Assembly: GCA_944326325.1 (NCBI GenBank)
Contig: CALVDQ010000012.1
Coordinates: 1 to 64,000, forward strand
Length of the DNA: 64,000 nucleotides
Direction: 5' to 3'
Source of the DNA: an uncultured Bacteroidales bacterium
GTDB lineage: Bacteria > Bacteroidota > Bacteroidia > Bacteroidales > UBA932
Under the pieces are notes generated by a model. It did no database searches. It worked only from the letters and a program-made list of their open reading frames with translations, and was not told where the DNA came from. Shown piece after piece: positions 1 to 64,000 of the stretch; within the stretch, counting starts at the first letter, position 1; each line of letters starts with the position of its first letter. Both the position numbers and the translations under genes were made by a program.

Positions 1-28
1 AGGTGGGAGAGTAGGAAGCTGCCGCTCT
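1..28 (+). rRNA. rrf: 5S rRNA, 3' end only
   Basis: The first bases read GGTGGGAGAGTAGG followed by a CTGCC segment. This matches the conserved 3' part of bacterial 5S rRNA, where E. coli has GCGAGAGTAGGGAACTGCC. The rest of the gene lies before the window, so the window starts at the tail of an rRNA operon. The exact 3' end is estimated from the position of the terminator hairpin that follows. Confidence 0.8.
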
Positions 29-34
29 TGATAC

Positions 35-78
35 AGGAGACCCTGTCAGATATCTGTCTGTCAGGGTCTCCTTTTTTT
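35..78 (+). terminator. Rho-independent terminator of the rRNA operon
   Basis: The arms AGGAGACCCTG (35-45) and CAGGGTCTCCT (62-72) are perfect inverted repeats, followed by a run of T residues to 78. It sits directly behind the 5S rRNA end and fits the end of the rrn transcript. Confidence 0.9.
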
Positions 79-109
79 GTCCCGCATATCTATTTTGTAT
101 GGAAAAGAC

Positions 110-140
110 TTTGTATGCTGGAAATAATTGGATATTTTTG
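110..140 (+). promoter_or_regulatory. Bacteroidota-type promoter for lysC
   Basis: TTTG at 110-113 and TATTTTTG at 133-140 are separated by 19 bases. This is the known Bacteroidota primary-sigma pattern TTTG-N19-TAnnTTTG. Transcription would start near 147, about 25 bases before the lysC start codon. That leaves no room for a lysine riboswitch. Confidence 0.8.
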
Positions 141-171
141 TAGGTTGAGATCAGTATAAATTTTTGTTTTT

Positions 172-1539
172 ATGATAGTGATGAAATTTGGCGGTACTTC
201 CGTAGCCGATTGCGCAGCGATTACGCGGACTATTGCCATTGTGCGGAGCAAACTGGAACAGAAACCGGTCGTCGTCGTTTCGGCATTGTCGAAAGTGACG
301 GACCTTCTATATAAGATCGCCGACAGTGCGGCACTGAAGAACAGGATGGAGACATCCGAACTTCTCGGCCGTCTGCGCTCCAGGCATATCGGTCTTGCCG
401 GGGAACTTATGGCGGATGCTCCTGAATATTGTGCTCAGGCCTGTGCACGGATCGACGAGATATGTGACAGGCTCGATTCCTTCGTCGGAGCCGTGTGCGC
501 CCTCGGAGAACTTTCCGACAGGAGCAAGGCTGTGATTATAGGCACTGGTGAATATCTCTCTTCTAATGTCATCTGCTGTGCCATGAATGCGAAAGGGATC
601 AGAACCGGATACATGGATGCCAGAACTATGATTGTAACGGATGACGAGTATCTCAAGGGAGAGCCGGACTCCGATGCCATCCAGGCACGTGTGCCGGGAG
701 TGGTGTCGGCTGCCTATGAGGGTAATGACGCGGTGATTACGCAGGGTTTTGTTGCGGCTACTGCCGAAGGGGAGCCTACCGTATTGGGCCGAGGCGGCTC
801 GGACTATTCGGCTTCTCTGATAGGGATGGCCATCAACGCCACTGCGATCGAGATATGGACCGATGTGGACGGAGTCCGTACGGCCGATCCGAGGAAAGTC
901 GAGAACACCAGGTGCATCGAGAAGATTTCTTTCGAGGAGGCGGCGGAGATGGCGCATTTCGGAGCCAAGGTCCTGCATCCTCTCACGATAGAGCCTGCCG
1001 TTAACAAGAATATCCCGATCTATGTACTGAATTCGATGAATCCCGGTGGCAAGGGAACCGCAATCCTCCAGAGCAGTTTCATTGAGGACGGCGTGAAGTC
1101 TGTTTCTTTTAAGGAGAATATACTGGTCATCAATATATTCTCGACAAAGATGATAAATACTTCCGGATTCCTGAAGAAGGTTTTCGAGATATTCAGCGTG
1201 AACAAGGTGTCGGTCGACCTTATCAGCACTTCGGAAGCCAATATCTCCGTGACTGTGGATTCTACCCAGAAAATCGGCAGGGTCGTGGAGCAGCTTTCCG
1301 AGTTTGCCGATGTGTATGTGGACAGGGACAAGTCGCAGATATCCGTTATAGGCAAGAATATCATAAATCTCAAGGGACTGCTGCGCCAGACTTTCGCACC
1401 CTTGTCCGACTGCAAGATATACATGATTTCACAAGGGGCTTCATACGTGAATCTCAGTTTTGTGGTGGACAGGGATTCGATGACGGATGCAGTCCGCCAG
1501 ATCCATAAATATCTTTTTGAAAATGAAGGTAGTAATTAG
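172..1539 (+). CDS. lysC: Aspartate kinase, monofunctional
   Basis: Phosphorylates L-aspartate, the first step to lysine, diaminopimelate, threonine and methionine. The N-terminus carries the family signature MKFGGTSVAD. The kinase domain covers about residues 1-290, with the GRGGSDYSA nucleotide/aspartate segment near 206 and WTDVDGV near 232. The last 150 or so residues form two ACT-like regulatory domains, so feedback control by an amino acid is expected from the family. At 455 residues it is a normal monofunctional enzyme, with no homoserine dehydrogenase domain. The ATG at 181 is an alternative start. It heads the lysC-dapB-dapA operon and overlaps dapB by 17 bases. Confidence 0.95.
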   Translation: MIVMKFGGTSVADCAAITRTIAIVRSKLEQKPVVVVSALSKVTDLLYKIADSAALKNRMETSELLGRLRSRHIGLAGELMADAPEYCAQACARIDEICDRLDSFVGAVCALGELSDRSKAVIIGTGEYLSSNVICCAMNAKGIRTGYMDARTMIVTDDEYLKGEPDSDAIQARVPGVVSAAYEGNDAVITQGFVAATAEGEPTVLGRGGSDYSASLIGMAINATAIEIWTDVDGVRTADPRKVENTRCIEKISFEEAAEMAHFGAKVLHPLTIEPAVNKNIPIYVLNSMNPGGKGTAILQSSFIEDGVKSVSFKENILVINIFSTKMINTSGFLKKVFEIFSVNKVSVDLISTSEANISVTVDSTQKIGRVVEQLSEFADVYVDRDKSQISVIGKNIINLKGLLRQTFAPLSDCKIYMISQGASYVNLSFVVDRDSMTDAVRQIHKYLFENEGSN

Positions 1540-2212
1540 CGGCTATGGTAAAATGGGGAGGATGGTCGAGAAGGTTCTCCTCGAAAAAGGCATCGAGTGT
1601 GCCGGCAAGAGCGAGGATATCACCGCTTTTGACAAGGAACTTGCCCGTGAATGCGTGTGCATAGACTTTACTGTCCCGGCGGCCTTCAGGAGCAACTACC
1701 GTTTCCTTGCCGAAAACTTCAAGGCAGTCGTTGTAGGGACTACCGGCTGGGATGACATCAGGGAAGAAGTGGTGTCATGTTTCGAAAAACACGGGACCCC
1801 GATGATCTATGCCTCCAATTTCTCCATAGGGGTCAATGTCTTTTTTGCCGTGACTGATTTCATCTCATCTCTGCTCGGCAAGACAGGCGGTTACAGCCCG
1901 TATATGGTAGAGAAGCACCATTGCCACAAGCTCGACGCCCCGAGCGGTACCGCGAGAAGCCTTGCCGATATAGTGGACAGGAATATGGGCGGCAGGATGG
2001 ATATTCAGTCTGTCCGCTGCGGGGAGATTCCCGGCATACATACCATAGGGTTCGAAGGGATAAATGACAGGATTACCATGACCCACGAAGCATTTTCCCG
2101 GGAGGGGTTTGCCCGTGGGGCCGTAGAGGCAGCCCTGAAGACAGAGCTTGTGTCAGGTGTCCATGAATTCAAGGATATTGTTTTCGAAATGTCTCCGGAA
2201 AAAAAGTTATAG
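1523..2212 (+). CDS. dapB: 4-hydroxy-tetrahydrodipicolinate reductase
   Basis: Reduces the dapA product with NAD(P)H in the diaminopimelate/lysine pathway. The start MKVVISGYGKMG gives the usual Rossmann glycine motif at the N-terminus. A longer reading from 1487 would add 12 residues unlike the family, so I chose the ATG at 1523, which lies inside the end of lysC. The segment HHCHKLDAPSGTA is the family substrate-binding and catalytic motif. The 229-residue length is typical of Bacteroidota DapB. The overlap with lysC and the 15-base gap to dapA indicate co-transcription. Confidence 0.95.
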   Translation: MKVVISGYGKMGRMVEKVLLEKGIECAGKSEDITAFDKELARECVCIDFTVPAAFRSNYRFLAENFKAVVVGTTGWDDIREEVVSCFEKHGTPMIYASNFSIGVNVFFAVTDFISSLLGKTGGYSPYMVEKHHCHKLDAPSGTARSLADIVDRNMGGRMDIQSVRCGEIPGIHTIGFEGINDRITMTHEAFSREGFARGAVEAALKTELVSGVHEFKDIVFEMSPEKKL

Positions 2213-2227
2213 CCAGGAGGGAATATC

Positions 2228-3118
2228 ATGAGGAATTTGAAGTTGTCCGGCTGCGGAACAGCCTTGGTGACCCCGTTCAGGGACGGAGAAGTCGACTATG
2301 ATACGTATGTCAGGCTCATAGACCGTCAGGTCAAGGCCGGCATCCACTTCCTTGTCCCGCTCGGGACTACGGGGGAAACCCCATGTCTTGAGGTTTCAGA
2401 GAGGCTGCGTATTCTTGAACTGACCGTGGAACATTCAGCTGGACTTCCGGTCGTTGTGGGAGGCGGGACAAATTCCCTGTCCCAGACCCTTTCCGGGATA
2501 AGCCGGCTGGACAAATACGGGCCGGATGCATACCTTATAGTCGTTCCGTACTATAACAAGCCGACACAGACCGGTCTGTACGAGTATTTCAAGGCTGTGG
2601 CGGAGTCGACGGACAAAGGTATAGTCCTTTATAACGTTCCCGGGAGGACGGGCGCGAACCTGAAAGCTGAAACTACGCTACGGCTTGCCGAGATCCCGAA
2701 CATCATAGCCGTCAAGGAGGCTTCCGGAAATTATTCACAGATTTCCGAGATAATCCGTAATGCCCCCGAGGGATTTTCCGTCCTGAGCGGGAACGATGAG
2801 GAGACCCTGCCTTTGATGGCGACAGGCGCCGACGGCATAATAAGCGTCGTGTCGAATATTGTCCCGGAAGAGATGGTGAAGCTCGCCGAGGCGTTGCTGC
2901 ACGATGACATGACTGCCGCAAGGAAGCTGCATCACCGGCTCTCCCCGCTGTTCCGCGGCTGCTTTGTTGAAAGCAACCCGATTCCGGTCAAGGCTGCCAT
3001 GGCTGCCATGGGGCTTATGGAAAATTCTCTGAGACTGCCGCTTGTCCAGGCTTCCGACAGTACAATGGAACTGATGAAAAGAACCCTGACGGAGCTTGGA
3101 ATCGATATCAGGTCCTGA
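2228..3118 (+). CDS. dapA: 4-hydroxy-tetrahydrodipicolinate synthase
   Basis: Condenses pyruvate with aspartate semialdehyde, the committed step to lysine and diaminopimelate. It is a TIM-barrel protein of 296 residues. Visible are GTTGETPCL near residue 46, YYNKPTQ near 111, and IAVKEASGN with the Schiff-base lysine at about residue 163. A strong AGGAGG stands at 2215-2220, seven bases before the ATG; such a clear Shine-Dalgarno site is unusual in this phylum. In the operon it follows dapB, the next enzyme of the same pathway. Confidence 0.96.
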   Translation: MRNLKLSGCGTALVTPFRDGEVDYDTYVRLIDRQVKAGIHFLVPLGTTGETPCLEVSERLRILELTVEHSAGLPVVVGGGTNSLSQTLSGISRLDKYGPDAYLIVVPYYNKPTQTGLYEYFKAVAESTDKGIVLYNVPGRTGANLKAETTLRLAEIPNIIAVKEASGNYSQISEIIRNAPEGFSVLSGNDEETLPLMATGADGIISVVSNIVPEEMVKLAEALLHDDMTAARKLHHRLSPLFRGCFVESNPIPVKAAMAAMGLMENSLRLPLVQASDSTMELMKRTLTELGIDIRS

Positions 3119-3164
3119 TGCCGGCAGGCAAATACGGGAAAGTTCATTATTTAAAAATTTGTTT

Positions 3165-3953
3165 ATGGCCAAACGTATATTTAAAGGAATCCTTCTGATG
3201 GCTGCATTGTCTGCAGTTGCAGTATCGTGTCTGAAAGGAGGTTCTTACGAGAGCAGTTATACCGCATGCCTTACCTTTGAGGAATTTGACGAGTCATATA
3301 TGGACGAAGACATTTACGGTGAGGATGGAGCATTTTTCGAGAATCCGTTTATCATGGGAGATCTTGGTTTCAACGTTATACTGAACGATCCGAAGACGGA
3401 TTATTCCGGGTTCGCCATCTCTGTGGCATCTCCCGGGGGAGATTACAAGGGCAGTCCTTTTGAAGTGAATTATGACGAGGAACAATCCGGTTCGGGCACG
3501 ACTGCCGGTTCGAACGTATTCACTGTGTTCCATCATGATCCGGAAATAACCATGGAGAATTTCCATCATATACTTTTCATCAGGTATGGAAACGGGACCT
3601 GTTCCCCGCTTTCCTGTCTTGTGAACAATACCAAAATGGTGGCGGACAGCATTGCAAGCTATAATTCCAGGCATGAACAGCCGCTCGGGGTTATCCTGAC
3701 CGCAACAGGCTATGCCGACGGTTCACAGACCGGCTCCGCCGAGATCATGCTTGCAGGTGCCAGGGAAAATACGGCATCCGAGACATCTCCGAGGGATACG
3801 ATTGTCTCCACATGGACTCCACTCGACCTTTCTCCACTCGGCAGTGTGGAGTACATTGATTTCACCCTGTCGTTCTCGGACCCGGAGCAGACGTCTGTCG
3901 CGGAGTACTTCTGTATGGACGACTTTTCTGCCAATGTTCATATTCTAATGTAA
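3165..3953 (+). CDS. DUF4465 domain lipoprotein
   Basis: Function unknown. I start it at the ATG at 3165, because the protein then opens with a lipoprotein signal ending in AVSC (Cys22). An upstream ATG at 3096 would hide this signal inside dapA. The C-terminal pattern (WTPLDLSPLGSVEYIDF, later YFCMDDF) matches the DUF4465 family of Bacteroidota surface proteins, which often have a PEP-CTERM-like beta-sandwich. At 262 residues the domain fills nearly the whole mature protein. The gap of 46 bases after dapA leaves open whether it is the tail of that operon. Confidence 0.75.
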   Translation: MAKRIFKGILLMAALSAVAVSCLKGGSYESSYTACLTFEEFDESYMDEDIYGEDGAFFENPFIMGDLGFNVILNDPKTDYSGFAISVASPGGDYKGSPFEVNYDEEQSGSGTTAGSNVFTVFHHDPEITMENFHHILFIRYGNGTCSPLSCLVNNTKMVADSIASYNSRHEQPLGVILTATGYADGSQTGSAEIMLAGARENTASETSPRDTIVSTWTPLDLSPLGSVEYIDFTLSFSDPEQTSVAEYFCMDDFSANVHILM

Positions 3954-3978
3954 TTCAGTACTTTATCAGATAACGTCT

Positions 3979-4584
3979 ATGGAAGCAAAAGAATTCAACA
4001 GCCTTTTTGACCGGGTAGTCGCCGACTATCATTCGGCTGACAACGTGGATGCGGAGTGCCGCAATCCTTACACTCCGGGAACCCTTGAATTCCTCCTTTA
4101 CAGGAAATGCTGGATAGATTCTGTCCAGTGGCATCTGGAAGATATAATCCGTGATCCTGAAATAGATCCGGTGCAGGCGCTTGCGATAAAGAGAAGGATC
4201 GACAGGTCGAACCAGGACCGTACCGATGTCGTGGAATATATCGATTCATGGTATCTCGACAAATTCAAGGATGTGAAGCCGTGTGCTGATGCCAGGATAA
4301 ATACCGAGACTCCGGCGTGGGCTATAGACAGGCTTTCCATACTTGCCCTGAAGATATACCATATGCAGGTGGAAGCTTCGAGGACAGACGCTTCCGAGGA
4401 GCATGTCAGGAAATGCTCCGGAAAACTTGCCGTGCTGAAGCAGCAGAGGGTGGACCTTACTTCTGCCATCTGTGAACTTCTCGAGGATATCGCTTCAGGT
4501 TCCAAGTACATGAAAGTCTACAAGCAGATGAAGATGTACAATGATCCGAGCCTGAATCCCGTGTTGTACTCATCAGGGAAGTAG
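3979..4584 (+). CDS. DUF4254 domain protein
   Basis: A 201-residue, largely helical cytoplasmic protein with no signal peptide. It matches DUF4254 as I know it, including the segments TPGTLEFLLYRKCWIDSVQW and DRSNQDRTDVVEYID. In Bacteroidota this family is usually encoded directly before a GT9 glycosyltransferase, exactly as here: the next gene starts one base after its stop codon. A role in lipopolysaccharide or cell-surface glycan synthesis is inferred from that pairing only. No catalytic motif is visible. Confidence 0.8.
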   Translation: MEAKEFNSLFDRVVADYHSADNVDAECRNPYTPGTLEFLLYRKCWIDSVQWHLEDIIRDPEIDPVQALAIKRRIDRSNQDRTDVVEYIDSWYLDKFKDVKPCADARINTETPAWAIDRLSILALKIYHMQVEASRTDASEEHVRKCSGKLAVLKQQRVDLTSAICELLEDIASGSKYMKVYKQMKMYNDPSLNPVLYSSGK

Positions 4585-5604
4585 ATGGCTGCCGGAAATA
4601 CTTCAAGACCGTGTATGCTCATAGTCAGGTTCTCCGCAATGGGGGACGTGATCATGAGCATTTTCGCTATATCCGCACTCCGGAAGGCTTATCCGGACCT
4701 GCGGATAATTATCGCCACAAAGCGCAGGTTCGCCGGTTTCTACAGAGAAATACAGGATGCGGAGATACTTACCCTTGACGAGAAAGGTTCCCTGAAATCA
4801 CTCTTTGCCCTGGTCGCCAGGGCTTCAAGGGAAGGTGTGGACTATGTGGCTGATATTCATAATTCTCTAAGGAGCAGGATTATAAGGTATTGTATGATAT
4901 TCCGGGGAGCGAAAGTAGCCTTGTTCCGGAAGAACAGGAGAAAACGGGCCTCAATAAAAGGCAAGGGGCTGGATATCGAGCCTTTCCGGCACAATGTCCT
5001 CAAATTCTGCGATGTCTTCGGCAGGCTTGGTTTTCCTGTGGCGGATCCTGTCCCCTGCAGGCAGCGGAGGCCGGTTCCTGAAGTTTTCGGCAGGAAGGCT
5101 GGCCGGTGGATAGGCTATGCACCTTTTGCAAGCAAGCAGATGAAGATCTATCCTGAAACGAAAAGCCGGACCCTGGTGGACCTCATGTCTCTCAGGTACG
5201 ACCGGGTCTTCATATTCTGCGGTCCCGGCAAGGAGCTGGATTTTGCAAAGGAGATGGAGGCTTCCCATCCGAATGTGACTGCCGTTTTCGGCAGAACGGA
5301 TATCTGGGGGGAACTGGCCCTGATGTCCAATCTGAATGCGGTCGTGACCATGGATTCTTCATCGATGCATCTTGCCTCCCTGACCGGAGTCCCTCTGGTG
5401 TCGGTATGGGGTGCTACGCATCCGGCTGCAGGTTTCATGGGATATGGCTATGACATCGGAAAAAACTGTGTACAGACGGACCTTCCATGCCGTCCGTGCT
5501 CCATTTACGGGGAGGGCAGTTGCAGATATGGTGATTACAGGTGCTTTTCCGGAATTTCTCCGGAGATGATTATGGAAAAGGTCGCGTCAATTGAAGAGTC
5601 CTGA
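4585..5604 (+). CDS. Glycosyltransferase family 9 (heptosyltransferase-like)
   Basis: Likely transfers a sugar, possibly heptose, in lipopolysaccharide core or related glycan synthesis at the inner membrane. The N-terminal segment LIVRFSAMGDVIMS is the GT9 glycine-rich start. The C-terminal half has TMDSSSMHLASLTGVPLVSV and WGATHP, which form the nucleotide-sugar site in the ADP-heptose transferase family. Length 339 is normal. It abuts the DUF4254 gene and converges on rimM, overlapping its end by 18 bases. The donor sugar cannot be told from sequence. Confidence 0.88.
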   Translation: MAAGNTSRPCMLIVRFSAMGDVIMSIFAISALRKAYPDLRIIIATKRRFAGFYREIQDAEILTLDEKGSLKSLFALVARASREGVDYVADIHNSLRSRIIRYCMIFRGAKVALFRKNRRKRASIKGKGLDIEPFRHNVLKFCDVFGRLGFPVADPVPCRQRRPVPEVFGRKAGRWIGYAPFASKQMKIYPETKSRTLVDLMSLRYDRVFIFCGPGKELDFAKEMEASHPNVTAVFGRTDIWGELALMSNLNAVVTMDSSSMHLASLTGVPLVSVWGATHPAAGFMGYGYDIGKNCVQTDLPCRPCSIYGEGSCRYGDYRCFSGISPEMIMEKVASIEES

Positions 5605-6108
5605 CGGTATTTCCATCCTTAATATATTGTTTTCTTCATCGACGGACCTTATCAGGTCATCGTGAAGGGGGATTATGACTTGTCCTGAGCCCGTATCTAT
5701 CTCGAGGCAGGGATTTTCCGGAATGTCGATGAATCCGCTGACCGTACCTTTTGTCCGGCCGTTGGCGTCTTCAAGGGTCCATCCGGTCAGGAATGAGAAT
5801 CCGTCTTCCGCATCTTCTATTCCGAGACTTTCGGCGTCAGCGAATATGTCCGCGCCTGCGATCTCGTCGGCGTCTTCGCGGGTCCGGATTCCTGTCATGC
5901 GGACAACGGCTTTCGTATTCCCCTTGCGGACTATCGAATCAAAGAAAAAAGGAACCGGCAGTCCATCAAAATAGATGAATACCGGTTCCTCAATGTCTAT
6001 GTCTTCGGGCATTATGCTCCGGAAGCTTATTACAACTTCCCCCTCGGTACCGTTGGATTTCAATACCTTGGCTATTTTCAGCAAGCTATGCCCCCCGGAC
6101 GAAAGCAT
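5587..6108 (-). CDS. rimM: Ribosome maturation factor RimM
   Basis: Assists 16S rRNA processing and assembly of the 30S head, and binds S19 in known systems. The protein has the RimM beta-barrel start (LLKIAKVLKSNGTEGEV) and the C-terminal PRC-barrel region (LEIDTGSGQVIIPLHDDLI). It is 173 residues, as usual. Its ATG overlaps the rpsP stop by one base (TAATG), so the two are translationally coupled. The rpsP-rimM order is conserved in many bacteria. The gene end overlaps the convergent GT9 gene. Confidence 0.9.
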   Translation of the reverse strand: MLSSGGHSLLKIAKVLKSNGTEGEVVISFRSIMPEDIDIEEPVFIYFDGLPVPFFFDSIVRKGNTKAVVRMTGIRTREDADEIAGADIFADAESLGIEDAEDGFSFLTGWTLEDANGRTKGTVSGFIDIPENPCLEIDTGSGQVIIPLHDDLIRSVDEENNILRMEIPSGLFN

Positions 6109-6683
6109 TACGCTTCGGCTTCAGGCTTCTCTTCAGCCTGGGCAGCAGCTTCAGCGGCAGCAGCTTCCTGTGCGGCCTTCTCGGCGGCAGCAGCTTCAGC
6201 GGCGGCTCTTGCAGCTTCCTCGGCTTCAGCTTTTTTCTTCGCGAGAGCTTCGGCCCTTGCCTGGTTTACCTTTGCCTCGGCGGCTTCGGCAGCCTTAGCA
6301 TTTTCTTCGGCAGCCTTGGAGATGCCGGCGATCTTTGCATTGATCTTGGCGTCTTTCTGGGCTTTCCAGGCTTCGAATTTCTGATCGGCCTGCTCCTGAG
6401 TGAGAGCTCCCTTGGCTACTCCGCCCTGGAGGTGTTTCCTGAGAAGCACTCCTTCGTATGAAAGGATGCGGCGTGCCACAAGTGTAGGCTGGGCTCCGAC
6501 ATTCAGCCATGCAAGTGCCCTGTCCGATTTGAGGACGATGGTTGCAGGATTTGTGTTAGGATTGTAGGTCCCGATCTCTTCGATGTAACGGCCATCGCGA
6601 GGTGCGCGTGAATCGGCCACGACAATGTGGAAGAATGCGAAATTCTTCTTTCCGTGGCGCTGCAGACGAATTTTAACAGCCAT
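6108..6683 (-). CDS. rpsP: 30S ribosomal protein S16 with long Ala/Glu tail
   Basis: Structural protein of the small ribosomal subunit. The start [13 protein letters not shown] is the canonical S16 N-terminus, so I start at 6683 rather than at the upstream ATG at 6749. The conserved S16 core fills the first 80 or so residues. The remaining 110 form a lysine/alanine and then alanine/glutamate-rich tail, mostly made of KAAEAAEA-like runs. The whole is 191 residues, against about 80 in E. coli. Long S16 tails are known in Bacteroidota. It is the first gene of the rpsP-rimM operon. Confidence 0.95.
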
Positions 6684-6746
6684 TGTAAATCTGTTTAAAA
6701 AAGTTTTTAATAAATACCTGTGCTTTCCTTCCCGAGGAAAAGCGTG

Positions 6747-6776
6747 CAAATTTAGTCAATTTTTTGAAAGTACAAA
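6747..6776 (-). promoter_or_regulatory. Promoter for rpsP-rimM
   Basis: Read on the minus strand, TTTG (complement of 6773-6776) is followed after 18 bases by TAAATTTG (complement of 6747-6754), matching TAnnTTTG. The start point would be near 6740, about 57 bases ahead of the rpsP ATG. It interleaves with the plus-strand promoter at 6763-6796. Confidence 0.6.
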
Positions 6777-6796
6777 AGACAAATTGACTATCTTTG
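6763..6796 (+). promoter_or_regulatory. Promoter for the DUF2147 gene
   Basis: TTTG at 6763-6766 and TATCTTTG at 6789-6796 are 22 bases apart, slightly longer than the usual 19-21. The downstream ATG lies at 6821, giving a leader of roughly 18 bases. Confidence 0.55.
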
Positions 6797-6820
6797 AATG
6801 GATTTTAGCTTCAAGAGACG

Positions 6821-7291
6821 ATGAGAAATTTGATTTTGGGTATTTTTCTGTGCCTGCCGGCCATGGTATTTGCCGCCGATGTCCGCGATGATTGTGCCGG
6901 GGACCGTATTGTGGGTATCTATTCAGCCGAATACGAGGGTGAGGAGAGCAGGATTTCCATTTTCAAGGAGGAGGACGGGACCTACTCCGCCCGTGTTATA
7001 TGGGTCAAGAACAAATATGACGAGTCGGGCGAGGTGAGGAAGGATGAGAAGAATCCGGACAGGTCGAAGAGGGATGTCCCGTGTGACGAAATTGTCCTTA
7101 TAGAGAATATGAGCTACAACAGCGCAAAGGACAGCTGGGGCAATGCGAAGGTTTATGACCCGACCAGAGGTATCAAGGCGAACGTCAACTGCTCATTCGA
7201 GACTCCTATGAGACTGAAAGTCAGGGGTTCCCTGATGGGGATCGGCATGAGCGTGTACTGGGACAAGATCGAGGAGCAGTGTCGTCCCTGA
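6821..7291 (+). CDS. DUF2147 family secreted protein
   Basis: A 156-residue protein with a signal peptide ending in VFAA, so it is probably periplasmic. After the signal it follows the DUF2147 pattern: an opening GIYSAEYEGEESRISIF, a middle VYDPTRGIKANVNCSFE, and the terminal LKVRGSLMGIGMSVYW. The family is a small beta-barrel of unknown role found widely in Bacteroidota and Proteobacteria. It stands alone between the divergent rpsP operon and a tRNA gene, with its own promoter. Confidence 0.78.
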   Translation: MRNLILGIFLCLPAMVFAADVRDDCAGDRIVGIYSAEYEGEESRISIFKEEDGTYSARVIWVKNKYDESGEVRKDEKNPDRSKRDVPCDEIVLIENMSYNSAKDSWGNAKVYDPTRGIKANVNCSFETPMRLKVRGSLMGIGMSVYWDKIEEQCRP

Positions 7292-7321
7292 AGACTTTTC
7301 CTAAAAATTTCTTGAGAAATG

Positions 7322-7351
7322 TTTGTATTTCCCGAAAAATGTCTATCTTTG
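7322..7351 (+). promoter_or_regulatory. Promoter for tRNA-Leu
   Basis: TTTG at 7322-7325 and TATCTTTG at 7344-7351 are 18 bases apart. The tRNA begins at 7365, 13 bases beyond the -7 box, which fits a transcript starting a few bases upstream of the mature tRNA. Confidence 0.7.
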
Positions 7352-7364
7352 CAATCCGATTCCT

Positions 7365-7447
7365 GCGGATGTGGTGAAATGGTAGACACGCCACTTTGAG
7401 GGGGTGGTGGGCGTAAGCCTGTGCGAGTTCGACTCTCGCCATCCGCA
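7365..7447 (+). tRNA. tRNA-Leu, anticodon GAG
   Basis: The acceptor arms GCGGATG (7365-7371) and CATCCGC (7440-7446) pair perfectly, with discriminator base A at 7447. The anticodon arm CCACT-TTGAGGG-GGTGG places GAG at 7398-7400, which reads CUC/CUU leucine codons. A long variable arm (TGGGCGTAAGCCTG) marks a class II tRNA. The T arm contains GTTCGA. The 3' CCA is not encoded. Confidence 0.96.
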
Positions 7448-7448
7448 C

Positions 7449-7496
7449 AGAGACAGCCGGAGACTGGAAAGCCAGTTTCCGGCTGTCTCTTTTTTG
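7449..7496 (+). terminator. Rho-independent terminator after tRNA-Leu
   Basis: AGAGACAGCCGG (7449-7460) pairs with CCGGCTGTCTCT (7479-7490). An inner ACTGG/CCAGT stem lies in between, and a T run follows the outer arm. Nothing else is recognisable from 7497 to 7631. Confidence 0.93.
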
Positions 7497-7631
7497 TGTC
7501 CTGAATCCGAAATGGGTATGTTTCAGGGTTGTATTGGGTAATGTGGACAAAAACAGTTGGAAAAGCGCGCGGGGCTGAAACTTTTCTTGCGGATCTGAAG
7601 TCTGACTTGCAGATTTAAAAAATAAAATGTT

Positions 7632-7877
7632 ATGGATACAATAGCAATTTTCAAAGATTTTCTGTTGCCGTTATTTGTCTGCGTGGTGCTTCCGGTGATG
7701 ATTGTATTTCTGGTCCAGTTCTACAGGAGCAGAAACCTTGCGCGAAAGGCTGAGATAATCAAGGCGGCGATAGAGAAAGGAGTACAGATTGACGCTATGC
7801 AAGGTTGCAGTGACCGGGGGCGTGCAGTGAAGTGCGGACCCGGTCCCGGACAGGAGGGAAACGTCTGTAAGTTATGA
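7632..7877 (+). CDS. Small membrane protein, possibly C-terminally decayed
   Basis: An 81-residue reading frame. Residues about 8-30 form a clear membrane helix (LLPLFVCVVLPVMIVFLVQF), followed by a basic amphipathic stretch ending KAAIEKGVQID. This front half resembles the short one-helix proteins (DUF6249-like) found in Bacteroidota. The last 26 residues are rich in Gly, Cys and Pro and look unlike a natural continuation, so a frameshift or truncation is possible. I could not recover a better tail in the other frames. No partner gene is adjacent, and the function is unknown. Confidence 0.45.
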   Translation: MDTIAIFKDFLLPLFVCVVLPVMIVFLVQFYRSRNLARKAEIIKAAIEKGVQIDAMQGCSDRGRAVKCGPGPGQEGNVCKL

Positions 7878-7944
7878 ATTGTCAGAGAAAAAGGGGGCTC
7901 GGATAACGAATTGATGATTTAACTGAAATTTAATTTAGTTTCTT

Positions 7945-7976
7945 TTTGTTTTGTGGGGTTAAAATGTATATATTTG
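7945..7976 (+). promoter_or_regulatory. Promoter for the nuclease-locus lipoprotein
   Basis: TTTG at 7945-7948 and TATATTTG at 7969-7976 are spaced by 20 bases, matching the Bacteroidota consensus fully. The ATG at 8029 gives a leader of about 46 bases. Confidence 0.8.
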
Positions 7977-8028
7977 CCAGTCTAAAGGTAAAAGGAATTA
8001 AAGAAACTCATTTTAATAACTTGAAGTT

Positions 8029-9708
8029 ATGAGATTAAGGAATTTATTTTTTATCGGGCTTGCGGCTACGGCGCTGTTCGTAGGCTGTAAAGAAGATGAG
8101 ACGCAGCAGACACCTTCGATAACTCTCAGTGAAACTTCTGTGGAGTTCGGGGAAGAAGCTGACGAAATGACTATTACGGTCACTGCAACACGTGACTGGG
8201 TGGCAACTTTGCCGTCAGATGCCGACTGGCTGACTGTAACTCCGGCAAGCGGTTCGGCGGACGAGACATATACGGTTACTATCGCAGTTGATGCCAATAT
8301 CGGGGAAAACAGGAATGCCACTGTCGAGTTCAATGCTTCCCTCGCTTCGGAGACCCTTACCGTGACCCAGACCGGCCCTCAGGGCGGTAATCCATATCAG
8401 GAGTTTCTGGATGCTGCAGAGGGCGCAGAACTTACAGTTGAGGGAACCGTAGTTGCGATAAACAATTCCGGTGTGGTTATTAATGACGGTCCCGGCAACC
8501 TCATGACATTCAGTGCAGCCGCAAGTTATAATCCTCCGACAAATGTCAATATCGGTGACAGGCTGAGTATTTCGGGGACAAAAGCCATCCATAATGGTTT
8601 CCCTCAGCTTGCTGCTGATTATGAGAATTTTACTGTGGTCTCTGAAGGAAGCGAGAGTGATGTTGTATATCCTACGCCTGTTGTAGTCAATGCCGAGACA
8701 TTCTCCAGTCTTGACCGTACGTCCTGCATCTATATTCAGTTTGAGGGTGTGCTCTCGATTTCCGGCCATTATTATAATGTGGAAATTGACGGTGTCGGCG
8801 AAAAAGGTTCGCTCCAGTCTCCGCTTGAGTCTCTTGGCGTAGATGGCTATGAAGGACAGATGGCGGTCTATACCGGATATCAGAGCGCAGGAGGCAACGG
8901 ATTCCTGAATATGATTGTCGTAAGCGTAGAACCATCCGATACTCCATATCTTAATGTTACTCCGACTTCGGCTACCATACCGGCAGCCGGCGGCAACGCA
9001 GAGATTACCATTGCCGGGAATGTCGCATGGACAGCCACTTGTGACAACTCCGCATTTACATTAAGCAAAACGTCAGGGACCGGATCGGAAGTCATAACCG
9101 TTTCGGCAAATGAAAACACATCTGCAGATGCAATAAACGGCAATGTTACAATATCTACGGCAGAAAGTGTAGAAACTGCTTCTTATACTGTAAAGATAAC
9201 CCAACTTGCAGCGACTGTGGCAGGGACTCCGGATCTGTTCTTCTCGGAGTATGTCGAAGGTTCGTCCAATAACAAATATCTGGAAATTTACAACCCGACG
9301 GACCAGACCGTGGATCTTTCCCAATATGCAATAGACCTGAATACAAACGGCGGTTCCAACTGGTCAAAAGACGGATCCGGCTATAAGAACTATACTGAAT
9401 TGAGCGGGACATTGGCTCCAGGGGCAGTCATCGTTTATAAACATGCTCAAGCAGCTATTTACGAAGGCGAGGCAACAGATTGCAACGCTGTTAATTTCAA
9501 TGGCAATGATCCTGTCGGCCTGTTTAAGAACGGTGAGCTGATTGACGTAATAGGAACATTTAACGGCGGGAGCGCTGATTTCGCTAAAGACGTCACGCTG
9601 CGTAGAAAATCTTCAGTGACCGCACCTTCTACAGTATATAATCCTGATGAGTGGGAGGAACTCGATAAGGATGATATTTCCGGTCTCGGTTCCCACACTG
9701 TAGAATAA
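8029..9708 (+). CDS. Lipoprotein with two BACON domains and a lamin-tail domain
   Basis: A 559-residue surface or periplasmic lipoprotein, with lipobox FVGC and Cys20. A first BACON domain (about 28-120) ends in LTVTQTG. A beta-rich region (about 122-300) resembles an OB-fold or DUF5689-like module. A second BACON domain spans about 303-395. The C-terminal 150 residues begin LFFSEYVEGSSNNKYLEIYN, the hallmark of a lamin-tail domain, which in secreted bacterial proteins often accompanies nucleases. It has no visible catalytic site. It is followed by its own terminator and then by two secreted nucleases, so a role in binding nucleic acid or presenting it to the cell is inferred. Confidence 0.85.
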   Translation: MRLRNLFFIGLAATALFVGCKEDETQQTPSITLSETSVEFGEEADEMTITVTATRDWVATLPSDADWLTVTPASGSADETYTVTIAVDANIGENRNATVEFNASLASETLTVTQTGPQGGNPYQEFLDAAEGAELTVEGTVVAINNSGVVINDGPGNLMTFSAAASYNPPTNVNIGDRLSISGTKAIHNGFPQLAADYENFTVVSEGSESDVVYPTPVVVNAETFSSLDRTSCIYIQFEGVLSISGHYYNVEIDGVGEKGSLQSPLESLGVDGYEGQMAVYTGYQSAGGNGFLNMIVVSVEPSDTPYLNVTPTSATIPAAGGNAEITIAGNVAWTATCDNSAFTLSKTSGTGSEVITVSANENTSADAINGNVTISTAESVETASYTVKITQLAATVAGTPDLFFSEYVEGSSNNKYLEIYNPTDQTVDLSQYAIDLNTNGGSNWSKDGSGYKNYTELSGTLAPGAVIVYKHAQAAIYEGEATDCNAVNFNGNDPVGLFKNGELIDVIGTFNGGSADFAKDVTLRRKSSVTAPSTVYNPDEWEELDKDDISGLGSHTVE

Positions 9709-9726
9709 TATATCATTACACTTATG

Positions 9727-9766
9727 AATCAAAGGGATACCCTCCCAGGGCATCCCTTTGATTTTC
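9727..9766 (+). terminator. Rho-independent terminator
   Basis: AATCAAAGGGAT (9727-9738) pairs with ATCCCTTTGATT (9752-9763), with an inner CCCT/AGGG stem, then TTTTC. It separates the BACON lipoprotein from the nuclease genes, so those may have another promoter or rely on read-through. Confidence 0.85.
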
Positions 9767-9811
9767 TCGATTAGTTTCTTTTGAAAATTCTGATTGTCAT
9801 AAGGGAGAGGT

Positions 9812-10963
9812 ATGCCGAAGTTTTTTAGATTTTTCTTTCCGGTCGTCGTACTGATAGCGGCGGCATTGGCTTCTGCCGTGTCCTGCGAGGAAACCAACCC
9901 GGAGAACACCGGCATTACCATCTCAGAACAGACGGTGTCTTCCGAGGCTGGCTTCAGGACTGTCGCGGTGCGTGCAAGCGGAAGATGGATATTGTCTCTC
10001 CTGTATGAGGGGGAGGACGACGGCTGGGCATCCCTGATGACGACATCCGGCAGGGGAAGCAAGGATGATATCATCCTGAGATATGACGAGAACTCGTCCG
10101 GACAGAGCCGCTCCCTGAGGGTTGTCCTGACGGTGAGCGACCATGACTATGCCGCAACTTTCATACAGCGTGCGGCGTCCATGCCGGAAACCGGTCCGGG
10201 GTGGCTCGAACTTCCGGCCATCAGGGAGAGCGACAGTACTTCTTTCTACAGCCATGACATGACTTTGTCTTCCGGGGCGAACAGCAGGAACTACTCTTTT
10301 CTTTATGACAGGGAACATCTTGTGTCGCACTGGGTGGCTTATCCTCTTAATGCAGGCCTGATCGGAGCCGGGACCAGAACCGATGACTGGGGTTATGACC
10401 CTGCTGTCCCTGAAGAAGACCAGCCGAGACTTGACAGAGGATTCTCGGGAGGCAGATATGACCGGGGGCACCAGCTTCCGTCAGCGGACAGGCTTGTCAG
10501 GAATGCCAATGTCCAGACTTTCTATTTCACGAACATGACTCCTCAGATGAGCCGTTTCAACCAGCAGATCTGGGCCAGTCTCGAGACCATGGTGCGTAAC
10601 TATTCCAATTCCGCCGACACTCTCTATGTCGTTACCGGCTGTGTCCTCGACGGCAGCAGCAGGACAGCCTACGACAATGACGGCAGGGAAGTTACCGTTC
10701 CCGTGGCGTATTACAAGGCCCTCCTCTGGTACAACAGCGAATCCACATACAGCTCGAAGTACCTTTCCGCCGGTTTCTATCTCAGTCACCAGGAATACAG
10801 CGGATCTGCCGTCACTTCGGATATGTGCATGTCCATCGACGAACTTGAATCCATCACCGGAATCGACTTCTTTGTTAATCTTCCGGAACGCGTCGGCACT
10901 TCGACAGCGGCGGCGATCGAGGCTCAGGACCCTGCGAACTTTAACGGCCTGTGGAAGTTATAA
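9812..10963 (+). CDS. DNA/RNA non-specific endonuclease, lipoprotein
   Basis: A NUC1-type beta-beta-alpha-metal nuclease that would cut DNA and RNA without sequence preference outside the cytoplasm. The N-terminus is a lipoprotein signal ending SAVSC (Cys25). Residues about 32-125 look like a BACON domain (TISEQTVSSEAGFRTVAVRA, then a WASL motif). The nuclease domain follows, with the catalytic DRGHQLPSADR at residues 217-227 (His220) and the metal-site region TFYFTNMTPQMSRFN. Length 383 is normal for the Bacteroidota form. It begins a run of four same-strand genes that look functionally linked. Confidence 0.92.
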   Translation: MPKFFRFFFPVVVLIAAALASAVSCEETNPENTGITISEQTVSSEAGFRTVAVRASGRWILSLLYEGEDDGWASLMTTSGRGSKDDIILRYDENSSGQSRSLRVVLTVSDHDYAATFIQRAASMPETGPGWLELPAIRESDSTSFYSHDMTLSSGANSRNYSFLYDREHLVSHWVAYPLNAGLIGAGTRTDDWGYDPAVPEEDQPRLDRGFSGGRYDRGHQLPSADRLVRNANVQTFYFTNMTPQMSRFNQQIWASLETMVRNYSNSADTLYVVTGCVLDGSSRTAYDNDGREVTVPVAYYKALLWYNSESTYSSKYLSAGFYLSHQEYSGSAVTSDMCMSIDELESITGIDFFVNLPERVGTSTAAAIEAQDPANFNGLWKL

Positions 10964-10997
10964 ACCGTAATCCCGCCGGCCATCAGGTAACAGCAAC

Positions 10998-12089
10998 ATG
11001 ATTTATATGAAAAAAATAACGATCATCATCTCGTTTTTCCTTATTTTCCTTTCCCTGGCCTCAGCCCAGAGCGGAAAAACGAAAAGCTATGTAGTAGGTT
11101 TCTATAACCTTGAAAACCTGTTCGACACCTATGATGACCCGGCCAAGAACGATGAGGAATTCCTTCCGGACGGGGCCAACAAGTGGACGGAAGACAAATA
11201 CCGGAAGAAGCTCCACAATATGGCTACGGTCATCCGGTCCATGGCCGAGACCAACGGCCGTTTCCACTCCATCCTCGGGGTGAGCGAGATAGAAAACCGC
11301 CTTGTGCTTGAAGACCTTGTGAGCCAGCCTGAAATCGCGCCGGCAAACTATCAGATAGTCCACTACGACAGTCCGGATGTGCGGGGCGTGGACGTCGGCC
11401 TGCTCTACCGCCCTGACCAGTTCAGGCTTCTTGACAGCGAGTCCATACCGTTTGACTTCGGCAGCGGGAAGATAGAGTTTGCGATGTCCGGCGAGGACAG
11501 GATGAGCTTCAAGACGAGGGACATCCTCATGGCGCACGGGCTTCTTGACGGCGAGGAATTCGCCTTCTATGTGGCACACCTTCCTTCACGTATCGGCGGC
11601 AAGGGCTGGGACCTGAGGAGCCGCGGTGCGGAGATCATCTATGAACATGCACGGAAGATGATGGAGAAATATCCAGGCATCAAGATAGTCGTGATGGGCG
11701 ACATGAACGACAATCCTACGGACGTCAGCATGACCGAATTCATGCACGGCAAGGCTACTCCAGGGGAAGTCGGCAAGGAAGACTTCTTTTCCCCGTTCAT
11801 TTCCATGCTGAAGGCCGGATACGGGTCTCTCGGATATCAGGGGACATGGAATATCTACGATGTGATACTGGTGAACGAGGCTCTCGTGAACGCTCCTGAC
11901 GGCGGTTTCAGGATCCGTCCTGTGGGCAGGAAAGGTTTCTACGGAGTTATCTACAAGAAGCCGTTCATGATCACTTCCAAGGGACAGTACAAGGGTTATC
12001 CGTTCAGGACATTTTCCTACGGTGCATTCATCGGCGGCTACAGCGATCATCTCCCGACCTACATAGTTCTGGAGAAACCGGCGGAATAG
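10998..12089 (+). CDS. Secreted endonuclease/exonuclease/phosphatase family protein
   Basis: A 363-residue member of the DNase I-like EEP superfamily. A signal peptide ends SLASAQ; the internal ATG at 11007 is an equally good start. The opening VGFYNLENLFDTYDD, the central VSEIENR and the VVMGDMNDNP segment are the metal-binding and catalytic landmarks of the family. The C-terminal GYSDHLPTYIVL supplies the last His. It follows the NUC1 nuclease by 34 bases and precedes a TonB-type receptor, which suggests further breakdown of nucleic acid fragments in the envelope. Phosphodiesterase action on another substrate remains possible. Confidence 0.88.
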   Translation: MIYMKKITIIISFFLIFLSLASAQSGKTKSYVVGFYNLENLFDTYDDPAKNDEEFLPDGANKWTEDKYRKKLHNMATVIRSMAETNGRFHSILGVSEIENRLVLEDLVSQPEIAPANYQIVHYDSPDVRGVDVGLLYRPDQFRLLDSESIPFDFGSGKIEFAMSGEDRMSFKTRDILMAHGLLDGEEFAFYVAHLPSRIGGKGWDLRSRGAEIIYEHARKMMEKYPGIKIVVMGDMNDNPTDVSMTEFMHGKATPGEVGKEDFFSPFISMLKAGYGSLGYQGTWNIYDVILVNEALVNAPDGGFRIRPVGRKGFYGVIYKKPFMITSKGQYKGYPFRTFSYGAFIGGYSDHLPTYIVLEKPAE

Positions 12090-12127
12090 CCGTCCGTTTT
12101 TTGCGATTATCAACAACTGAACAAGAT

Positions 12128-15100
12128 ATGAAGAATAAATTATTGTCAATCATTCTGATTGCAATCTTCATCCTGCCGGCCTCGCTCAGTGCCCAGGACC
12201 GCAGGAAGACATACGGGGGCAGGATTACCTATTATGAAAACCTTGTCACCGGTGACAAAGGCGGAGTCGAAGGCTCTGTCGTGAACAGAAACGGCCGGGT
12301 ACCGATCCCGGATGCTTCCCTGAAGCTCTATATCGGGGACAGGCTTGTGGCTGAAGGCCCTTCGGACTCTGAAGGCTACTTCCTTTTCGATAATCTACGC
12401 AACGGGGACTACCGTCTCGTCGTATCGGCGCCTGGGTTTGTAGGAACCGAGGTGAATGTCAAGATCGAGGGTTCCGTCAAGGACCTTATCTTCGTCTCCC
12501 TCCTTTCATCCGATGTGATGAACAATTTCGACGAGTCAAGTTTCGTGGAGTTCGACATGGATGACTCAGGATACGATGATGCCCCGTCTCTGCTTTACGG
12601 GAACGACATATATTCAAGCATCGCCGGGTACGGGTTCAGTTCCATCCGCTTCAAGAACAGGGGATATTCGAGCGAATCCCAGGATGTGTACCTCAGCGGA
12701 GTCAGGATGAACGATGCCATCACCGGCTACACCCCGTTCTCCCTGTGGAGCGGGCTGAACGAGGCCATGAGAAGCAAGGAGACCGTGACGGGCACCGAGA
12801 CCTACGACTACGGTTTCGGAGGATACAACGGCGTGACGAACATCCTCGCCACCCCGTCGAGCGTCCGCAAGGGATGGCGGTTCAGTGCATTGACCAACAG
12901 CGCCCTGTACCGTCTGCGCCTTATGGCGACCTATGCCTCCGGAGAGCTTGACAACGGCTGGTCATACGCTTTCAATGTTTCCGCACGTCTCGGCGGCAAT
13001 GACTGGGTGAAAGGCATCTACTACCGCTCTTTCGCATATTATGCCGGAGTGGAGAAGAAGTTCGGCGATATCCACAGGCTCAGCCTGGTTGCTTTCGCAT
13101 CTCCTACCAACCGGGGAGCGCAGAATGCTTCCACTCAGGAAGTCTACGACCTTGTCGGCGACAATATGTACAACTCCAACTGGGGCTACCAGAACGGCAA
13201 GCTCCGCAATGCACGTGTCCGCAAGACGCACGAGCCTGTCTTCGTCCTGAAATATACGGCTACTCCTCTGGAGAACCTCGAGGCTACGGCTACTGTCACC
13301 TACAGGACGGGAAAGAACGGCTATACCGCCCTTGACTGGTACGATACCTACGACCCGAGGCCGGACTATTACCGCAACCTCCCGAGCTATTTCTGGATGG
13401 AAGACCCGGACTACGGCCGGACGAGCTATGACAAGTACGCCTGGGCACAGGAAGCCTGGCTGAGCAACTACAACAGCACCAGGCATATCAACTGGGACCG
13501 TCTCTACAACGTCAACTACCACAATACGGATTCCGAAGGGCTCAACCGCTCAAAGTACATCATCGAGGAACGCCGCACCGATCAGAACGACATTAACCTG
13601 AACGGAAGCGTGAAGTGGCGTGCCAAGGACTGGTTTACCCTTACCGGAGGTCTGAACTGGCGTTGGAACAAGACTGAATATTACAAACTGGCCGATGACC
13701 TTCTCGGCGGTGACTATTATGTCAATATCGACCAGTTCGCCGAGCGGGATTTCGCATCCGATCCGGCCATGATACAGAATGATCTCGACTATTATCTCGA
13801 AAACGGTTCGGCGCAGCGGCTCGCAAAGGGCGACAAATACGGCTATGACTATTATGCCAACGTCCGCGATGCCGAGATCTGGGCCAATGCCGCATTCGAA
13901 AAAGGTGCGTTCCGCGGCTATATAGCCCTGGATGCCGGATATTCCAGGTTCTGGAGGGACGGTGTCTACAGGAAAGGTCTCTTTGCAGGACTTGACGACA
14001 ACGGAAATGAAATCATAAGCCCGGCTACGGGCAATGTCCTTACTTCGTATGACAAGGACGGCAATGTGATAACATCAAAAGGCCGTTCCGACGTTGCCGA
14101 CTTCTTCACTTATTCGGCAAAACTCGGGGTAAGCCGGTTCTTTACCGGAGGACACCGTGTCTATGCCAATGCAGCGTACATAAACGATGCGCCGACATTC
14201 AACCAGTCTTTCATATCGCCGAGGACCAGGAATACCCTCGTGCCGAACCTTACTACGACAAAGACCGTGTCCGCCGACATCAACTATACATACAGCAACA
14301 ACGGTTACGACATCCGTCTCACCGGATTCTGGACCAAGATCATGGACCAGACCGACATGATGAGCTTCTATGACGATTCCCAGAACTCGTTCACGAACTT
14401 CGCGATGACAGGTATCGACCAGCGGCACATGGGTATAGAGCTGGGCTTTGAGATTCCGCTCTATCTGCAGAACCTTTTCCTTCAGGGAGTCCTGAGCTGG
14501 GGCGAGTATATCTACACGTCGACCCCGTACATGACCCAGACGATAGACAACAGCGCTGAAGTCATCATCGACAACCAGCCTGTGACCTACTGGCAGAGCC
14601 ATCCTGTCTACAGGAAGACCATAGTGGACGGTGTGGCTGAATACGAGAAGGCTGCGAACGGCAACTTTATCCTGGACAAGGAGCAGAAGCATTATGTGCC
14701 GAGCACGCCTCAGCTTGCCGCCAACCTCGGTCTCCGCTACAGGAGCAACACCTATTGGTTCGTCGAGCTGAACGGACAGTTCTTTGCGAATTCCTATCTC
14801 GACATGAACCCTCTGTACAGGACGATGACGGCAGTGGCCGGTCCTGACAACGCCATGACAGATGCCGCCCTTGAAGAACACGGACGCGGCTGGTTCCTGA
14901 ACGAGACCATGCAGAACGACATGGGACTTTCTCCGCAGGAAATCGAGTATATGGCTGCGCAGGAGAAGTTCGATCCGGTATTCCTGCTCAATGCGAGCGT
15001 CGGGAAGTCGTGGTATATCGACCGCAAGTACAATTTCGGTTTTTCCCTCGAGATCAAGAATATCCTGAACAACAAGGGAGTGAAGACCGGAGGTTATGAA

Positions 15101-15211
15101 CAGACGCGCCTTATCGACAGCGAAAGCATGACGAGGTATTACAGGTTTGATTCCAAGTATTTCTATATGAGTGGGATCAACTATATGATCAATCTCTACT
15201 TCAGATTCTAG
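12128..15211 (+). CDS. TonB-dependent receptor with carboxypeptidase-like domain
   Basis: An outer-membrane protein of 1027 residues. I start it at 12128, where a signal peptide ending SLSAQ begins; the ATG at 12101 would precede it by nine residues. Residues about 48-125 form a carboxypeptidase-regulatory-like beta-sandwich (EGSVVNRNGRVPIPDASLKL, GYFLFDNL). A plug-like segment follows (GYGFSSIRFKNRGYSS), then a long aromatic-rich barrel ending in ...NLYFRF with a terminal Phe. It is not paired with a SusD homologue. Lying between secreted nucleases and a DUF5689 lipoprotein, it probably imports a nucleic-acid breakdown product, by inference. Confidence 0.87.
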   Translation: MKNKLLSIILIAIFILPASLSAQDRRKTYGGRITYYENLVTGDKGGVEGSVVNRNGRVPIPDASLKLYIGDRLVAEGPSDSEGYFLFDNLRNGDYRLVVSAPGFVGTEVNVKIEGSVKDLIFVSLLSSDVMNNFDESSFVEFDMDDSGYDDAPSLLYGNDIYSSIAGYGFSSIRFKNRGYSSESQDVYLSGVRMNDAITGYTPFSLWSGLNEAMRSKETVTGTETYDYGFGGYNGVTNILATPSSVRKGWRFSALTNSALYRLRLMATYASGELDNGWSYAFNVSARLGGNDWVKGIYYRSFAYYAGVEKKFGDIHRLSLVAFASPTNRGAQNASTQEVYDLVGDNMYNSNWGYQNGKLRNARVRKTHEPVFVLKYTATPLENLEATATVTYRTGKNGYTALDWYDTYDPRPDYYRNLPSYFWMEDPDYGRTSYDKYAWAQEAWLSNYNSTRHINWDRLYNVNYHNTDSEGLNRSKYIIEERRTDQNDINLNGSVKWRAKDWFTLTGGLNWRWNKTEYYKLADDLLGGDYYVNIDQFAERDFASDPAMIQNDLDYYLENGSAQRLAKGDKYGYDYYANVRDAEIWANAAFEKGAFRGYIALDAGYSRFWRDGVYRKGLFAGLDDNGNEIISPATGNVLTSYDKDGNVITSKGRSDVADFFTYSAKLGVSRFFTGGHRVYANAAYINDAPTFNQSFISPRTRNTLVPNLTTTKTVSADINYTYSNNGYDIRLTGFWTKIMDQTDMMSFYDDSQNSFTNFAMTGIDQRHMGIELGFEIPLYLQNLFLQGVLSWGEYIYTSTPYMTQTIDNSAEVIIDNQPVTYWQSHPVYRKTIVDGVAEYEKAANGNFILDKEQKHYVPSTPQLAANLGLRYRSNTYWFVELNGQFFANSYLDMNPLYRTMTAVAGPDNAMTDAALEEHGRGWFLNETMQNDMGLSPQEIEYMAAQEKFDPVFLLNASVGKSWYIDRKYNFGFSLEIKNILNNKGVKTGGYEQTRLIDSESMTRYYRFDSKYFYMSGINYMINLYFRF

Positions 15212-15254
15212 TTTCCGGCGCTTTTGTAGAATTTAAATTTATAGGACAGTTCCA

Positions 15255-16352
15255 ATGAAAAGAATATACAATATAATATCCGGTGCGGCTGCCATAGTTT
15301 CAGCGGCGGTACTGCTGGGTTCCTGCGAGGAGTTCACTCCAGTGTTCACGGGACAGTATCCTGAGCCGGAGGAATATGAGACGGTGACGATGGAACCGAC
15401 GCATACGATTGCAGAACTCGCGGAGATGTACAGGACCGGACAGCCGATGGAGATCACCGAGGATATCGTCATTGCCGGCAAGGTGTCGACTTCCGACCAG
15501 GCAGGGAATTTCTACCGGAGCCTCTACATACAGGACGAGACAGGCGGCATTGAACTGAAGCTCGGGAAGACCGGGCTGTACAACGACTACAAGCCGGGGC
15601 AGACGCTCTACGTCAAATGCAGGGGTCTCTGGCTCGGGATGTACGGCTACAGGTCTCCGAACAGCTATGGAGGCGGGAACGGAATGGTACAGCTCGGGTG
15701 CGAGGATCCGACAGGGGAGTACGAGACTTCCTATATGGAAGTGCAGTATCTTATCGACCAGCATGTCCTCCGGGGACCTTTCGGTGACCCTGTGGAGCCT
15801 GAGGTCATCACCGGCAGCCAGCTTCCTTCGGAGTCGGATACACAGAGTTCCAACCATTATATCGGCAAGCTCGTGACCCTGGAAGGGCTGGAGTATGCAG
15901 ACGAGATCTTCACTCTCCTTTACGTTAATTCCAACAAGGACCGTGACGCATCTTCCAACAGGGTCTTCCTTTCTGAAGATACATTCAACATCACGACCTG
16001 GGCCATGAGCGAGCAGAATGTCAAGGCACATCTGCAGGCCGGAGACTGGGACGATGTTAATGTCGGCAACGGGAATGATGCCGATACCGGAGTATACGGG
16101 TCGGTGGCCGACCATAAGGACGAGATGATAAGGACGGCCTCCCCGGCTAACGTGAGCCAGTATTTCAGGATGCCTGAAGGACACGAGATCCAGATAAGGA
16201 CCAGCGGATACAGCAGGTTCGCCGATCTCGAGATAGATCCGGAGGTGCTTTCAGGGCAGAAGACAATCAATGCCACGGGCATTCTTACGATGTACCAGGG
16301 AAGCATCCAGTTCGTGCTCCTGGACCAGACGGGCATAGAGGTCAATGACTGA
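15255..16352 (+). CDS. DUF5689 domain lipoprotein
   Basis: A 365-residue lipoprotein (lipobox LLGSC, Cys24). The region from about residue 50 (THTIAELAEMYRTGQPMEIT) through IVIAGKVSTSDQAGNFYRSL and LYIQDETGGIELKL matches DUF5689, an OB-fold-like family seen beside TonB receptors and secreted nucleases in Bacteroidota. A second, similar beta region ends INATGILTMYQGSIQFVLLD. It starts 43 bases after the receptor. A substrate-binding partner role, like SusD for SusC, is inferred from context only. Confidence 0.82.
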   Translation: MKRIYNIISGAAAIVSAAVLLGSCEEFTPVFTGQYPEPEEYETVTMEPTHTIAELAEMYRTGQPMEITEDIVIAGKVSTSDQAGNFYRSLYIQDETGGIELKLGKTGLYNDYKPGQTLYVKCRGLWLGMYGYRSPNSYGGGNGMVQLGCEDPTGEYETSYMEVQYLIDQHVLRGPFGDPVEPEVITGSQLPSESDTQSSNHYIGKLVTLEGLEYADEIFTLLYVNSNKDRDASSNRVFLSEDTFNITTWAMSEQNVKAHLQAGDWDDVNVGNGNDADTGVYGSVADHKDEMIRTASPANVSQYFRMPEGHEIQIRTSGYSRFADLEIDPEVLSGQKTINATGILTMYQGSIQFVLLDQTGIEVND

Positions 16353-16360
16353 TTTTCGCG

Positions 16361-16368
16361 TATCTTTG
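16361..16368 (+). promoter_or_regulatory. Promoter -7 box for the M3 peptidase
   Basis: TATCTTTG fits TAnnTTTG and lies 37 bases ahead of the ATG at 16406. No TTTG is present at the expected -33 distance, so only half of the promoter is supported. Confidence 0.45.
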
Positions 16369-16405
16369 CATTGAAAGCTGATTTTGTGTACCAAAACCTA
16401 CCGCC

Positions 16406-18688
16406 ATGTCAAGAAAACTGTTTTTTTCCAGTATTCTGTTGCTTATGATGTCATGCAGCAATATCAATCCTTTTTTCGGGGAGTGGGATACGCCTTACGG
16501 CATACCACCCTTCGGGGAAATCCATGTGAACGACTATATCCATGCCGTGAAGTTCGGGATCCATCAGCAGGCGGCCGAAGTGGACGCTATAATAGCGAAG
16601 GATGCCGAGCCTGATTTCGAGAACACGATAGCGGCTTACGAGCATTCCGGACAGCTCCTTGACAGGGTGACCGGGGTGCTGTTCAACCTGTCTGAAAGTG
16701 ATGCCACGCCGGCTTTGCAGAAGGTGGTGGAGAAGGTTATCCCTATGCTGACAGAGCACAACGACAATATCTTCATGAATCCCTATTTCTTTGAAAGGGT
16801 GAAGAAGGTCTACGACAGCAGGAACAGTTCCGGACTTACCCGGGAACAGATCCGTCTTACGGAGAAACTGTACCGCCGCTTCATGTCGAACGGTGTGTCG
16901 CTGGATGCTGCCGGACAGGCGAGGATGCGCGAGATCAACAGGGAACTGGCCGCACTGGAACAGGATTTCGGGAATAATCTGCTGGCAGAGACCAATTCGT
17001 TTACCCTTCTTCTCACCGATTCCTCCGAGATCGCCGGACTTCCGGAGTCTGTCCTGCATTCGGCTGCTGCCGAGGCTGAGGCTGCAGGGATTTCCGCCAG
17101 GGATGCCGCCAGGCTCAAGGGTATGGATGAAAGGGATGTCGCTGCGGGAGGCCCGTGGCTGTTTACCTTGCAGAACCCGAGCTATGTCCCGTTCATGACC
17201 TATAGCGCAAACAGGGAGCTCCGGGAGAAGATGTTCCGCGCATATTCTTCGAGAGGGAATAACGGGAATGACCGGGATAATAAGGATATTGTCCTGAAAA
17301 TAATGGCATTGAGGATAGAAAAGGCTCACCTTCTCGGCTATGAGACTCCGGCAGGGTTCATCCTTTCGGACAAGATGGCACGCAGTCCGGAGACGGTGGA
17401 CTCGTTCCTGGACAGGATCTTCAGTGCAGGCGTCCGTAAGGCCCGGGAGGAAATAACTGATATGCAGGCTTTGATGGATGCCGATGCAGAGGCCGGCCTG
17501 CTTCCGGCTGACAGCACTTCCGTGATCCGTCCGTGGGACTGGGCGTTCTATGCCGAAAGGGTAAGGCAGTCGAAGTATGCTCTTGACGAGACGGAGGTCA
17601 AGCCTTATTTCAAGATGGAGAATGTGCGGGAAGGGGTCTTTGCCGTGGCTCACAGGCTTTACGGCGTGAATTTCGTCAAGGTTGACAGTCTGCCGGTGTA
17701 TCATCCTGATGTCGAGGGATTCAAGGTCACCGATTCCGACAGTTCGTTTCTGGGCATATTCCTGACCGACTACTACCCGCGCAGTACCAAGCGCGGAGGG
17801 GCCTGGATGAGCAATTTCAGAAATCAGGAGATTTCCGAGGACGGAGAGGATATCCGTCCTGTAATCGTGAATGTCGGCAACTTCACAAAGCCGGCAGCAG
17901 GGAAGCCTTCCCTGCTGACTCTTGACGAGACTGCCACGATGTTCCATGAGTTCGGCCATGCCTTGCACGGGATGCTTACACGGTGTACCTACAAGGATAT
18001 GAGCGGTACATCCGTGGCCCGGGATTTTGTGGAGCTGCCTTCGCAGTTGAACGAGAACTGGGCTTTCCAGCCGGAGGTGCTGGCGATGTACGCACGCCAT
18101 TACGAGACAGGGGAGACCATCCCGGATTCCCTTGTGGTGAAGATAAGGCAGGCCGGAAAGTTCAACCAGGGTTTCATGACCACGGAACTTGCCGCAGCCT
18201 CCATCCTCGATATGAGGTGGCACGAGCTGACTTCGGTTTATGTGCCTTCCGATTCTCCATTCGCTTCGCAGACTCCGGCGCCGGAAGGGGCTGAAGCGGC
18301 TTTCCTGGTTATCGGCGGAAAGAAGATCCCTACAGGGACTTCCGGCGAACTGAGGCTTATCGATCCGGTCAGGTTCGAAGAGTATGTGATGAAGGAGGCC
18401 GGTCTGATAGAGGAGATCATCCCGAGGTACAGGACTACGTACTTCAACCATATCTTCAAGAGCGGCTATGATGCCGGATATTACAGTTATCTCTGGGCCG
18501 AGGTGCTGGACAAGGATGCTTTCGAACTGTTCGCGAAACGCGGACTTTTCGACAGCCGTACGGCCATATCCTACAGGAAAAATATTCTCGAGAAGGGTGA
18601 CAGTGAGGATCCTATGGTGTCTTACCGCAGGTTCCGCGGTGCGGAGCCGTCTGTCGGGGCTCTTCTCAGGGCCCGCGGGCTGGAGTAA
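16406..18688 (+). CDS. dcp: M3 family metallopeptidase, peptidyl-dipeptidase type, lipoprotein
   Basis: A zinc peptidase of 760 residues that would cut dipeptides or short peptides in the periplasm. The N-terminus has a lipobox-like LLMMSC (Cys17). The zinc motif HEFGHALHGM lies at residues 514-523, with the third ligand expected in the downstream FVELPSQLNENW segment. Length and architecture match Dcp/oligopeptidase A of clan MA. The gene has its own -7 box and ends at a long hairpin shared with the convergent manA, so it is probably not part of the nuclease operon. The dcp symbol is a family-level guess. Confidence 0.88.
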   Translation: MSRKLFFSSILLLMMSCSNINPFFGEWDTPYGIPPFGEIHVNDYIHAVKFGIHQQAAEVDAIIAKDAEPDFENTIAAYEHSGQLLDRVTGVLFNLSESDATPALQKVVEKVIPMLTEHNDNIFMNPYFFERVKKVYDSRNSSGLTREQIRLTEKLYRRFMSNGVSLDAAGQARMREINRELAALEQDFGNNLLAETNSFTLLLTDSSEIAGLPESVLHSAAAEAEAAGISARDAARLKGMDERDVAAGGPWLFTLQNPSYVPFMTYSANRELREKMFRAYSSRGNNGNDRDNKDIVLKIMALRIEKAHLLGYETPAGFILSDKMARSPETVDSFLDRIFSAGVRKAREEITDMQALMDADAEAGLLPADSTSVIRPWDWAFYAERVRQSKYALDETEVKPYFKMENVREGVFAVAHRLYGVNFVKVDSLPVYHPDVEGFKVTDSDSSFLGIFLTDYYPRSTKRGGAWMSNFRNQEISEDGEDIRPVIVNVGNFTKPAAGKPSLLTLDETATMFHEFGHALHGMLTRCTYKDMSGTSVARDFVELPSQLNENWAFQPEVLAMYARHYETGETIPDSLVVKIRQAGKFNQGFMTTELAAASILDMRWHELTSVYVPSDSPFASQTPAPEGAEAAFLVIGGKKIPTGTSGELRLIDPVRFEEYVMKEAGLIEEIIPRYRTTYFNHIFKSGYDAGYYSYLWAEVLDKDAFELFAKRGLFDSRTAISYRKNILEKGDSEDPMVSYRRFRGAEPSVGALLRARGLE

Positions 18689-18711
18689 CGGAACCGTGAT
18701 GTGAACAGGCG

Positions 18712-18766
18712 AGAGGGTGAATTCTAAGTTGAAACCAAATTTATTTTAACTTAGAATTCACCCTCT
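18712..18766. terminator. Long perfect hairpin between dcp and manA
   Basis: The 19-base arms at 18712-18730 and 18748-18766 (AGAGGGTGAATTCTAAGTT and its complement) are perfect, with a 17-base AT-rich loop. It separates converging genes and probably ends transcription from both sides. The flanking T runs are weak. Confidence 0.7.
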
Positions 18767-18791
18767 TTACTTTGTGTATTTCCGGTCCGCT

Positions 18792-19772
18792 CTATACAAA
18801 ACTTGCAAGCATTTTCAGCGAGCCGTCAGGGACTATCTGCAGGGATTCGGCGGTGGCTGGAATCAGGATGGTCTCTCCCTGGCGGACAGGGATGCGGTTG
18901 CCGATGTCATCGATGATTTCGCCCTTGCCGGCCGTACAGATGAGGATGAGGAAGGAGTCGAGCCCCGAAAGGTCCTTCGTGAAAGGTCGGTCGAGGTCGA
19001 GAAGGGATGTCGTAAAGTATTCGCATGATACGAGTACGGTCTCCTTGTCCTTTTCCGCGGTGTAGTGCGTCCTGTAGTCGTCATGGACGGTGTAGTCGAT
19101 GGCGTCTTTAGCCAGCTCCGTATGCAGTTCGCGCGGCTTTCCGTCGAGTCCGAGCCTGCCGAAGTCATAGATGCGGTAGGTGATGTCGGATGTCTGCTGT
19201 ATCTCGGCGATGAACGAGCCCGAGCCGATGCTGTGGATACGTCCGGCCGGGAGGAAGAACACGTCCCCGGGGCTGATGCTGTAGTCGTGGAGGACGTCTG
19301 TGATGGTGTTGTCGTTCACTCTCTCGACGTATTCTTCAGGTGTTATTTTTTTTGAAAGCCCGGACATCAGGTGGGCACCCTTGTCGGTGCTTATCACATA
19401 CCACATCTCGGTCTTGCCTTTGGAGCCGTTGTGCCGTCTGGCGGCTAGCCCGTCATCCGGATGTACCTGGATTGAGAGGTCCTGCTTTGCATCGATAAAC
19501 TTTATCAGCAGCGGGAACTCCTCTCCGGTCTTTTCGTAGTTCGCCTTGCCGATAAGTTTCTCTTTGTATTCGCGGATAAGTCCGCTGATGGTCTTGCCGG
19601 CGAGAGGGCCTTCGGCCACTACGGATTCGTTGCCTTTGACACCCGACAGTTCCCAGCTTTCGCCGATGTTGTGCTGGTCGGTCCTGATATTCTTGAACGG
19701 GGCTATCTTCTCTCCGCCCCAGACGAGGGTCTTCAGTATAGGCCTGAATTTTAAAGGATATAACATATTCAT
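18792..19772 (-). CDS. manA: Mannose-6-phosphate isomerase, class I
   Basis: Interconverts mannose-6-phosphate and fructose-6-phosphate in the cytoplasm. It is a cupin protein of 326 residues, the short form common in Bacteroidota and Firmicutes. Zinc-site and active-site segments are visible: IQVHPDDGLAARR, GKTEMWYVI and GDVFFLPAGRIHSIG. The C-terminal cupin contains RQGETILIPA. It lies 53 bases downstream of a ROK sugar kinase on the same strand, and the two together would feed hexoses into glycolysis. Confidence 0.94.
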   Translation of the reverse strand: MNMLYPLKFRPILKTLVWGGEKIAPFKNIRTDQHNIGESWELSGVKGNESVVAEGPLAGKTISGLIREYKEKLIGKANYEKTGEEFPLLIKFIDAKQDLSIQVHPDDGLAARRHNGSKGKTEMWYVISTDKGAHLMSGLSKKITPEEYVERVNDNTITDVLHDYSISPGDVFFLPAGRIHSIGSGSFIAEIQQTSDITYRIYDFGRLGLDGKPRELHTELAKDAIDYTVHDDYRTHYTAEKDKETVLVSCEYFTTSLLDLDRPFTKDLSGLDSFLILICTAGKGEIIDDIGNRIPVRQGETILIPATAESLQIVPDGSLKMLASFV

Positions 19773-19825
19773 GTGCTTTTCTTGTTTTCAGATATTTCCC
19801 TGCTGCCGGCGCAGCGGACGGATGT

Positions 19826-20947
19826 TTATCCGTCCCGCCGGCCGGACTTGTCCAACTGGTTGAGCGCAAAGGTATAGGCTCCTACGGAAATCGCTTTGCT
19901 CGCCCCGAGCTTTGATATCCCGATGCCGATACGTTTCTGCGGGTCGTAGGTGACCTCGTCGTCGGAACCGTAGACTTTCAGTTTCCGGCTGTCTCCTTTG
20001 GCGAATGCAGCGAATTCCGCATCATCGTCCAGATAGTAGACTTTCGACTGGACTCTGTGGGTTTCCTCTCCGGTAAGGGTGTGGATCTTTCCGCGCAGGG
20101 CCTTCAGAAGGCTCGGCATGAAATACTTGTGCGAAGCTGTGACTCCGCCTCCGATGACGATAAGCCCGTCTATGAGGGTCGCTGCCGTCGCCATGGCGTC
20201 CCCTGCAGCCGCCCCTATTTCCTCGAACGCTTTTTTCGCAGCCTCCCTGTCTCCGGGAGCTTTGCCTTCCGCGATGTCGAAGATGTCTTTAGGTTCCAGC
20301 TTATGGTCTTTGTCACCGGAAAGTTCTCCGTATATCCTTTTTACCGCCCTTATGGCTATGCCGTCTTCCACGATCATGTCCCTGTTGTCCTTGTGGGGAA
20401 GACAGAATGTCTCTACGCAGGAGTTGTCTCCTCGGTTGAGTTCGCCGTTGACTACGATCCCGATCCCGAAACCGGTCCCGAATGTGTAGCCGATCAGGTT
20501 GCGGTAGCGTTTTTCGCTTCCGGCCGCCTCGAGCCTTGCATTTGTTTCCGGCAGCATTCCTCCGAGCGCTTCTCCGTATGCGAAGAGGTCTCCGTCATTG
20601 TTGATATAGACCGGAACCCCGAATGTCTTCTCGAGAAACGGTCCGAGCGCGACCCCGTCCCTGAAGGAAGGGAAGTTCGGAAGATAGCCCCCTATGATGC
20701 CGTGAGGATAGTCCGCCGGTCCCGGGAATGCGAAACTGATGGCAGACGGCTTTTCGCCGAGCTTTTCTATTATGGTCCTGAACCCGGTCACCATCGTGCC
20801 GAGACACAGGTCGAGTGTGTCGGAGTGTGCCGGGAGCGTGATTGGCTCCACGATGAATTCTCCGCCTTTCATCGCTCCGAAAACCATATTCGTGCCGCCG
20901 GCATCGAGGGTCAGCACTATCCTTGGGTCATTCTTGAAATTCGTCAT
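19826..20947 (-). CDS. ROK family sugar kinase
   Basis: Likely a glucokinase or related hexose kinase. The start at 20947 gives MTNFKNDPRIVLTLDAGGTN, placing the phosphate-binding DAGGTN motif at the N-terminus; a reading from 20977 would add ten residues. Further landmarks are INNDGDLFAYGE (catalytic Asp region), GTGFGIGIVVNGEL, and IGGGV in the adenosine site. The classic ROK CXCGXXGCXE zinc motif is not present, its place being taken by CVETFCLPH. Its 373 residues exceed the usual 300-320. Pairing with manA suggests hexose or mannose use. Confidence 0.85.
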   Translation of the reverse strand: MTNFKNDPRIVLTLDAGGTNMVFGAMKGGEFIVEPITLPAHSDTLDLCLGTMVTGFRTIIEKLGEKPSAISFAFPGPADYPHGIIGGYLPNFPSFRDGVALGPFLEKTFGVPVYINNDGDLFAYGEALGGMLPETNARLEAAGSEKRYRNLIGYTFGTGFGIGIVVNGELNRGDNSCVETFCLPHKDNRDMIVEDGIAIRAVKRIYGELSGDKDHKLEPKDIFDIAEGKAPGDREAAKKAFEEIGAAAGDAMATAATLIDGLIVIGGGVTASHKYFMPSLLKALRGKIHTLTGEETHRVQSKVYYLDDDAEFAAFAKGDSRKLKVYGSDDEVTYDPQKRIGIGISKLGASKAISVGAYTFALNQLDKSGRRDG

Positions 20948-20973
20948 AGCTGTTATTTTTATGTGTAAATCAT

Positions 20974-21021
20974 ACAAAAATAACCATAATCGGAAGATTT
21001 TCCAAAATCTGCCGATTATGG
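20974..21021 (-). terminator. Rho-independent terminator of gpmI
   Basis: CCATAATCGG (20984-20993) pairs with CCGATTATGG (21012-21021), with an inner AGATTTT/AAAATCT stem. Read on the minus strand the hairpin is followed by TTATTTTTG. It lies 34 bases past the gpmI stop. Confidence 0.85.
20975..21006 (-). promoter_or_regulatory. Promoter for the ROK kinase-manA operon
   Basis: On the minus strand TTTG (complement of 21003-21006) is followed after 20 bases by TATTTTTG (complement of 20975-20982), a full TAnnTTTG match. The spacer is part of the gpmI terminator hairpin. Confidence 0.65.
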
Positions 21022-21055
21022 TGTTTCCAGGGTCATGCTATCTGTGCACGGACCT

Positions 21056-22573
21056 CTATATCAGCGGTTCGCCGGTCATCGCGGCAGGCTGAGGGATGCC
21101 CATCAGCTTGAGGATGGTAGGGGCCACGTCGGCGAGCTTGCCGTCCTTCACGTGGTCGACTCCGGCGTTGATGACGATGAACTGCACAGGGTTGAGGGAG
21201 TGGGCGGTGTTAGGCGTGCTGTCGTCGTTGAAGGCATGGTCGGCGTTGCCGTGGTCGGCCGTGAGGAGTACGGCATAGCCGTGCGCGATTGCAGCCTCCA
21301 CAACTTCCTTTACGCATCTGTCGACGCGTGCGACCGCCCTGCAGATGGCAGGGAACACTCCTGTATGCCCTACCATGTCGCCGTTGGCGAAGTTCAGGAT
21401 GATCATGTCCTCTTTTTCCGAGTTGATCGCTTCAACCAGCTTTTCAGTCACCTCCGGCGCGCTCATTTCAGGGAGCAGGTCGTAGGTGGCCACCTTCGGC
21501 GAGCTTACGAGTATCCTGTCCTCATTCTCGAACGGGGTTTCGCGCCCTCCGTTGAAGAAGAAAGTCACGTGTGCATATTTCTCTGTCTCGGCTATGCGCA
21601 GCTGGCGTTTCCCTGCCTTTGACACCACCTCTCCGAGGGTCTCCTGGACATTCTCCTTGTCAAAGAGGATGTGCAGCCCCTTGAACTTGTCGTCGTAAGG
21701 GGTGAAGCAGCAGTAGTAGAGCGGCAGGGTCTTCATACCGTAGTCCGGCATATCTTCCTGCGTAAGCACTGAGGTGATTTCCCTTGCGCGGTCGTTGCGG
21801 AAGTTGAAGAATATCACCGCATCGCCTTCCTGGATGGTGCCTACAGGGTTGCCGTCAGCCCCGATGACGGATATAGGCTTGATGAACTCGTCGGTGACTC
21901 CCTCGCTGTAGGATGCCTCGATCCCTTCTGTGGCGGAGGTGAATTTCGCGCCTTCTCCCTTCACGAGCAGGTCGTAGGCGAGCTTCACCCTTTCCCACCT
22001 CTTGTCACGGTCCATGGCGTAGTAGCGTCCGCAGACCGAAGCCACCTTGCCTGTGGTTTCAGCCATCTTCTGCTCGAGTTCGGCTACAAAGCCTTTCCCG
22101 CTCTTCGGATCAGTGTCACGTCCGTCCATGAAACAGTGTACGAAGACTTTTTCGAGACCGTACTGCTTTGCGACAGAGAGGAATTCGTAGACGTGAGAGA
22201 GGGAACTGTGCACCCCGCCCATCGATGCAAGTCCCATCAGGTGGAGCTGTTTGCCGGTCTTTGCCACGTAGTCGAACGCAGCCTTGATCTCGGCATTTTC
22301 GAGGAGCCTGTGCTCGCGGCAGGCGATGTTTATCTTCACGAGGTCCTGGTATACGACCCTTCCGGCACCGAGGTTGAGGTGTCCGACTTCGGAGTTGCCC
22401 ATCTGTCCGTCAGGAAGGCCGACATATTCTCCGCAGGCCTGAAGATGGCTGAACGGGTATTTTTCCCTGAGGGATTCGATGTAAGGTGCACCCTGGGTGT
22501 AGATGGCGTTTGTCCAGTTGTGTTTGCCCTCGCCCCATCCGTCGAGGATCATGAGAAGAACTTTTCTGTCCAT
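21056..22573 (-). CDS. gpmI: 2,3-bisphosphoglycerate-independent phosphoglycerate mutase
   Basis: Interconverts 3- and 2-phosphoglycerate in glycolysis, using two manganese ions. The N-terminus [11 protein letters not shown] holds the first metal Asp, and [15 protein letters not shown] carries the phosphorylated serine. The C-terminal LTADHGNAD and [12 protein letters not shown] complete the metal site. Length 505 is standard. It is a single gene with a strong terminator, divergent from rnr across a 156-base AT-rich gap in which I see no full-consensus promoter. Confidence 0.96.
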
Positions 22574-22729
22574 AATGTATTATATTTTCTTATTTTTATT
22601 AATTTTGCCGAATTACGGAGCTGTTTAAAATTTTTCCCTCGGAAATGTCTCATATAATTCATGTTGTAAAAAAATTCAAACAGCTTCTGCAAATCCTGCA
22701 AAGATAATAAATTTTTATTAGAATACATT

Positions 22730-25078
22730 ATGGCCGACAGAAACCGCAGACGTAGCAGAAACCGCAGCGAGAAAAAAGAGAAAAAGGAAAAGAAACCAGC
22801 CCTTGTCCTTACCGGAAAGGTGCAGATGACACGGGAAGGATTCATTTTCGTGATTGTCGAAGGTGAGGAGGATGATGTTTTCGTGAAGGCCTCGAAGACG
22901 AAAGGTGCGCTGAACGGAGATATCGTGAAGGTGGCCGTGCTCAAGGAGAAGACAGACAGGCAGCGCAGGGAAGGGGCTGTGACAGAGATCGTGGAGCGCT
23001 CGCGCAGGCCGTTTGTCGGGATACTGCATATAGTAGGGGAGCAGGCCTGGGTGCTGATGGAGAGCCGGGCGATGCCGTACGACATCGTGATCCCTCTGGT
23101 CGGGGCAGCACCTGTAGGATTCAAGAACAGGAAGCAGCGGATGGGCCGTACGGACAATCCGGAGGAGATCCCGGACACTACCGGGTTCCTGAAGAAGATG
23201 GGACAGGATGAATATTCCGTCATCGGGGTGTACGAGACAGTCGACAATGCAAGACGGGAACTGCGGGCCAGGGCCGGGATGAAGGTGGCGGCCCTCGTGG
23301 ACCATTGGGAGAAGAACGAACCTGCACCGGTAGGGCATATCGTGGATGTGCTGGGAGACCCGGGGGAGAATGATACCGAAATGCACGCGATACTCGCCGA
23401 GTACGCGCTGCCTTACCGTTTCGAGCCGGAGGTGGAGAATGCCGCCGACAAGATTTCCGACAAGATTACAGGTGAAGACCTCAAAGGAAGACGCGACTTC
23501 AGGGACACCACGACGTTCACCATAGATCCGGCCGATGCGAAGGACTTCGATGACGCCTTGTCTTTCAGGAAACTGGAGAACGGGAACTACGAGGTCGGCG
23601 TCCACATTGCCGATGTGACTTATTATGTGCGTCCCGGCAGTATCGTGGACGAGGAGGCGCGCAACAGGGGGACTTCAGTCTATCTTGTCGACAGGACGGT
23701 GCCGATGCTTCCGGAGAAGCTGTCGAACAAGCTCTGTTCACTGCGTCCGGAGGAGGAAAAGCTCTGTTTCTCTGCTGTCTTCGAGATCTCGCCTCTTGCA
23801 AGGGTGGTTTCCCAGTGGTTCGGCAGGACAGTCATAAAGTCGGACTACCGTTTCGCATACGAGAATGCCCAGAAGATTCTCGACGACGGCAGAAAAGCGA
23901 TGTCATCCGTGTATTCTTTCGGCCCTGACGGCAATGTCCGGACTGTTCCGGACAATATAAAGGAAGCCCTGCTCATCCTTAATTCCCTCGCTTCCAAACT
24001 GAGGAAAAAGAGGTTCGCCGCGGGTGCCATAAGTTTCGAACGTCCGGAGATGAAAGTGGAAGTGGACGAGAAAGGCCGTCCGGTGAATGTCTACCAGAAG
24101 GTTACCAGGGAAGCCAACTGGCTCATCGAGGAGTTCATGCTCCTGGCCAACCGTTGTGTCGCAGAATTCGTCGCCACAAAATGCAAGACTCAGGCAGGAA
24201 AGGGCAGGAAGGCGGAGGCGAAGACCTTTGTCTACAGGATCCATGACGAGCCTAACCAGGAAAAGCTCGAGAACCTCAGGGGGTTCGTAGGCAATTTCGG
24301 CTATACTCTCGGACAGATGAACAACGGGAAGGAGATTTCACGCGAGCTGAACGGGCTTTTCGCACAGGCCAAGGACAAACCCGAGTTCAACGCCATAGAA
24401 CTGCTTTCCCTCAGGACCATGGCAAAGGCACGTTACAGTACCGACAATATCGGGCATTACGGCCTGGCTTTCAAGTATTATACTCATTTTACCTCACCTA
24501 TCCGGCGTTATCCGGACATGATGGTGCACAGGCTTCTCGCCATGTACCTCGACGGAGCGGCTTCACAGAAAAAGGATTATTATGAGGGACAGTGCAAGTA
24601 CGCTTCGGAGAGGGAGGTCGTGGCTGCCGAGGCGGAGCGTTCGAGCATCAAGTACAAACTTGTGGAATTCATGCAGGACAAGGTAGGCTACGAGTTCGAA
24701 GGACATGTTTCAGGCCTTACGGAATGGGGAATGTATGTCGAGATCGAACCGACCAAGATCGAAGGTATGGTTGCCTTGCGTGATGTAAAGTCGGACTATT
24801 TCGAGTTCGACGAGGAGAGGTACAGGATTGTCGGCCGCAGTACCAAGGTGGTCTACAATCTGGGCGACCCTGTGAAAATCCGGGTCAAGAAAGCCAACCT
24901 TGAGCAGAAACTGCTTGACTATGAACTTGTGGAGACCGGACGCGAGGAGCGTATTACCGACCGGGAGGCAGCCGCGTCCGCAGAGGAGCGTGCCGCACGC
25001 AAAGCCGCCCGTAAGGAAAAGATCCGGACCGCCATCAAGGAGTCGAAGAAAAAGAAATCCCGCTCTAAAAGAAGCTGA
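22730..25078 (+). CDS. rnr: Ribonuclease R family exoribonuclease
   Basis: A 3'-5' exoribonuclease of the RNB family that degrades structured RNA. It is 782 residues. The order is a basic N-terminus (RNRRRSRNRSEKKEKKEKK), cold-shock-like domains to about 230, an RNB catalytic domain with DPADAKDFDDA near 263, and SPIRRYPDMMVHRL near 585. An S1 domain follows (VGYEFEGHVSGLTEWGMYVE). The C-terminus is again Lys/Arg-rich. Both basic tails are typical and probably bind RNA. Its stop codon lies inside a hairpin shared with the convergent S41 gene. Confidence 0.95.
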   Translation: MADRNRRRSRNRSEKKEKKEKKPALVLTGKVQMTREGFIFVIVEGEEDDVFVKASKTKGALNGDIVKVAVLKEKTDRQRREGAVTEIVERSRRPFVGILHIVGEQAWVLMESRAMPYDIVIPLVGAAPVGFKNRKQRMGRTDNPEEIPDTTGFLKKMGQDEYSVIGVYETVDNARRELRARAGMKVAALVDHWEKNEPAPVGHIVDVLGDPGENDTEMHAILAEYALPYRFEPEVENAADKISDKITGEDLKGRRDFRDTTTFTIDPADAKDFDDALSFRKLENGNYEVGVHIADVTYYVRPGSIVDEEARNRGTSVYLVDRTVPMLPEKLSNKLCSLRPEEEKLCFSAVFEISPLARVVSQWFGRTVIKSDYRFAYENAQKILDDGRKAMSSVYSFGPDGNVRTVPDNIKEALLILNSLASKLRKKRFAAGAISFERPEMKVEVDEKGRPVNVYQKVTREANWLIEEFMLLANRCVAEFVATKCKTQAGKGRKAEAKTFVYRIHDEPNQEKLENLRGFVGNFGYTLGQMNNGKEISRELNGLFAQAKDKPEFNAIELLSLRTMAKARYSTDNIGHYGLAFKYYTHFTSPIRRYPDMMVHRLLAMYLDGAASQKKDYYEGQCKYASEREVVAAEAERSSIKYKLVEFMQDKVGYEFEGHVSGLTEWGMYVEIEPTKIEGMVALRDVKSDYFEFDEERYRIVGRSTKVVYNLGDPVKIRVKKANLEQKLLDYELVETGREERITDREAAASAEERAARKAARKEKIRTAIKESKKKKSRSKRS

Positions 25079-25103
25079 TAGCGGGAAGGATTCCCGCTAT
25101 CAG
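25075..25103. terminator. Bidirectional hairpin containing both stop codons
   Basis: CTGATAGCGGGAA (25075-25087) pairs perfectly with TTCCCGCTATCAG (25091-25103) around a three-base gap. The rnr TGA (25076-25078) and the S41 protease TGA (complement of 25100-25102) fall at mirrored positions in the two arms. Confidence 0.8.
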
Positions 25104-26722
25104 ATCTTTACGGCACCTGCCTTTTCAAGGGCCTCTTTCAGCTGGCTGTCATACCTCAGGCGTACCTGAATGCCGGCTTCCTGGAAATAGTACCTTACTG
25201 CCAGTTCCTCTTCTATGAACGGGACGATTTCATCCTTCTTCAGCCGGATGAAGTCTTCCTTGTCTATCTCCATGGCCTTCTCCAGTGCCGCAAGTTCTTC
25301 CTTCATGTCCCCGGCAAGGCCGTCGGATTCAAGTTCCTCCTTCATCTGGTCAAAAAGCGTACGGGCGCTGCTCCTGTAGTCGAATTCCTGGGTCTTGGCG
25401 AACTTGATGAAGTCTTCGAATTCCTCGTCGGATAACCTGAATGATGCCAGTGCAGGAATGGTGTCATGCTCCCGGGCATACTGTATCACGTACCTGTCGA
25501 TGATTCCGTTGAGCACGAGAGAGTAGACGAGCCGGCTGTAGGAAGGCGCATCCACCTCCACATCCGGAGTTATACCGCCTCCGTCGCGTACTGTACGGCC
25601 TTTGGCTGTCTTGAATTCGTGGGTAAGCGAATCAGGGATATGGCCCACGCTCCCGTCTTCGTTCCGGTGGCTGTAGTCGATGGCCTGGACGCAGCGTCCG
25701 CTCGGGGTGTAGTATTTGGCTGTGGTAACCTTGAGCTGGCCGTTGTATGCAATCGGCCTTACGGTCTGCACCAGTCCCTTGCCGAAGGTCCTCTTGCCCA
25801 TTATGATACCCCTGTCAAGGTCCTGGATGGCGCCGGCGACGATCTCGGAAGATGAGGCGGAACCGGAATCCACCATAACGATGAGCGGGATCAGGGTATC
25901 TACCGGTTCGGAGGTCGTCCTGAATTCCTTGTATGTGTCAGGCGCGATGCCCTTGGACGAGACCACGAGCGAACCTTTCGGCACGAAGAGAGAGACTATG
26001 TTTATCGCTTCGTTCATGAGCCCTCCGCCGTTGCCGCGGAGGTCGAGCACGAGCCTTTTCATCCCCTGTTCCTTGAGCTTGAAGTATCCTGTCCTGATTT
26101 CCTCGGAGACCTTGTCGGTGAAGCCGCTCTGGGCTATGTAGCCCGTCGTGTCGTCAAGCATGCCTACATATTCCACATCAGGGATGTGTATCCTTTCCCT
26201 GACAATAGCAACATCCACGGTATCCCTGCTGCGGGCCTTTACCACCTTGAAATTGACGGTAGTGCCTGGCTTGCCTTTCATCCTGTCGCTGCTTTCCTTG
26301 GCTTCCAGGCCTTTCGTCGGCATCCCGTCTATGGTCACGATCTCGTCTCCGCAGCGCAGTCCGTTCTTCCATGCAGGGGAGCCGTAGTAAGGTTCGTTTA
26401 TGACCACATTCGCTTCCTTGTCCTTGAAAATTATCGCTCCTATGCCCCCGTATGTCTTGGAGAGCATCATCTGAAGATCCTCGTTTTCCTCTTCGGGGAT
26501 ATATATTGTATAAGGGTCGAGGTTTTCCAGCATCGCACTTACTCCGGCACGCATTATCCTGTCCACAGGCAGGGTATCCACGTATGACCTGTTCAGTTCT
26601 TTCAGTATGGAATTCTGGATCTCCACCCACTGTCCCAGCTTGAAACTCTTGCTCTGTCCATAGACAGAAATCCCTGATATGACCGCCGCCATGACTGCCG
26701 CAGCAATATATTTTCTTTTCAT
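25100..26722 (-). CDS. S41 family C-terminal processing protease
   Basis: A periplasmic serine protease of the CtpA/Prc type. I start at 26722 (MKRKYIAAAVMAAVISG), which gives a signal peptide. The open frame continues 137 codons upstream only because it runs through the 81-bp repeats. An N-terminal helical segment is followed by a PDZ domain (YGGIGAIIFKD to GDEIVTIDG). The protease core has the Ser in DSGSASSSEIVAGA and the Lys in GKRTFGKGLVQ. Length 540 is typical for Bacteroidota. The promoter box is supplied by the adjacent repeat end at 26751-26758. Confidence 0.92.
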   Translation of the reverse strand: MKRKYIAAAVMAAVISGISVYGQSKSFKLGQWVEIQNSILKELNRSYVDTLPVDRIMRAGVSAMLENLDPYTIYIPEEENEDLQMMLSKTYGGIGAIIFKDKEANVVINEPYYGSPAWKNGLRCGDEIVTIDGMPTKGLEAKESSDRMKGKPGTTVNFKVVKARSRDTVDVAIVRERIHIPDVEYVGMLDDTTGYIAQSGFTDKVSEEIRTGYFKLKEQGMKRLVLDLRGNGGGLMNEAINIVSLFVPKGSLVVSSKGIAPDTYKEFRTTSEPVDTLIPLIVMVDSGSASSSEIVAGAIQDLDRGIIMGKRTFGKGLVQTVRPIAYNGQLKVTTAKYYTPSGRCVQAIDYSHRNEDGSVGHIPDSLTHEFKTAKGRTVRDGGGITPDVEVDAPSYSRLVYSLVLNGIIDRYVIQYAREHDTIPALASFRLSDEEFEDFIKFAKTQEFDYRSSARTLFDQMKEELESDGLAGDMKEELAALEKAMEIDKEDFIRLKKDEIVPFIEEELAVRYYFQEAGIQVRLRYDSQLKEALEKAGAVKI

Positions 26723-26750
26723 CGTCCGATAAATTTTTAAATGCGAATGA

Positions 26751-26782
26751 CAAATATACGCAGAAGCCGAGAGCAATGCAAG
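26751..26782 (-). promoter_or_regulatory. Repeat-borne promoter of the S41 protease
   Basis: On the minus strand CTTG (complement of 26779-26782) is followed after 20 bases by TATATTTG (complement of 26751-26758). The box is the last part of the proximal 81-bp repeat and gives a start near 26744, about 20 bases ahead of the ATG. Two more copies lie 81 and 162 bases upstream. Confidence 0.65.
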
Positions 26783-26968
26783 TTTACTTGCAATTGCCGA
26801 GGCGCAACAGTATATGTGGACATGAAGTGGCCAAATATACGCAGAAGCCGAGAGCAATGCAAGTTTACTTGCAATTGCCGAGGCGCAACAGTATATGTGG
26901 ACATGAAGTGGCCAAATATACGCAGAAGCCGAGAGCAGAACAAATTTATTTGTTCTGCCGAGCCCAGT
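26751..26968. repeat. Tandem 81-bp repeat array, two full units plus a variant part
   Basis: Units at 26751-26831 and 26832-26912 are identical. A third, from 26913, keeps the first 25 or so bases and the hairpin design but with a different stem (GCAGAACAAAT instead of GCAATGCAAGT), then departs. From about 26960 to 27035 the sequence looks like a second dispersed element with small inverted repeats (GGATC/GATCC, GGGCTTCGCCC). No gene lies in 26723-27147. The same 81-bp unit recurs, in the opposite orientation, at 34994-35166. Confidence 0.9.
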
Positions 26969-27108
26969 CGAGGGATCTGACTGATGATCCAGGACAGATT
27001 TCTCCACTCCGGGCTTCGCCCTGCCGTCGAAATGATACTTATGGGTATTTTGCGGATAATCGTATGTCAAGTTTTCATGACGGGAATCTACGGTATCAGA
27101 AAAATTGC

Positions 27109-27116
27109 TATCTTTG
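27109..27116 (+). promoter_or_regulatory. Promoter -7 box for the LRR lipoprotein
   Basis: TATCTTTG fits TAnnTTTG. It lies 31 bases ahead of the chosen ATG at 27148. No TTTG is seen at -33, so support is partial. Confidence 0.4.
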
Positions 27117-27147
27117 AATGGATTATGTATCAAATAACTACGAACTT

Positions 27148-28938
27148 ATGAAACTCTTGAAACTGTTACGCCTGTCCGTTTTCTCCCTTTTTGTTTCTGT
27201 GTCCTGCAGTGAATACTCCCCTGATGCTGATTCTGGTTCAGATGATGCCTTTTATGAAGCATACGATACTGTCTCCGATGACATAATCAGATTTATAGAG
27301 AATAATGAAGATGTCACGTATGATTCTGTCATAGATTATGTTTCCAGATTTCCCGAAGTGGAATCAGTAGAGAAAGAGGATGATATCCTTTATATCCATT
27401 TTGCCGGAGGCTATACTTTTTTCTGCGATATCAATGGGATGACTACATTGGGCGATGAGGTGTGGTCGTTCGATGAAGATGAGCTGGAGCATCTGCTTGA
27501 TTCCCTCGCGGAAGAGTCGTCTCTTGGAGATTATGTTTCCGGGGCGGAACCTGTGGACGATGAAATGCTTTCGGAAATAGAAAATGGAGTTATTGAAAAT
27601 GAAGATGTTACGTCGGAATCCATTACGAAAGCCGGAGCAGGGAACAACCTGACATTGCTGAGCCGCAGGACAGCATTGATCTGGAGCCCGTTCCCTGAAA
27701 TCCGACAGGAGAAGCTTTCCATAACCAGACTTATGAAGCGGTGCGGCATCAAGGAGGTGCGGGAGCCGAAGTCGTACGCTCCTGCCTCCATGTCTCTTTT
27801 CAAGGATTATGATTTTGTCGTAATTCTTGCCCACGGTACGCCCGACGGATGTCTTTCGGTATCATACGGATACAAAAGCCTTTATGAGGAGGAGTTGAAA
27901 GCCGGAACAGTCATGAAAGGGACTAAAGGACTGGTCTTGACAAGGAAATTTCTCGAGAAGTACCTTCCGGAAATGCCCCGTACAATCATATGGACAATCG
28001 TATGCTATAGCGGAAGAGAAAATTCCGTATTCCTTGAAATAGCGAAAGAGAAGGATGTAGCGGATTTTTTCGGAGGAGACAATACTCTGACGAGTCCTTT
28101 GCCGTGTTCTCCGATGAAAGATTATATTCCGAAATTTTTCATCGGAGGTCAGACATCCGAGAAGTCGTTCATGGACGGAAAGTCTTATTATTCTGGCGGT
28201 TCGATGAAAGGTATGACATATATTCCCTGTAAATACTGGCGTAGAGGTGAGAAGAATGTATGCTATGTGAGTCCGGAGACAGGAGCGCCGGGTACTGTAG
28301 GCAGTGATTTCTGTGTGGTGAATCTCGGCATCAGCTATCCGTCGGATATCCAAGGCGCAGCTCTTCCAGATGCAGGTATCCAGCTCGGAGTATGTCTGCT
28401 TGAAGAAGAGACCGGCAGGCGGTGGTATATCCCGGTATCCATGTCCGGACAGTACACTACTTTCTATTCCAAACTGAAATCCATACAGTCCAGGGCTGTG
28501 TCCCTGAGAAACTTGTCGCCCGGTATATGGTACAGATATGTCACATATCTCAGGATACTGTATTGCCGTGACAACAATCTCAAGAGTTTGGATATATCCC
28601 GGAACAGGAATCTTGAAGTCTTGTCTTTTTCCGGTAACCCTATTGCACAGATGGATGTATCATGTCTGCCGATGCTGGAGATCTATGAATGCTCACATAC
28701 GGGAATCTCAGAGGTGGACGTGTCGTCTAACCGCAATCTCCAGAGACTTTACTGTGATGGGGCACCTGTCCGTAGTCTTGATCTTTTTGGACTTGGGAGG
28801 CTTGAAATTGTGGAATGTGACGATTGCTGTCTGGAGGAACTTGTGCTGGATGGATGCGTATCTATAAAGGAGCTTGTGTGTTATAATCACGATGGGGGCA
28901 GTAACATGGACGGGACTGACCAACAATATGTTATATGA
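27148..28938 (+). CDS. LRR lipoprotein with a caspase/gingipain-like His-Cys pair
   Basis: A 596-residue lipoprotein (signal ending SVSC, Cys20); the earlier ATG at 27118 would mask the signal. Residues about 25-165 are acidic and of unknown fold. The middle (about 170-385) has VVILAHGTPDG with His229 and TIIWTIVCYSGREN with Cys286. This spacing and context recall clan CD cysteine peptidases (caspase, gingipain, CHAT), but I cannot confirm the fold. Residues about 455-585 hold Bacteroidota-type leucine-rich repeats (LRILYCRDNNLKSLDISRN and similar). The next gene starts 3 bases after its stop, so the two are co-expressed. Surface proteolysis or binding is an inference. Confidence 0.65.
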   Translation: MKLLKLLRLSVFSLFVSVSCSEYSPDADSGSDDAFYEAYDTVSDDIIRFIENNEDVTYDSVIDYVSRFPEVESVEKEDDILYIHFAGGYTFFCDINGMTTLGDEVWSFDEDELEHLLDSLAEESSLGDYVSGAEPVDDEMLSEIENGVIENEDVTSESITKAGAGNNLTLLSRRTALIWSPFPEIRQEKLSITRLMKRCGIKEVREPKSYAPASMSLFKDYDFVVILAHGTPDGCLSVSYGYKSLYEEELKAGTVMKGTKGLVLTRKFLEKYLPEMPRTIIWTIVCYSGRENSVFLEIAKEKDVADFFGGDNTLTSPLPCSPMKDYIPKFFIGGQTSEKSFMDGKSYYSGGSMKGMTYIPCKYWRRGEKNVCYVSPETGAPGTVGSDFCVVNLGISYPSDIQGAALPDAGIQLGVCLLEEETGRRWYIPVSMSGQYTTFYSKLKSIQSRAVSLRNLSPGIWYRYVTYLRILYCRDNNLKSLDISRNRNLEVLSFSGNPIAQMDVSCLPMLEIYECSHTGISEVDVSSNRNLQRLYCDGAPVRSLDLFGLGRLEIVECDDCCLEELVLDGCVSIKELVCYNHDGGSNMDGTDQQYVI

Positions 28939-28941
28939 AAA

Positions 28942-31098
28942 ATGAGTGCTATGAAGAATATGTTTCCGGAAATTTTCCATACAGCTTTGCTTGCTGCTAT
29001 GGTTATTATGGTTGAAGCCGCTGCAGCGTCACCGTCATACGCTGCACCGCAGAATCTGCAGGACAACCGGATAGTATCTTATGTGAACGGACAGAAATTC
29101 AATTTCAGGATATTGGACGGATACCGTCTGGAGCTTTTGCCGGGAGATTACGGAGAGGAGCTTGTCATCCCGGCAGGCGTGGAGCATGAGGGGAATATCT
29201 ACACCGTGACCTGCATCGGTCAGGAAGCCCTGACAGGCAGTAGCCTGCAGCGGGTCATCGTGCCGCATACCGTGTCGGTGCTTGACTATCCTTTCGGTAC
29301 TTCGTTGACGGAACAGGCTCCGATAGATTCCATCAAGTTCTATGGCAGACCATCGCATATCAGGGGTGTGCTTCCTTATGATGCGCTGAAATATGTGAAG
29401 GAAAAGAAACCCGGTCTCGAAGCTGGGGATCCATGGGGCGGAGGCGGTTTTACGGTAGATTCGGCTGCTCCTCTGTACAACATGCTTGCAGTGCGCGACA
29501 ATGAGACCGGGCTGCTCGGCATCACATCCTATGATTCTGTCATGCTGCCGTTTGAATATGAGGACTATAACAACATATACGTGTCCTATGAAGACGGATA
29601 TATGATACACGGGGTGGTGCTGAAGAAAGACGAGAAATGGGGACTTGTGGACCTTAACGGCAAAATTCTGCTGCCTTTCAGATATGAATCTCCGGAGATG
29701 ATCGGGGACAGGGATCAGATAGGGAAAAAGATGTACAGGGCTACTCTCAAGGTGTATGGGAAAAAGGCATGGTCTGAGTCCTTCGCTTTGATGCGGCGCC
29801 GTTGCGATGCCCAGATACCGTACCTGATGTATCTGGCAGGCGGCTACGGGTGGAAGACTGACGAAGAAAAAAGTATAGAAGAGTCATGGAATAGGATGTT
29901 CAAGGTTGCAGGTTACGACAGACAGAGAGACAAGGACAGCCTGGAGCTGTGTTTCGATTCGCTTATGGCAGCAGGCGCCGCAGCCGAGGCTAAAGTCCTT
30001 TACAAGGGCTATGGCAGGGATTTCGGATATGATGCCGGGATGGAGGACAGGCTCGCTGATGCCGGAGTCCTTGACTATACGGGGTACACGGCTACAAGTG
30101 TAGCCTGGGAGAACGGGGAGTATACCGGCAGAGTTGATGAGTTCGGGAGACCCCACGGGCAGGCGAAATACATCAAGGATGACAATGTTTCAGATATGCT
30201 GTGGCTCATCATCACGGGCGGTTCGTCTGTACAGACCTATAACCATGACATTTTCACGGGGATGTGGATAAGGGGGAAGATGTACGGTGAGGGAGTCATG
30301 ACCCGGTATGAGATCTGCGATGACCCCGCAGGGGCGGATACTGTCAGGCTTTTCACGTGTACCGGATATCTTATCGACGGGAAACCTGCAGGGACAGTGC
30401 TGATGGAGTATGCCGAGGATGCCGGCTTTTTCCCTGCCAGGGAGATGCGGCTGGCAAGGTATGTCGGGACGGTCTCGGACTGGAAGCCGGACGGTTACGG
30501 GACCGGACATTATTATACAGGGGAAACATATACCGGAGGATGGAAGGACGGCAAATTGTCAGGCAGGGGCAGGTACACGTTTACGGACGGGCAGTTTTAT
30601 GACGGCGAATTCGAAAATGACGACTTCATTTCCGGGACGGCTCTGGTATATTTCGAAGACGGTGCCAGGTATGAGGGAGGAATCAGGGACTATCTTCTTC
30701 ACGGGCATGGAAAGTACAGGATTGCGGACGGTACTGTATATGAGGGAGAATTCAGGGATAACAAACTGCGTGGACAATTTACTGTCACATACCCTTCCGG
30801 AGAGACTGAAACTAAGGTCTTTGGGGAAGCTGGATATATCACCGTGAACGGGAAGACGTTCCTGGAGGAAGTTGTTCCGAAAGAAGGCGGGGTCAGGACA
30901 TATTCAGTCTCCACTGACTGGATTGAATACCTGATAGACAATCTCCCCGGCTGGATTGAAGTGGTCTCGAATGACGCGGAGTCCTTTACCCTGCGCTTCT
31001 ATCCGAACAATACCTCCGCCATACGAGACCAGAATATCTATGTCAAGGCAGGAGGCAAATATGTGCGGATCTGGATTGAACAGGAGCGCGGGAGATAG
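28942..31098 (+). CDS. Secreted MORN-repeat protein with BACON-like C-terminus
   Basis: A 718-residue protein with an N-terminal signal (ending near PSYAAP; ATGs at 28942 and 28951 are both possible). Residues about 40-130 resemble a BspA-type leucine-rich cap. A WG-like repeat follows (KKDEKWGLVDLNGKILLPF). About 380-620 hold at least six MORN repeats, e.g. YTGGWKDGKLSGRGRYTF and YDGEFENDDF. The last 70 residues (PGWIEVVSNDAESFTLRFYP) look like a BACON domain. Coupled with the LRR lipoprotein upstream. MORN repeats usually bind lipids or act as scaffolds; here the role is unknown. Confidence 0.8.
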   Translation: MSAMKNMFPEIFHTALLAAMVIMVEAAAASPSYAAPQNLQDNRIVSYVNGQKFNFRILDGYRLELLPGDYGEELVIPAGVEHEGNIYTVTCIGQEALTGSSLQRVIVPHTVSVLDYPFGTSLTEQAPIDSIKFYGRPSHIRGVLPYDALKYVKEKKPGLEAGDPWGGGGFTVDSAAPLYNMLAVRDNETGLLGITSYDSVMLPFEYEDYNNIYVSYEDGYMIHGVVLKKDEKWGLVDLNGKILLPFRYESPEMIGDRDQIGKKMYRATLKVYGKKAWSESFALMRRRCDAQIPYLMYLAGGYGWKTDEEKSIEESWNRMFKVAGYDRQRDKDSLELCFDSLMAAGAAAEAKVLYKGYGRDFGYDAGMEDRLADAGVLDYTGYTATSVAWENGEYTGRVDEFGRPHGQAKYIKDDNVSDMLWLIITGGSSVQTYNHDIFTGMWIRGKMYGEGVMTRYEICDDPAGADTVRLFTCTGYLIDGKPAGTVLMEYAEDAGFFPAREMRLARYVGTVSDWKPDGYGTGHYYTGETYTGGWKDGKLSGRGRYTFTDGQFYDGEFENDDFISGTALVYFEDGARYEGGIRDYLLHGHGKYRIADGTVYEGEFRDNKLRGQFTVTYPSGETETKVFGEAGYITVNGKTFLEEVVPKEGGVRTYSVSTDWIEYLIDNLPGWIEVVSNDAESFTLRFYPNNTSAIRDQNIYVKAGGKYVRIWIEQERGR

Positions 31099-31126
31099 CT
31101 TTTCTGCGGAGCCGTTGTGATGCCGT

Positions 31127-31157
31127 TTTGCGGATTTGCGAAATATTTTTACCTTTG
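31127..31157 (+). promoter_or_regulatory. Promoter for rdgB-recO
   Basis: TTTG at 31127-31130 and TACCTTTG at 31150-31157 are separated by 19 bases, a full match to the Bacteroidota consensus. The start codon at 31188 is 30 bases further on. Confidence 0.8.
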
Positions 31158-31187
31158 CGGCGTATTAAGACGAAAAACAAAGCAGTT

Positions 31188-31859
31188 ATGAAAATGGTTT
31201 TTGCAACGGGCAATAGCGGAAAACTGCGTGAGGCATCGGAAATTTTAGGCAAGGGATTCGAGCTCGTTACCCCTGCACAGATGGGAATCAGTGAAGAAAT
31301 TCCCGAGACAGGTACTACCCTGAGGGCCAATTCGCAGCAGAAGGCGGACTTTATATGGCAGAACTGCCACACGGACTGTTTCGCTGACGACACCGGTCTT
31401 GAAGTGGATTCGCTCGGAGGCGCCCCGGGAGTACATACGGCACGCTACGCCGGAGAAGACAAGGATTTCGGGAAGAATATGGACAAGCTCCTCGACGAAC
31501 TTTCCCGCAAGGAGACGGAAGCGTCGCTCATGGCTTCCATGGGTATCACACCAAAGAAGAATCTCAGAAAGGCGCGGTTCAGAAGCGTTGTCACACTTAT
31601 CCTTGACGGCCGCCGTTACTTTTTCAACGGAACCCTCGAAGGCAGGATAGCCCGCGCCAGGGCAGGGAAAGGCGGATTCGGCTATGATCCGGTATTCATC
31701 GCCGACGATTATCCTTCAGTCACGCTCGCGGAGATATCGGAAGAGCAGAAAAATTCCATTTCACACCGTGGGAAGGCCTTGAGGGCCATGGCGGAGTTCC
31801 TTGCTTCCGGCGGACAGTACGGGGATGGAGGTAGCGACGCCGTGAAAATCGGGGCATGA
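31188..31859 (+). CDS. rdgB: Non-canonical purine NTP pyrophosphatase RdgB/HAM1
   Basis: Hydrolyses ITP, dITP and XTP to monophosphates and so cleans the nucleotide pool. The start MKMVFATGNSGKLREA places the family N-terminal motif first; a reading from 31128 would run into the promoter. Further motifs are FADDTGLEVDSLGGAPGVHT, GKGGFGYDPVFIAD and SISHRGKAL. The protein is 223 residues; the last 20 beyond the family core are Gly/Asp-rich. It precedes recO by 25 bases and shares its promoter. Confidence 0.94.
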   Translation: MKMVFATGNSGKLREASEILGKGFELVTPAQMGISEEIPETGTTLRANSQQKADFIWQNCHTDCFADDTGLEVDSLGGAPGVHTARYAGEDKDFGKNMDKLLDELSRKETEASLMASMGITPKKNLRKARFRSVVTLILDGRRYFFNGTLEGRIARARAGKGGFGYDPVFIADDYPSVTLAEISEEQKNSISHRGKALRAMAEFLASGGQYGDGGSDAVKIGA

Positions 31860-31884
31860 CCCAGGCAAGTATTACGGTGCGGCC

Positions 31885-32538
31885 ATGCTCAACAGTTCAG
31901 AATTCATCCTTCTGCACACGACTAAGTTCGGAGAGAATTCCATAGTCCTGCATACCCTCTCGAAGGTGTACGGCAGGAAGGGCCTTTTCGTAAAGAGCAT
32001 GCCCCGCCGTTCCATGACCTCGCTTTTCTTCCCCTTGAGCATACTTGAAGCGGATATTTACGAGACAAGCAGGTCGAAGCTTTTCACCGCAAGGAACGTC
32101 TCGTCGCGCTATCCACTTGCAGGCATAAGGAACAACCTCAGCAAGAGCGCCATGTCGATGTTTATCAGCGAGGTCATCTACCGTGTCGTAAGGGACGGGA
32201 TGAACGATCCCGCCCTTTATGATATGTGCGAGAGGAACATCCTCCTTCTGGATGCGCTGGAGACGGACTTCAGTAATTTTCACCTGTATTTTCTCCTGGA
32301 GTTCATCATCGCCCTGGGGTTCAGCCCCGATCCGGATGCCCTCGCCCCGTTTGTCGGGGACAGGCTGCCGGCGGTGTCCCGTTTCGTGGAGCTTCCGTTT
32401 TCCGAGGCCATGCTTGTTCCCATGTCGGGAGAGCTCCGTAACGAGATTGCCGAAAAACTCCTGAAATACATCGAATACCACACCGAGTCATCCGTGAATG
32501 TCAATTCCCTGAAAGTCCTCCGGGAGCTGTTCAGATGA
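31885..32538 (+). CDS. recO: DNA repair protein RecO
   Basis: Helps RecF/RecR load RecA at gaps. The N-terminal OB-fold is seen in FILLHTTKFGENSIVLHTLSK and YGRKGLFVKS, followed by a helical C-terminal domain. At 217 residues it is slightly shorter than usual. The C-terminal zinc cysteines found in many RecO proteins are absent; only one Cys is present, in DMCERN. It converges on the U32 gene and overlaps its end by 8 bases. Confidence 0.85.
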   Translation: MLNSSEFILLHTTKFGENSIVLHTLSKVYGRKGLFVKSMPRRSMTSLFFPLSILEADIYETSRSKLFTARNVSSRYPLAGIRNNLSKSAMSMFISEVIYRVVRDGMNDPALYDMCERNILLLDALETDFSNFHLYFLLEFIIALGFSPDPDALAPFVGDRLPAVSRFVELPFSEAMLVPMSGELRNEIAEKLLKYIEYHTESSVNVNSLKVLRELFR

Positions 32539-33790
32539 TATTTTCATTCCAGATATAGACCTTGTCGGAGCGGCGCAGCTTTTCCGTCTGTCCTCCGAGA
32601 TCGACAGGAACGGAGCAGAACACGCCTTTCCCGGCTTCCTGTACAGGTTTCAGGTCCACCCGTATCTCCGGGACAGTCATTTCCACCACCCCGGTCGACG
32701 GACCCATGATCAGTATCCTGTCCCCGACCTTCAGCGGAGCCGACTCTACCAGGATCTCTGCGACCCCGAGTTTTGCGAACCAGTTCGTGACCTTGCCGCT
32801 GTAGACTTTCTTCCTTGTCGCCTTGCTCCCGTAGACTTCGCTCCATTCTCCGAGTCTCGCCCCCTGGTAGTATCCGTCCCAGAAACCCCTGTTGAATACT
32901 TCGGCAAGCTCTTTTTTCAGGCCGGCGGCCAATTCGGGAGTATATCTGCCCTCGCATACCGCGTCAGCCGCCCTCCTGTAGCAGGATGCGGTCTTCTTTA
33001 CGTATTCGGCTGAACGCGCCCGTCCTTCTATCTTGAAGACAGTGACTCCGGCGTCTATGATCCTGTCCATGAATTCTATGGTACACAGATCTTTCGGTGA
33101 CATGATGTATTTGTTGTCCACCACGAGCCGGTTTCCGGTCTCGAGGTCCGTCACCTCGTATCCGCGCCTGCAGATCTGATAGCAGGACCCGCGGTTGGCC
33201 GATGCCCCGTATTCATGAAGGCTGAGGTAGCATTTCCCTGAAACGGCCATGCACAGGGCACCGTGCGCGAACATCTCGATCTCGACCCTGCGTCCCGACG
33301 GCCCCTTTATGTCCCCGGAGTCTATGATTGATTTTATCTCCTTGACCTGATGGAGATTGAGCTCCCGGGCCAGCACTACTACATCGGCATATTGCGAATA
33401 GAATCTCAGGGCTTCGGCATTGGAAATGCTGAGCTGGGTGGAAATGTGCACCTCGAGCCCGATGGAACGGGCATAGATGATGGCCGCCATGTCGGAAGCT
33501 ATGACAGCCGAGATTCCGGCGACCCTGGCGGCATCGAGGGTGCGGCGCATATCCTGAAGGTCTTCCTGGTAGAGGACTATGTTGAGGGTGAGATAGGACT
33601 TCACTCCGTGTTCCCTGCATATCCTGCAGATTTCCGGAAGATCTTCCATCTTGAAATTATTGGCCGAGTGAGAACGCATATTCAGCCTTTCCACCCCGAA
33701 ATATACCGAATCGGCCCCGCCTTGTATGGCGGCCTGCAGACATTCGAAATTGCCTGCAGGAGCCATTATCTCCAGATCTTTCTTTTCCAT
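32531..33790 (-). CDS. Peptidase U32 family protein (TrhP/YegQ-like)
   Basis: Members of this family take part in prephenate-dependent hydroxylation of tRNA uridine 34, although they were first called collagenases. The N-terminus LEIMAPAGNFECLQAAIQGG and the segment EMFAHGALCMAVSGKC are family signatures. Cysteines in SCYQICRRGYE may bind an iron-sulfur cluster. The C-terminal part from about 330 is the beta-barrel seen in longer members. Length 419 is typical. It stands alone between recO and the polyprenyl synthase, on the same strand as the latter. Confidence 0.88.
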   Translation of the reverse strand: MEKKDLEIMAPAGNFECLQAAIQGGADSVYFGVERLNMRSHSANNFKMEDLPEICRICREHGVKSYLTLNIVLYQEDLQDMRRTLDAARVAGISAVIASDMAAIIYARSIGLEVHISTQLSISNAEALRFYSQYADVVVLARELNLHQVKEIKSIIDSGDIKGPSGRRVEIEMFAHGALCMAVSGKCYLSLHEYGASANRGSCYQICRRGYEVTDLETGNRLVVDNKYIMSPKDLCTIEFMDRIIDAGVTVFKIEGRARSAEYVKKTASCYRRAADAVCEGRYTPELAAGLKKELAEVFNRGFWDGYYQGARLGEWSEVYGSKATRKKVYSGKVTNWFAKLGVAEILVESAPLKVGDRILIMGPSTGVVEMTVPEIRVDLKPVQEAGKGVFCSVPVDLGGQTEKLRRSDKVYIWNENII

Positions 33791-33827
33791 AATGATGTCA
33801 GTGCAGAGAATCTGTTTTCATCCGGCC

Positions 33828-34844
33828 CTACCTGTTCCTCCCGAGCAGCCTGTCTGCGTACCTGTGCAGCATTTCATACTTCACCTTGCCCAGACCGATC
33901 AGGCCTGCATAATTCATCGCCTGTGCATGAAGTTTGATGATTTCGTACTTTACATCTTCATCGATTCCGAGGGTTTCGTATATCTCCTTGACTCTGGATA
34001 TCTTGGCGGTTCTGTCGGCCTCGTTGTCTGTCTTCATCTCCATTGCCCTGAACAGGGCGGCAGTGCCGTGTGCCGAATCTACCACTCCGGATTTCTCCAT
34101 CTCGCCTCCCTTTTCGAGGGCCCTTGTCAGAAGCCATGTCTTCTTGTTGTTTATGATATCCCCGCCTATCTTCTTGCCGAATACCGCAGTATCCCCGTAC
34201 AGGTCCAGGTAGTCATCGGTAATCTGGAACGCAAGCCCGAGGTTGTACCCGAACTTGTAAAGCAGGTCGCAGGCCCTTTCGTCCGCCCCTCCTATCAGGG
34301 CACCCATCTTCGCCGCACAGGCAATCAGCACTGCGGTCTTCAGTCCTATCATCTTCATGTACTCGTCCATCGACACTATCCTGGCATTCTCGAAATCCAT
34401 GTCGTACTGCTGTCCTTCGCATACCTGTGCCGCAGTGGCTGTGAACAGCTCCAGTACCTGCGGAAGCACTTCCGACGGAGCCTTGGCTATCCTGCGGTAA
34501 CTGTCGATGGACATTACGTCCCCGGAGATGATCGCAGTGTTGTCGTTCCATTTCCGGCACACTGTAGGTACTCCGCGGCGCATATCGGAGTTGTCCATGA
34601 TGTCGTCGTGTATCAGCGTGAAGCTGTGGAATATCTCGATGGCTGCAGCCGGCTCGAGTATCTTTTCGGTGAACCGGTCGTTGAAAAGGGAATAGGTCAG
34701 GAGACACAGTCTCGGACGCACGCGTTTGCCTCCGATTCCCATCATGTATCTCAGCGGGTCGTACAGTCCGGCCGGTTCTGCATTGAAACTGATGTTTTCA
34801 AACAGGTTTTCAAGGGTTTCTTCAATCTGATTTTCGCTTATCAT
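33828..34844 (-). CDS. Polyprenyl diphosphate synthase
   Basis: A trans-isoprenyl diphosphate synthase making the side chain of menaquinone or a similar lipid carrier. I start at 34844 (MISENQIEETLENLF), since the longer frame up to 35141 is a translation of the 81-bp repeats. The two Asp-rich motifs DDIMD and DDYLD are present, with GGKRVRPRLCLL near the N-terminus. Length 338 is normal. It is divergent from rsgA across the repeat array, and only a weak -7-like box is seen ahead of it (complement of 34869-34876, TAAGTTTG). Confidence 0.9.
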   Translation of the reverse strand: MISENQIEETLENLFENISFNAEPAGLYDPLRYMMGIGGKRVRPRLCLLTYSLFNDRFTEKILEPAAAIEIFHSFTLIHDDIMDNSDMRRGVPTVCRKWNDNTAIISGDVMSIDSYRRIAKAPSEVLPQVLELFTATAAQVCEGQQYDMDFENARIVSMDEYMKMIGLKTAVLIACAAKMGALIGGADERACDLLYKFGYNLGLAFQITDDYLDLYGDTAVFGKKIGGDIINNKKTWLLTRALEKGGEMEKSGVVDSAHGTAALFRAMEMKTDNEADRTAKISRVKEIYETLGIDEDVKYEIIKLHAQAMNYAGLIGLGKVKYEMLHRYADRLLGRNR

Positions 34845-34993
34845 GGCAGTATTGTAATTAAAGGTCAACAAACTTACGTATAAATTTCCAATATTGCGAA
34901 TAATGGTCATGCTTATCCGGGAATGTCTTTTAACCTGACGCGGGAATGAAGAAATTAAAATTGCAGGGATTCCATACGTATTCGGTCCAGTTT

Positions 34994-35166
34994 GCGTATA
35001 TTTGGCCACTTCGTGTCCACATATAATGTTGCGCCTCGGCAATTGCAAGTAAACTTGCATTGCTCTCGGCTTCTGCGTATATTTGGCCACTTCGTGTCCA
35101 CATATAATGTTGCGCCTCGGCAATTGCAAGTAAACTTGCATTGCTCTCGGCTTCTGCGTATATTTG
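34994..35166. repeat. Tandem 81-bp repeat array upstream of rsgA
   Basis: Units at 34994-35074 and 35075-35155 are identical, followed by the first 11 bases of a third. The unit is the reverse complement of that at 26751, with two base changes (TTCGTGTCC/TTCATGTCC and CATATAATG/CATATACTG). Each unit has a near-palindrome CAATTGCAAGTAAACTTG and ends so that the next begins GCGTATATTTG. The gap 34845-35219 holds only this array and 150 bases without a recognisable feature. Confidence 0.93.
35135..35166 (+). promoter_or_regulatory. Repeat-borne promoter of rsgA
   Basis: CTTG at 35135-35138 and TATATTTG at 35159-35166 are 20 bases apart. The -7 box is the truncated third repeat unit. Transcription would start near 35172. 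Identical boxes occur at 34997-35004 and 35078-35085. Confidence 0.65.
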
Positions 35167-35219
35167 CCTACCGAATGAACAATCTTTTATCCGAAGCCGG
35201 CAGCGGCGTCCAGCGAAAT

Positions 35220-36164
35220 ATGCAGAAGAAAACGGCAACAGTGGTCAAGCATACGGGAAGCCATTACCTGCTTTCCGCTCTTCCGGAATGGAATCTGTTC
35301 CCGGCCGTCCTCAGAGGCAGGATCCGCCTCAAGGGCAGTACGGCCACGAATCCGGTGGCGGTCGGCGACAGGGTGGTCTATGAATCCGAAACCGTGGCCC
35401 CTACGCTGGAGAATCCCGCCGTGATCCTCTCCGTACAGGAGCGGAAGAACTACGTCATCCGCAAGTCGGCCAACCTTTCCAGGCAGGCACATATCATTGC
35501 GGCGAACGTCGACAAGGCCTTCATCGTGGCCACCCTCGATTTCCCTGAAGTAAAGCTGCCTTTCCTCGACAGGATCCTGGTCACCTGCGAGGTGTACAAT
35601 GTCCATCCTGTCATCGTGATGAACAAGACCGACCTTTTCCGCACAGCCTTCAGCGGACAGCTCGAGGCCTTCCACCGCATCTATGAAGGGGCCGGATACA
35701 AGGTCCTCGATGTTTCCGCACTGACAGGGGAAGGGATCGGTATCCTGCGGGAGGAGTGCCGGGATTCGGTGTCTCTCTTTTCGGGTGTCTCCGGGGTTGG
35801 AAAGTCTTCCCTGATCAAGGCCCTGGACCCGTCCATAGAGCTGAAGATAGGGGAGATATCCGAGGCGCACCTGCAGGGAAAGCACACCACGACTTTCTAT
35901 GAGATGTATCCGCTTGCTACCGGCGGCTTTATCATAGACACTCCGGGAATCAGGGGGTTCGGGCTTGTGGATATCAGGCCGGAGGAGATTGCCCTTTATT
36001 TCCCGGAGATGTTCAAGGCTTCGGAAAACTGCCGCTTCACCCCGTGTACCCATACCCATGAGCCGGGATGTGCAGTGAAGGCCGCGGTGGAGGAGGGGAC
36101 TATAAGCAGCGAAAGGTATATGTCTTACCTCGGCATGCTGGAAGAAGGCGAAAAATACAGGTGA
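35220..36164 (+). CDS. rsgA: Ribosome small-subunit GTPase RsgA
   Basis: A circularly permuted GTPase that checks late 30S assembly. An OB-fold N-terminus (residues 1-75, VVKHTGSHYLLSAL) precedes the GTPase domain, whose motifs appear in permuted order: NKTD, SGVSGVGKSSL, then DTPG. The C-terminal zinc site is CRFTPCTHTHEPGC. I prefer the ATG at 35220 (MQKKTATV) because the repeat-borne promoter would start transcription near 35172; the in-frame ATG at 35175 would leave almost no leader. It is followed after 27 bases by the MATE gene. Confidence 0.93.
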   Translation: MQKKTATVVKHTGSHYLLSALPEWNLFPAVLRGRIRLKGSTATNPVAVGDRVVYESETVAPTLENPAVILSVQERKNYVIRKSANLSRQAHIIAANVDKAFIVATLDFPEVKLPFLDRILVTCEVYNVHPVIVMNKTDLFRTAFSGQLEAFHRIYEGAGYKVLDVSALTGEGIGILREECRDSVSLFSGVSGVGKSSLIKALDPSIELKIGEISEAHLQGKHTTTFYEMYPLATGGFIIDTPGIRGFGLVDIRPEEIALYFPEMFKASENCRFTPCTHTHEPGCAVKAAVEEGTISSERYMSYLGMLEEGEKYR

Positions 36165-36191
36165 TACAAAGGAAAAAACGGTTTCCGGAAA

Positions 36192-37586
36192 ATGGGAGTC
36201 AACAAGAAAATACTGGATCTGGCCCTGCCGAGCATCCTTGCAAACATTACCGTGCCGCTTGTCGGCATGGTGGACATAGCCGTGGCCGGGCATCTTGACG
36301 CCTCCTCGACGGCTTCAGCCGCTACACTGATAGGCGGAGTCGCCATCGGAACCATGCTTTTCGACCTGCTGTACTGGAATTTCGGATTTCTCAGGGTCGG
36401 GACCGGTGGACTTGCAGCGCAGGCTTTCGGACGGGGCGACATGACGGAGTCCGCCTCCATTCTCAGCCGGGCTGTCGGCATTGCCTTGCTTTGTTCCTTT
36501 CTCCTGCTGGCTGTCCAGTGGATCTTTGTCAAAGCGGCCTTCCTCGTCATAGACTGTACTCCGGAAGTACGTGAACTTGCTTCGGAATACTTTTTCATAA
36601 GGATATGGGCCTCTCCGGCGACATTGAGCCTCATGGCTCTGAAAGGCTGGTTCATAGGTATGCAGGACAGTGTCTCTCCGATGATAACCGACCTTGCGGT
36701 GAACGTGATCAATGCTGTCGTGAGTATTGTACTCGCCCTGGGGCTCGATGCGGGCGGGGTCCATATCGGAGGAATGGGCTTCGCCGGCATCGCGGCAGGC
36801 ACTGTCGCCGCACAGTATTCGGGACTTCTGTGCGCTGCCGCAATCCTTCTGGTGAAGTACCGGAAAAAGGTGTTTGCATCATGCCGTGCGAAGACTCTGC
36901 TGTCGGCTTTCAGAGGTTCGGAGATGAAGCGCTTCTTCGTGATGAATACGGACCTTTTCATCAGGTCTCTATGCTTTATCGGGATCTATATCGGGTTTAC
37001 CACGTTTTCGGCCCATTACGGCGACCTTCTTCTCGCTTCAGGCACTATCCTGATGAAGATAATGATGCTGTTCTCGTATTTTACCGACGGCTTCGCCTAT
37101 GCCGGGGAGGCTCTTGCCGGACGTTACATAGGTGCAGGGGACAAGGCTTCCCTCATGAGGGTCATCAGGTTCGTGTTTGTATGGAGCCTGAGCATCGGGG
37201 TGGGGTTCATGTTCCTGTATGCTTTTGCAGGCCTGCCTATCCTCAAGGTGATGACGAATGACTACCAGGTCATCGACATATCCCTGAAGTATATGCCGTG
37301 GATGGTCATGATGCCTCTTTTCGGATGCGCGGCTTTCGCTTGGGACGGCATCTATATCGGGGCGACGGCGTCCAGACCGATCCGGAATACGATGATTCTC
37401 GCTGCCGCAGGATTTTTCCTGACTTATTTCGCCGGGCTGGGTATCCTCAGGGCTTTGTCTCCGTCTCCGGAAAATTTTTCTGTCCTGGCGATACATATCC
37501 TGCTTGCCGCCTATCTCGCCCACCTGATCATCCGCACCGTCTATCTTTCCGCCCGCTTCCGGAAGGACATCGCCTGTCTGGTATGA
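36192..37586 (+). CDS. MATE family efflux transporter
   Basis: An inner-membrane antiporter of 464 residues with about 12 membrane helices in two halves. The family start ILDLALPSILANITVPLVGMVDIAVAG is clear (quoted in part: LPSILANITVPLVGM). It most resembles the DinF-type branch. MATE proteins export cationic drugs or metabolites using Na+ or H+ gradients; the substrate here is unknown. Probably co-transcribed with rsgA. It ends at the hairpin at 37618-37657. Confidence 0.88.
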   Translation: MGVNKKILDLALPSILANITVPLVGMVDIAVAGHLDASSTASAATLIGGVAIGTMLFDLLYWNFGFLRVGTGGLAAQAFGRGDMTESASILSRAVGIALLCSFLLLAVQWIFVKAAFLVIDCTPEVRELASEYFFIRIWASPATLSLMALKGWFIGMQDSVSPMITDLAVNVINAVVSIVLALGLDAGGVHIGGMGFAGIAAGTVAAQYSGLLCAAAILLVKYRKKVFASCRAKTLLSAFRGSEMKRFFVMNTDLFIRSLCFIGIYIGFTTFSAHYGDLLLASGTILMKIMMLFSYFTDGFAYAGEALAGRYIGAGDKASLMRVIRFVFVWSLSIGVGFMFLYAFAGLPILKVMTNDYQVIDISLKYMPWMVMMPLFGCAAFAWDGIYIGATASRPIRNTMILAAAGFFLTYFAGLGILRALSPSPENFSVLAIHILLAAYLAHLIIRTVYLSARFRKDIACLV

Positions 37587-37617
37587 CGAAAGACGATGAT
37601 GTGTCTTTCACACCTTA

Positions 37618-37657
37618 ATGGGGCTGTATCAAAACATTCATTTTGACACAGCCCCAT
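37618..37657 (+). terminator. Hairpin downstream of MATE
   Basis: ATGGGGCTGT (37618-37627) pairs with ACAGCCCCAT (37648-37657), and TCAAAA/TTTTGA extends the stem inward past one mismatch. There is no T run. It borders directly on the 172-bp repeats and may belong to the same dispersed element. Confidence 0.55.
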
Positions 37658-37997
37658 CAAATGAACCGGAGCATTGCATTGGCAAAGCGACAGGGCTCCC
37701 GGAGGGGGAGCGGAAGAGGGGGAATGCCCCTTGAAAAGGGGCTGTCGCACAACGACTGGGGATTGAGATGATCGGATTTTTCTAAAAAATCCGTAACATG
37801 AATACGGAGGACCCAACGGATCCTCCCATCAAATGAACCGGAGCATTGCATTGGCAAAGCGACAGGGCTCTCGGCGGGGGAGCGGTGAGGGGGAATGCCC
37901 CTTGAAAAGGGGCTGTCGCACAGCGACTGGGGATTGTGACGGACGGATTTTCTTAAAAAATCCGTAACATGAATACGGAGGACCCAACGGATCCTCC
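37654..37997. repeat. Tandem 172-bp intergenic repeat, two copies
   Basis: Copies at 37654-37825 and 37826-37997 agree along nearly their whole length, both running from CCATCAAATGAACCGG to CCCAACGGATCCTC. Each contains three small hairpins: GCCCC/GGGGC, CGGATTTTT/AAAAATCCG and GGAGGA/TCCTCC. Differences cluster in the GC-rich segment after CGACAGGGCTC. Reading frames through them are not believable genes. The whole gap 37587-38006 holds only this and the hairpin before it. Confidence 0.9.
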
Positions 37998-38006
37998 GCA
38001 TTCATG

Positions 38007-39002
38007 TTAATGAGGATAAAGCGGATTCCCCGTCTCATCAACATCCACCCAGTCAGTGACCCCGACCTGAGGGAAAGTGACCTTATCCGCATCTATTACG
38101 GCCCGGAACCTGTATGAATTCCCGGCTTTTAGGGCTCCGTCCGGGACAGGCACGTCCACTTCGTACGTCTTCACGTCCGGTTCCCCGTTGGCATGGATGT
38201 TCAGCACGAGTTTCATCGGTTCGTCGGTCTGGAGGGGAAGCATGGTGTACTGGAGCTTCATCTTGTTGACACCCATGGAGGCAGGAGCGGTGTCATATTC
38301 CGTTGCCGGCTGTATCACCCCTGTCGAAAGATCCATGACCGCGCCAGGCTTGGAAGCCGTGATTGTCGCGGACACTATATCCTGGACATACATCCCGTCT
38401 CCTGACTCGATTTCGAAGGATATCTGTGTGGCGGAATGGTTCAGGACAATAGGTACGGTCACCTGGGCGGCGGCCACGTCATAGTTGTCCACGTTCCACC
38501 AGAGATAGTCGACCCCGTTTGACAGCGCGGTGGAAACCCCGTTGGAGAATACCGGCGGAAGGTCAGAAGAATTCACCGATACGGCGTAGAAGTCGAAAAC
38601 CCCGTTGCTCAGCATCATCTTGTAGCCGCTGTCCCCTGACAGCGTGCCGGTCTGCTGGGCGGTATAGGACCCCCTGGCCACGGCGGATGTGGTTGTGGCG
38701 TTGTCCGTAGAACCGTGGTATGCGTATATCATCACCCTTGTCCCGGCGGAGATTGGGGACATGGATTTTGTGGCAAGGTTGAGGCTTTCCACGGAGGCGT
38801 GGAAGCCGACCAGGTTGTTTCCGAGCCCGGAAGAATTTCCGGAATCCCCGTCTTCTCCGTTGCCGGAATCTCCGTTACCGTCTTCAGGATAGTATATGAT
38901 CGGGTGCTGGCATTCGATGACGATGATCTTTTCACATCCGGAAAATGTGATGCAGGCTGCCGCTATTGCGGCGAGCATTGCGGTTGGCATGATATGTCTC
39001 AT
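38007..39002 (-). CDS. Fimbrillin family lipoprotein
   Basis: A 331-residue lipoprotein (signal ending TFSGC, Cys23) of the Mfa/FimA fimbrillin superfamily (Mfa_like_1). A Gly/Asp/Ser/Asn linker (about 40-60) precedes the first beta-sandwich. The C-terminal ending ALKAGNSYRFRAVID followed by VGVTDWVDVDETGNPLYP is highly typical of the family. Such proteins form or cap fimbriae after processing by an Arg/Lys protease. No anchor or usher-like partner gene is next to it, so it may be a lone adhesin. The 279-base gap to the next gene has no clear promoter. Confidence 0.85.
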   Translation of the reverse strand: MRHIMPTAMLAAIAAACITFSGCEKIIVIECQHPIIYYPEDGNGDSGNGEDGDSGNSSGLGNNLVGFHASVESLNLATKSMSPISAGTRVMIYAYHGSTDNATTTSAVARGSYTAQQTGTLSGDSGYKMMLSNGVFDFYAVSVNSSDLPPVFSNGVSTALSNGVDYLWWNVDNYDVAAAQVTVPIVLNHSATQISFEIESGDGMYVQDIVSATITASKPGAVMDLSTGVIQPATEYDTAPASMGVNKMKLQYTMLPLQTDEPMKLVLNIHANGEPDVKTYEVDVPVPDGALKAGNSYRFRAVIDADKVTFPQVGVTDWVDVDETGNPLYPH

Positions 39003-39281
39003 GATTGAAATTGTTTTAGTGTTTCCGGAAAGGAATTTTCCGGCGTTTTCTAAAGATATGAAATATAAACCGATATTCCATGGAAAGTCCGGGAAACTTC
39101 CGCCGGATACCGGAAAAAACTTTTTCCAGGGTCCTCCGGCATTCCGGCAGGGCGGCCTCCCTCGGGTACAGGCATTCTCGTCTTCGAGTGATTCCCGGTT
39201 ATGATTTCTTACGGAAAATATATAAATTTACCGGACAAATATCAGATCTTACAGACCACAAAACAATCCGTTTTCCTGAAA

Positions 39282-42200
39282 ATGAACACGAGTCATATAC
39301 TTGGCGCGGCCATTGTCTCTGCCGGTCTCCTTACAGCCGCCTGCACCGGCCAGGCACCTGAAAAATTCACTGATTATGTAGATACAGCCATCGGTACCGG
39401 CGGACACGGACATGTCTTTGTCGGGGCAAATGTCCCGTTCGGGTTCGTCCAGCTCGGCCCGACCAGCATTCCCGAGACATGGGACTGGACTTCCGGCTAC
39501 CACGAAAGCGACTCCACTGTCATCGGTTTTTCCCATACCCATCTCAGCGGTACCGGTATCGGGGATCTTTTCGATATTACGGTGATGCCGCTTACGGGGG
39601 ATGTCACCTATGCCCGAGGAAACGGGGAAGACCCCGGATCCGGCCTGTGGTCCTATGCCGACAGATCCCGGGAAATCAGCCGCCCGGGCTATTACAGCAT
39701 ACCTCTCGAGAGATACGGGATCAGGGCGGAACTGACCGCAACGGCAAGGGTGGGGCTCCACCGCTACACATTCCCGGAATCGGAGGATGCCGCCATAGTC
39801 TTTGACCTTGAGAACGGAGGATGCTGGGACGAGCCGGTCAGGACGGAGATGAAGGCAGCCGGGGACAATGTCATCGAGGGATACAGGTGGTCTTCGGGAT
39901 GGGCGGAGGACCAGCGTATCTATTTTGTCGCGGAATTTTCCAGACCTTTCGACAGCTTTACCCTGCACGGGAAGGACGGTATGTACGGAAGGGCGTCGTT
40001 CCGGACCTCCACTGGCGAGCAGATACTGCTGAAGGTGGCCCTTTCTTCCGTAAGTATTGAAGGCGCGAGGAAAAACCTTGAGGCTGAGTTGCCGGGATGG
40101 GATTTCGAAGCTGTCGCCGAGGCTGCGGACAGTGCATGGAACTCCGAACTCTCCAGGATACGTATCGCGACAGGGGATGCGTCGGCAAGGACGATTTTCT
40201 ACACGGCCCTGTACCATACGATGATAGCCCCTTCCGTTTTCTGTGATGTGGACGGGAGCTATTACGGTGCCGACCGACAGGTGCACGGTCCGGAGGGATT
40301 CACGAACTATACCACTTTCTCGTTGTGGGATACCTACCGTGCGGCAATGCCCCTGATGACCATCATCCACAGGGACAGGATGCCGGACATAATAAACACC
40401 ATGCTGAAGATATATGAGCAGCAGGGCAAGCTCCCTGTATGGCATCTTATGGGCTGCGAGACGGACTGCATGGTAGGGAATCCGGGGATAATCCCGGTGG
40501 CTGACGCCATAATCAAGGACTTGCCGGGCTTTGACCGAGAACTGGCTTTCGAAGCTCTCAGGAATTCCGCCATGGTCCCTGACAGAGGTCAGGATTTCAG
40601 GATGGAATACGGCTATATCCCTTGCGACAAGATGTTCGAGTCCGTGGCGTTCGACATGGAATATGCCATAGCGGATGCTTCTGTGGCCGCCGCGGCGCAA
40701 TGTCTCGGAAAACAGGAAGACTACGGGTTCTTTACCGGACGCAGCCATTCCTACCGACATTATTTTGACCCACAGACCGGGTTCATGCGGGGCAAGGACA
40801 GCAACGGGCGTTTCAGGACCCCTTTCAGTCCTTATTCTTCGGAGCATCGCGGAGATGACTATTGCGAAGGTAATGCATGGCAATACACATGGCTTGTACC
40901 GCATGACATCGACGGACTTATCTCCTGCTTCGGTTCAGGGGATGCCTTCCTTTCCAGGCTCGACTCGCTCTTCCTTGCAGAGTCCAGGATCGAAGGTGCG
41001 GATTCGTCTCCGGACATTTCCGGCCTGATAGGTCAGTATGCCCACGGCAATGAGCCGAGCCACCATATCCTCTATTTCTACACCATGGCCGGACAGCCGT
41101 GGAAGACGGCGGAAAAGGTAAGGGAGGTGCTTACGACGCTCTACCGCGATGCCCCGGACGGCCTTTCCGGCAACGAGGACGTGGGCCAGATGTCGGCCTG
41201 GTATATACTTTCCTCTCTCGGCTTCTACCAGGCGGACATGACGAAGCCCCGTTTCTGGTTCGGGTCCCCGATGTTCGACAGTGCGGAGATCGATGTGCCG
41301 GGAGGTGTGTTCACGGTAAAGGCGTCCGGCAACAGTCCGCAGAACCTGTATATCCAGCGCGTCACATTGAACGGACGTCCTTACACAAAGCCTTACATAG
41401 AGTTCGGGGATATATGTGCGGGCAATGTCCTGGAGTTCACCATGGGGCCCGACCCCAAGATCTGGTACTGCCCGGAGGATTTCTGCCCGGGGCTTTCCGG
41501 CAGGACGGACAATGATGCCGGCGCTTCCGGGCACAGACTGTCCCGCCGCCCTGACCCTGAAGACCGTCTTTTCTCATCAGCGGCAGTTGAGGCCGAGATA
41601 GAGCGGGTGGCCTCCATGCTTGCCAATCCGAAACTCGCCTGGATGTTCCGCAACTGTTTCCCGAATACCCTGGACACGACTGTCCATTACGGGGAGGACG
41701 AAGAAGGAAGGCCGGATACTTTCGTCTATACAGGGGACATCCCGGCAATGTGGATGCGCGATTCGGGGGCCCAGGTATGGCCGTATGTTCAGTTCGCGGA
41801 CAGGGATCCCGCTCTGGCGAGGATGATAGCCGGTGTGATAAACCGGCAGCTCAAGTGCATCTGCATCGACCCGTATGCCAACGCTTTCAATGTCGGGCCA
41901 GTCGGGGCGGCGAACAAGACGGACAGGCCGGAAACCGACCCTTATGTTTTCGAACGCAAGTGGGAGCTTGACTCCTTCTGCTATCCGATAAGGCTTGCAT
42001 ACGCATACTGGAAGAAGACGGGGGATACCTCCGTTTTCGGGGAAATATGGAAAGAGGCCATAGTCAGGATGCTCGGAGTGATGCGTGAGCAGCAGCGGAA
42101 GGACGGCTACGGCTCATATACCTTCCTCCGCCAGACTGATAGACAGCTCGATACCAAATGCGTGGCCGGCCACGGCAATCCTGCCCGTTATACGGGTCTG

Positions 42201-42875
42201 GTGGCATCGTCTTTCCGCCCGTCGGACGATGCTACGACCTTCGAGTTCCTCATACCTTCCAATTTCATGGCTGTCAGTTCCCTGCGCAAGGCTGCGGAGA
42301 TATTGGACAAGGTGGGAGGGGACAAGAAACTTTCCGCAGAATGCCTTGATATCGCTTCTGAGATCGAGGCGGGTCTGAAGAAGTATGCTGTCTATGACCA
42401 TCCGGTCTACGGACCCATATACGCTTTCGAGGTGGACGGCTACGGCAACCAGTACATAATGGACGATGCCAATGTCCCGTCTCTCCTTTCGCTTGCATAT
42501 CTCGGTGCAGTAGAGCCTGACGACCCGGTCTATCTCAATACAAGGGATTTCGTATGGAGCGTGGACAATCCTTATTTCTTCCGCGGCATCGCCGGAGAGG
42601 GCATAGGCGGGCCGCATATCGGAGTAGGGGTGATATGGCAGATGAGCATCATGATGAAGGCTTTCACCGCAGATGATGACAAGGAACTCCAGGACTGCAT
42701 CCGCCAGCTGCTTGTCACGGATGCCGGGACGGGATTCATCCACGAGTCTTTCAACAAGGACGATGCTTCGGACTTCACCCGCGAGTGGTTCGCATGGCAG
42801 AATACTCTTTTCGGGGAGCTGATACTGAAAATCGTCAATGAGGGCAAGGTCGGGCTGCTGAATGAAATAATATGA
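39282..42875 (+). CDS. GH92-GH125 fusion mannosidase, lipoprotein
   Basis: A 1197-residue lipoprotein (lipobox LTAAC, Cys21; the upstream ATG at 39201 hides the signal). Residues about 30-735 form a GH92 exo-alpha-mannosidase (calcium-dependent, alpha-1,2 or 1,3 linkages): start DYVDTAIGTGGHGHVFVGAN, and GNEDVGQMSAWYILSSLGFY in the catalytic region. Residues about 750-1190 form a GH125 exo-alpha-1,6-mannosidase (formerly DUF1237): PDTFVYTGDIPAMWMRDSGA, IPSNFMAVSSLRKA and GEGIGGPHIG. The two activities complement each other on N-glycan or yeast mannan. Elsewhere in Bacteroidota they are normally separate genes. No SusC/SusD pair is adjacent. Confidence 0.9.
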   Translation: MNTSHILGAAIVSAGLLTAACTGQAPEKFTDYVDTAIGTGGHGHVFVGANVPFGFVQLGPTSIPETWDWTSGYHESDSTVIGFSHTHLSGTGIGDLFDITVMPLTGDVTYARGNGEDPGSGLWSYADRSREISRPGYYSIPLERYGIRAELTATARVGLHRYTFPESEDAAIVFDLENGGCWDEPVRTEMKAAGDNVIEGYRWSSGWAEDQRIYFVAEFSRPFDSFTLHGKDGMYGRASFRTSTGEQILLKVALSSVSIEGARKNLEAELPGWDFEAVAEAADSAWNSELSRIRIATGDASARTIFYTALYHTMIAPSVFCDVDGSYYGADRQVHGPEGFTNYTTFSLWDTYRAAMPLMTIIHRDRMPDIINTMLKIYEQQGKLPVWHLMGCETDCMVGNPGIIPVADAIIKDLPGFDRELAFEALRNSAMVPDRGQDFRMEYGYIPCDKMFESVAFDMEYAIADASVAAAAQCLGKQEDYGFFTGRSHSYRHYFDPQTGFMRGKDSNGRFRTPFSPYSSEHRGDDYCEGNAWQYTWLVPHDIDGLISCFGSGDAFLSRLDSLFLAESRIEGADSSPDISGLIGQYAHGNEPSHHILYFYTMAGQPWKTAEKVREVLTTLYRDAPDGLSGNEDVGQMSAWYILSSLGFYQADMTKPRFWFGSPMFDSAEIDVPGGVFTVKASGNSPQNLYIQRVTLNGRPYTKPYIEFGDICAGNVLEFTMGPDPKIWYCPEDFCPGLSGRTDNDAGASGHRLSRRPDPEDRLFSSAAVEAEIERVASMLANPKLAWMFRNCFPNTLDTTVHYGEDEEGRPDTFVYTGDIPAMWMRDSGAQVWPYVQFADRDPALARMIAGVINRQLKCICIDPYANAFNVGPVGAANKTDRPETDPYVFERKWELDSFCYPIRLAYAYWKKTGDTSVFGEIWKEAIVRMLGVMREQQRKDGYGSYTFLRQTDRQLDTKCVAGHGNPARYTGLVASSFRPSDDATTFEFLIPSNFMAVSSLRKAAEILDKVGGDKKLSAECLDIASEIEAGLKKYAVYDHPVYGPIYAFEVDGYGNQYIMDDANVPSLLSLAYLGAVEPDDPVYLNTRDFVWSVDNPYFFRGIAGEGIGGPHIGVGVIWQMSIMMKAFTADDDKELQDCIRQLLVTDAGTGFIHESFNKDDASDFTREWFAWQNTLFGELILKIVNEGKVGLLNEII

Positions 42876-42914
42876 GAGGATGACCCGAAAGCTCTTCGGG
42901 GCATCCTCTCATAT
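42870..42914. terminator. Hairpin between GH92-GH125 and pepT
   Basis: ATATGAGAGGATG (42870-42882) pairs perfectly with CATCCTCTCATAT (42902-42914), with an inner CCCGAA/TTCGGG stem. The left arm contains the mannosidase stop codon (42873-42875). The convergent pepT ends 26 bases further on, so it may serve both. Confidence 0.8.
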
Positions 42915-42939
42915 GTCTTTCTTCGAAAGACGGGGATGA

Positions 42940-44163
42940 TTATTCCCCGGCAAACAGGGAAATGATATTCAGGATGACTTTCGTAGCCTTTTCCATGCTT
43001 TCCACGGGGACAAATTCAAGTTTTCCGTGGAAATTGTGTCCTCCGGCGAAGATGTTCGGGCACGGAAGTCCCATGAAGGACAGGTTGGCTCCGTCCGTAC
43101 CTCCGCGTATAGGCCTTATTATGGGAGTTATGCCTTCGGCTTCCATGGCTTTCACGGCTTTTTCTATAATATGGTAGTGAGGTTCCACCTCCTTCCTCAT
43201 ATTGTAGTACTGATGCCTGATGTCGGCCGTGGCTACGCCTTCCCCGTATTTTCCGTTGATGAAGTCCACACACTTGAGCAGAGTTTCTTTCCTCTTTTCG
43301 TAAAGCCCGAGGTCGTGGTCCCTGATAATGTATGAGAAGTCAGCTTCCTCTACCGTGCCGTTGAACCCCGTGATGTGGAAGAAACCTTCGTATCCGTCCG
43401 TGTACTCGGGCCTCTGCTCCACAGGAAGCAGGGAATTGAGTTCCATACCTATCAGGATGGCGTTGAGCATCTTTCCCTTGGCGTATCCCGGATGGATGTT
43501 CCTGCCCTGGATGTGTATTGTGGCGGAAGCCGCGTTGAAATTCTCATATTCCAGCTCGCCGATTTTCCCTCCGTCCATCGTGTAGGCATATCTTGCCCCG
43601 AATTTTTCCACATCGAACTTCACTACCCCTCGTCCTATTTCCTCGTCAGGGGTAAAGCCTATCTTGATTTCGCCGTGCCGGAATTCAGGGTGTGTCATGA
43701 CATATTCCGCCATTGACATGATCTCCGCCACACCGGCCTTGTCATCGGCGCCGAGAAGCGTGGTCCCGTCCGTGGTGATGACGGTCTGTCCCTTGTATTC
43801 GGCCAGTTCCGGGAAATCGCTTGTTTTCAGAGCCATTCCCGGCACGCCTTTCAAAGGGATGTCGTCTCCGTCGTAATCGTGGATTATCTGCGGCCTTATG
43901 TCTTTCCCTGAAGCATCGGGAGAAGTGTCTACATGCGCGATAAAACCGACTGCAGGCACGTCATTGCCGCAGTTCGAAGGTATCGAAGCCATCACATAGC
44001 CGTATTCGTCGAGTTCCGCCTTTATCCCCATGCCTTCCAGCTCGTCCTTCAGCATTTTCAGCAGGTCCAGCTGTCTGGCCGTACTCGGCTGGCTTTCCGA
44101 ATCGGGATCCGATTGCGTGTCTACAGCCACGTATCTCAGGAATCTGTCAATTATTTTTTCCAT
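42940..44163 (-). CDS. pepT: Peptidase T (tripeptide aminopeptidase)
   Basis: A cytoplasmic M20B zinc aminopeptidase that removes the first residue of tripeptides. The start at 44163 (MEKIIDRFLRYVAVDTQSD) matches the family; a longer frame to 44451 is an artefact running into the ZIP gene. Metal and catalytic motifs are FIAHVDTSPD, LLGADDKAGVAEIM and GFTPDEEIGRG. Length 407 is standard. It lies 77 bases downstream of the ZIP gene on the same strand. Confidence 0.95.
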   Translation of the reverse strand: MEKIIDRFLRYVAVDTQSDPDSESQPSTARQLDLLKMLKDELEGMGIKAELDEYGYVMASIPSNCGNDVPAVGFIAHVDTSPDASGKDIRPQIIHDYDGDDIPLKGVPGMALKTSDFPELAEYKGQTVITTDGTTLLGADDKAGVAEIMSMAEYVMTHPEFRHGEIKIGFTPDEEIGRGVVKFDVEKFGARYAYTMDGGKIGELEYENFNAASATIHIQGRNIHPGYAKGKMLNAILIGMELNSLLPVEQRPEYTDGYEGFFHITGFNGTVEEADFSYIIRDHDLGLYEKRKETLLKCVDFINGKYGEGVATADIRHQYYNMRKEVEPHYHIIEKAVKAMEAEGITPIIRPIRGGTDGANLSFMGLPCPNIFAGGHNFHGKLEFVPVESMEKATKVILNIISLFAGE

Positions 44164-44240
44164 TTGAAAGAACTTTATAAAATTATGTCCAATAAAACCA
44201 AAATATCTTCTTGATGCTCCGGCACCGTCCGGCCTTTGCC

Positions 44241-45077
44241 CTATAACAGCAGAAGGCTGACCGCCATGATTGCCATACCGGATACCACTCCGGCTATCGC
44301 AATGTGGTGTTTCCCGTATTTTTCGGCCGTAGGAAGCAGTTCGTCCAGCGAGATGTATACCATGATTCCGGCAACGGCGGAAAGAATCAGCGGGAAGGCT
44401 GCTCCGCCTCCCTGTATCTGTATCCCGAACAGGGCTGTCAGGCCGTAGCATATCGCTGCTCCTGCCGGTTCGGTCAGTCCGGACAGGGTGGCGTACATCA
44501 GGGCCTTTGCCTTGCTTCTGGTCGCATAGAAAATAGGGATTGCCACCGCAATGCCTTCAGGAATGTTGTGTACGGCGATGGCGAATGTTATTCCCGTTCC
44601 CATCCGGGGGTCGTTCAATGTCCCGATGAAGGTTGCCATGCCTTCCGGGAAATTGTGTATCGCAATGGCGAGCGCCGACATTATACCGAGTTTCTTCAGT
44701 GCGTTCCTGCCTTCGTGTTCCGATTGCCGTATCATCTCCGTTGCCGCGTTCCTGGAGTCGAGCGTAAGCCCGGAGGCTTCATGCGGGTTCTCGTATTCCG
44801 GTATGAGGAAGTCGATGAGCGTGATGATGCCCATGCCCAGGAAAAAGGCCAGAACCACGAGTACGGAACCGTTGCCTGCGTCTTCGGGAATCGCCGCCTG
44901 CGCTTCCGGGTAGAGCTCTGCCAGGGAAATGAATATCATCACCCCTGCCGACAGCCCGAGGGCACCGGCCAGAAAATCGCTGCCGAGCTTTTTTCTGAAC
45001 AGAATGAGTGCTCCGCCGAGCCCTGTGGCGGCTCCGGCTGCCAGGGTCAGCAGCAGTGCGGTGATTATCGGTTCCAT
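44241..45077 (-). CDS. zupT: ZIP family divalent metal transporter
   Basis: Imports zinc or other divalent metals across the inner membrane. It is a 278-residue protein with about eight helices. The metal-site signatures HNFPEG and HNIPEG lie in helices IV and V. Between helices III and IV is a charged cytoplasmic loop (NAATEMIRQSEHEGRNALKK). It follows the OPT transporter gene with an 11-base gap, which indicates an operon of two transporters. Confidence 0.92.
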   Translation of the reverse strand: MEPIITALLLTLAAGAATGLGGALILFRKKLGSDFLAGALGLSAGVMIFISLAELYPEAQAAIPEDAGNGSVLVVLAFFLGMGIITLIDFLIPEYENPHEASGLTLDSRNAATEMIRQSEHEGRNALKKLGIMSALAIAIHNFPEGMATFIGTLNDPRMGTGITFAIAVHNIPEGIAVAIPIFYATRSKAKALMYATLSGLTEPAGAAICYGLTALFGIQIQGGGAAFPLILSAVAGIMVYISLDELLPTAEKYGKHHIAIAGVVSGMAIMAVSLLLL

Positions 45078-45088
45078 TTACTGTGTCT

Positions 45089-47077
45089 TCAGGCCTGTAT
45101 GTCTTTTTTCGCCTTGAGCGAAGAAACGATGATGTAGCTTATGATCAGGATGTAAGGTATTATTGCAACCGGCTCCGTCCACACTGATGGCGCTATGTAC
45201 CAGTCGATATCCGCGAATTTCAGGATTGCGCTCACCACTCCCATCAGTGCCCCTCCGGCGATGAATCCGGAAGCGATCAGGGTTCCCTTTTCTCTTCTTG
45301 CGCCGTTTACTCCGGCATCTTTGCTCCTGCTGCCCACGAACCATGAAATCGCTCCGCCTACGAGCATTGGCAGATTCAGGTCAAGAGGAATGAACATACC
45401 CAGTGCAAATGCCAGTGCAGGTACCTTGAACCAGCTTAGTATCAAGGCAATGACGGCTCCTATCCCGTACAGCAGCCATGGTGCGCTTCCTCCGTTCATC
45501 ATCGGTTCGATGACAGCGGCCATGGCATTGGCCTGAGGGGCCACGAGGGCGTCTTCACCGGTGAATCCGTAGGTCTTGTTGAGGACCAGCATTACGCCTC
45601 CCACCGTAGCGGCCGCCACGAGAGTCCCGAGGAATTTCCAGCTTTCCTGTTTCTTGGGCGTGGAGCCGATCCAATAACCTATCTTCAGGTCGGTCACAAA
45701 GGCACCGGCTACGGAAAGTGCGGTGCAGACGACTCCTCCTATAATGAGGGCCGCAGTCATTCCTGCAGTTCCCTTCAATCCTGCCGCTACCATTACTATG
45801 GAAGCGAGTATGAGGGTCATGAGGGTCATCCCGCTGACAGGGTTGGTCCCGACTATTGCGATTGCATTGGCGGCGACCGTTGTGAACAGGAAGGCGATTA
45901 TCCCGACTACCAGCACCCCGATGACGGCGAGCCACAGATTGTCCAGAACACCGAAAGCGAAGAACAGGAAGACGGCCACGAGGGTAATGCAGATGCCGAA
46001 AATGACGATCTTCATCGAGATGTCCCTCTGTGTCCTTTCCGTTTCAGTGGTGCCTTTGGCTTTTTTCTTGCTGAATTCGCCGGCCGCAAGTCCCAGCGCG
46101 GACCTTATCACCCCGAAGGAATTCACTATGCCTATGATTCCGGCCGTGGCGATGCCGCCGATGCCGATGTGGCGTGCGTATTCAGTGAATATCTCTTCTG
46201 CGGAAAGCTGGGATACGGTACTCTTTATTCCGGTGTTCATCAGGTCTATGACTTCAGGTCCCCATATAAGGTTCATGAGTGGAATGATGACGAACCAGAC
46301 GAGGAAACTGCCGCAGCAGATTACCAGGGCGTATTTCAGTCCGACTATGTATCCGAGACCGAGGACAGCGGCTCCTGTATTGAGCTTGAACACCAGCTTT
46401 GCCTTTTCGGCTATGGCTTCTCCGAAAGGAAGTATTCTCGAAGTGACGGTGTCGCTCCACAGCCCGAATGTGGATACCGTGAAGTCATACAGCCCGCCCA
46501 CGAGTCCGCTGACAAGCAGGGTCTTGGCCCCTTTCCCTCCGCTTTCCCCGCTGACGAGGACCTGGGTCGTCGCAGTAGCTTCCGGGAACGGATATTTCCC
46601 GTGCATTTCCTTTACGAAATATTTCCTGAACGGTATGAGGAAGAGTATCCCGAGTATGCCTCCGAGCAGGGAAGAGAAGAAGACCTTGGTGAAGTCGACG
46701 GTCAGTTCCGGATATTTTGCCTGGAGTATATAAAGTGCAGGCAAAGTGAAGATGGCTCCGGCCACGATGGCTCCCGAACATGAGCCGATGGACTGTATCA
46801 TCACGTTTTCCCCGAGGGCGTTCTTCCTTCCCAGTGCGCTCGAAAGTCCTACGGCTATGATTGCTATGGGGATCGCGGCTTCGAATACCTGACCGACCTT
46901 CAGCCCGAGATAGGCTGCGGCTGCAGAGAATATCACTGTCATGATGAGGCCGATGCACACCGACCAGGGCGTGACTTCCGGATAGTTCTTCTCAGGCGAG
47001 AGCAGCGGCGTGTATTTTTCTCCGGGTTTCAGCTCCCTGTGGGCGTTCTCAGGCAATTCCTTCTGTGTCTTTTCCAT
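45089..47077 (-). CDS. OPT family oligopeptide/metal-chelate transporter
   Basis: A 662-residue inner-membrane protein with about 15 hydrophobic helices. The OPT family segment NYPEVTPWSVCIGLIMTVIF stands near the N-terminus, with PFPEATATTQVL further on. Bacterial OPT members take up oligopeptides or iron chelates with protons. Pairing with zupT 11 bases downstream suggests a link with metal uptake. Upstream on the minus strand is a -7-like TATGTTTG (complement of 47106-47113) without a well-placed -33 partner. Confidence 0.9.
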   Translation of the reverse strand: MEKTQKELPENAHRELKPGEKYTPLLSPEKNYPEVTPWSVCIGLIMTVIFSAAAAYLGLKVGQVFEAAIPIAIIAVGLSSALGRKNALGENVMIQSIGSCSGAIVAGAIFTLPALYILQAKYPELTVDFTKVFFSSLLGGILGILFLIPFRKYFVKEMHGKYPFPEATATTQVLVSGESGGKGAKTLLVSGLVGGLYDFTVSTFGLWSDTVTSRILPFGEAIAEKAKLVFKLNTGAAVLGLGYIVGLKYALVICCGSFLVWFVIIPLMNLIWGPEVIDLMNTGIKSTVSQLSAEEIFTEYARHIGIGGIATAGIIGIVNSFGVIRSALGLAAGEFSKKKAKGTTETERTQRDISMKIVIFGICITLVAVFLFFAFGVLDNLWLAVIGVLVVGIIAFLFTTVAANAIAIVGTNPVSGMTLMTLILASIVMVAAGLKGTAGMTAALIIGGVVCTALSVAGAFVTDLKIGYWIGSTPKKQESWKFLGTLVAAATVGGVMLVLNKTYGFTGEDALVAPQANAMAAVIEPMMNGGSAPWLLYGIGAVIALILSWFKVPALAFALGMFIPLDLNLPMLVGGAISWFVGSRSKDAGVNGARREKGTLIASGFIAGGALMGVVSAILKFADIDWYIAPSVWTEPVAIIPYILIISYIIVSSLKAKKDIQA

Positions 47078-47182
47078 TTTCTGTCGAGTTCAAAATTGCA
47101 GGATGCAAACATACATAAAAATTTTCAAACTGGCGAGAACTGATTTTTTGGAAGATAGCTATGTTTTTAAAGTGAAAAAGCC

Positions 47183-47216
47183 TATATTTGCAACAAAGGT
47201 GGGCCGCATTTGTTGC
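47183..47216 (+). promoter_or_regulatory. -7 box and 8-bp hairpin at the head of the 47.2-47.5 kb RNA region
   Basis: TATATTTG at 47183-47190 fits TAnnTTTG, but no TTTG lies at the proper distance upstream. GCAACAAA (47190-47197) pairs with TTTGTTGC (47209-47216). A further stem, CCAG-GGCC with GGCC-T-CTGG, lies at about 47228-47266. The stretch 47217-47290 therefore also looks structured, but I do not recognise it. Confidence 0.4.
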
Positions 47217-47290
47217 GGTATTCCTTTCCAGGGCCGGCGGTACGGCAATGCCTGACGGGCCTCTGGTTACATACAGAAAGCGTTTGGCTT

Positions 47291-47442
47291 TTATTCCTCG
47301 TGCTGAATCTGGACAATTCAACGTGTAAGGGAATAGGAGTTATTGATTGCACTTGCTATGACTGTGGTCGATCCACCAGATAGCGGTGTGGGTCGATGAA
47401 TCTTATTTTTACACGAGCAGTCCAGAGCTCAGCACGGAATAA
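47291..47442 (+). ncRNA. ssrS: Long-hairpin RNA resembling 6S RNA
   Basis: The 152 bases fold into one long interrupted hairpin. The outer stem is TTATT...CGTGCTGA (47291-47306) with TCAGCACG..AATAA (47429-47442). Next come TCTGGAC/GTCCAGA (47308-47314 with 47420-47426) and CGTGTAA/TTACACG (47322-47328 with 47409-47415). A large open bubble follows (47329-47341 against 47398-47408). Then comes an upper stem 47342-47359 with 47380-47397, capped by a hairpin around 47368. A rod with a central bubble is the 6S RNA layout. The bubble's 3' strand reads TTATTTTTA, close to a -7 box. A T-rich tract (47461-47475) follows. Identity with Rfam 6S families is untested. Confidence 0.5.
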
Positions 47443-47511
47443 GAATCAATGGGCTCACACTTTCTTTTTTGTTTTGTTCGTTACTGGGCCGGCGAAACAT
47501 CAAACCATATT

Positions 47512-48096
47512 ATGAGTACGACTAAAACAGCCTATCCGGGTATGCCATCTCCGCTTTTTCCGGACACCAACCCGAAGCCTGTAATGGGATTTCTTTACTC
47601 TGTCTCCCGGACGTCTCTCGGTGAATACTGGCCGTTGTATGTGGGTCCGAACAGCATCGGACGTTCTCCGGAATGCGGCATCCGGCTCGAGGAAGCCTCT
47701 GTCTCTGAAAACCATGCCGTCCTTGTCATCCGCAAGATGCAGAACAACGGTGAGAACGCCGGAATATTCGTCTATCTCCAGGACACGGGTTCGATGTACG
47801 GTACAATGCTCAACGGGGTGACCCTGGACTTCAACCCGAAGGAGTGCAGGAGCGGGGATATCATCAGCGTCGGAGAGAACTATGAGCTTTATTTTCTTCT
47901 TGTCGACCCTGATTCTGTGGGGCTGAAACAGAAACCTGGCTTCAGGTCCACCGCTCCCGATGCCGCTGAGGCAGGACAACCTCCGCTTACAGGACTTTTT
48001 ACCCAGTCTCCAAAAGGGACCATGCCCGGGACAGTTTCGTCTTCCCCTTTCGAGGACGGTTCCAAGAAGACGGTCTTCATTTCCCCCAAGAGATAG
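47512..48096 (+). CDS. FHA domain protein
   Basis: A 194-residue cytoplasmic protein with no signal peptide or membrane helix. The ATG at 47512 is preferred; an in-frame ATG at 47449 would start inside the T-rich tract after the RNA. Residues about 40-130 form an FHA domain: IGRSPECGIRL, ASVSENHAVLVI and YGTMLNG. The canonical SRxH loop is SENH here, so phosphothreonine binding may be altered. The last 60 residues are Pro/Ser-rich, likely flexible. It heads a run of thirteen same-strand genes that include a kinase and a PP2C phosphatase, whose targets or scaffold it may be. Confidence 0.85.
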   Translation: MSTTKTAYPGMPSPLFPDTNPKPVMGFLYSVSRTSLGEYWPLYVGPNSIGRSPECGIRLEEASVSENHAVLVIRKMQNNGENAGIFVYLQDTGSMYGTMLNGVTLDFNPKECRSGDIISVGENYELYFLLVDPDSVGLKQKPGFRSTAPDAAEAGQPPLTGLFTQSPKGTMPGTVSSSPFEDGSKKTVFISPKR

Positions 48097-48135
48097 CATT
48101 TCCCATCTTTTGTCAACCTCTGAAACCTGAAGACA

Positions 48136-49146
48136 GTGTTACAGTCAATAAAATCACGGTTAAAGTGTACCGGATGCATCGAGTCGCTTGTCGGGGGAAG
48201 GTCCGAGAACCAGGATTCCGCAGCTTCGGCCGATACTCCGCTGGGTACTCTTGTGGTCGTCTGCGACGGGATGGGAGGCATGAAAGGAGGAAAGAAGGCT
48301 TCGTCCATGGCAGTGGATTCTGTAATCGCTTCTGTCAGTGCCGCCCCGGAAGACGGGAATCCTGCGGAGGTGCTCTATGATGCGATAGCCAAGGCGAACT
48401 CCAGTATAGCCGAAGAGGGTCGCAAGGAGGAGTTCAAGGGGATGGGAACCACTGTCGTAGCCCTTCTGCTCACGGAAAGGAGTGCTGTCGTGGCACAGCT
48501 CGGCGACAGCCGGGTGTACCAGATCAGGAAAGGGAAGAAGATTTTCCGGACGACGGACCATTCCATGGTTTTCGATATGGTCAAGGCGAATGTCATTACG
48601 GAAGAACAGGCCCGGCTCTCGAGCTGCTCGAACATAATCCTGAAAGCTCTCGGAATATCGGAAACGGCCGAACCTTCCATCGTGGAACTGCCGTACCGGA
48701 GACATGACAGATTTGTCCTGTGTACGGACGGATTCTGGGCGGCGACGGATGAAGATACATTCCTGAAGAAACTTTCCGTAAAAGAAAGTCCGGAGCAGAT
48801 GCTTTCCGCCCTTGCGGAGGAAATAGACAGCATCGGCAGGGATGGCGGCGGGAATCATGATAATCTGACTGCAGCCATTGTGGACGTGGATGCGGATTCT
48901 GTACTCAAGGACAGGCGCAGGACAGGATTCCCGATATTGAAATTGTGTGTGTATGTTCTTCTGGCCGCAAGCCTCGGTCTGAACCTGTATTCATTGGTGC
49001 TCATGTCGGAGCGGAAAGATCTCCGCGAGGAACTTGCCGGATTGAGGGACGATCTTGTAACCGCCCAGGAATATCTTACTGCACAGAAGGTGGAGAAGAT
49101 ACTGGACATGGTGACAGGCGGTGACAGGACTGCGTCAGAGGATTAA
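48136..49146 (+). CDS. Membrane-anchored PP2C-type Ser/Thr phosphatase
   Basis: A 336-residue metal-dependent phosphatase. The start codon appears to be GTG at 48136, as no ATG precedes the domain. Motifs in order are GGRSENQDS (first metal Asp), VVVCDGMGGMKGG, AQLGDSRVYQIRKG, VLCTDGFWAA and GGNHDNLTAAIV, so all metal-binding acids are present. After the domain (about 1-250) comes one membrane helix (about 266-290), then a 46-residue charged coiled coil that would lie in the periplasm. It is the probable opponent of the kinase encoded at 52418. Confidence 0.92.
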   Translation: MLQSIKSRLKCTGCIESLVGGRSENQDSAASADTPLGTLVVVCDGMGGMKGGKKASSMAVDSVIASVSAAPEDGNPAEVLYDAIAKANSSIAEEGRKEEFKGMGTTVVALLLTERSAVVAQLGDSRVYQIRKGKKIFRTTDHSMVFDMVKANVITEEQARLSSCSNIILKALGISETAEPSIVELPYRRHDRFVLCTDGFWAATDEDTFLKKLSVKESPEQMLSALAEEIDSIGRDGGGNHDNLTAAIVDVDADSVLKDRRRTGFPILKLCVYVLLAASLGLNLYSLVLMSERKDLREELAGLRDDLVTAQEYLTAQKVEKILDMVTGGDRTASED

Positions 49147-49199
49147 GATATTTTTGAACAGTAATTTCGGCGTTATTGCGTCAATAAGGAAAATCGGAT

Positions 49200-49907
49200 A
49201 TGAAAAAGACCGTGTATACGATAGGACGGGATCCTTCCTGTGACATCTGCCTGTACGATACGGGCAATGCAGTCAGCCGCCACCATGCGGTATTGAAAAT
49301 CAGGAAGAACGGGAGCTATGTCATCGTAGACTCCAGCCTTAACGGCACTTATGTGAACGGAGTCAGGATCACTCCGGAGAAGGAGGTCCCTGTTTCTCGC
49401 AGGGATACCGTCCGTTTTGCGGATTCTGCAGAACTGGACTGGTCCCTTATCCCTGAAAATCCGGTGAAGAAGCGTATCGCTGTCATAGCGGGATCTGTCT
49501 TTCTGCTGATAGCGGCGGCGGTGACCGTGATATGTGTGTGTCCGCGCGGCGGCGGTTCTCCGGCAGGAGGAGGCCCTGCGGGATCTTCCGTCTTCTTCCC
49601 TGATGACTCCCTGTCCCGGAGAAACGCTTCCTCCGGAAAGGACAAGCCTGTGTTCCGACGGACCTTGCCTAAGAAGCAGGATGATAAGGAGATGCAGACT
49701 GAAACGGCACCTGCCCGGACGCATGGGCAGGAAGATTCCCTCCAGGTGCGGGATACAGCCGGAGGGGATGTCGCCCTTCAGGATACTGCGGCCGTTTCCG
49801 GCAATGTCCGGGCGGATTCCCTGCATCTTGCGGAGCCTGCATCCGGTGGCTCTTCTGAAACCGAGGTGGCAGACACCTCTACTATTAATGTCAATGCAAT
49901 CTATTAA
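49200..49907 (+). CDS. FHA domain protein with membrane helix and periplasmic tail
   Basis: A 235-residue protein. An FHA domain occupies residues 1-85 with all hallmark residues: YTIGRDPSCDI, AVSRHHAVLKI and SSLNGTYVNG. One membrane helix (about 97-118, IAVIAGSVFLLIAAAVTVIC) follows. The remaining 115 residues are Ser/Pro/Asp-rich without predicted fold, probably in the periplasm. It could link phospho-signalling at the inner face to envelope partners. It lies 53 bases after the PP2C gene and 11 bases before the FHA-protease gene. Confidence 0.85.
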   Translation: MKKTVYTIGRDPSCDICLYDTGNAVSRHHAVLKIRKNGSYVIVDSSLNGTYVNGVRITPEKEVPVSRRDTVRFADSAELDWSLIPENPVKKRIAVIAGSVFLLIAAAVTVICVCPRGGGSPAGGGPAGSSVFFPDDSLSRRNASSGKDKPVFRRTLPKKQDDKEMQTETAPARTHGQEDSLQVRDTAGGDVALQDTAAVSGNVRADSLHLAEPASGGSSETEVADTSTINVNAIY

Positions 49908-49918
49908 AATTCATCACT

Positions 49919-51445
49919 ATGAGACTAACAGTAATCGGACGTGACCCCAAACAGGCGGAGATAGTCATATCCAACGAGTATGTGAGCAACTACCACGCGG
50001 AGCTGATCCAGCTCGACAACGGGGACATGTTCATCATCGACAAAAGCACGAACGGGACTTTCCTTGACGGTTCGAGGCTTGCCCCTGGGAAAGAGACCCC
50101 CGTCAGAAGAGGTGCGGATGTTACTTTCACTGCGTTGGGTATCCCGCTTGACTGGTCGGCCGTCCCTTATCTGAAGACCCCGGAAGGCGTGAGGCAGACC
50201 ATGGGCATAGGTTCACACTACATGAACAGGATTGTCGTCAACGGTACCGGCGTCAGCCGCTTCCATGCCACGGTCCGTGAAATGTCCGACGGGAAATGGT
50301 ATATCTGTGACCACAGCATGAACGGAACCACCCTGAACGGCAGAGCCATACCGAAGAACAAATACGTAAGGCTGAAAGCCGGCGATGAGATTTCCTGTGC
50401 CGGGATCCCTGTAGAGAACCCGGTAAGGAAGGGAGGCGGAGGCTGGAAGTATGCCGTGGCTGCGGCAGCTGTAGCCGTCGCGGCGGTACTGGTAGTCTTT
50501 GGTGTCCGGTCAATCCGTCGCCCCCTGTCTGACGAGCAGCTTATCGCGATGTACGACAATTCCGTGGTGCTGATGGTCTGCGAGTATCATTTCGAGGTGG
50601 ATTGCGGCACCCTGCCGATAGACGGTCTTCCTGATCCGGATTCCTGGAACCCTCGCAAGGAGGTCTTTACAGAGCCTCTGTATGACAAGTTCATCGTGGA
50701 GGACGACATGGTGATGGAGTTTGACGGGAATAATTCGATTATGGGGACCGGGACCGGCTTTTTCGTAGGGGAGTCCGGCGTCATAGCCACGAACCGCCAT
50801 GTGGCGAGACCTTGGGAGATGGACAAGGTTGATTACGGCACTTCCGTGGTTACTCTGGAAAAGGCTGCGGAGGATTATTTCAGGAACAAGCTTACGACTC
50901 TGTATGAAATGGGGTGTACTGAAGCCCTTCCGTACATTTCCCAGGTCAGGGTACGCGGGGTGCTTGACAATATGATCATTGTCCCGAACGGCAAATACTT
51001 CAATTCCCACAGTGCCATAACCTGCAGTGAGATAGCCTGCAGTTCAGAAAGCGAAGACCTTGCCTTGTTCAAGATACTGTCCGACAGTATGCCGCTGAAT
51101 GTGACACCTGTCCCTCTTTCCAAAGTCAGGAAGAACGACCCTAAGAAGGGGGCGCATATCCTGACAATCGGTTTCCCGATGGGTATAAACCTTCTTGATG
51201 ATCTGGAAAAGACGGAAATACAGGCTCATGCCGCATCCGGGTCCATATCGAGGAACGATAACCGGTTCCTGTTCGGATTCGATGCCGTGACAAGGCCTGG
51301 AGCCAGCGGTTCCCCTATTTTCGACAAGTACGGGAATCTTATGGGTGTCCTCAATTCGGGATATTCGTCAACCCAGGGATTCAACTTCGGTGTCCGTTCA
51401 GTTTATCTCGAATCTTTGCTCAAGGGAGCGGAAGTCACAAAATGA
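49919..51445 (+). CDS. Tandem FHA - membrane helix - trypsin-like protease
   Basis: A 508-residue protein. FHA domain 1 (about 1-75) has VIGRDPKQAEI, YVSNYHAELI and KSTNGTFLDG. FHA domain 2 (about 95-165) has GVSRFHATV and HSMNGTTLNG but a changed entry motif, MGIGSHYMN. One membrane helix lies at about 180-200. The periplasmic part is a trypsin-fold protease: GTGFFVGESGVIATNRHVA gives the His, EDLALFKI the Asp, and PGASGSPIFD the Ser. All three catalytic residues are present. Cytoplasmic phosphopeptide reading could thus steer a periplasmic protease. Its stop overlaps the next start by four bases (ATGA). Confidence 0.9.
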   Translation: MRLTVIGRDPKQAEIVISNEYVSNYHAELIQLDNGDMFIIDKSTNGTFLDGSRLAPGKETPVRRGADVTFTALGIPLDWSAVPYLKTPEGVRQTMGIGSHYMNRIVVNGTGVSRFHATVREMSDGKWYICDHSMNGTTLNGRAIPKNKYVRLKAGDEISCAGIPVENPVRKGGGGWKYAVAAAAVAVAAVLVVFGVRSIRRPLSDEQLIAMYDNSVVLMVCEYHFEVDCGTLPIDGLPDPDSWNPRKEVFTEPLYDKFIVEDDMVMEFDGNNSIMGTGTGFFVGESGVIATNRHVARPWEMDKVDYGTSVVTLEKAAEDYFRNKLTTLYEMGCTEALPYISQVRVRGVLDNMIIVPNGKYFNSHSAITCSEIACSSESEDLALFKILSDSMPLNVTPVPLSKVRKNDPKKGAHILTIGFPMGINLLDDLEKTEIQAHAASGSISRNDNRFLFGFDAVTRPGASGSPIFDKYGNLMGVLNSGYSSTQGFNFGVRSVYLESLLKGAEVTK

Positions 51446-52416
51446 CCGTTGCTATGAAAGGATTGACAGTCTTGGCTTCCGCCATGATGCTGGCAGCCTG
51501 TCCTCTGCCGGGGCAGACTGTCGACAGGGTGTACCTGGAAGACGGAAGGACCTTCGATGGCTTCATATCGGAGCAGATACCCGGCAGGGAGATAACCGTA
51601 TCCACTCCGTCCGGTGACAGGACACTGGAGTGGAAAAGTGTCGTGAAGACGGAAAAACTCGGCCTGGCGAACGTGAAGCATGGCATCCGAGAAGTAGTGA
51701 CTTTACGTTCCGGAGAAAGTATCTCCGGCCGTATCGCGATACAGAATATCGGCAAGGACATGGTCATGATATTGCCTGACGGTACGCGCAGGACCATAGC
51801 CCAGGCGGATGTGGATGTCATAAGTTCGGAAGCCGTACCCGGGGACGGATCTGTCTGGGAACTGGCTCCTCTTCTTGACAGGCTTGTCCTGACGGACGGC
51901 AGGACTGTGGAAGGTTTTATCGTATCAAGAAAGATGGGGGAGTCGGTATCGCTTCTGCAGAAAAACAGGTTCAGGGCGCAGACCTATCCTTTGTCTGAGA
52001 TAGAGCGGTACCAGAAGGTGCGGAATGGCGAGGCCGGACAGAAAGAGGAGGACGGTCCGGGTGTTACGTATGACGGGAAGGCACTCAGGATTGCAGAAGC
52101 GGATGCGCATTATGACGAAGTAAGGGTGGACGGGAACGGTTCTCCTCTTTCCGTGGCAGGGAAAATCTGTACGGTTGAGGTATCCGGTCCGGAGCCTGAG
52201 GTGTCGCTGTATAAGGTAAAGTATGATTACGGGGACGGCGAGAATACGGACCCGGCTTATATCTTCAGCTCTTCGGATGAATCACTGTCCTGGGCTGTCA
52301 GGAAGAGCCGGTCAGGAAAAAATACTGTGATTGAATTGAATGTCAAAAAATACGGTATCTACTATCTGGCGTTGGACGGACTGGACAAGGGTGTCCTTAT
52401 AGAATTTTACAGGTAA
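51442..52416 (+). CDS. Envelope protein with three beta repeats
   Basis: A 324-residue protein of unknown function. The N-terminus is a signal with LAAC (Cys20), so it is a likely lipoprotein. Residues about 28-190 contain three related modules of 50-60 residues, each opening with a phrase like VYLEDGRTFDGFI, VTLRSGESISGRI or LVLTDGRTVEGFI, followed by a short beta strand pair ending before a conserved Ile/Val. The last 110 residues form a separate beta-rich domain (YKVKYDYGDGENTDPAYIF). Translational overlap with the FHA protease (ATGA) and a one-base gap to the kinase indicate tight coupling with both. Confidence 0.75.
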   Translation: MTVAMKGLTVLASAMMLAACPLPGQTVDRVYLEDGRTFDGFISEQIPGREITVSTPSGDRTLEWKSVVKTEKLGLANVKHGIREVVTLRSGESISGRIAIQNIGKDMVMILPDGTRRTIAQADVDVISSEAVPGDGSVWELAPLLDRLVLTDGRTVEGFIVSRKMGESVSLLQKNRFRAQTYPLSEIERYQKVRNGEAGQKEEDGPGVTYDGKALRIAEADAHYDEVRVDGNGSPLSVAGKICTVEVSGPEPEVSLYKVKYDYGDGENTDPAYIFSSSDESLSWAVRKSRSGKNTVIELNVKKYGIYYLALDGLDKGVLIEFYR

Positions 52417-52417
52417 G

Positions 52418-53473
52418 ATGATTGTTCGAATACAGGGTGTATCTGAGTTGCAGAACCAGATCTATTATGATTATGACACTGATTCAATACCTCTCGGACA
52501 GGGAGGTATGGGGATAGTGTATCCGGGACGCTGTTTCCGGACGGATAATGAGACAGAATATATTCCTGTGGCCATAAAGCTGGTTACCAATACAGCCCAG
52601 GATATGATAGAAAGGGCGATGCGGGAAGCGTCGATCCAGATTGACCATCCCAACCTTCTGCGGATGTACGGATTTATCCCGAACATGGAACCGGACCCTT
52701 TTACCCATGAAATGAAGCCCAGGTATTATGTAGTAATGGAGAACCTGGACGGAGTCAGCCTGGAAAGTATGTTAGAAGGTGTGTTTTGTACAAAGACAGG
52801 GTCCGACATAGGGTATGCGAGGGAGCTGTATGATATGGGATGCAATGACCGCAGGAATTTTACCGTCGAGATTATGTCAGCCATACTCAAGGGTGTGGCG
52901 TGCCTGCACCGCTCCGGCTATATCCACAGGGATCTGGACCCGAGCAACATAATGATTACAAGGGACAGGGAGATAAAGATCATCGATTACGGCGTGTGCA
53001 AGCCGGTGGCTTCCATCAACGGTGCTGATGCGAAACTGACCATGTCGGGCTCCATAATCGGCAAGGTCGACTATGCCGCCCCGGAACTTCTTGCCGGAGA
53101 TGTCCAGCACCATAATTTCACTACGGATGTTTATGCTCTCGGGATACTGATGTACAGGCTCTTTGTCGGGGCGCTCCCGTTCGAAGGGGACAATTCTTCC
53201 ATAATGAAGGCTCATTTGAGCGGGGAGGTGCCGGCAGGGAACATATCGGATCCCGGAATCCGCAGGATAGTGGAGAAAGCTGTCAGGAAACAGCAGGATG
53301 AGAGATACCAGTCGGTGGACGTGATGCTTGAAGACCTGTCTGCCGTGTCTGGCGGTCTTGCCGTGCAGGACAGTGACGGAAAAGGCAATGGCGCTCACGG
53401 GACGTGGGTGCCGGTATTGGCGGCAACGGTAACGGGACTTGCCGCCGGTATAGCTACAGCATTTATGATATGA
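52418..53473 (+). CDS. Hanks-type Ser/Thr protein kinase, C-terminal membrane anchor
   Basis: A 351-residue eukaryote-like kinase. Motifs: glycine loop PLGQGGMGIVYPG, VAIKLV with the ATP lysine, EAS in helix C, catalytic loop YIHRDLDPSNIMI, DYG in place of DFG (KIIDYGVCK), YAAPELL and DVYALGILMYRLF. The catalytic-loop lysine normal for Ser/Thr kinases (HRDLKPxN) is Asp here. One membrane helix ends the protein (about 328-350), so the kinase faces the cytoplasm with no sensor domain outside. Its stop overlaps the next start by four bases (ATGA). With the PP2C and FHA genes it forms a complete write-erase-read set. Confidence 0.92.
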   Translation: MIVRIQGVSELQNQIYYDYDTDSIPLGQGGMGIVYPGRCFRTDNETEYIPVAIKLVTNTAQDMIERAMREASIQIDHPNLLRMYGFIPNMEPDPFTHEMKPRYYVVMENLDGVSLESMLEGVFCTKTGSDIGYARELYDMGCNDRRNFTVEIMSAILKGVACLHRSGYIHRDLDPSNIMITRDREIKIIDYGVCKPVASINGADAKLTMSGSIIGKVDYAAPELLAGDVQHHNFTTDVYALGILMYRLFVGALPFEGDNSSIMKAHLSGEVPAGNISDPGIRRIVEKAVRKQQDERYQSVDVMLEDLSAVSGGLAVQDSDGKGNGAHGTWVPVLAATVTGLAAGIATAFMI

Positions 53474-55086
53474 AGACAGGTATGGGCATAAGACCGGTAT
53501 TGATTGCCGCGGCTACGGTCCTTTGCGGACACGGTCTTGCCGCGCAGGACATTCCTGAGCCCGCGAGTCTCGAGCGCAGGATGAACCTGATGGTGATCGA
53601 TGCGGTGACGGAGCTGGAACAGGCTTCCGATGTGGTTGACGGGACGGCTGCAAGGACATTCCTGAGGCTGTTCGAGAATGAGGACACCCCGGTTTTCTGC
53701 GACCTGTACTCTTTGGATGATTTCCTCAGTACGGTACCGGTCCGCGAGTATGCAGGGAGCTTCCTCGGCAAGGATGATACGGGAAAGTTTACAGCCCTGA
53801 CATACGAATTCAAGGATATAAGGAAACTCGGATGGAGATTCGGGGACGGTCGCTGGTACTGTACGGTGGAGCTGAAGAAGTCACTGAACTATTTCGACGG
53901 CAACCTGGTCTACTACCCGCTGTCTGTCCAGAATCCTGGCGGTGACGATTTTGTGCTTCGTGTGGAGCTTGTTTTCGACGAGACCTGCTCCGGCTGCCGG
54001 ATATCGGGGATAAGCTGCAGCAACGCCAGGGATTTCCGGTCTGCAGGCAGCGGCTATCTTGTGATCCAGCGGAACGAAGATCCTGATGACGCCAGGAGGG
54101 ACGACGGTATAATGGTGAAAGGCAGCAAAGTGGTCTACAATGACTTCGGACAGGGATATGCCCCGAAAGGCGATATCTCCTTCTGGGATGAGGACATGAA
54201 GGTGACGGCTGTCAGCATGGCAAGTTCCGACCTTTATGACTATGTCCGTTTCAAGTACAAGCCGCGTCATCTGAGACTGAGGCTGCGCAATGAATTCGCA
54301 CCGGTTTCCGCTTACTCCTTTTCCGGAACTGCAGACCTTGCCTCCCGCTCTTCTTCGGCTTATTCCGTAGGGATAGATGTCGGATATTCCGTCACTGCTT
54401 CAAGAGGGTTCCGGATCGGGTTTTATACGGGGATCGGAGTGACTTTCTCCAGGATTTCGCTGCAGACGGCGCCGTTCAGCTATTCATACAGGATTACTGA
54501 CCGGGATACAGGGATGGACTACTCGAGAAACTACGATATCGGATATGCCTCCCAGGGGGCTGAATTCACGGACCTGGCTGTCCCTCTGTATCTGAGCCCT
54601 GAATTCAGGCTGCACAAGGCTGTCTCTCTCGTGCTGGACCTCGGGGTGAAGTTCTATGCCAATACCGGAGGCTCGACGGATCCTTTCCATGTCAGGGGCA
54701 GTGTCCAGGGCATATATGAGGATGGAACGGGGATCCCTGACGGGAAATACGGTACCGGAAACATAGATGCCGACTTCAGGGAGATGGTCTCGGCAGTGAC
54801 TTTCCAAAGGAGTCCTTTCGATGTGTGCCTTGCCGGGAATGTGGGCCTGGACGTGAACCTCTACAACCGGATGCTCTATCTCCAGGTCAAGGCAGGCTAT
54901 GAATATGGTCTGACCTGGTCGTACAGGTCACCGGAGTATGAGTTCTGTTCTGAAACAGGGGGGATCTACCCGCTGGTCTATTCTGTGGACTACGGCAGGG
55001 ATGTGGCATTCCGTCCGCTGGCTGACTGCGTGTCGTTCAGGAGGCAGTCATGGTGGTTCGGTATAGGACTGATGTTAAAACTGTAG
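53470..55086 (+). CDS. Outer-membrane beta-barrel protein with N-terminal domain
   Basis: A 538-residue protein with a signal peptide ending GLAAQ (start at 53470; the ATG at 53404 lies inside the kinase gene). Residues about 25-270 are a soluble beta-rich domain of unknown family (GYLVIQRNEDPD, VVYNDFGQGYAPKGD). From about 290 to the end, alternating aromatic/small strands (GIDVGYSVTA, RIGFYTGIGVTFSRI, SLVLDLGVKFYANTGG) end WWFGIGLMLKL, as in eight- to ten-stranded barrels of the OmpA/PorT type. Coupled to the kinase by a four-base overlap. It gives the cluster an outer-membrane component. Confidence 0.75.
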   Translation: MKTGMGIRPVLIAAATVLCGHGLAAQDIPEPASLERRMNLMVIDAVTELEQASDVVDGTAARTFLRLFENEDTPVFCDLYSLDDFLSTVPVREYAGSFLGKDDTGKFTALTYEFKDIRKLGWRFGDGRWYCTVELKKSLNYFDGNLVYYPLSVQNPGGDDFVLRVELVFDETCSGCRISGISCSNARDFRSAGSGYLVIQRNEDPDDARRDDGIMVKGSKVVYNDFGQGYAPKGDISFWDEDMKVTAVSMASSDLYDYVRFKYKPRHLRLRLRNEFAPVSAYSFSGTADLASRSSSAYSVGIDVGYSVTASRGFRIGFYTGIGVTFSRISLQTAPFSYSYRITDRDTGMDYSRNYDIGYASQGAEFTDLAVPLYLSPEFRLHKAVSLVLDLGVKFYANTGGSTDPFHVRGSVQGIYEDGTGIPDGKYGTGNIDADFREMVSAVTFQRSPFDVCLAGNVGLDVNLYNRMLYLQVKAGYEYGLTWSYRSPEYEFCSETGGIYPLVYSVDYGRDVAFRPLADCVSFRRQSWWFGIGLMLKL

Positions 55087-55089
55087 ATT

Positions 55090-55887
55090 ATGAAAACAAA
55101 GACTTTATTGATAACGGCAGGTGTCTTTGCCGTAGCTTTTGCAGCAGGTTTCGGGGCCACGCTGGTGATCAGGGGATATGCCGGCAGTCCGGCGGGTGCG
55201 GGGCCGGAGCCGGAAGTACGGGAAACCGCCATGCCTGTACCTCCGGAGACTGTCCCGGAGGTGCGGACGGATATCGTTGCCGGAAATGATGCTATACAGG
55301 AGGGGCATCTGCCGCAGGATTCTCCGTCGGCAGCGGTCACGGCTCCTGAAAAGACAGCTGATACGGCCCTTTCGGTTGAAAGTGTAGACGGGCCGGTATT
55401 TTCCGTAAGGGACCGTCATTATTCGGTGACAGTGCATGCTGCCGCGGGACCGGACAGGACCGGAGACCTTGAATATGTCCTGCAGGATGATTCCGGAGAG
55501 GTCCTGAGCTCGGGCACGTCCCCTGTCATATCTGTCCCTCAAAGTGAAAGCGGGGTCTATTACGTATATGTCAGGGATGCCGGGACAGGAGAGGAAGGCG
55601 ACCCGTATGAAATAAAGGGATGCCGCGTGCGTAAGATGGAGAAGTCCCGTCTCGAGCAGATATGCAACAGCGGGGATTATACCACAATGCGCAATGCCGA
55701 GGCGTATGAGCTTTCTCCGTCGCTTACCCTTGCCTTTGAAGGGATTCCGGAGGACAGTAAAGCCGCCAGCATAGATGATATATGTACCAGGATCTCGCTC
55801 GGAATATGGTCTTCCGTAGCTGTGCTGGAGATACGGTATGATGAGCTCAACCTGGTGGAGTATGTGAAATTTCAGGTAAAGGAATGA
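55090..55887 (+). CDS. Membrane-anchored envelope protein of unknown function
   Basis: A 265-residue protein. One hydrophobic helix (about 5-27, LLITAGVFAVAFAAGFGATL) anchors it. A Pro/Glu-rich linker (about 30-100) follows, then a beta-sandwich-like part (FSVRDRHYSVTVHAAAG, LEYVLQDDSGEVLSSG, GVYYVYVRDAGTGEEG) and a small C-terminal domain. I do not recognise the family. It starts three bases after the barrel gene and overlaps the next gene by four (ATGA), so it belongs to the same transcript. Confidence 0.7.
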   Translation: MKTKTLLITAGVFAVAFAAGFGATLVIRGYAGSPAGAGPEPEVRETAMPVPPETVPEVRTDIVAGNDAIQEGHLPQDSPSAAVTAPEKTADTALSVESVDGPVFSVRDRHYSVTVHAAAGPDRTGDLEYVLQDDSGEVLSSGTSPVISVPQSESGVYYVYVRDAGTGEEGDPYEIKGCRVRKMEKSRLEQICNSGDYTTMRNAEAYELSPSLTLAFEGIPEDSKAASIDDICTRISLGIWSSVAVLEIRYDELNLVEYVKFQVKE

Positions 55888-56468
55888 TGGGAAGGTATAT
55901 TGTACTGGCTGTCTTCATGCTCATGTCCCTGGAGCTCGGCGCCCAGGACGGTGTCCTGTCGGTCTATTATATCTCACATTCCCAGGCGACAAACGAGAAG
56001 GCGCTCCTGAGTGCGCTGAACCTTGCGAAGCCGATGGATGAGTCCGAGTCCGCGGTCTTCTACCTTGCCAACTCAGACAGACCTTATATAGCATACGTGA
56101 ACCTTCCGTTCCAGGGGGACTCGTTCGATGACATAATAGCCGAGATAAACACCAAGTCCTCCCATGAAGTTTACGCCGATGTCGACTGCAGAAAGCTCTG
56201 TGAGGTCTTCGACAATATCGATACCGTCCAGGACAGGTTCCAGACGATTGTCTTCAACTATTACATCGATTCGATGTTCTGGGATTTCTACCGTCAGTCG
56301 GTGATAGCGAAGATGTATTATGTCCTGGATATGGCCGGGTCAGACCGTATGGTCATGAACATATACTTTACGGAGGGCGACGAGCCTGAAATTGACGAAA
56401 AACAGCCGTTCGGACCTGGAAACCTATGCAGGGGCTATGAATTGCTTCCATTGATACTTTATGAATAG
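55884..56468 (+). CDS. Small secreted protein of unknown function
   Basis: A 194-residue protein with a signal peptide ending LELGAQ. The mature part (about 22-194) mixes helices and strands with no known motif: ISHSQATNEKALLSALNLAK near the start and RMVMNIYFTEGDEPEIDE near the end. It is acidic and has two cysteines close together near the middle and one near the end. It starts inside the last codons of the previous gene (ATGA). The periplasm is the likely site. Confidence 0.65.
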   Translation: MMGRYIVLAVFMLMSLELGAQDGVLSVYYISHSQATNEKALLSALNLAKPMDESESAVFYLANSDRPYIAYVNLPFQGDSFDDIIAEINTKSSHEVYADVDCRKLCEVFDNIDTVQDRFQTIVFNYYIDSMFWDFYRQSVIAKMYYVLDMAGSDRMVMNIYFTEGDEPEIDEKQPFGPGNLCRGYELLPLILYE

Positions 56469-56478
56469 AACAGGAGAT

Positions 56479-58887
56479 ATGATGAAGATCAGATTATTGT
56501 TATTGTGTTTCATCCTGTCTGTCGCGGCTGGGCATGCCCAGCCCGCACTGCCTTCGTTCTGCGAGGCTTTCCGTCCCGCGGAATTGTCAGGCTCGCACAG
56601 ATCCCTGACTGTAAAGCAGTCCGACATAGACAGGTTTCTCAAATCTTCCGGATACGGGCAGAACAAGAGGAATACGCAGGAATACTGGCAGGTGTTGAGC
56701 GACAGGGACGTAAATCCCGTATATGAATCCGAGACCGGGTCCAAGGTCGTAGGGCATCTGAAGTGGAACGAATCCGTGACTATCGCCAGGATTTCAGGAG
56801 AAAGGGCTCTGGTAATCTCGGGTACATTCAACAAGGAGGACTATCCGGAAGTCCCTATCAACGCAAAATGTCTCGGATGGGTTCCAATGGACAAGCTCCT
56901 GCTTTGGGAAACCTGCCCTACGGACGATGCCGGGATATACTACAAGGCCTTGATCTCCCTCAATCTTGATGCGCAGAACATAAAGACAGACAATACTGTA
57001 GGAAAAATGTACGGAAATCCTGACGATCTCTCCAGGAGTATTCCGCTGACGACCGACAAGAAGTTCTATTATATAATGAAGAGGGAAAAGAACATGGTCC
57101 TTCTTGCCACCCAGTATACGGTCAGTTCAGGGTACAGCAAGGAAGTCCTTTTCGGATGGGTGTCTGAAGGCTCCTATGTGCCGTGGAACCAGAGGTCCTG
57201 CCTCGAACCTACATGGGACTATGAGGATGTGACGTATTTCATAAGCAACTCCATCTCGGCACCTGTCTGCCACTCCGCCAAAGACGGGAAAGAAGTCACG
57301 AGGTGGGAGTACAGTACGCAGAAGGACTGGAAGGACTACAGAATGAGCGGGAATGAACTCAGGTTCCCCCTCCTTGACGGGAATATCAGGGACAAGGACG
57401 GGAACATAACCGAATACAACATCTCCTCTTTCGGCGTGTCCACGGGTGAGACAGTCACAGGCGGGGCTATAGGCACCGGTGAAAGCATCGGGGTGACCGA
57501 AGAGGCGCTCAGGCAGATGCAGAAGATAAACATTTGTCTCGTCATAGACGGTACAGAGTCCATGGAACCGTATTATCCCGCAGTGAAGGAGGCTCTGAAG
57601 GAAGGCTGCAAGCTGTTCCAGGGCAAGGCCGTGGAAGTGGCTGCTGTAATATACAGGGACAAGGAACATACTCTCGGAGGGAAAAGCTACGAGGTCGAGG
57701 AGTTCCGCTTTACCAGGCCGGAAAATACAAGGCTTCTCTCTTTTCTCGACACCGGCGGTGAATACGGGTTCCGGACATCTTCCGACAGGACTGCCGAGGA
57801 GTCTGTCTTTTACGGAATGAGCCGGGGCCTCGATATGTTCAAAGGCCTGGAGAAGCAGAGCAACATAATGCTGGTGGTCGGAGACTGCGGAAACAACGAT
57901 GCATCCAAAGACAGCCGCTATACGGACGAAGACATCACCGCAAAGCTGGTAAGGTACAATGTCCAGCTCATGGTCTTCCAGGTAGCCAAGAAGTCGGTTC
58001 CAAAGGCTTACGGAACTTTTACCAACCAGCTTTCCAAGATATTGAAGGACAACCTTGAAGCCAAGTACAGACTTCTCGACAAACAAGGCGTGAAATCTCC
58101 GGCAAAAGTGACGCTGAACGTTGTTGACGGGGGATATGTCCTCGAGAACGACAAGAACAGCAATATCTATGTAGGCTCCATACGTTTTCCTAAGCCGGAA
58201 CATGAGATGCTCGCTTCCGAACTCACCTCGGAGATGATAGGTGCCATAGACAACCTGAGCAGTTCTATCCAGAACCAGATAGACATCATAACGGGAAGTG
58301 CCGCCGGTAACCGGTGGAGGGCAAACCGGAATGTATCCGGAGGCATGACTTACGACGAGGCGTTCATCAAGCAGGTCCTTGGGGAGGACGGTGACCCGGG
58401 CAAGGGCGTGGTGATGTCCTTTAAGGGATTCACACCTAAAATTGACCCGAAAAGCCACAGGGAATATTACAAGCCTGTCCTGTTCATTTCATCCGACGAG
58501 CTGAAGACGCTTGTGATGAAGCTCCAGCCTGTAGCCAATGAGGCGAACCGTCCGTCGCAGGACAGAATGCCTTATATAAATGCCCTGAAGGCCCTGATCA
58601 GGAGTTTCGTCCCTGACATCACTGCCGCCGAGATGGAGAATATGTCCCAGGATGAGATAATGTCGATCGCTGCCGGGCTCAACGAGGCTTCTGCTTCTCT
58701 AAAAGGCTATTCGATAGCGGCGCTCGGTGACCCGCACAAGGTCTCCCATGCGGAATATGTCTCTATCCTCAAGCAGTTCGCCTCCAAATTCAGGCGCCTG
58801 AGGAATATCCAGGCAAGTGCATACCCGTACACTATGGAGTTCAACGGCGCCAAGTACTATTGGATTCCTATTGAAGAACTTCCTTAA
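56479..58887 (+). CDS. Periplasmic vWA-domain protein, TssR-like
   Basis: An 802-residue secreted protein. I chose the ATG at 56479, after an AGGAG at 56472-56476; an ATG at 56461 overlaps the previous gene. The signal ends AGHAQ. Residues about 60-290 resemble two SH3-like barrels (VVGHLKWNESVTIARISG, GWVPMDKLLLW). A von Willebrand A domain starts at INICLVIDGTESM (metal motif D357-G-T-E-S), runs through VAAVIYRDKEH and includes IMLVVGDCGNN. A helical C-terminal part ends YYWIPIEELP. From memory the layout recalls TssR of the Bacteroidota type VI secretion system, but no other secretion gene is present. Probably a periplasmic scaffold. Confidence 0.75.
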   Translation: MMKIRLLLLCFILSVAAGHAQPALPSFCEAFRPAELSGSHRSLTVKQSDIDRFLKSSGYGQNKRNTQEYWQVLSDRDVNPVYESETGSKVVGHLKWNESVTIARISGERALVISGTFNKEDYPEVPINAKCLGWVPMDKLLLWETCPTDDAGIYYKALISLNLDAQNIKTDNTVGKMYGNPDDLSRSIPLTTDKKFYYIMKREKNMVLLATQYTVSSGYSKEVLFGWVSEGSYVPWNQRSCLEPTWDYEDVTYFISNSISAPVCHSAKDGKEVTRWEYSTQKDWKDYRMSGNELRFPLLDGNIRDKDGNITEYNISSFGVSTGETVTGGAIGTGESIGVTEEALRQMQKINICLVIDGTESMEPYYPAVKEALKEGCKLFQGKAVEVAAVIYRDKEHTLGGKSYEVEEFRFTRPENTRLLSFLDTGGEYGFRTSSDRTAEESVFYGMSRGLDMFKGLEKQSNIMLVVGDCGNNDASKDSRYTDEDITAKLVRYNVQLMVFQVAKKSVPKAYGTFTNQLSKILKDNLEAKYRLLDKQGVKSPAKVTLNVVDGGYVLENDKNSNIYVGSIRFPKPEHEMLASELTSEMIGAIDNLSSSIQNQIDIITGSAAGNRWRANRNVSGGMTYDEAFIKQVLGEDGDPGKGVVMSFKGFTPKIDPKSHREYYKPVLFISSDELKTLVMKLQPVANEANRPSQDRMPYINALKALIRSFVPDITAAEMENMSQDEIMSIAAGLNEASASLKGYSIAALGDPHKVSHAEYVSILKQFASKFRRLRNIQASAYPYTMEFNGAKYYWIPIEELP

Positions 58888-58899
58888 CCGGACAACAAG

Positions 58900-59772
58900 A
58901 TGGATACATTGTTTGAAATATCGAATCTAAGGTGTTCGTACGACAAGGAGAACCACGGCAGAATCGTTCTGGATATCAGACATCTGGTCATCCCGAAAGG
59001 CCGGAAGGTATTTATCGTCGGCGAATCCGGGATAGGCAAGAGCACCATACTCGAGGTCCTGGGTCTGATGAACAATACGATAGTCCCGGATCCTGCTACG
59101 CGTTTCCTCTTTTTCGGAGACGGACATCCTGTGGACATACTGGAGCTCTGGAGACGGAATGACGACCGCGAACTGTCCGGTTTCCGCAGAAAACACTTCA
59201 ATTTCATCTTCCAGAGCACCAACCTTATGAGGAATTTCACGGCATACGAGAATATCTCCATAACAAGGATGCTGCAGGGATATGACAAGGAGTCGTCGTT
59301 TGAAAAAGCAGAAAAGATCCTCGGAGACCTCGGGCTCGGACATATCGGCAGGGACCGTATGGCTCAGGAACTTTCCGGAGGACAGCAGCAGAGGCTTGCA
59401 TTCGCGAGAGCCGTTATCCCGGACTTCACGGTACTGTTCGGTGACGAGCCGACAGGCAACCTTGACAGCGACAATGCCGTCCGTGCGATGAAACTGCTTT
59501 CGGACAAGCTTTCCGGGCTGGAGGGCAGTTCCGCCATTATAGTCTCTCACGATATGCATCTGGCGACTGCATTCGCCGATACGGTGATAAAGATACGCAA
59601 GGAAATGTGTGCCGGGGGCGGGGAGGGGGAAGACGCCAGTTTCTATGGTCTGATTGACCAGGACTGTGTCTATAACGTCTCTCCGGACCGCGGAAACTGG
59701 AGCAACGGGAGACAGAGCTATACTGCCTCTGATTTTGAAACTTTTCTAAAACGCAGATCAGATGAAAGATAA
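58900..59772 (+). CDS. ABC transporter ATPase, LolD/MacB type
   Basis: A 290-residue ATPase that would power the FtsX-type permease encoded next. Walker A is GESGIGKST (residues 41-49), the signature is LSGGQQQR, Walker B is FTVLFGDEP, and the H-loop is IIVSHDMH. The ENISITRMLQGYD segment fits the MacB/LolD branch. The C-terminal 55 residues after the ATPase core are unusual (FYGLIDQDCVYNVSPDRG, SDFETFLKRRSD) and may interact with the permease or signalling partners. It overlaps the permease start by 11 bases. Confidence 0.92.
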   Translation: MDTLFEISNLRCSYDKENHGRIVLDIRHLVIPKGRKVFIVGESGIGKSTILEVLGLMNNTIVPDPATRFLFFGDGHPVDILELWRRNDDRELSGFRRKHFNFIFQSTNLMRNFTAYENISITRMLQGYDKESSFEKAEKILGDLGLGHIGRDRMAQELSGGQQQRLAFARAVIPDFTVLFGDEPTGNLDSDNAVRAMKLLSDKLSGLEGSSAIIVSHDMHLATAFADTVIKIRKEMCAGGGEGEDASFYGLIDQDCVYNVSPDRGNWSNGRQSYTASDFETFLKRRSDER

Positions 59773-61330
59773 AATGATGTCAGGAGACTATTTCCGCCTG
59801 TTCGTACGCAGGGAAGGCAAGGTCGTCCTCGGAAGGCGGTATTCCAACCTTTGGCTGCTGGCAGGTGTCCTCGCCCTTACGTTCATGGCGATATCTTTCA
59901 GCAATGCGAGCCTCGACTACCTGTCTTTCAAGATGGATGACCCGTTCATAAACTGGCTGGATATCGAGAATACTTCGGACAGGTCGGATTACTATGGGCT
60001 GATACAGGCTCTGGAGGATTCTACATTCAAGGAAGAATACCATATAATCAAGTATCAGGAGGACTATAAGTTTTCATACAACTTCTTTTCGGAAGACAAG
60101 GAACTCAGGTATTTCACAGGGAGGTTCTTCCAGGAAATCAACACTCCTCTTGTGGATGCGATACTGAGTGATGACAATGTTGTCGGAAACCAGAAGGTTG
60201 ATTCCGTGAGTGCGATAGATCCGCAGTCGATAGGGGTGATAATGACGGAAGACATGCTTTCATCGCTTGGCTACGACAAGGCTCCGGCATATATCGGCTA
60301 TGCCCGGTATTCACCCGGGGCAGATACCCTCGGCTTCAGCCTGTACACAGATGAAAGCTATGCTTCCGTGCCGGTCCCTGTACTCGGCGTAGTCCGCAAG
60401 CTGCCGGGGAATGTGGATTTCATCTCATCGGCTTTTTTTCTGGAACAGGATTTCAACGACTATTCCAATCCGTTCTATATGACGGACCCGGAGTATGCCT
60501 CCACCCTGCACTACTATGTCCCGGATGATGTGGATCTGGATGACTTCGAGGCATCTGTGACAGATGCAGCCGGGAAATACGGCATAGAACTGCAGCCGGA
60601 CAGGATGTCCTTCTACCTGCCGCAGATCGAGCCGTTCAGGAAAGGCGCTTTCATATCTTTCTTTCCGCCGGACAGCATAGACTTCCGTGCCCTCCAGAGT
60701 CTTGACCGGGAGATATTGTCGTCCGCCCCGGACAGTGACATAACCAGAGTCTATGATTTCCATTTTTCGGACAGCTATATCAGCCAGATATCCTTTGTCT
60801 CGGTACATTTCAACGATCTTGTCAGGGTAAGGGATTTCGAGGAATACGTATTCCAGAATTTCTTCATCAGGATAGATATGTCCCAAGTGAATGCAAAGGA
60901 GAATTTCAACACAGTGAGCATAATGGCCAACATCCTTTCATGGGTTATCGTCATATTTTCGATCCTGTGCATTATTCTTTTCATCGTGAACCTGCTGCAG
61001 TCGTACTTCCAGAAGGTCAGGAAAAACATAGGGACATTCAAGGCTTTCGGTATAAGCAATGCCGAACTGACGAGGGTCTACCTGCTGATCATGTCGGGAA
61101 CTGTGGTTTCGGCAGTCGTGATATCCTTCCTTGCCGTCTGTATCCTGCAGCTTGTCCTCCTGCTGGCAGGAGCGCAGTGGGCAGAAGGCTTCGGCTATCT
61201 GTCGGTATGGAATGTCAAGACTTTGTATGCAGTGCTGATAATCCTGACAAGCTCGGTGGTCACGGTTTACTGTGTGATGCGCCGGCTTCTGTCATCGACT
61301 CCTGGAGACTTGATTTATGATAGGCAATAA
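59762..61330 (+). CDS. FtsX/MacB-type permease with large periplasmic domain
   Basis: A 522-residue inner-membrane protein. One helix lies near the N-terminus (about 29-49), then a periplasmic domain of about 330 residues, then three helices (about 393-420, 440-470 and 485-505) in the FtsX core arrangement, with YFQKVRKNIGTFKAFGISNAEL between them. Starts at 59774 or 59777 are possible. Families of this type do not carry solutes across the bilayer but move lipoproteins or peptides from the periplasmic side, or activate periplasmic enzymes. No MacA-like partner is seen. The next gene, a big lipoprotein, starts six bases later. Confidence 0.85.
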   Translation: MKDKMMSGDYFRLFVRREGKVVLGRRYSNLWLLAGVLALTFMAISFSNASLDYLSFKMDDPFINWLDIENTSDRSDYYGLIQALEDSTFKEEYHIIKYQEDYKFSYNFFSEDKELRYFTGRFFQEINTPLVDAILSDDNVVGNQKVDSVSAIDPQSIGVIMTEDMLSSLGYDKAPAYIGYARYSPGADTLGFSLYTDESYASVPVPVLGVVRKLPGNVDFISSAFFLEQDFNDYSNPFYMTDPEYASTLHYYVPDDVDLDDFEASVTDAAGKYGIELQPDRMSFYLPQIEPFRKGAFISFFPPDSIDFRALQSLDREILSSAPDSDITRVYDFHFSDSYISQISFVSVHFNDLVRVRDFEEYVFQNFFIRIDMSQVNAKENFNTVSIMANILSWVIVIFSILCIILFIVNLLQSYFQKVRKNIGTFKAFGISNAELTRVYLLIMSGTVVSAVVISFLAVCILQLVLLLAGAQWAEGFGYLSVWNVKTLYAVLIILTSSVVTVYCVMRRLLSSTPGDLIYDRQ

Positions 61331-61336
61331 TCTGTT

Positions 61337-64000
61337 ATGAAACATTCGGGAAAAATATCCATATCCCTGGCTGTGCTCGCCGTCCTTGCCTCCTGCAGTA
61401 AGAATGGCGGTGATGAGCTCGTCTCGATAGACGGCGGGGTGCTGTCGGACAAAGAGGTGGAGCTGTCCCCGGTCGGAGGTTCCTTCAGGCTGGCGTTCAC
61501 GTCCGGGACGGATTGGAATGTCACAGGCCCGTTCTGGCTGACCGTGAGTCCTGAAAGCGGCAGGGCAGGGACTGCGACGGTCACATTGTCTGCCGGGCTC
61601 AACAGCAGCCGCAGCACCAGGAGTACCGAGCTGTATTTCTCGGAAGAAAGTGTAGTCAATGTGGTACAGCCGTATCCGTATCTCAGGATAGACAGCGGGA
61701 CAGGTGACTTTGCCATAGACCATGAATTCAATTATAATGAAAGCCTTAGGTCCGGTATCGGCACGCTTGTACTTCCATTGGAGTCCAATGTGAAATGGCA
61801 GGTGCAGGCAGACGCCGGTCTTTCGGGTTTCTCGGTTTCGGCCCTTGAAGGGGAGAATGATCTGGATCTGGTGATAGCTCCGCTGACAAACAATTACGGG
61901 AAAGAGCCACGCTCTACAGGATTCGATATCGTGCCGGTGATGGAAGACGGGAGCGGTGGTATGACGGAGATTCCGCAGGAAGCGGCGGACCGTTATTCTG
62001 TGTCACTTGTCCAGGACAATTTCCTCTTCCTTGTGGATGATTCGGCAGACGAATTACGTGTTACGATATCTGACTGCAACGAGACATACTCTGTCATCCG
62101 TCTTGATGAATACGGTGAGGTTGACGCCTCTGAACCGGAGAGGACAGGCAATGTCCCTGCTGTACTCCAGATAGAGGCTGAGTCTCCATGGGAGCTTGCC
62201 GGATATCCGGAGTGGCTTTCCGTGGATCCTGCTTCCGGGCAGAATATCTCTGTTACACTGGATGCCGACGGCGTCTCTCCTGAAAGGGAGGACCGGCAGG
62301 GAACGGTGGTCCTCAGCGCAGAGGACGGCAATGTACAGAGGGAGATACAGGTCGTGCAGGAGGGGTACCTCTTTGACGTGGAGTCGGATGACATTCAGGA
62401 CGGAAGTCTTGTGATACCGTGGGGCGACCTTTCGGCAAGGACTGTCACTTTGAATACGAACGGACCTTGGGAGATCCGGGACATTCCGGAGTGGCTCGAA
62501 GTGACACCTTCATCATGTGATGAACCTGCATCCCTGAGCGGGGTTTCCTCGCATGAGATAACGCTCAAGGTCAGGGAAGAGAATCTGGATTTCGAGGACA
62601 GAACGGCGGATATCGTCTTTTCACGCCTTGTGAAGCCGGAGGGCTACGGGGGATCCGATCCTGTGGATGTCGTCGTCCGCATTGTCCACAGCCGGTTCGT
62701 GTTCGATGTCACCCCGTCCCCTGTGCTCGGCAGGATACCTACGATGAACACCCTGCCATATCCTGTAGAAATAGAGTGTTCCGGTCCATGGGAAATCGAA
62801 TCCGTGCCGGACTGGCTTAATATACCGGTTTCCTCGGGGACAGGGAACGAGACAATATGGGTAAATGCAAAATCCGCCAATCCGGATATGGACAACGACA
62901 GGACTGCGGTCCTCCGGTTCATAAGCCTGAAACATCAGGAGTCCGGCATTGAAGCTTACCGCAGTGTAGAAATAGTGCAGAGAAAATATACGTTCGAACT
63001 GACTCCGAGTCCGGAACTCCAGCATATCCCTGCATACCGGACCGTCTTCCCGGGCTATGTCCTGCATCTGCAGTGTTCGGCAGAATGGGAGATCGTCTCT
63101 TATCCTGAATGGCTGGTTCCGGACGTGACATCGGGGGACGGTATGGAGGATGTGGACATTGCGTTTACTCCGGAAACCAATACCCGGAAAGTTTCCCGTT
63201 CGGACGAGATAAATCTGAGGGACAGCTATACCGGAGATGTGCGGAACGTGGCCGTGGAACAGGACGGTTTTGTCTTTGACGAATCTTCTGTGTCCATAGA
63301 CGGGATTCCCGTGATGAATTCCACCTCGTATCAGGTGTCTTTCGGACTGACTGCGGAAGCTCCGTGGGAACTTGTATCCTACGATGAGTGGACGGGACCG
63401 TCCGCATTGTCAGGTGAAGGCATCTCGTCCGGAATCACTGTACTTTATTTCCAGCCTGAACCTAATCCGCTTCTGACCGGCAGGACTGGAAGTGCGGTTA
63501 TAAGAAGCCTTGTCAACGATGAAGAGAAACGGGTGGAGTTCAGCCAGGAACGGTATGTATTCGATGACAGTCCGGAAGAGTACCGGTTTACGGAGCTTTC
63601 TTCGTCGCAGGTGTCTCTGGAGGTGGAATGTTCGGGTCCATGGACGGTGGATGCTCCGTCGTGGGTTGTCTTTTCTCCTTCGCAGGGCCAGTCATCGCAG
63701 ACCGCCGGCATCTCTGTCCGGAACAATCTGACCTCAGCGGAACGCACTGCTTCCTGTGTCCTTACAAGTACCTTGAACGGTCTGGAGCGGAACATCACGA
63801 TACGCCAGGACGCTTTCGAATTCGACCGGTCCCCTCTGTCATATTCTTTCACGGCACTGGAGGAGAGGAAGGAAAGTTTCGGTATCCTGTGTTCTGGCGG
63901 TTGGACGGCGCGCAATGTCCCTGAATGGGTAACGTTGTCGCGTACGCGAGGGGACGGCAGCGAAGAAGGGGCCGTCGACGATGTGGTCCTTTCCGTGTCA
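61337..64000 (+). CDS. Large tandem-BACON lipoprotein, cut by window end
   Basis: The frame is open from the ATG at 61337 to the last base, giving at least 888 residues. The N-terminus is a lipoprotein signal ending VLASC (Cys20). The rest is a string of about nine BACON or BACON-like beta-sandwich modules of 85-115 residues. Most carry the signature Trp pair, e.g. TDWNVTGPFWLTVSPESG, SPWELAGYPEWLSVDP, GPWEIRDIPEWLEVTP and GPWEIESVPDWLNIPV, and end in a VxQxx phrase before the next module's F/Y-x-F-D. BACON domains are thought to bind glycans or mucin, or to act as spacers. As the last visible gene of the kinase-FHA cluster it would be a long surface fibre or binding protein. Confidence 0.88.
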   Translation, partial: MKHSGKISISLAVLAVLASCSKNGGDELVSIDGGVLSDKEVELSPVGGSFRLAFTSGTDWNVTGPFWLTVSPESGRAGTATVTLSAGLNSSRSTRSTELYFSEESVVNVVQPYPYLRIDSGTGDFAIDHEFNYNESLRSGIGTLVLPLESNVKWQVQADAGLSGFSVSALEGENDLDLVIAPLTNNYGKEPRSTGFDIVPVMEDGSGGMTEIPQEAADRYSVSLVQDNFLFLVDDSADELRVTISDCNETYSVIRLDEYGEVDASEPERTGNVPAVLQIEAESPWELAGYPEWLSVDPASGQNISVTLDADGVSPEREDRQGTVVLSAEDGNVQREIQVVQEGYLFDVESDDIQDGSLVIPWGDLSARTVTLNTNGPWEIRDIPEWLEVTPSSCDEPASLSGVSSHEITLKVREENLDFEDRTADIVFSRLVKPEGYGGSDPVDVVVRIVHSRFVFDVTPSPVLGRIPTMNTLPYPVEIECSGPWEIESVPDWLNIPVSSGTGNETIWVNAKSANPDMDNDRTAVLRFISLKHQESGIEAYRSVEIVQRKYTFELTPSPELQHIPAYRTVFPGYVLHLQCSAEWEIVSYPEWLVPDVTSGDGMEDVDIAFTPETNTRKVSRSDEINLRDSYTGDVRNVAVEQDGFVFDESSVSIDGIPVMNSTSYQVSFGLTAEAPWELVSYDEWTGPSALSGEGISSGITVLYFQPEPNPLLTGRTGSAVIRSLVNDEEKRVEFSQERYVFDDSPEEYRFTELSSSQVSLEVECSGPWTVDAPSWVVFSPSQGQSSQTAGISVRNNLTSAERTASCVLTSTLNGLERNITIRQDAFEFDRSPLSYSFTALEERKESFGILCSGGWTARNVPEWVTLSRTRGDGSEEGAVDDVVLSVS

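Follow-up and report, generated by a model that had tools for sequence, protein, structure and literature searches.

Near the end of a 64,000-nucleotide stretch of Bacteroidales DNA (hereafter the window), genes for a kinase, a phosphatase and FHA-domain proteins lie directly beside genes for a putative envelope complex, and we incline to the view that this phospho-switch cassette controls a trans-envelope machine that is independent of a type VI secretion system (T6SS) and built on a TssR-like protein and an ABC transporter. Sequence comparison shows the gene content, a conserved gene set, a TssR homologue in a genome without T6SS genes, and two halves that can be separated.

The locus (47512-64000) consists of 13 genes, all of them real and on the plus strand (Table 1), with intergenic gaps of -11 to +53 bases that include four overlaps (-4 three times, -11 once). 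The tight, overlapping packing described in the first-pass annotation is confirmed, and the contig, which extends past the window end to 65,213, adds a 14th gene. Pfam models recognise FHA (four domains in three proteins), PP2C, Pkinase, Trypsin_2, ABC_tran, FtsX and BACON; no further FHA domain occurs in this genome, which is 97% complete. A promoter and terminator scan of the locus scored close to shuffled sequence and is not decisive on a single transcript, and positions 30000-64000 gave no Rfam match. GC content shows no shift between the locus (52.7%) and the rest of the window (52.6%), so a horizontal origin, judged by GC content, was rejected.

Table 1 Genes of the locus, with positions in the window (for the last two genes also on the contig beyond it) and the basis of each assignment
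Feature	Position	Strand	Basis
FHA1, soluble FHA-domain protein, 194 aa	47512..48096	+	PF00498 E 1.6e-12
PP2C phosphatase, 336 aa, GTG start, predicted helix 264-282	48136..49146	+	PF13672 E 1.4e-17
FHA2, FHA and predicted helix 95-113, 235 aa	49200..49907	+	PF00498 E 6.5e-20, hydropathy
FHA-FHA-helix-trypsin, 508 aa	49919..51445	+	PF00498 x2, PF13365 E 5.6e-16
Exported protein/probable lipoprotein, 324 aa	51442..52416	+	relatives' profile matches, lipobox-like motif
Ser/Thr kinase, kinA type, 351 aa, tail-anchor helix 333-351	52418..53473	+	PF00069 E 1e-34
Signal peptide and probable outer-membrane barrel, 538 aa	53470..55086	+	position, alternating C-terminal strands (alignment)
p8, N-terminal helix and periplasmic domain, 265 aa	55090..55887	+	equivalent position in nine relatives
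p9, small exported protein, 194 aa	55884..56468	+	conserved in each of the nine relatives (E 1e-9 to 4e-32)
TssR-like, 801 aa	56482..58887	+	PF20782 E 3.4e-17; PF20781, PF17643 weaker
ABC ATPase, LolD/MacB/FtsE class, 290 aa	58900..59772	+	PF00005 E 9.9e-21
FtsX-like permease, 522 aa	59762..61330	+	PF02687 E 9.1e-7
BACON-repeat lipoprotein, 1012 aa	61337..64000 in window, complete to 64375	+	PF13004 E 9.5e-36
14th gene, after the BACON gene, 157-aa probable lipoprotein	64410-64883		

Motif inspection found the metal-site motifs of the PP2C phosphatase (DGMGG/GDSR/TDG/HDN) and the catalytic motifs of the kinase (VAIK/HRD/D(Y)G) intact. A hydropathy scan predicts a single helix in each of the kinase, PP2C, FHA2 and FHA-trypsin proteins (residues 178-196 in the last), in agreement with the single-helix anchoring proposed earlier for the kinase, the phosphatase and two FHA proteins. 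The signature protein of the cassette is FHA-FHA-helix-trypsin, in which two cytoplasmic FHA domains are predicted to tether a DegS/HtrA-like periplasmic protease; its catalytic triad (His294-Asp380-Ser463) is invariant in 7/7 FHA-trypsins aligned, and such a predicted tethering of a periplasmic protease by two cytoplasmic phosphothreonine-reader domains is an unusual part of the switch. FHA1 opens the cassette here, its orthologue is likewise first in most cassettes, and a second kinase, kinB, is present in most relatives and absent from the window locus and from locus L095. The 324-aa exported protein has a weak, sub-threshold T2SSC match; profile matches make it a cassette member in T6SS-linked loci as well.

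The first-pass annotation described a periplasmic vWA protein; the vWA domain stands, but by profile and alignment the protein is a nearly full-length homologue of TssR, a membrane-complex protein of the Bacteroidota T6SS (T6SSiii). A signal peptide, the TssR N-barrel, the vWA domain and the TssR C-terminal domain follow in that order, the vWA match above cut-off and the N and C domains weaker, and hhalign aligned the protein with T6SS TssR over 689 columns (probability 100, E 6e-43). Twelve homologues yielded the TssR_VWA domain in 12/12 cases, the N-barrel in 10/12, the middle domain in 7/12 and the C-terminal domain in 6/12. A sequence search returned no solved structure matching the TssR-like protein, and its model (pLDDT 59) matched, among the matches listed, only vWA domains such as those of Ku and integrin. 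The vWA metal site is complete in the window protein (D356-x-T-x-S360, D468) and in none of the 17 T6SS TssR proteins examined; three TssR-like proteins outside Bacteroidales also miss part of it, so its loss is not a clean marker of T6SS TssR and is only suggestive. TerY-P triads combine the vWA, PP2C and kinase classes; the window vWA protein, in contrast, is exported, belongs to the TssR family and is probably not a TerY.

Neither the window genome nor nine TssR-linked relatives carries tssC, by the T6SS sheath marker PF17541 (PF05943, VipB, gave no matches and is the wrong profile for Bacteroidota), and 22 genomes with a window-type TssR-like protein, the window genome and 21 others, lack it. 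Canonical T6SS genomes gave tssC E values of 1e-206 to 1e-232, and 16/16 genomes with strong TssR matches were positive. TssN (PF17555), present in G054, G344, G180 and G451, was absent from the window genome and the same nine relatives; by TssC and TssN, the window locus is not a T6SSiii. It shares one component with T6SSiii TssNQOPR, namely TssR, and differs in having no TssN, no TssC and no recognisable TssO/P/Q, in keeping the vWA metal site and in the link to ABC-FtsX. Profile comparison matched none of p8, p9, the T2SSC-like protein and the barrel to TssN/O/P/Q, and the families of the first three gave no match to candidate TssP/O/Q neighbours of TssR, which belong to fast-diverging components. 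The 312-aa protein of T6SS-linked loci likewise had no match to TssN. Since TssR is otherwise known from T6SSiii and a sister cassette adjoins a T6SS, the locus might be what is left of a T6SSiii of which the genome kept only TssR and regulators. This is very improbable: in an unrooted tree the T6SS TssR and window-type TssR-like proteins form separate lineages (100/100 each), the window type retains a metal site missing in all T6SS TssR examined and is always tied to ABC-FtsX in genomes without tssC, and leftovers would not stay intact and collinear.

The TssR-like gene is followed by the ABC and FtsX genes in 10/10 genomes of our sample of the order and in 3/3 outside it. The best NCBIfam match of the ATPase, LolD (E 5.8e-39), lies far under its cut-off (133.9 bits against 307.75), as do FtsE (123 against 264.85) and MacB (124.5 against 966), so by curated family score the protein does not belong to LolCDE, MacB or FtsEX proper. 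The permease has an N-terminal helix, a large periplasmic domain and three C-terminal helices, and PDB matches to its model (pLDDT 74) are LolCDE, MacB and FtsX; with its LolD-class ATPase, this fold is that of the LolCDE/MacB/FtsX (type VII ABC) superfamily. The pair shares permease fold and ATPase class with LolCDE, MacAB and FtsEX, and differs from them in its low curated scores and in having a TssR-like vWA protein as partner.

The same gene set, 12-15 genes in size, was found in nine further Bacteroidales genomes, in collinear order in seven and rearranged in two, and about 14 adjacent genes are linked in at least ten gut-type genomes, the window's included. The conservation of order expected across relatives was therefore found, and with it support for the earlier suggestion of a dedicated, conserved transmembrane phospho-signalling locus. 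In about 38 loci the FHA/kinase/PP2C/FHA-protease cassette has neither TssR nor a T6SS next to it; it adjoins TssR-ABC-FtsX in 10 loci and lies directly beside a T6SS in 7, one of them in Phocaeicola intestinalis. In 6/7 of these T6SS-linked loci the cassette forms the sister clade to that of the window. T6SS-linked cassettes lack TssR-ABC-FtsX. Conversely, TssR-ABC-FtsX stands without recognisable kinase, PP2C or FHA nearby in six order-sample genomes and three outside hits, and in three further families it is flanked by FHA/PP2C/kinase genes of other lineages. Each half can thus be found alone, as two unrelated operons adjacent by chance would be, yet such an accident is hardly credible for halves that occur together in ten genomes and in two different arrangements, and whose union, that of TssR module and FHA-protease cassette, arose independently at least twice (AU test p 3.8e-8). 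Judged by these neighbourhoods, the cassette is exchangeable and separable from the TssR/ABC half, a control unit beside different envelope machines, T6SS included. Neither this separability nor the TssR homology had been noticed in the first-pass annotation.

Nearly all parts of the locus are exported or membrane-anchored, no homologues were found in phages (FHA-protease) or plasmids (TssR-like, FtsX), and PADLOC, which has no TssR-like or FtsX model, returned only generic kinase, ABC, PP2C and protease matches. An anti-phage or other conflict system made from kinase, PP2C, vWA and protease parts is on this evidence most unlikely, although the kinase does score on the generic PADLOC kinase models PD-T4-6 and MAD6.

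The closest known system is the threonine phosphorylation pathway (TPP) of the P. aeruginosa H1-T6SS (PpkA, PppA, Fha1, TagQRST), which likewise encodes together a membrane Ser/Thr kinase, PP2C and FHA, an ABC ATPase with inner-membrane permease, an envelope protein and a lipoprotein (PMC6657622, PMC6082577); the likeness is one of classes of parts. That no such combination was known, as had been claimed, is contradicted by this union of TagS/TagT with PpkA, PppA and Fha1. The window locus differs in belonging to Bacteroidales, in a genome with no T6SS to control, and in adding the FHA-tethered periplasmic protease, the TssR-like protein, the barrel and the BACON lipoprotein. Bacteroidales have a TPP-like phospho-switch, of which we found no earlier description in the literature.

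In P. aeruginosa, TagQ (an OM lipoprotein), TagR (periplasmic) and the ABC transporter TagS/TagT lie upstream of PpkA, PppA and Fha1 (PMC6657622, PMC6082577). Parts of the same classes are found in the window locus, and its TssR/barrel/BACON/ABC-FtsX part may, like TagQRST, sense contact or envelope damage and activate the kinase; the output would then be the FHA-tethered protease, together with targets encoded at other places in the genome. We consider this reading possible but doubtful. TPP-type genes without T6SS machinery are also described for Srf-TagQRST-PpkA neighbourhoods of host-associated Deltaproteobacteria, which have SrfABC where the window has TssR/BACON and for which the available part of the source mentions no FHA-protease (PMC3608642). 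A sensory role is harder to reconcile with the occurrence of TssR-ABC-FtsX away from kinase, PP2C and FHA genes, and with its absence from the cassettes linked to a T6SS, the setting in which one would look for a contact sensor. The action of the Pseudomonas ABC pair upstream of its kinase counts against reading ABC-FtsX as an output and favours a sensor.

We nevertheless regard TssR-ABC-FtsX as the probable output of the switch, acting downstream of it, on two grounds: elsewhere this unit is encoded with no kinase nearby, and in the sister group the position following the cassette is taken by a T6SS. The switch would comprise FHA1, PP2C, FHA2, the FHA-FHA-protease and the kinase, and the machine the ABC ATPase, the FtsX/LolC-like permease, the TssR-like protein, the probable barrel, two small envelope proteins and the BACON lipoprotein. 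The kinase would phosphorylate threonines of proteins belonging to the cassette or the machine, and PP2C would remove the phosphates; FHA domains would recognise the marks and so bring FHA2 and the FHA-protease together at the inner membrane, and the protease would then process a periplasmic part. ABC-FtsX may use ATP hydrolysis to drive movement in the periplasm, by which the TssR/barrel/BACON part is loaded or opened. The earlier idea of kinase/FHA control of an envelope machine holds in outline, the same cassette serving as neighbour to a T6SS elsewhere.

A 2024 survey of 1253 complete Bacteroidota genomes sought a 'putative ancestral system' from which the T6SSiii membrane complex might derive; it found none, and reported no homologues of that complex outside T6SS loci (PMC10781749). 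The ABC-FtsX-tied TssR family in T6SS-free genomes offers a testable ancestral candidate for at least one component out of the five. Tentatively, and at rather less than even probability, TssR-ABC-FtsX may be an envelope machine that occurs throughout the phylum independently of T6SS and from which the T6SSiii TssR was co-opted; it would then be the ancestral system sought, which in Bacteroidales was repeatedly joined to an exchangeable phospho-switch cassette also serving a T6SS without recognisable TssN.

The roles given to the barrel, p8 and p9, assigned by hydropathy, signal peptides and position, are putative. The barrel protein has no Pfam match; its orthologues occupy the same place in nine loci and are conserved solely in TssR-linked loci. 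An N-terminal Cys4 zinc-ribbon-like motif, missing from the window p8, is present in p8 of loci L095, L096, L140 and L142, and a BACON protein follows FtsX in seven relatives.

Set against the assembled contig, the thirteen genes of the first-pass annotation (47512-64000) were recovered at the same coordinates on a single strand, with intergenic spacing of -11 to +53 bases; the contig extends 1.2 kb past the window end. The Pfam families represented are FHA, PP2C, Pkinase, Trypsin_2, ABC_tran, FtsX and BACON. By motif inspection the active sites of the kinase, PP2C and protease are intact, and the single-helix placements proposed earlier agree with hydropathy, the sole method applied. The locus holds the only four FHA domains of this 2.5-Mb, 97%-complete genome.

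Judged by profile matches, the vWA protein is a homologue of TssR, one of the five proteins (TssNQOPR) of the membrane complex of T6SSiii, the Bacteroidota type VI secretion system (PMC10781749); that study detected no membrane-complex homologues outside T6SS loci, and looked for an ancestral system without finding one. The window protein matches TssR_VWA with E 3.4e-17, and the C-terminal and N-terminal TssR domains also match, in the correct order, below curated cut-offs. Across 12 TssR-like family members, the window's included, we found TssR_VWA in all 12, the N-barrel in 10, the middle domain in seven and the C-terminal domain in six; when the family profile was compared with five T6SS TssR proteins, the alignment spanned 689 columns (probability 100, E 6e-43). 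T6SS TssR and window-type TssR-like proteins each formed one fully supported group in an unrooted tree. In the vWA domain, the metal site (D-x-[TS]-x-S plus a later Asp) is kept in 17/17 TssR-like sequences of the order and complete in 0/17 T6SS TssR. The pattern is only suggestive of T6SS TssR being the derived form, because the site is also partly lost in three TssR-like proteins from outside the order.

Searches of the window genome found neither TssC (Bacteroidota profile PF17541) nor TssN; PF17541 scored E 1e-206 to 1e-232 in canonical T6SS genomes. In samples of the order and phylum, long TssR-type proteins split into a strong class (E 1e-56 to 1e-108), with TssC present in 16/16 genomes, and a moderate class (E 1e-7 to 1e-25, 780-945 aa), with TssC in 0 of the 22 genomes tested, which include the window genome and its nine relatives. 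Most relatives are metagenome-assembled; an assembly gap could explain the missing T6SS genes in any single one, but hardly in all. In the moderate class an ABC ATPase and then an FtsX-like permease follow the TssR-like gene (10/10 genomes of the order sample, 3/3 outside it). Modelled at pLDDT 74, the permease shows the layout of LolC/MacB/FtsX and matches LolCDE, MacB and FtsX best in the PDB, and the ATPase is nearest to LolD, with a score far below the LolD curated cut-off. This places the pair in that class of ABC systems; going by its class, it would set periplasmic partners in motion and not carry small molecules directly across the membrane.

Scanning 84,980 species genomes for the protease with two FHA domains, a helix and a trypsin domain (FHA-protease) yielded 55 loci, Bacteroidales by label except a few; one on a contig labelled Pseudoflavonifractor (Bacillota) groups with Muribaculaceae and is probably a mislabelled assembly. 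Conservation of the neighbourhood, proposed earlier as a check, was borne out: FHA1, kinB, PP2C, FHA2, FHA-protease, the T2SSC-like protein, kinA, barrel, p8, p9, TssR-like, ABC and FtsX recur in nine other loci. Seven are collinear; in L140 and L142 the blocks are swapped, so that the barrel comes downstream of FHA1 and kinA. BACON directly follows FtsX in the collinear loci and, in most, an additional FHA protein comes next, which the window lacks; kinB is missing in the window and in one relative (L095). In the rearranged loci a 1575-aa exported protein possibly stands in for BACON.

Coordinates of features in the window contig and in loci of relatives
Feature	Contig or locus	Positions	Source
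BACON gene	CALVDQ010000012.1	ends 64375 (past window)	contig sequence
157-aa probable lipoprotein, after BACON gene	CALVDQ010000012.1	64410-64883	contig sequence
FHA protein directly after BACON gene (two there)	L192	3072-4522	
FHA protein directly after BACON gene	L193	4352-5383	
FHA protein directly after BACON gene	L194	4718-5833	
FHA protein directly after BACON gene	L196	4403-5455	
1575-aa exported protein between kinA and barrel	L199 (reverse complement)	5596-10326	
1575-aa exported protein between kinA and barrel	L200	6791-11515	
Tandem TssR-like paralogues, some without vWA domain, upstream of ABC-FtsX	L047	13421-18678	
Tandem TssR-like paralogues, as above	L051	11149-17480	
Tandem TssR-like paralogues, as above	L045	10020-13510	
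Repeating set of large exported proteins preceding TssR-ABC-FtsX (other families)	L059	3398-17400	
Same set	L056/L055, L057, L063		
T6SS clusters flanked by FHA/kinase/PP2C cassettes	L098/L085, L097/L186-L187, L099/L189, L110/L188 (also L101, L111, L114)		

The signalling cassette (FHA1 to kinA) also occurs apart from the TssR module (barrel to BACON): about 38 loci, including those of Bacteroides rodentium and Prevotella communis, have neither TssR nor T6SS neighbours and usually carry WG-repeat and barrel proteins, and seven adjoin T6SS genes (ClpV, TssC, TssD/Hcp, VgrG and a TssK-like protein where read through; a complete TssC scores E 1e-130). The FHA-protease tree recovers six T6SS-linked cassettes as the sister group of eight TssR-linked ones, the window's among them, and places L140/L142 elsewhere. 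Monophyly of all ten TssR-linked cassettes was rejected (AU p 3.8e-8), even though their TssR proteins form one group; the modules were therefore joined on at least two occasions. In three additional families TssR-ABC-FtsX is flanked by FHA, PP2C and kinase genes that belong to other lineages. We regard this repeated joining as the best evidence of a functional link. The repeating set of large exported proteins that precedes TssR-ABC-FtsX in other families features type IX secretion C-terminal tails along with PKD domains and barrels, and one of its members reaches about 2300 aa.

The first-pass annotation knew of no such combination, which is too strong: Pseudomonas combines PpkA, PppA and Fha1 with the TagS/TagT ABC transporter, TagQ and TagR, and PMC3608642 reports a version free of T6SS machinery in Deltaproteobacteria. 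Open-licence papers yielded no description of the Bacteroidales cassette. One part of the locus is surprising, a T6SS-free TssR. In the most likely reading a phospho-switch controls an envelope machine of TssR, ABC, barrel and BACON proteins: kinase and PP2C would set threonine phosphorylation, the FHA proteins would read it and the machine would change state accordingly; the FHA-protease suggests cleavage of a periplasmic protein as one output. Alternatively, the ABC/TssR side could do the sensing, the role that TagQRST has in Pseudomonas; however, the machine is found elsewhere without the cassette, and a T6SS holds its place in the sister group, so we prefer, on these indirect grounds, to read it as the output.

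TssC of the cassette-flanked T6SS clusters scores E 1e-130 against about 1e-225 for canonical systems. No recognisable TssN was found in six such genomes, and no TssR in G294, the well-assembled genome that was the one searched for it; these clusters may represent a T6SSiii subtype not yet described, which would use a different membrane anchor.
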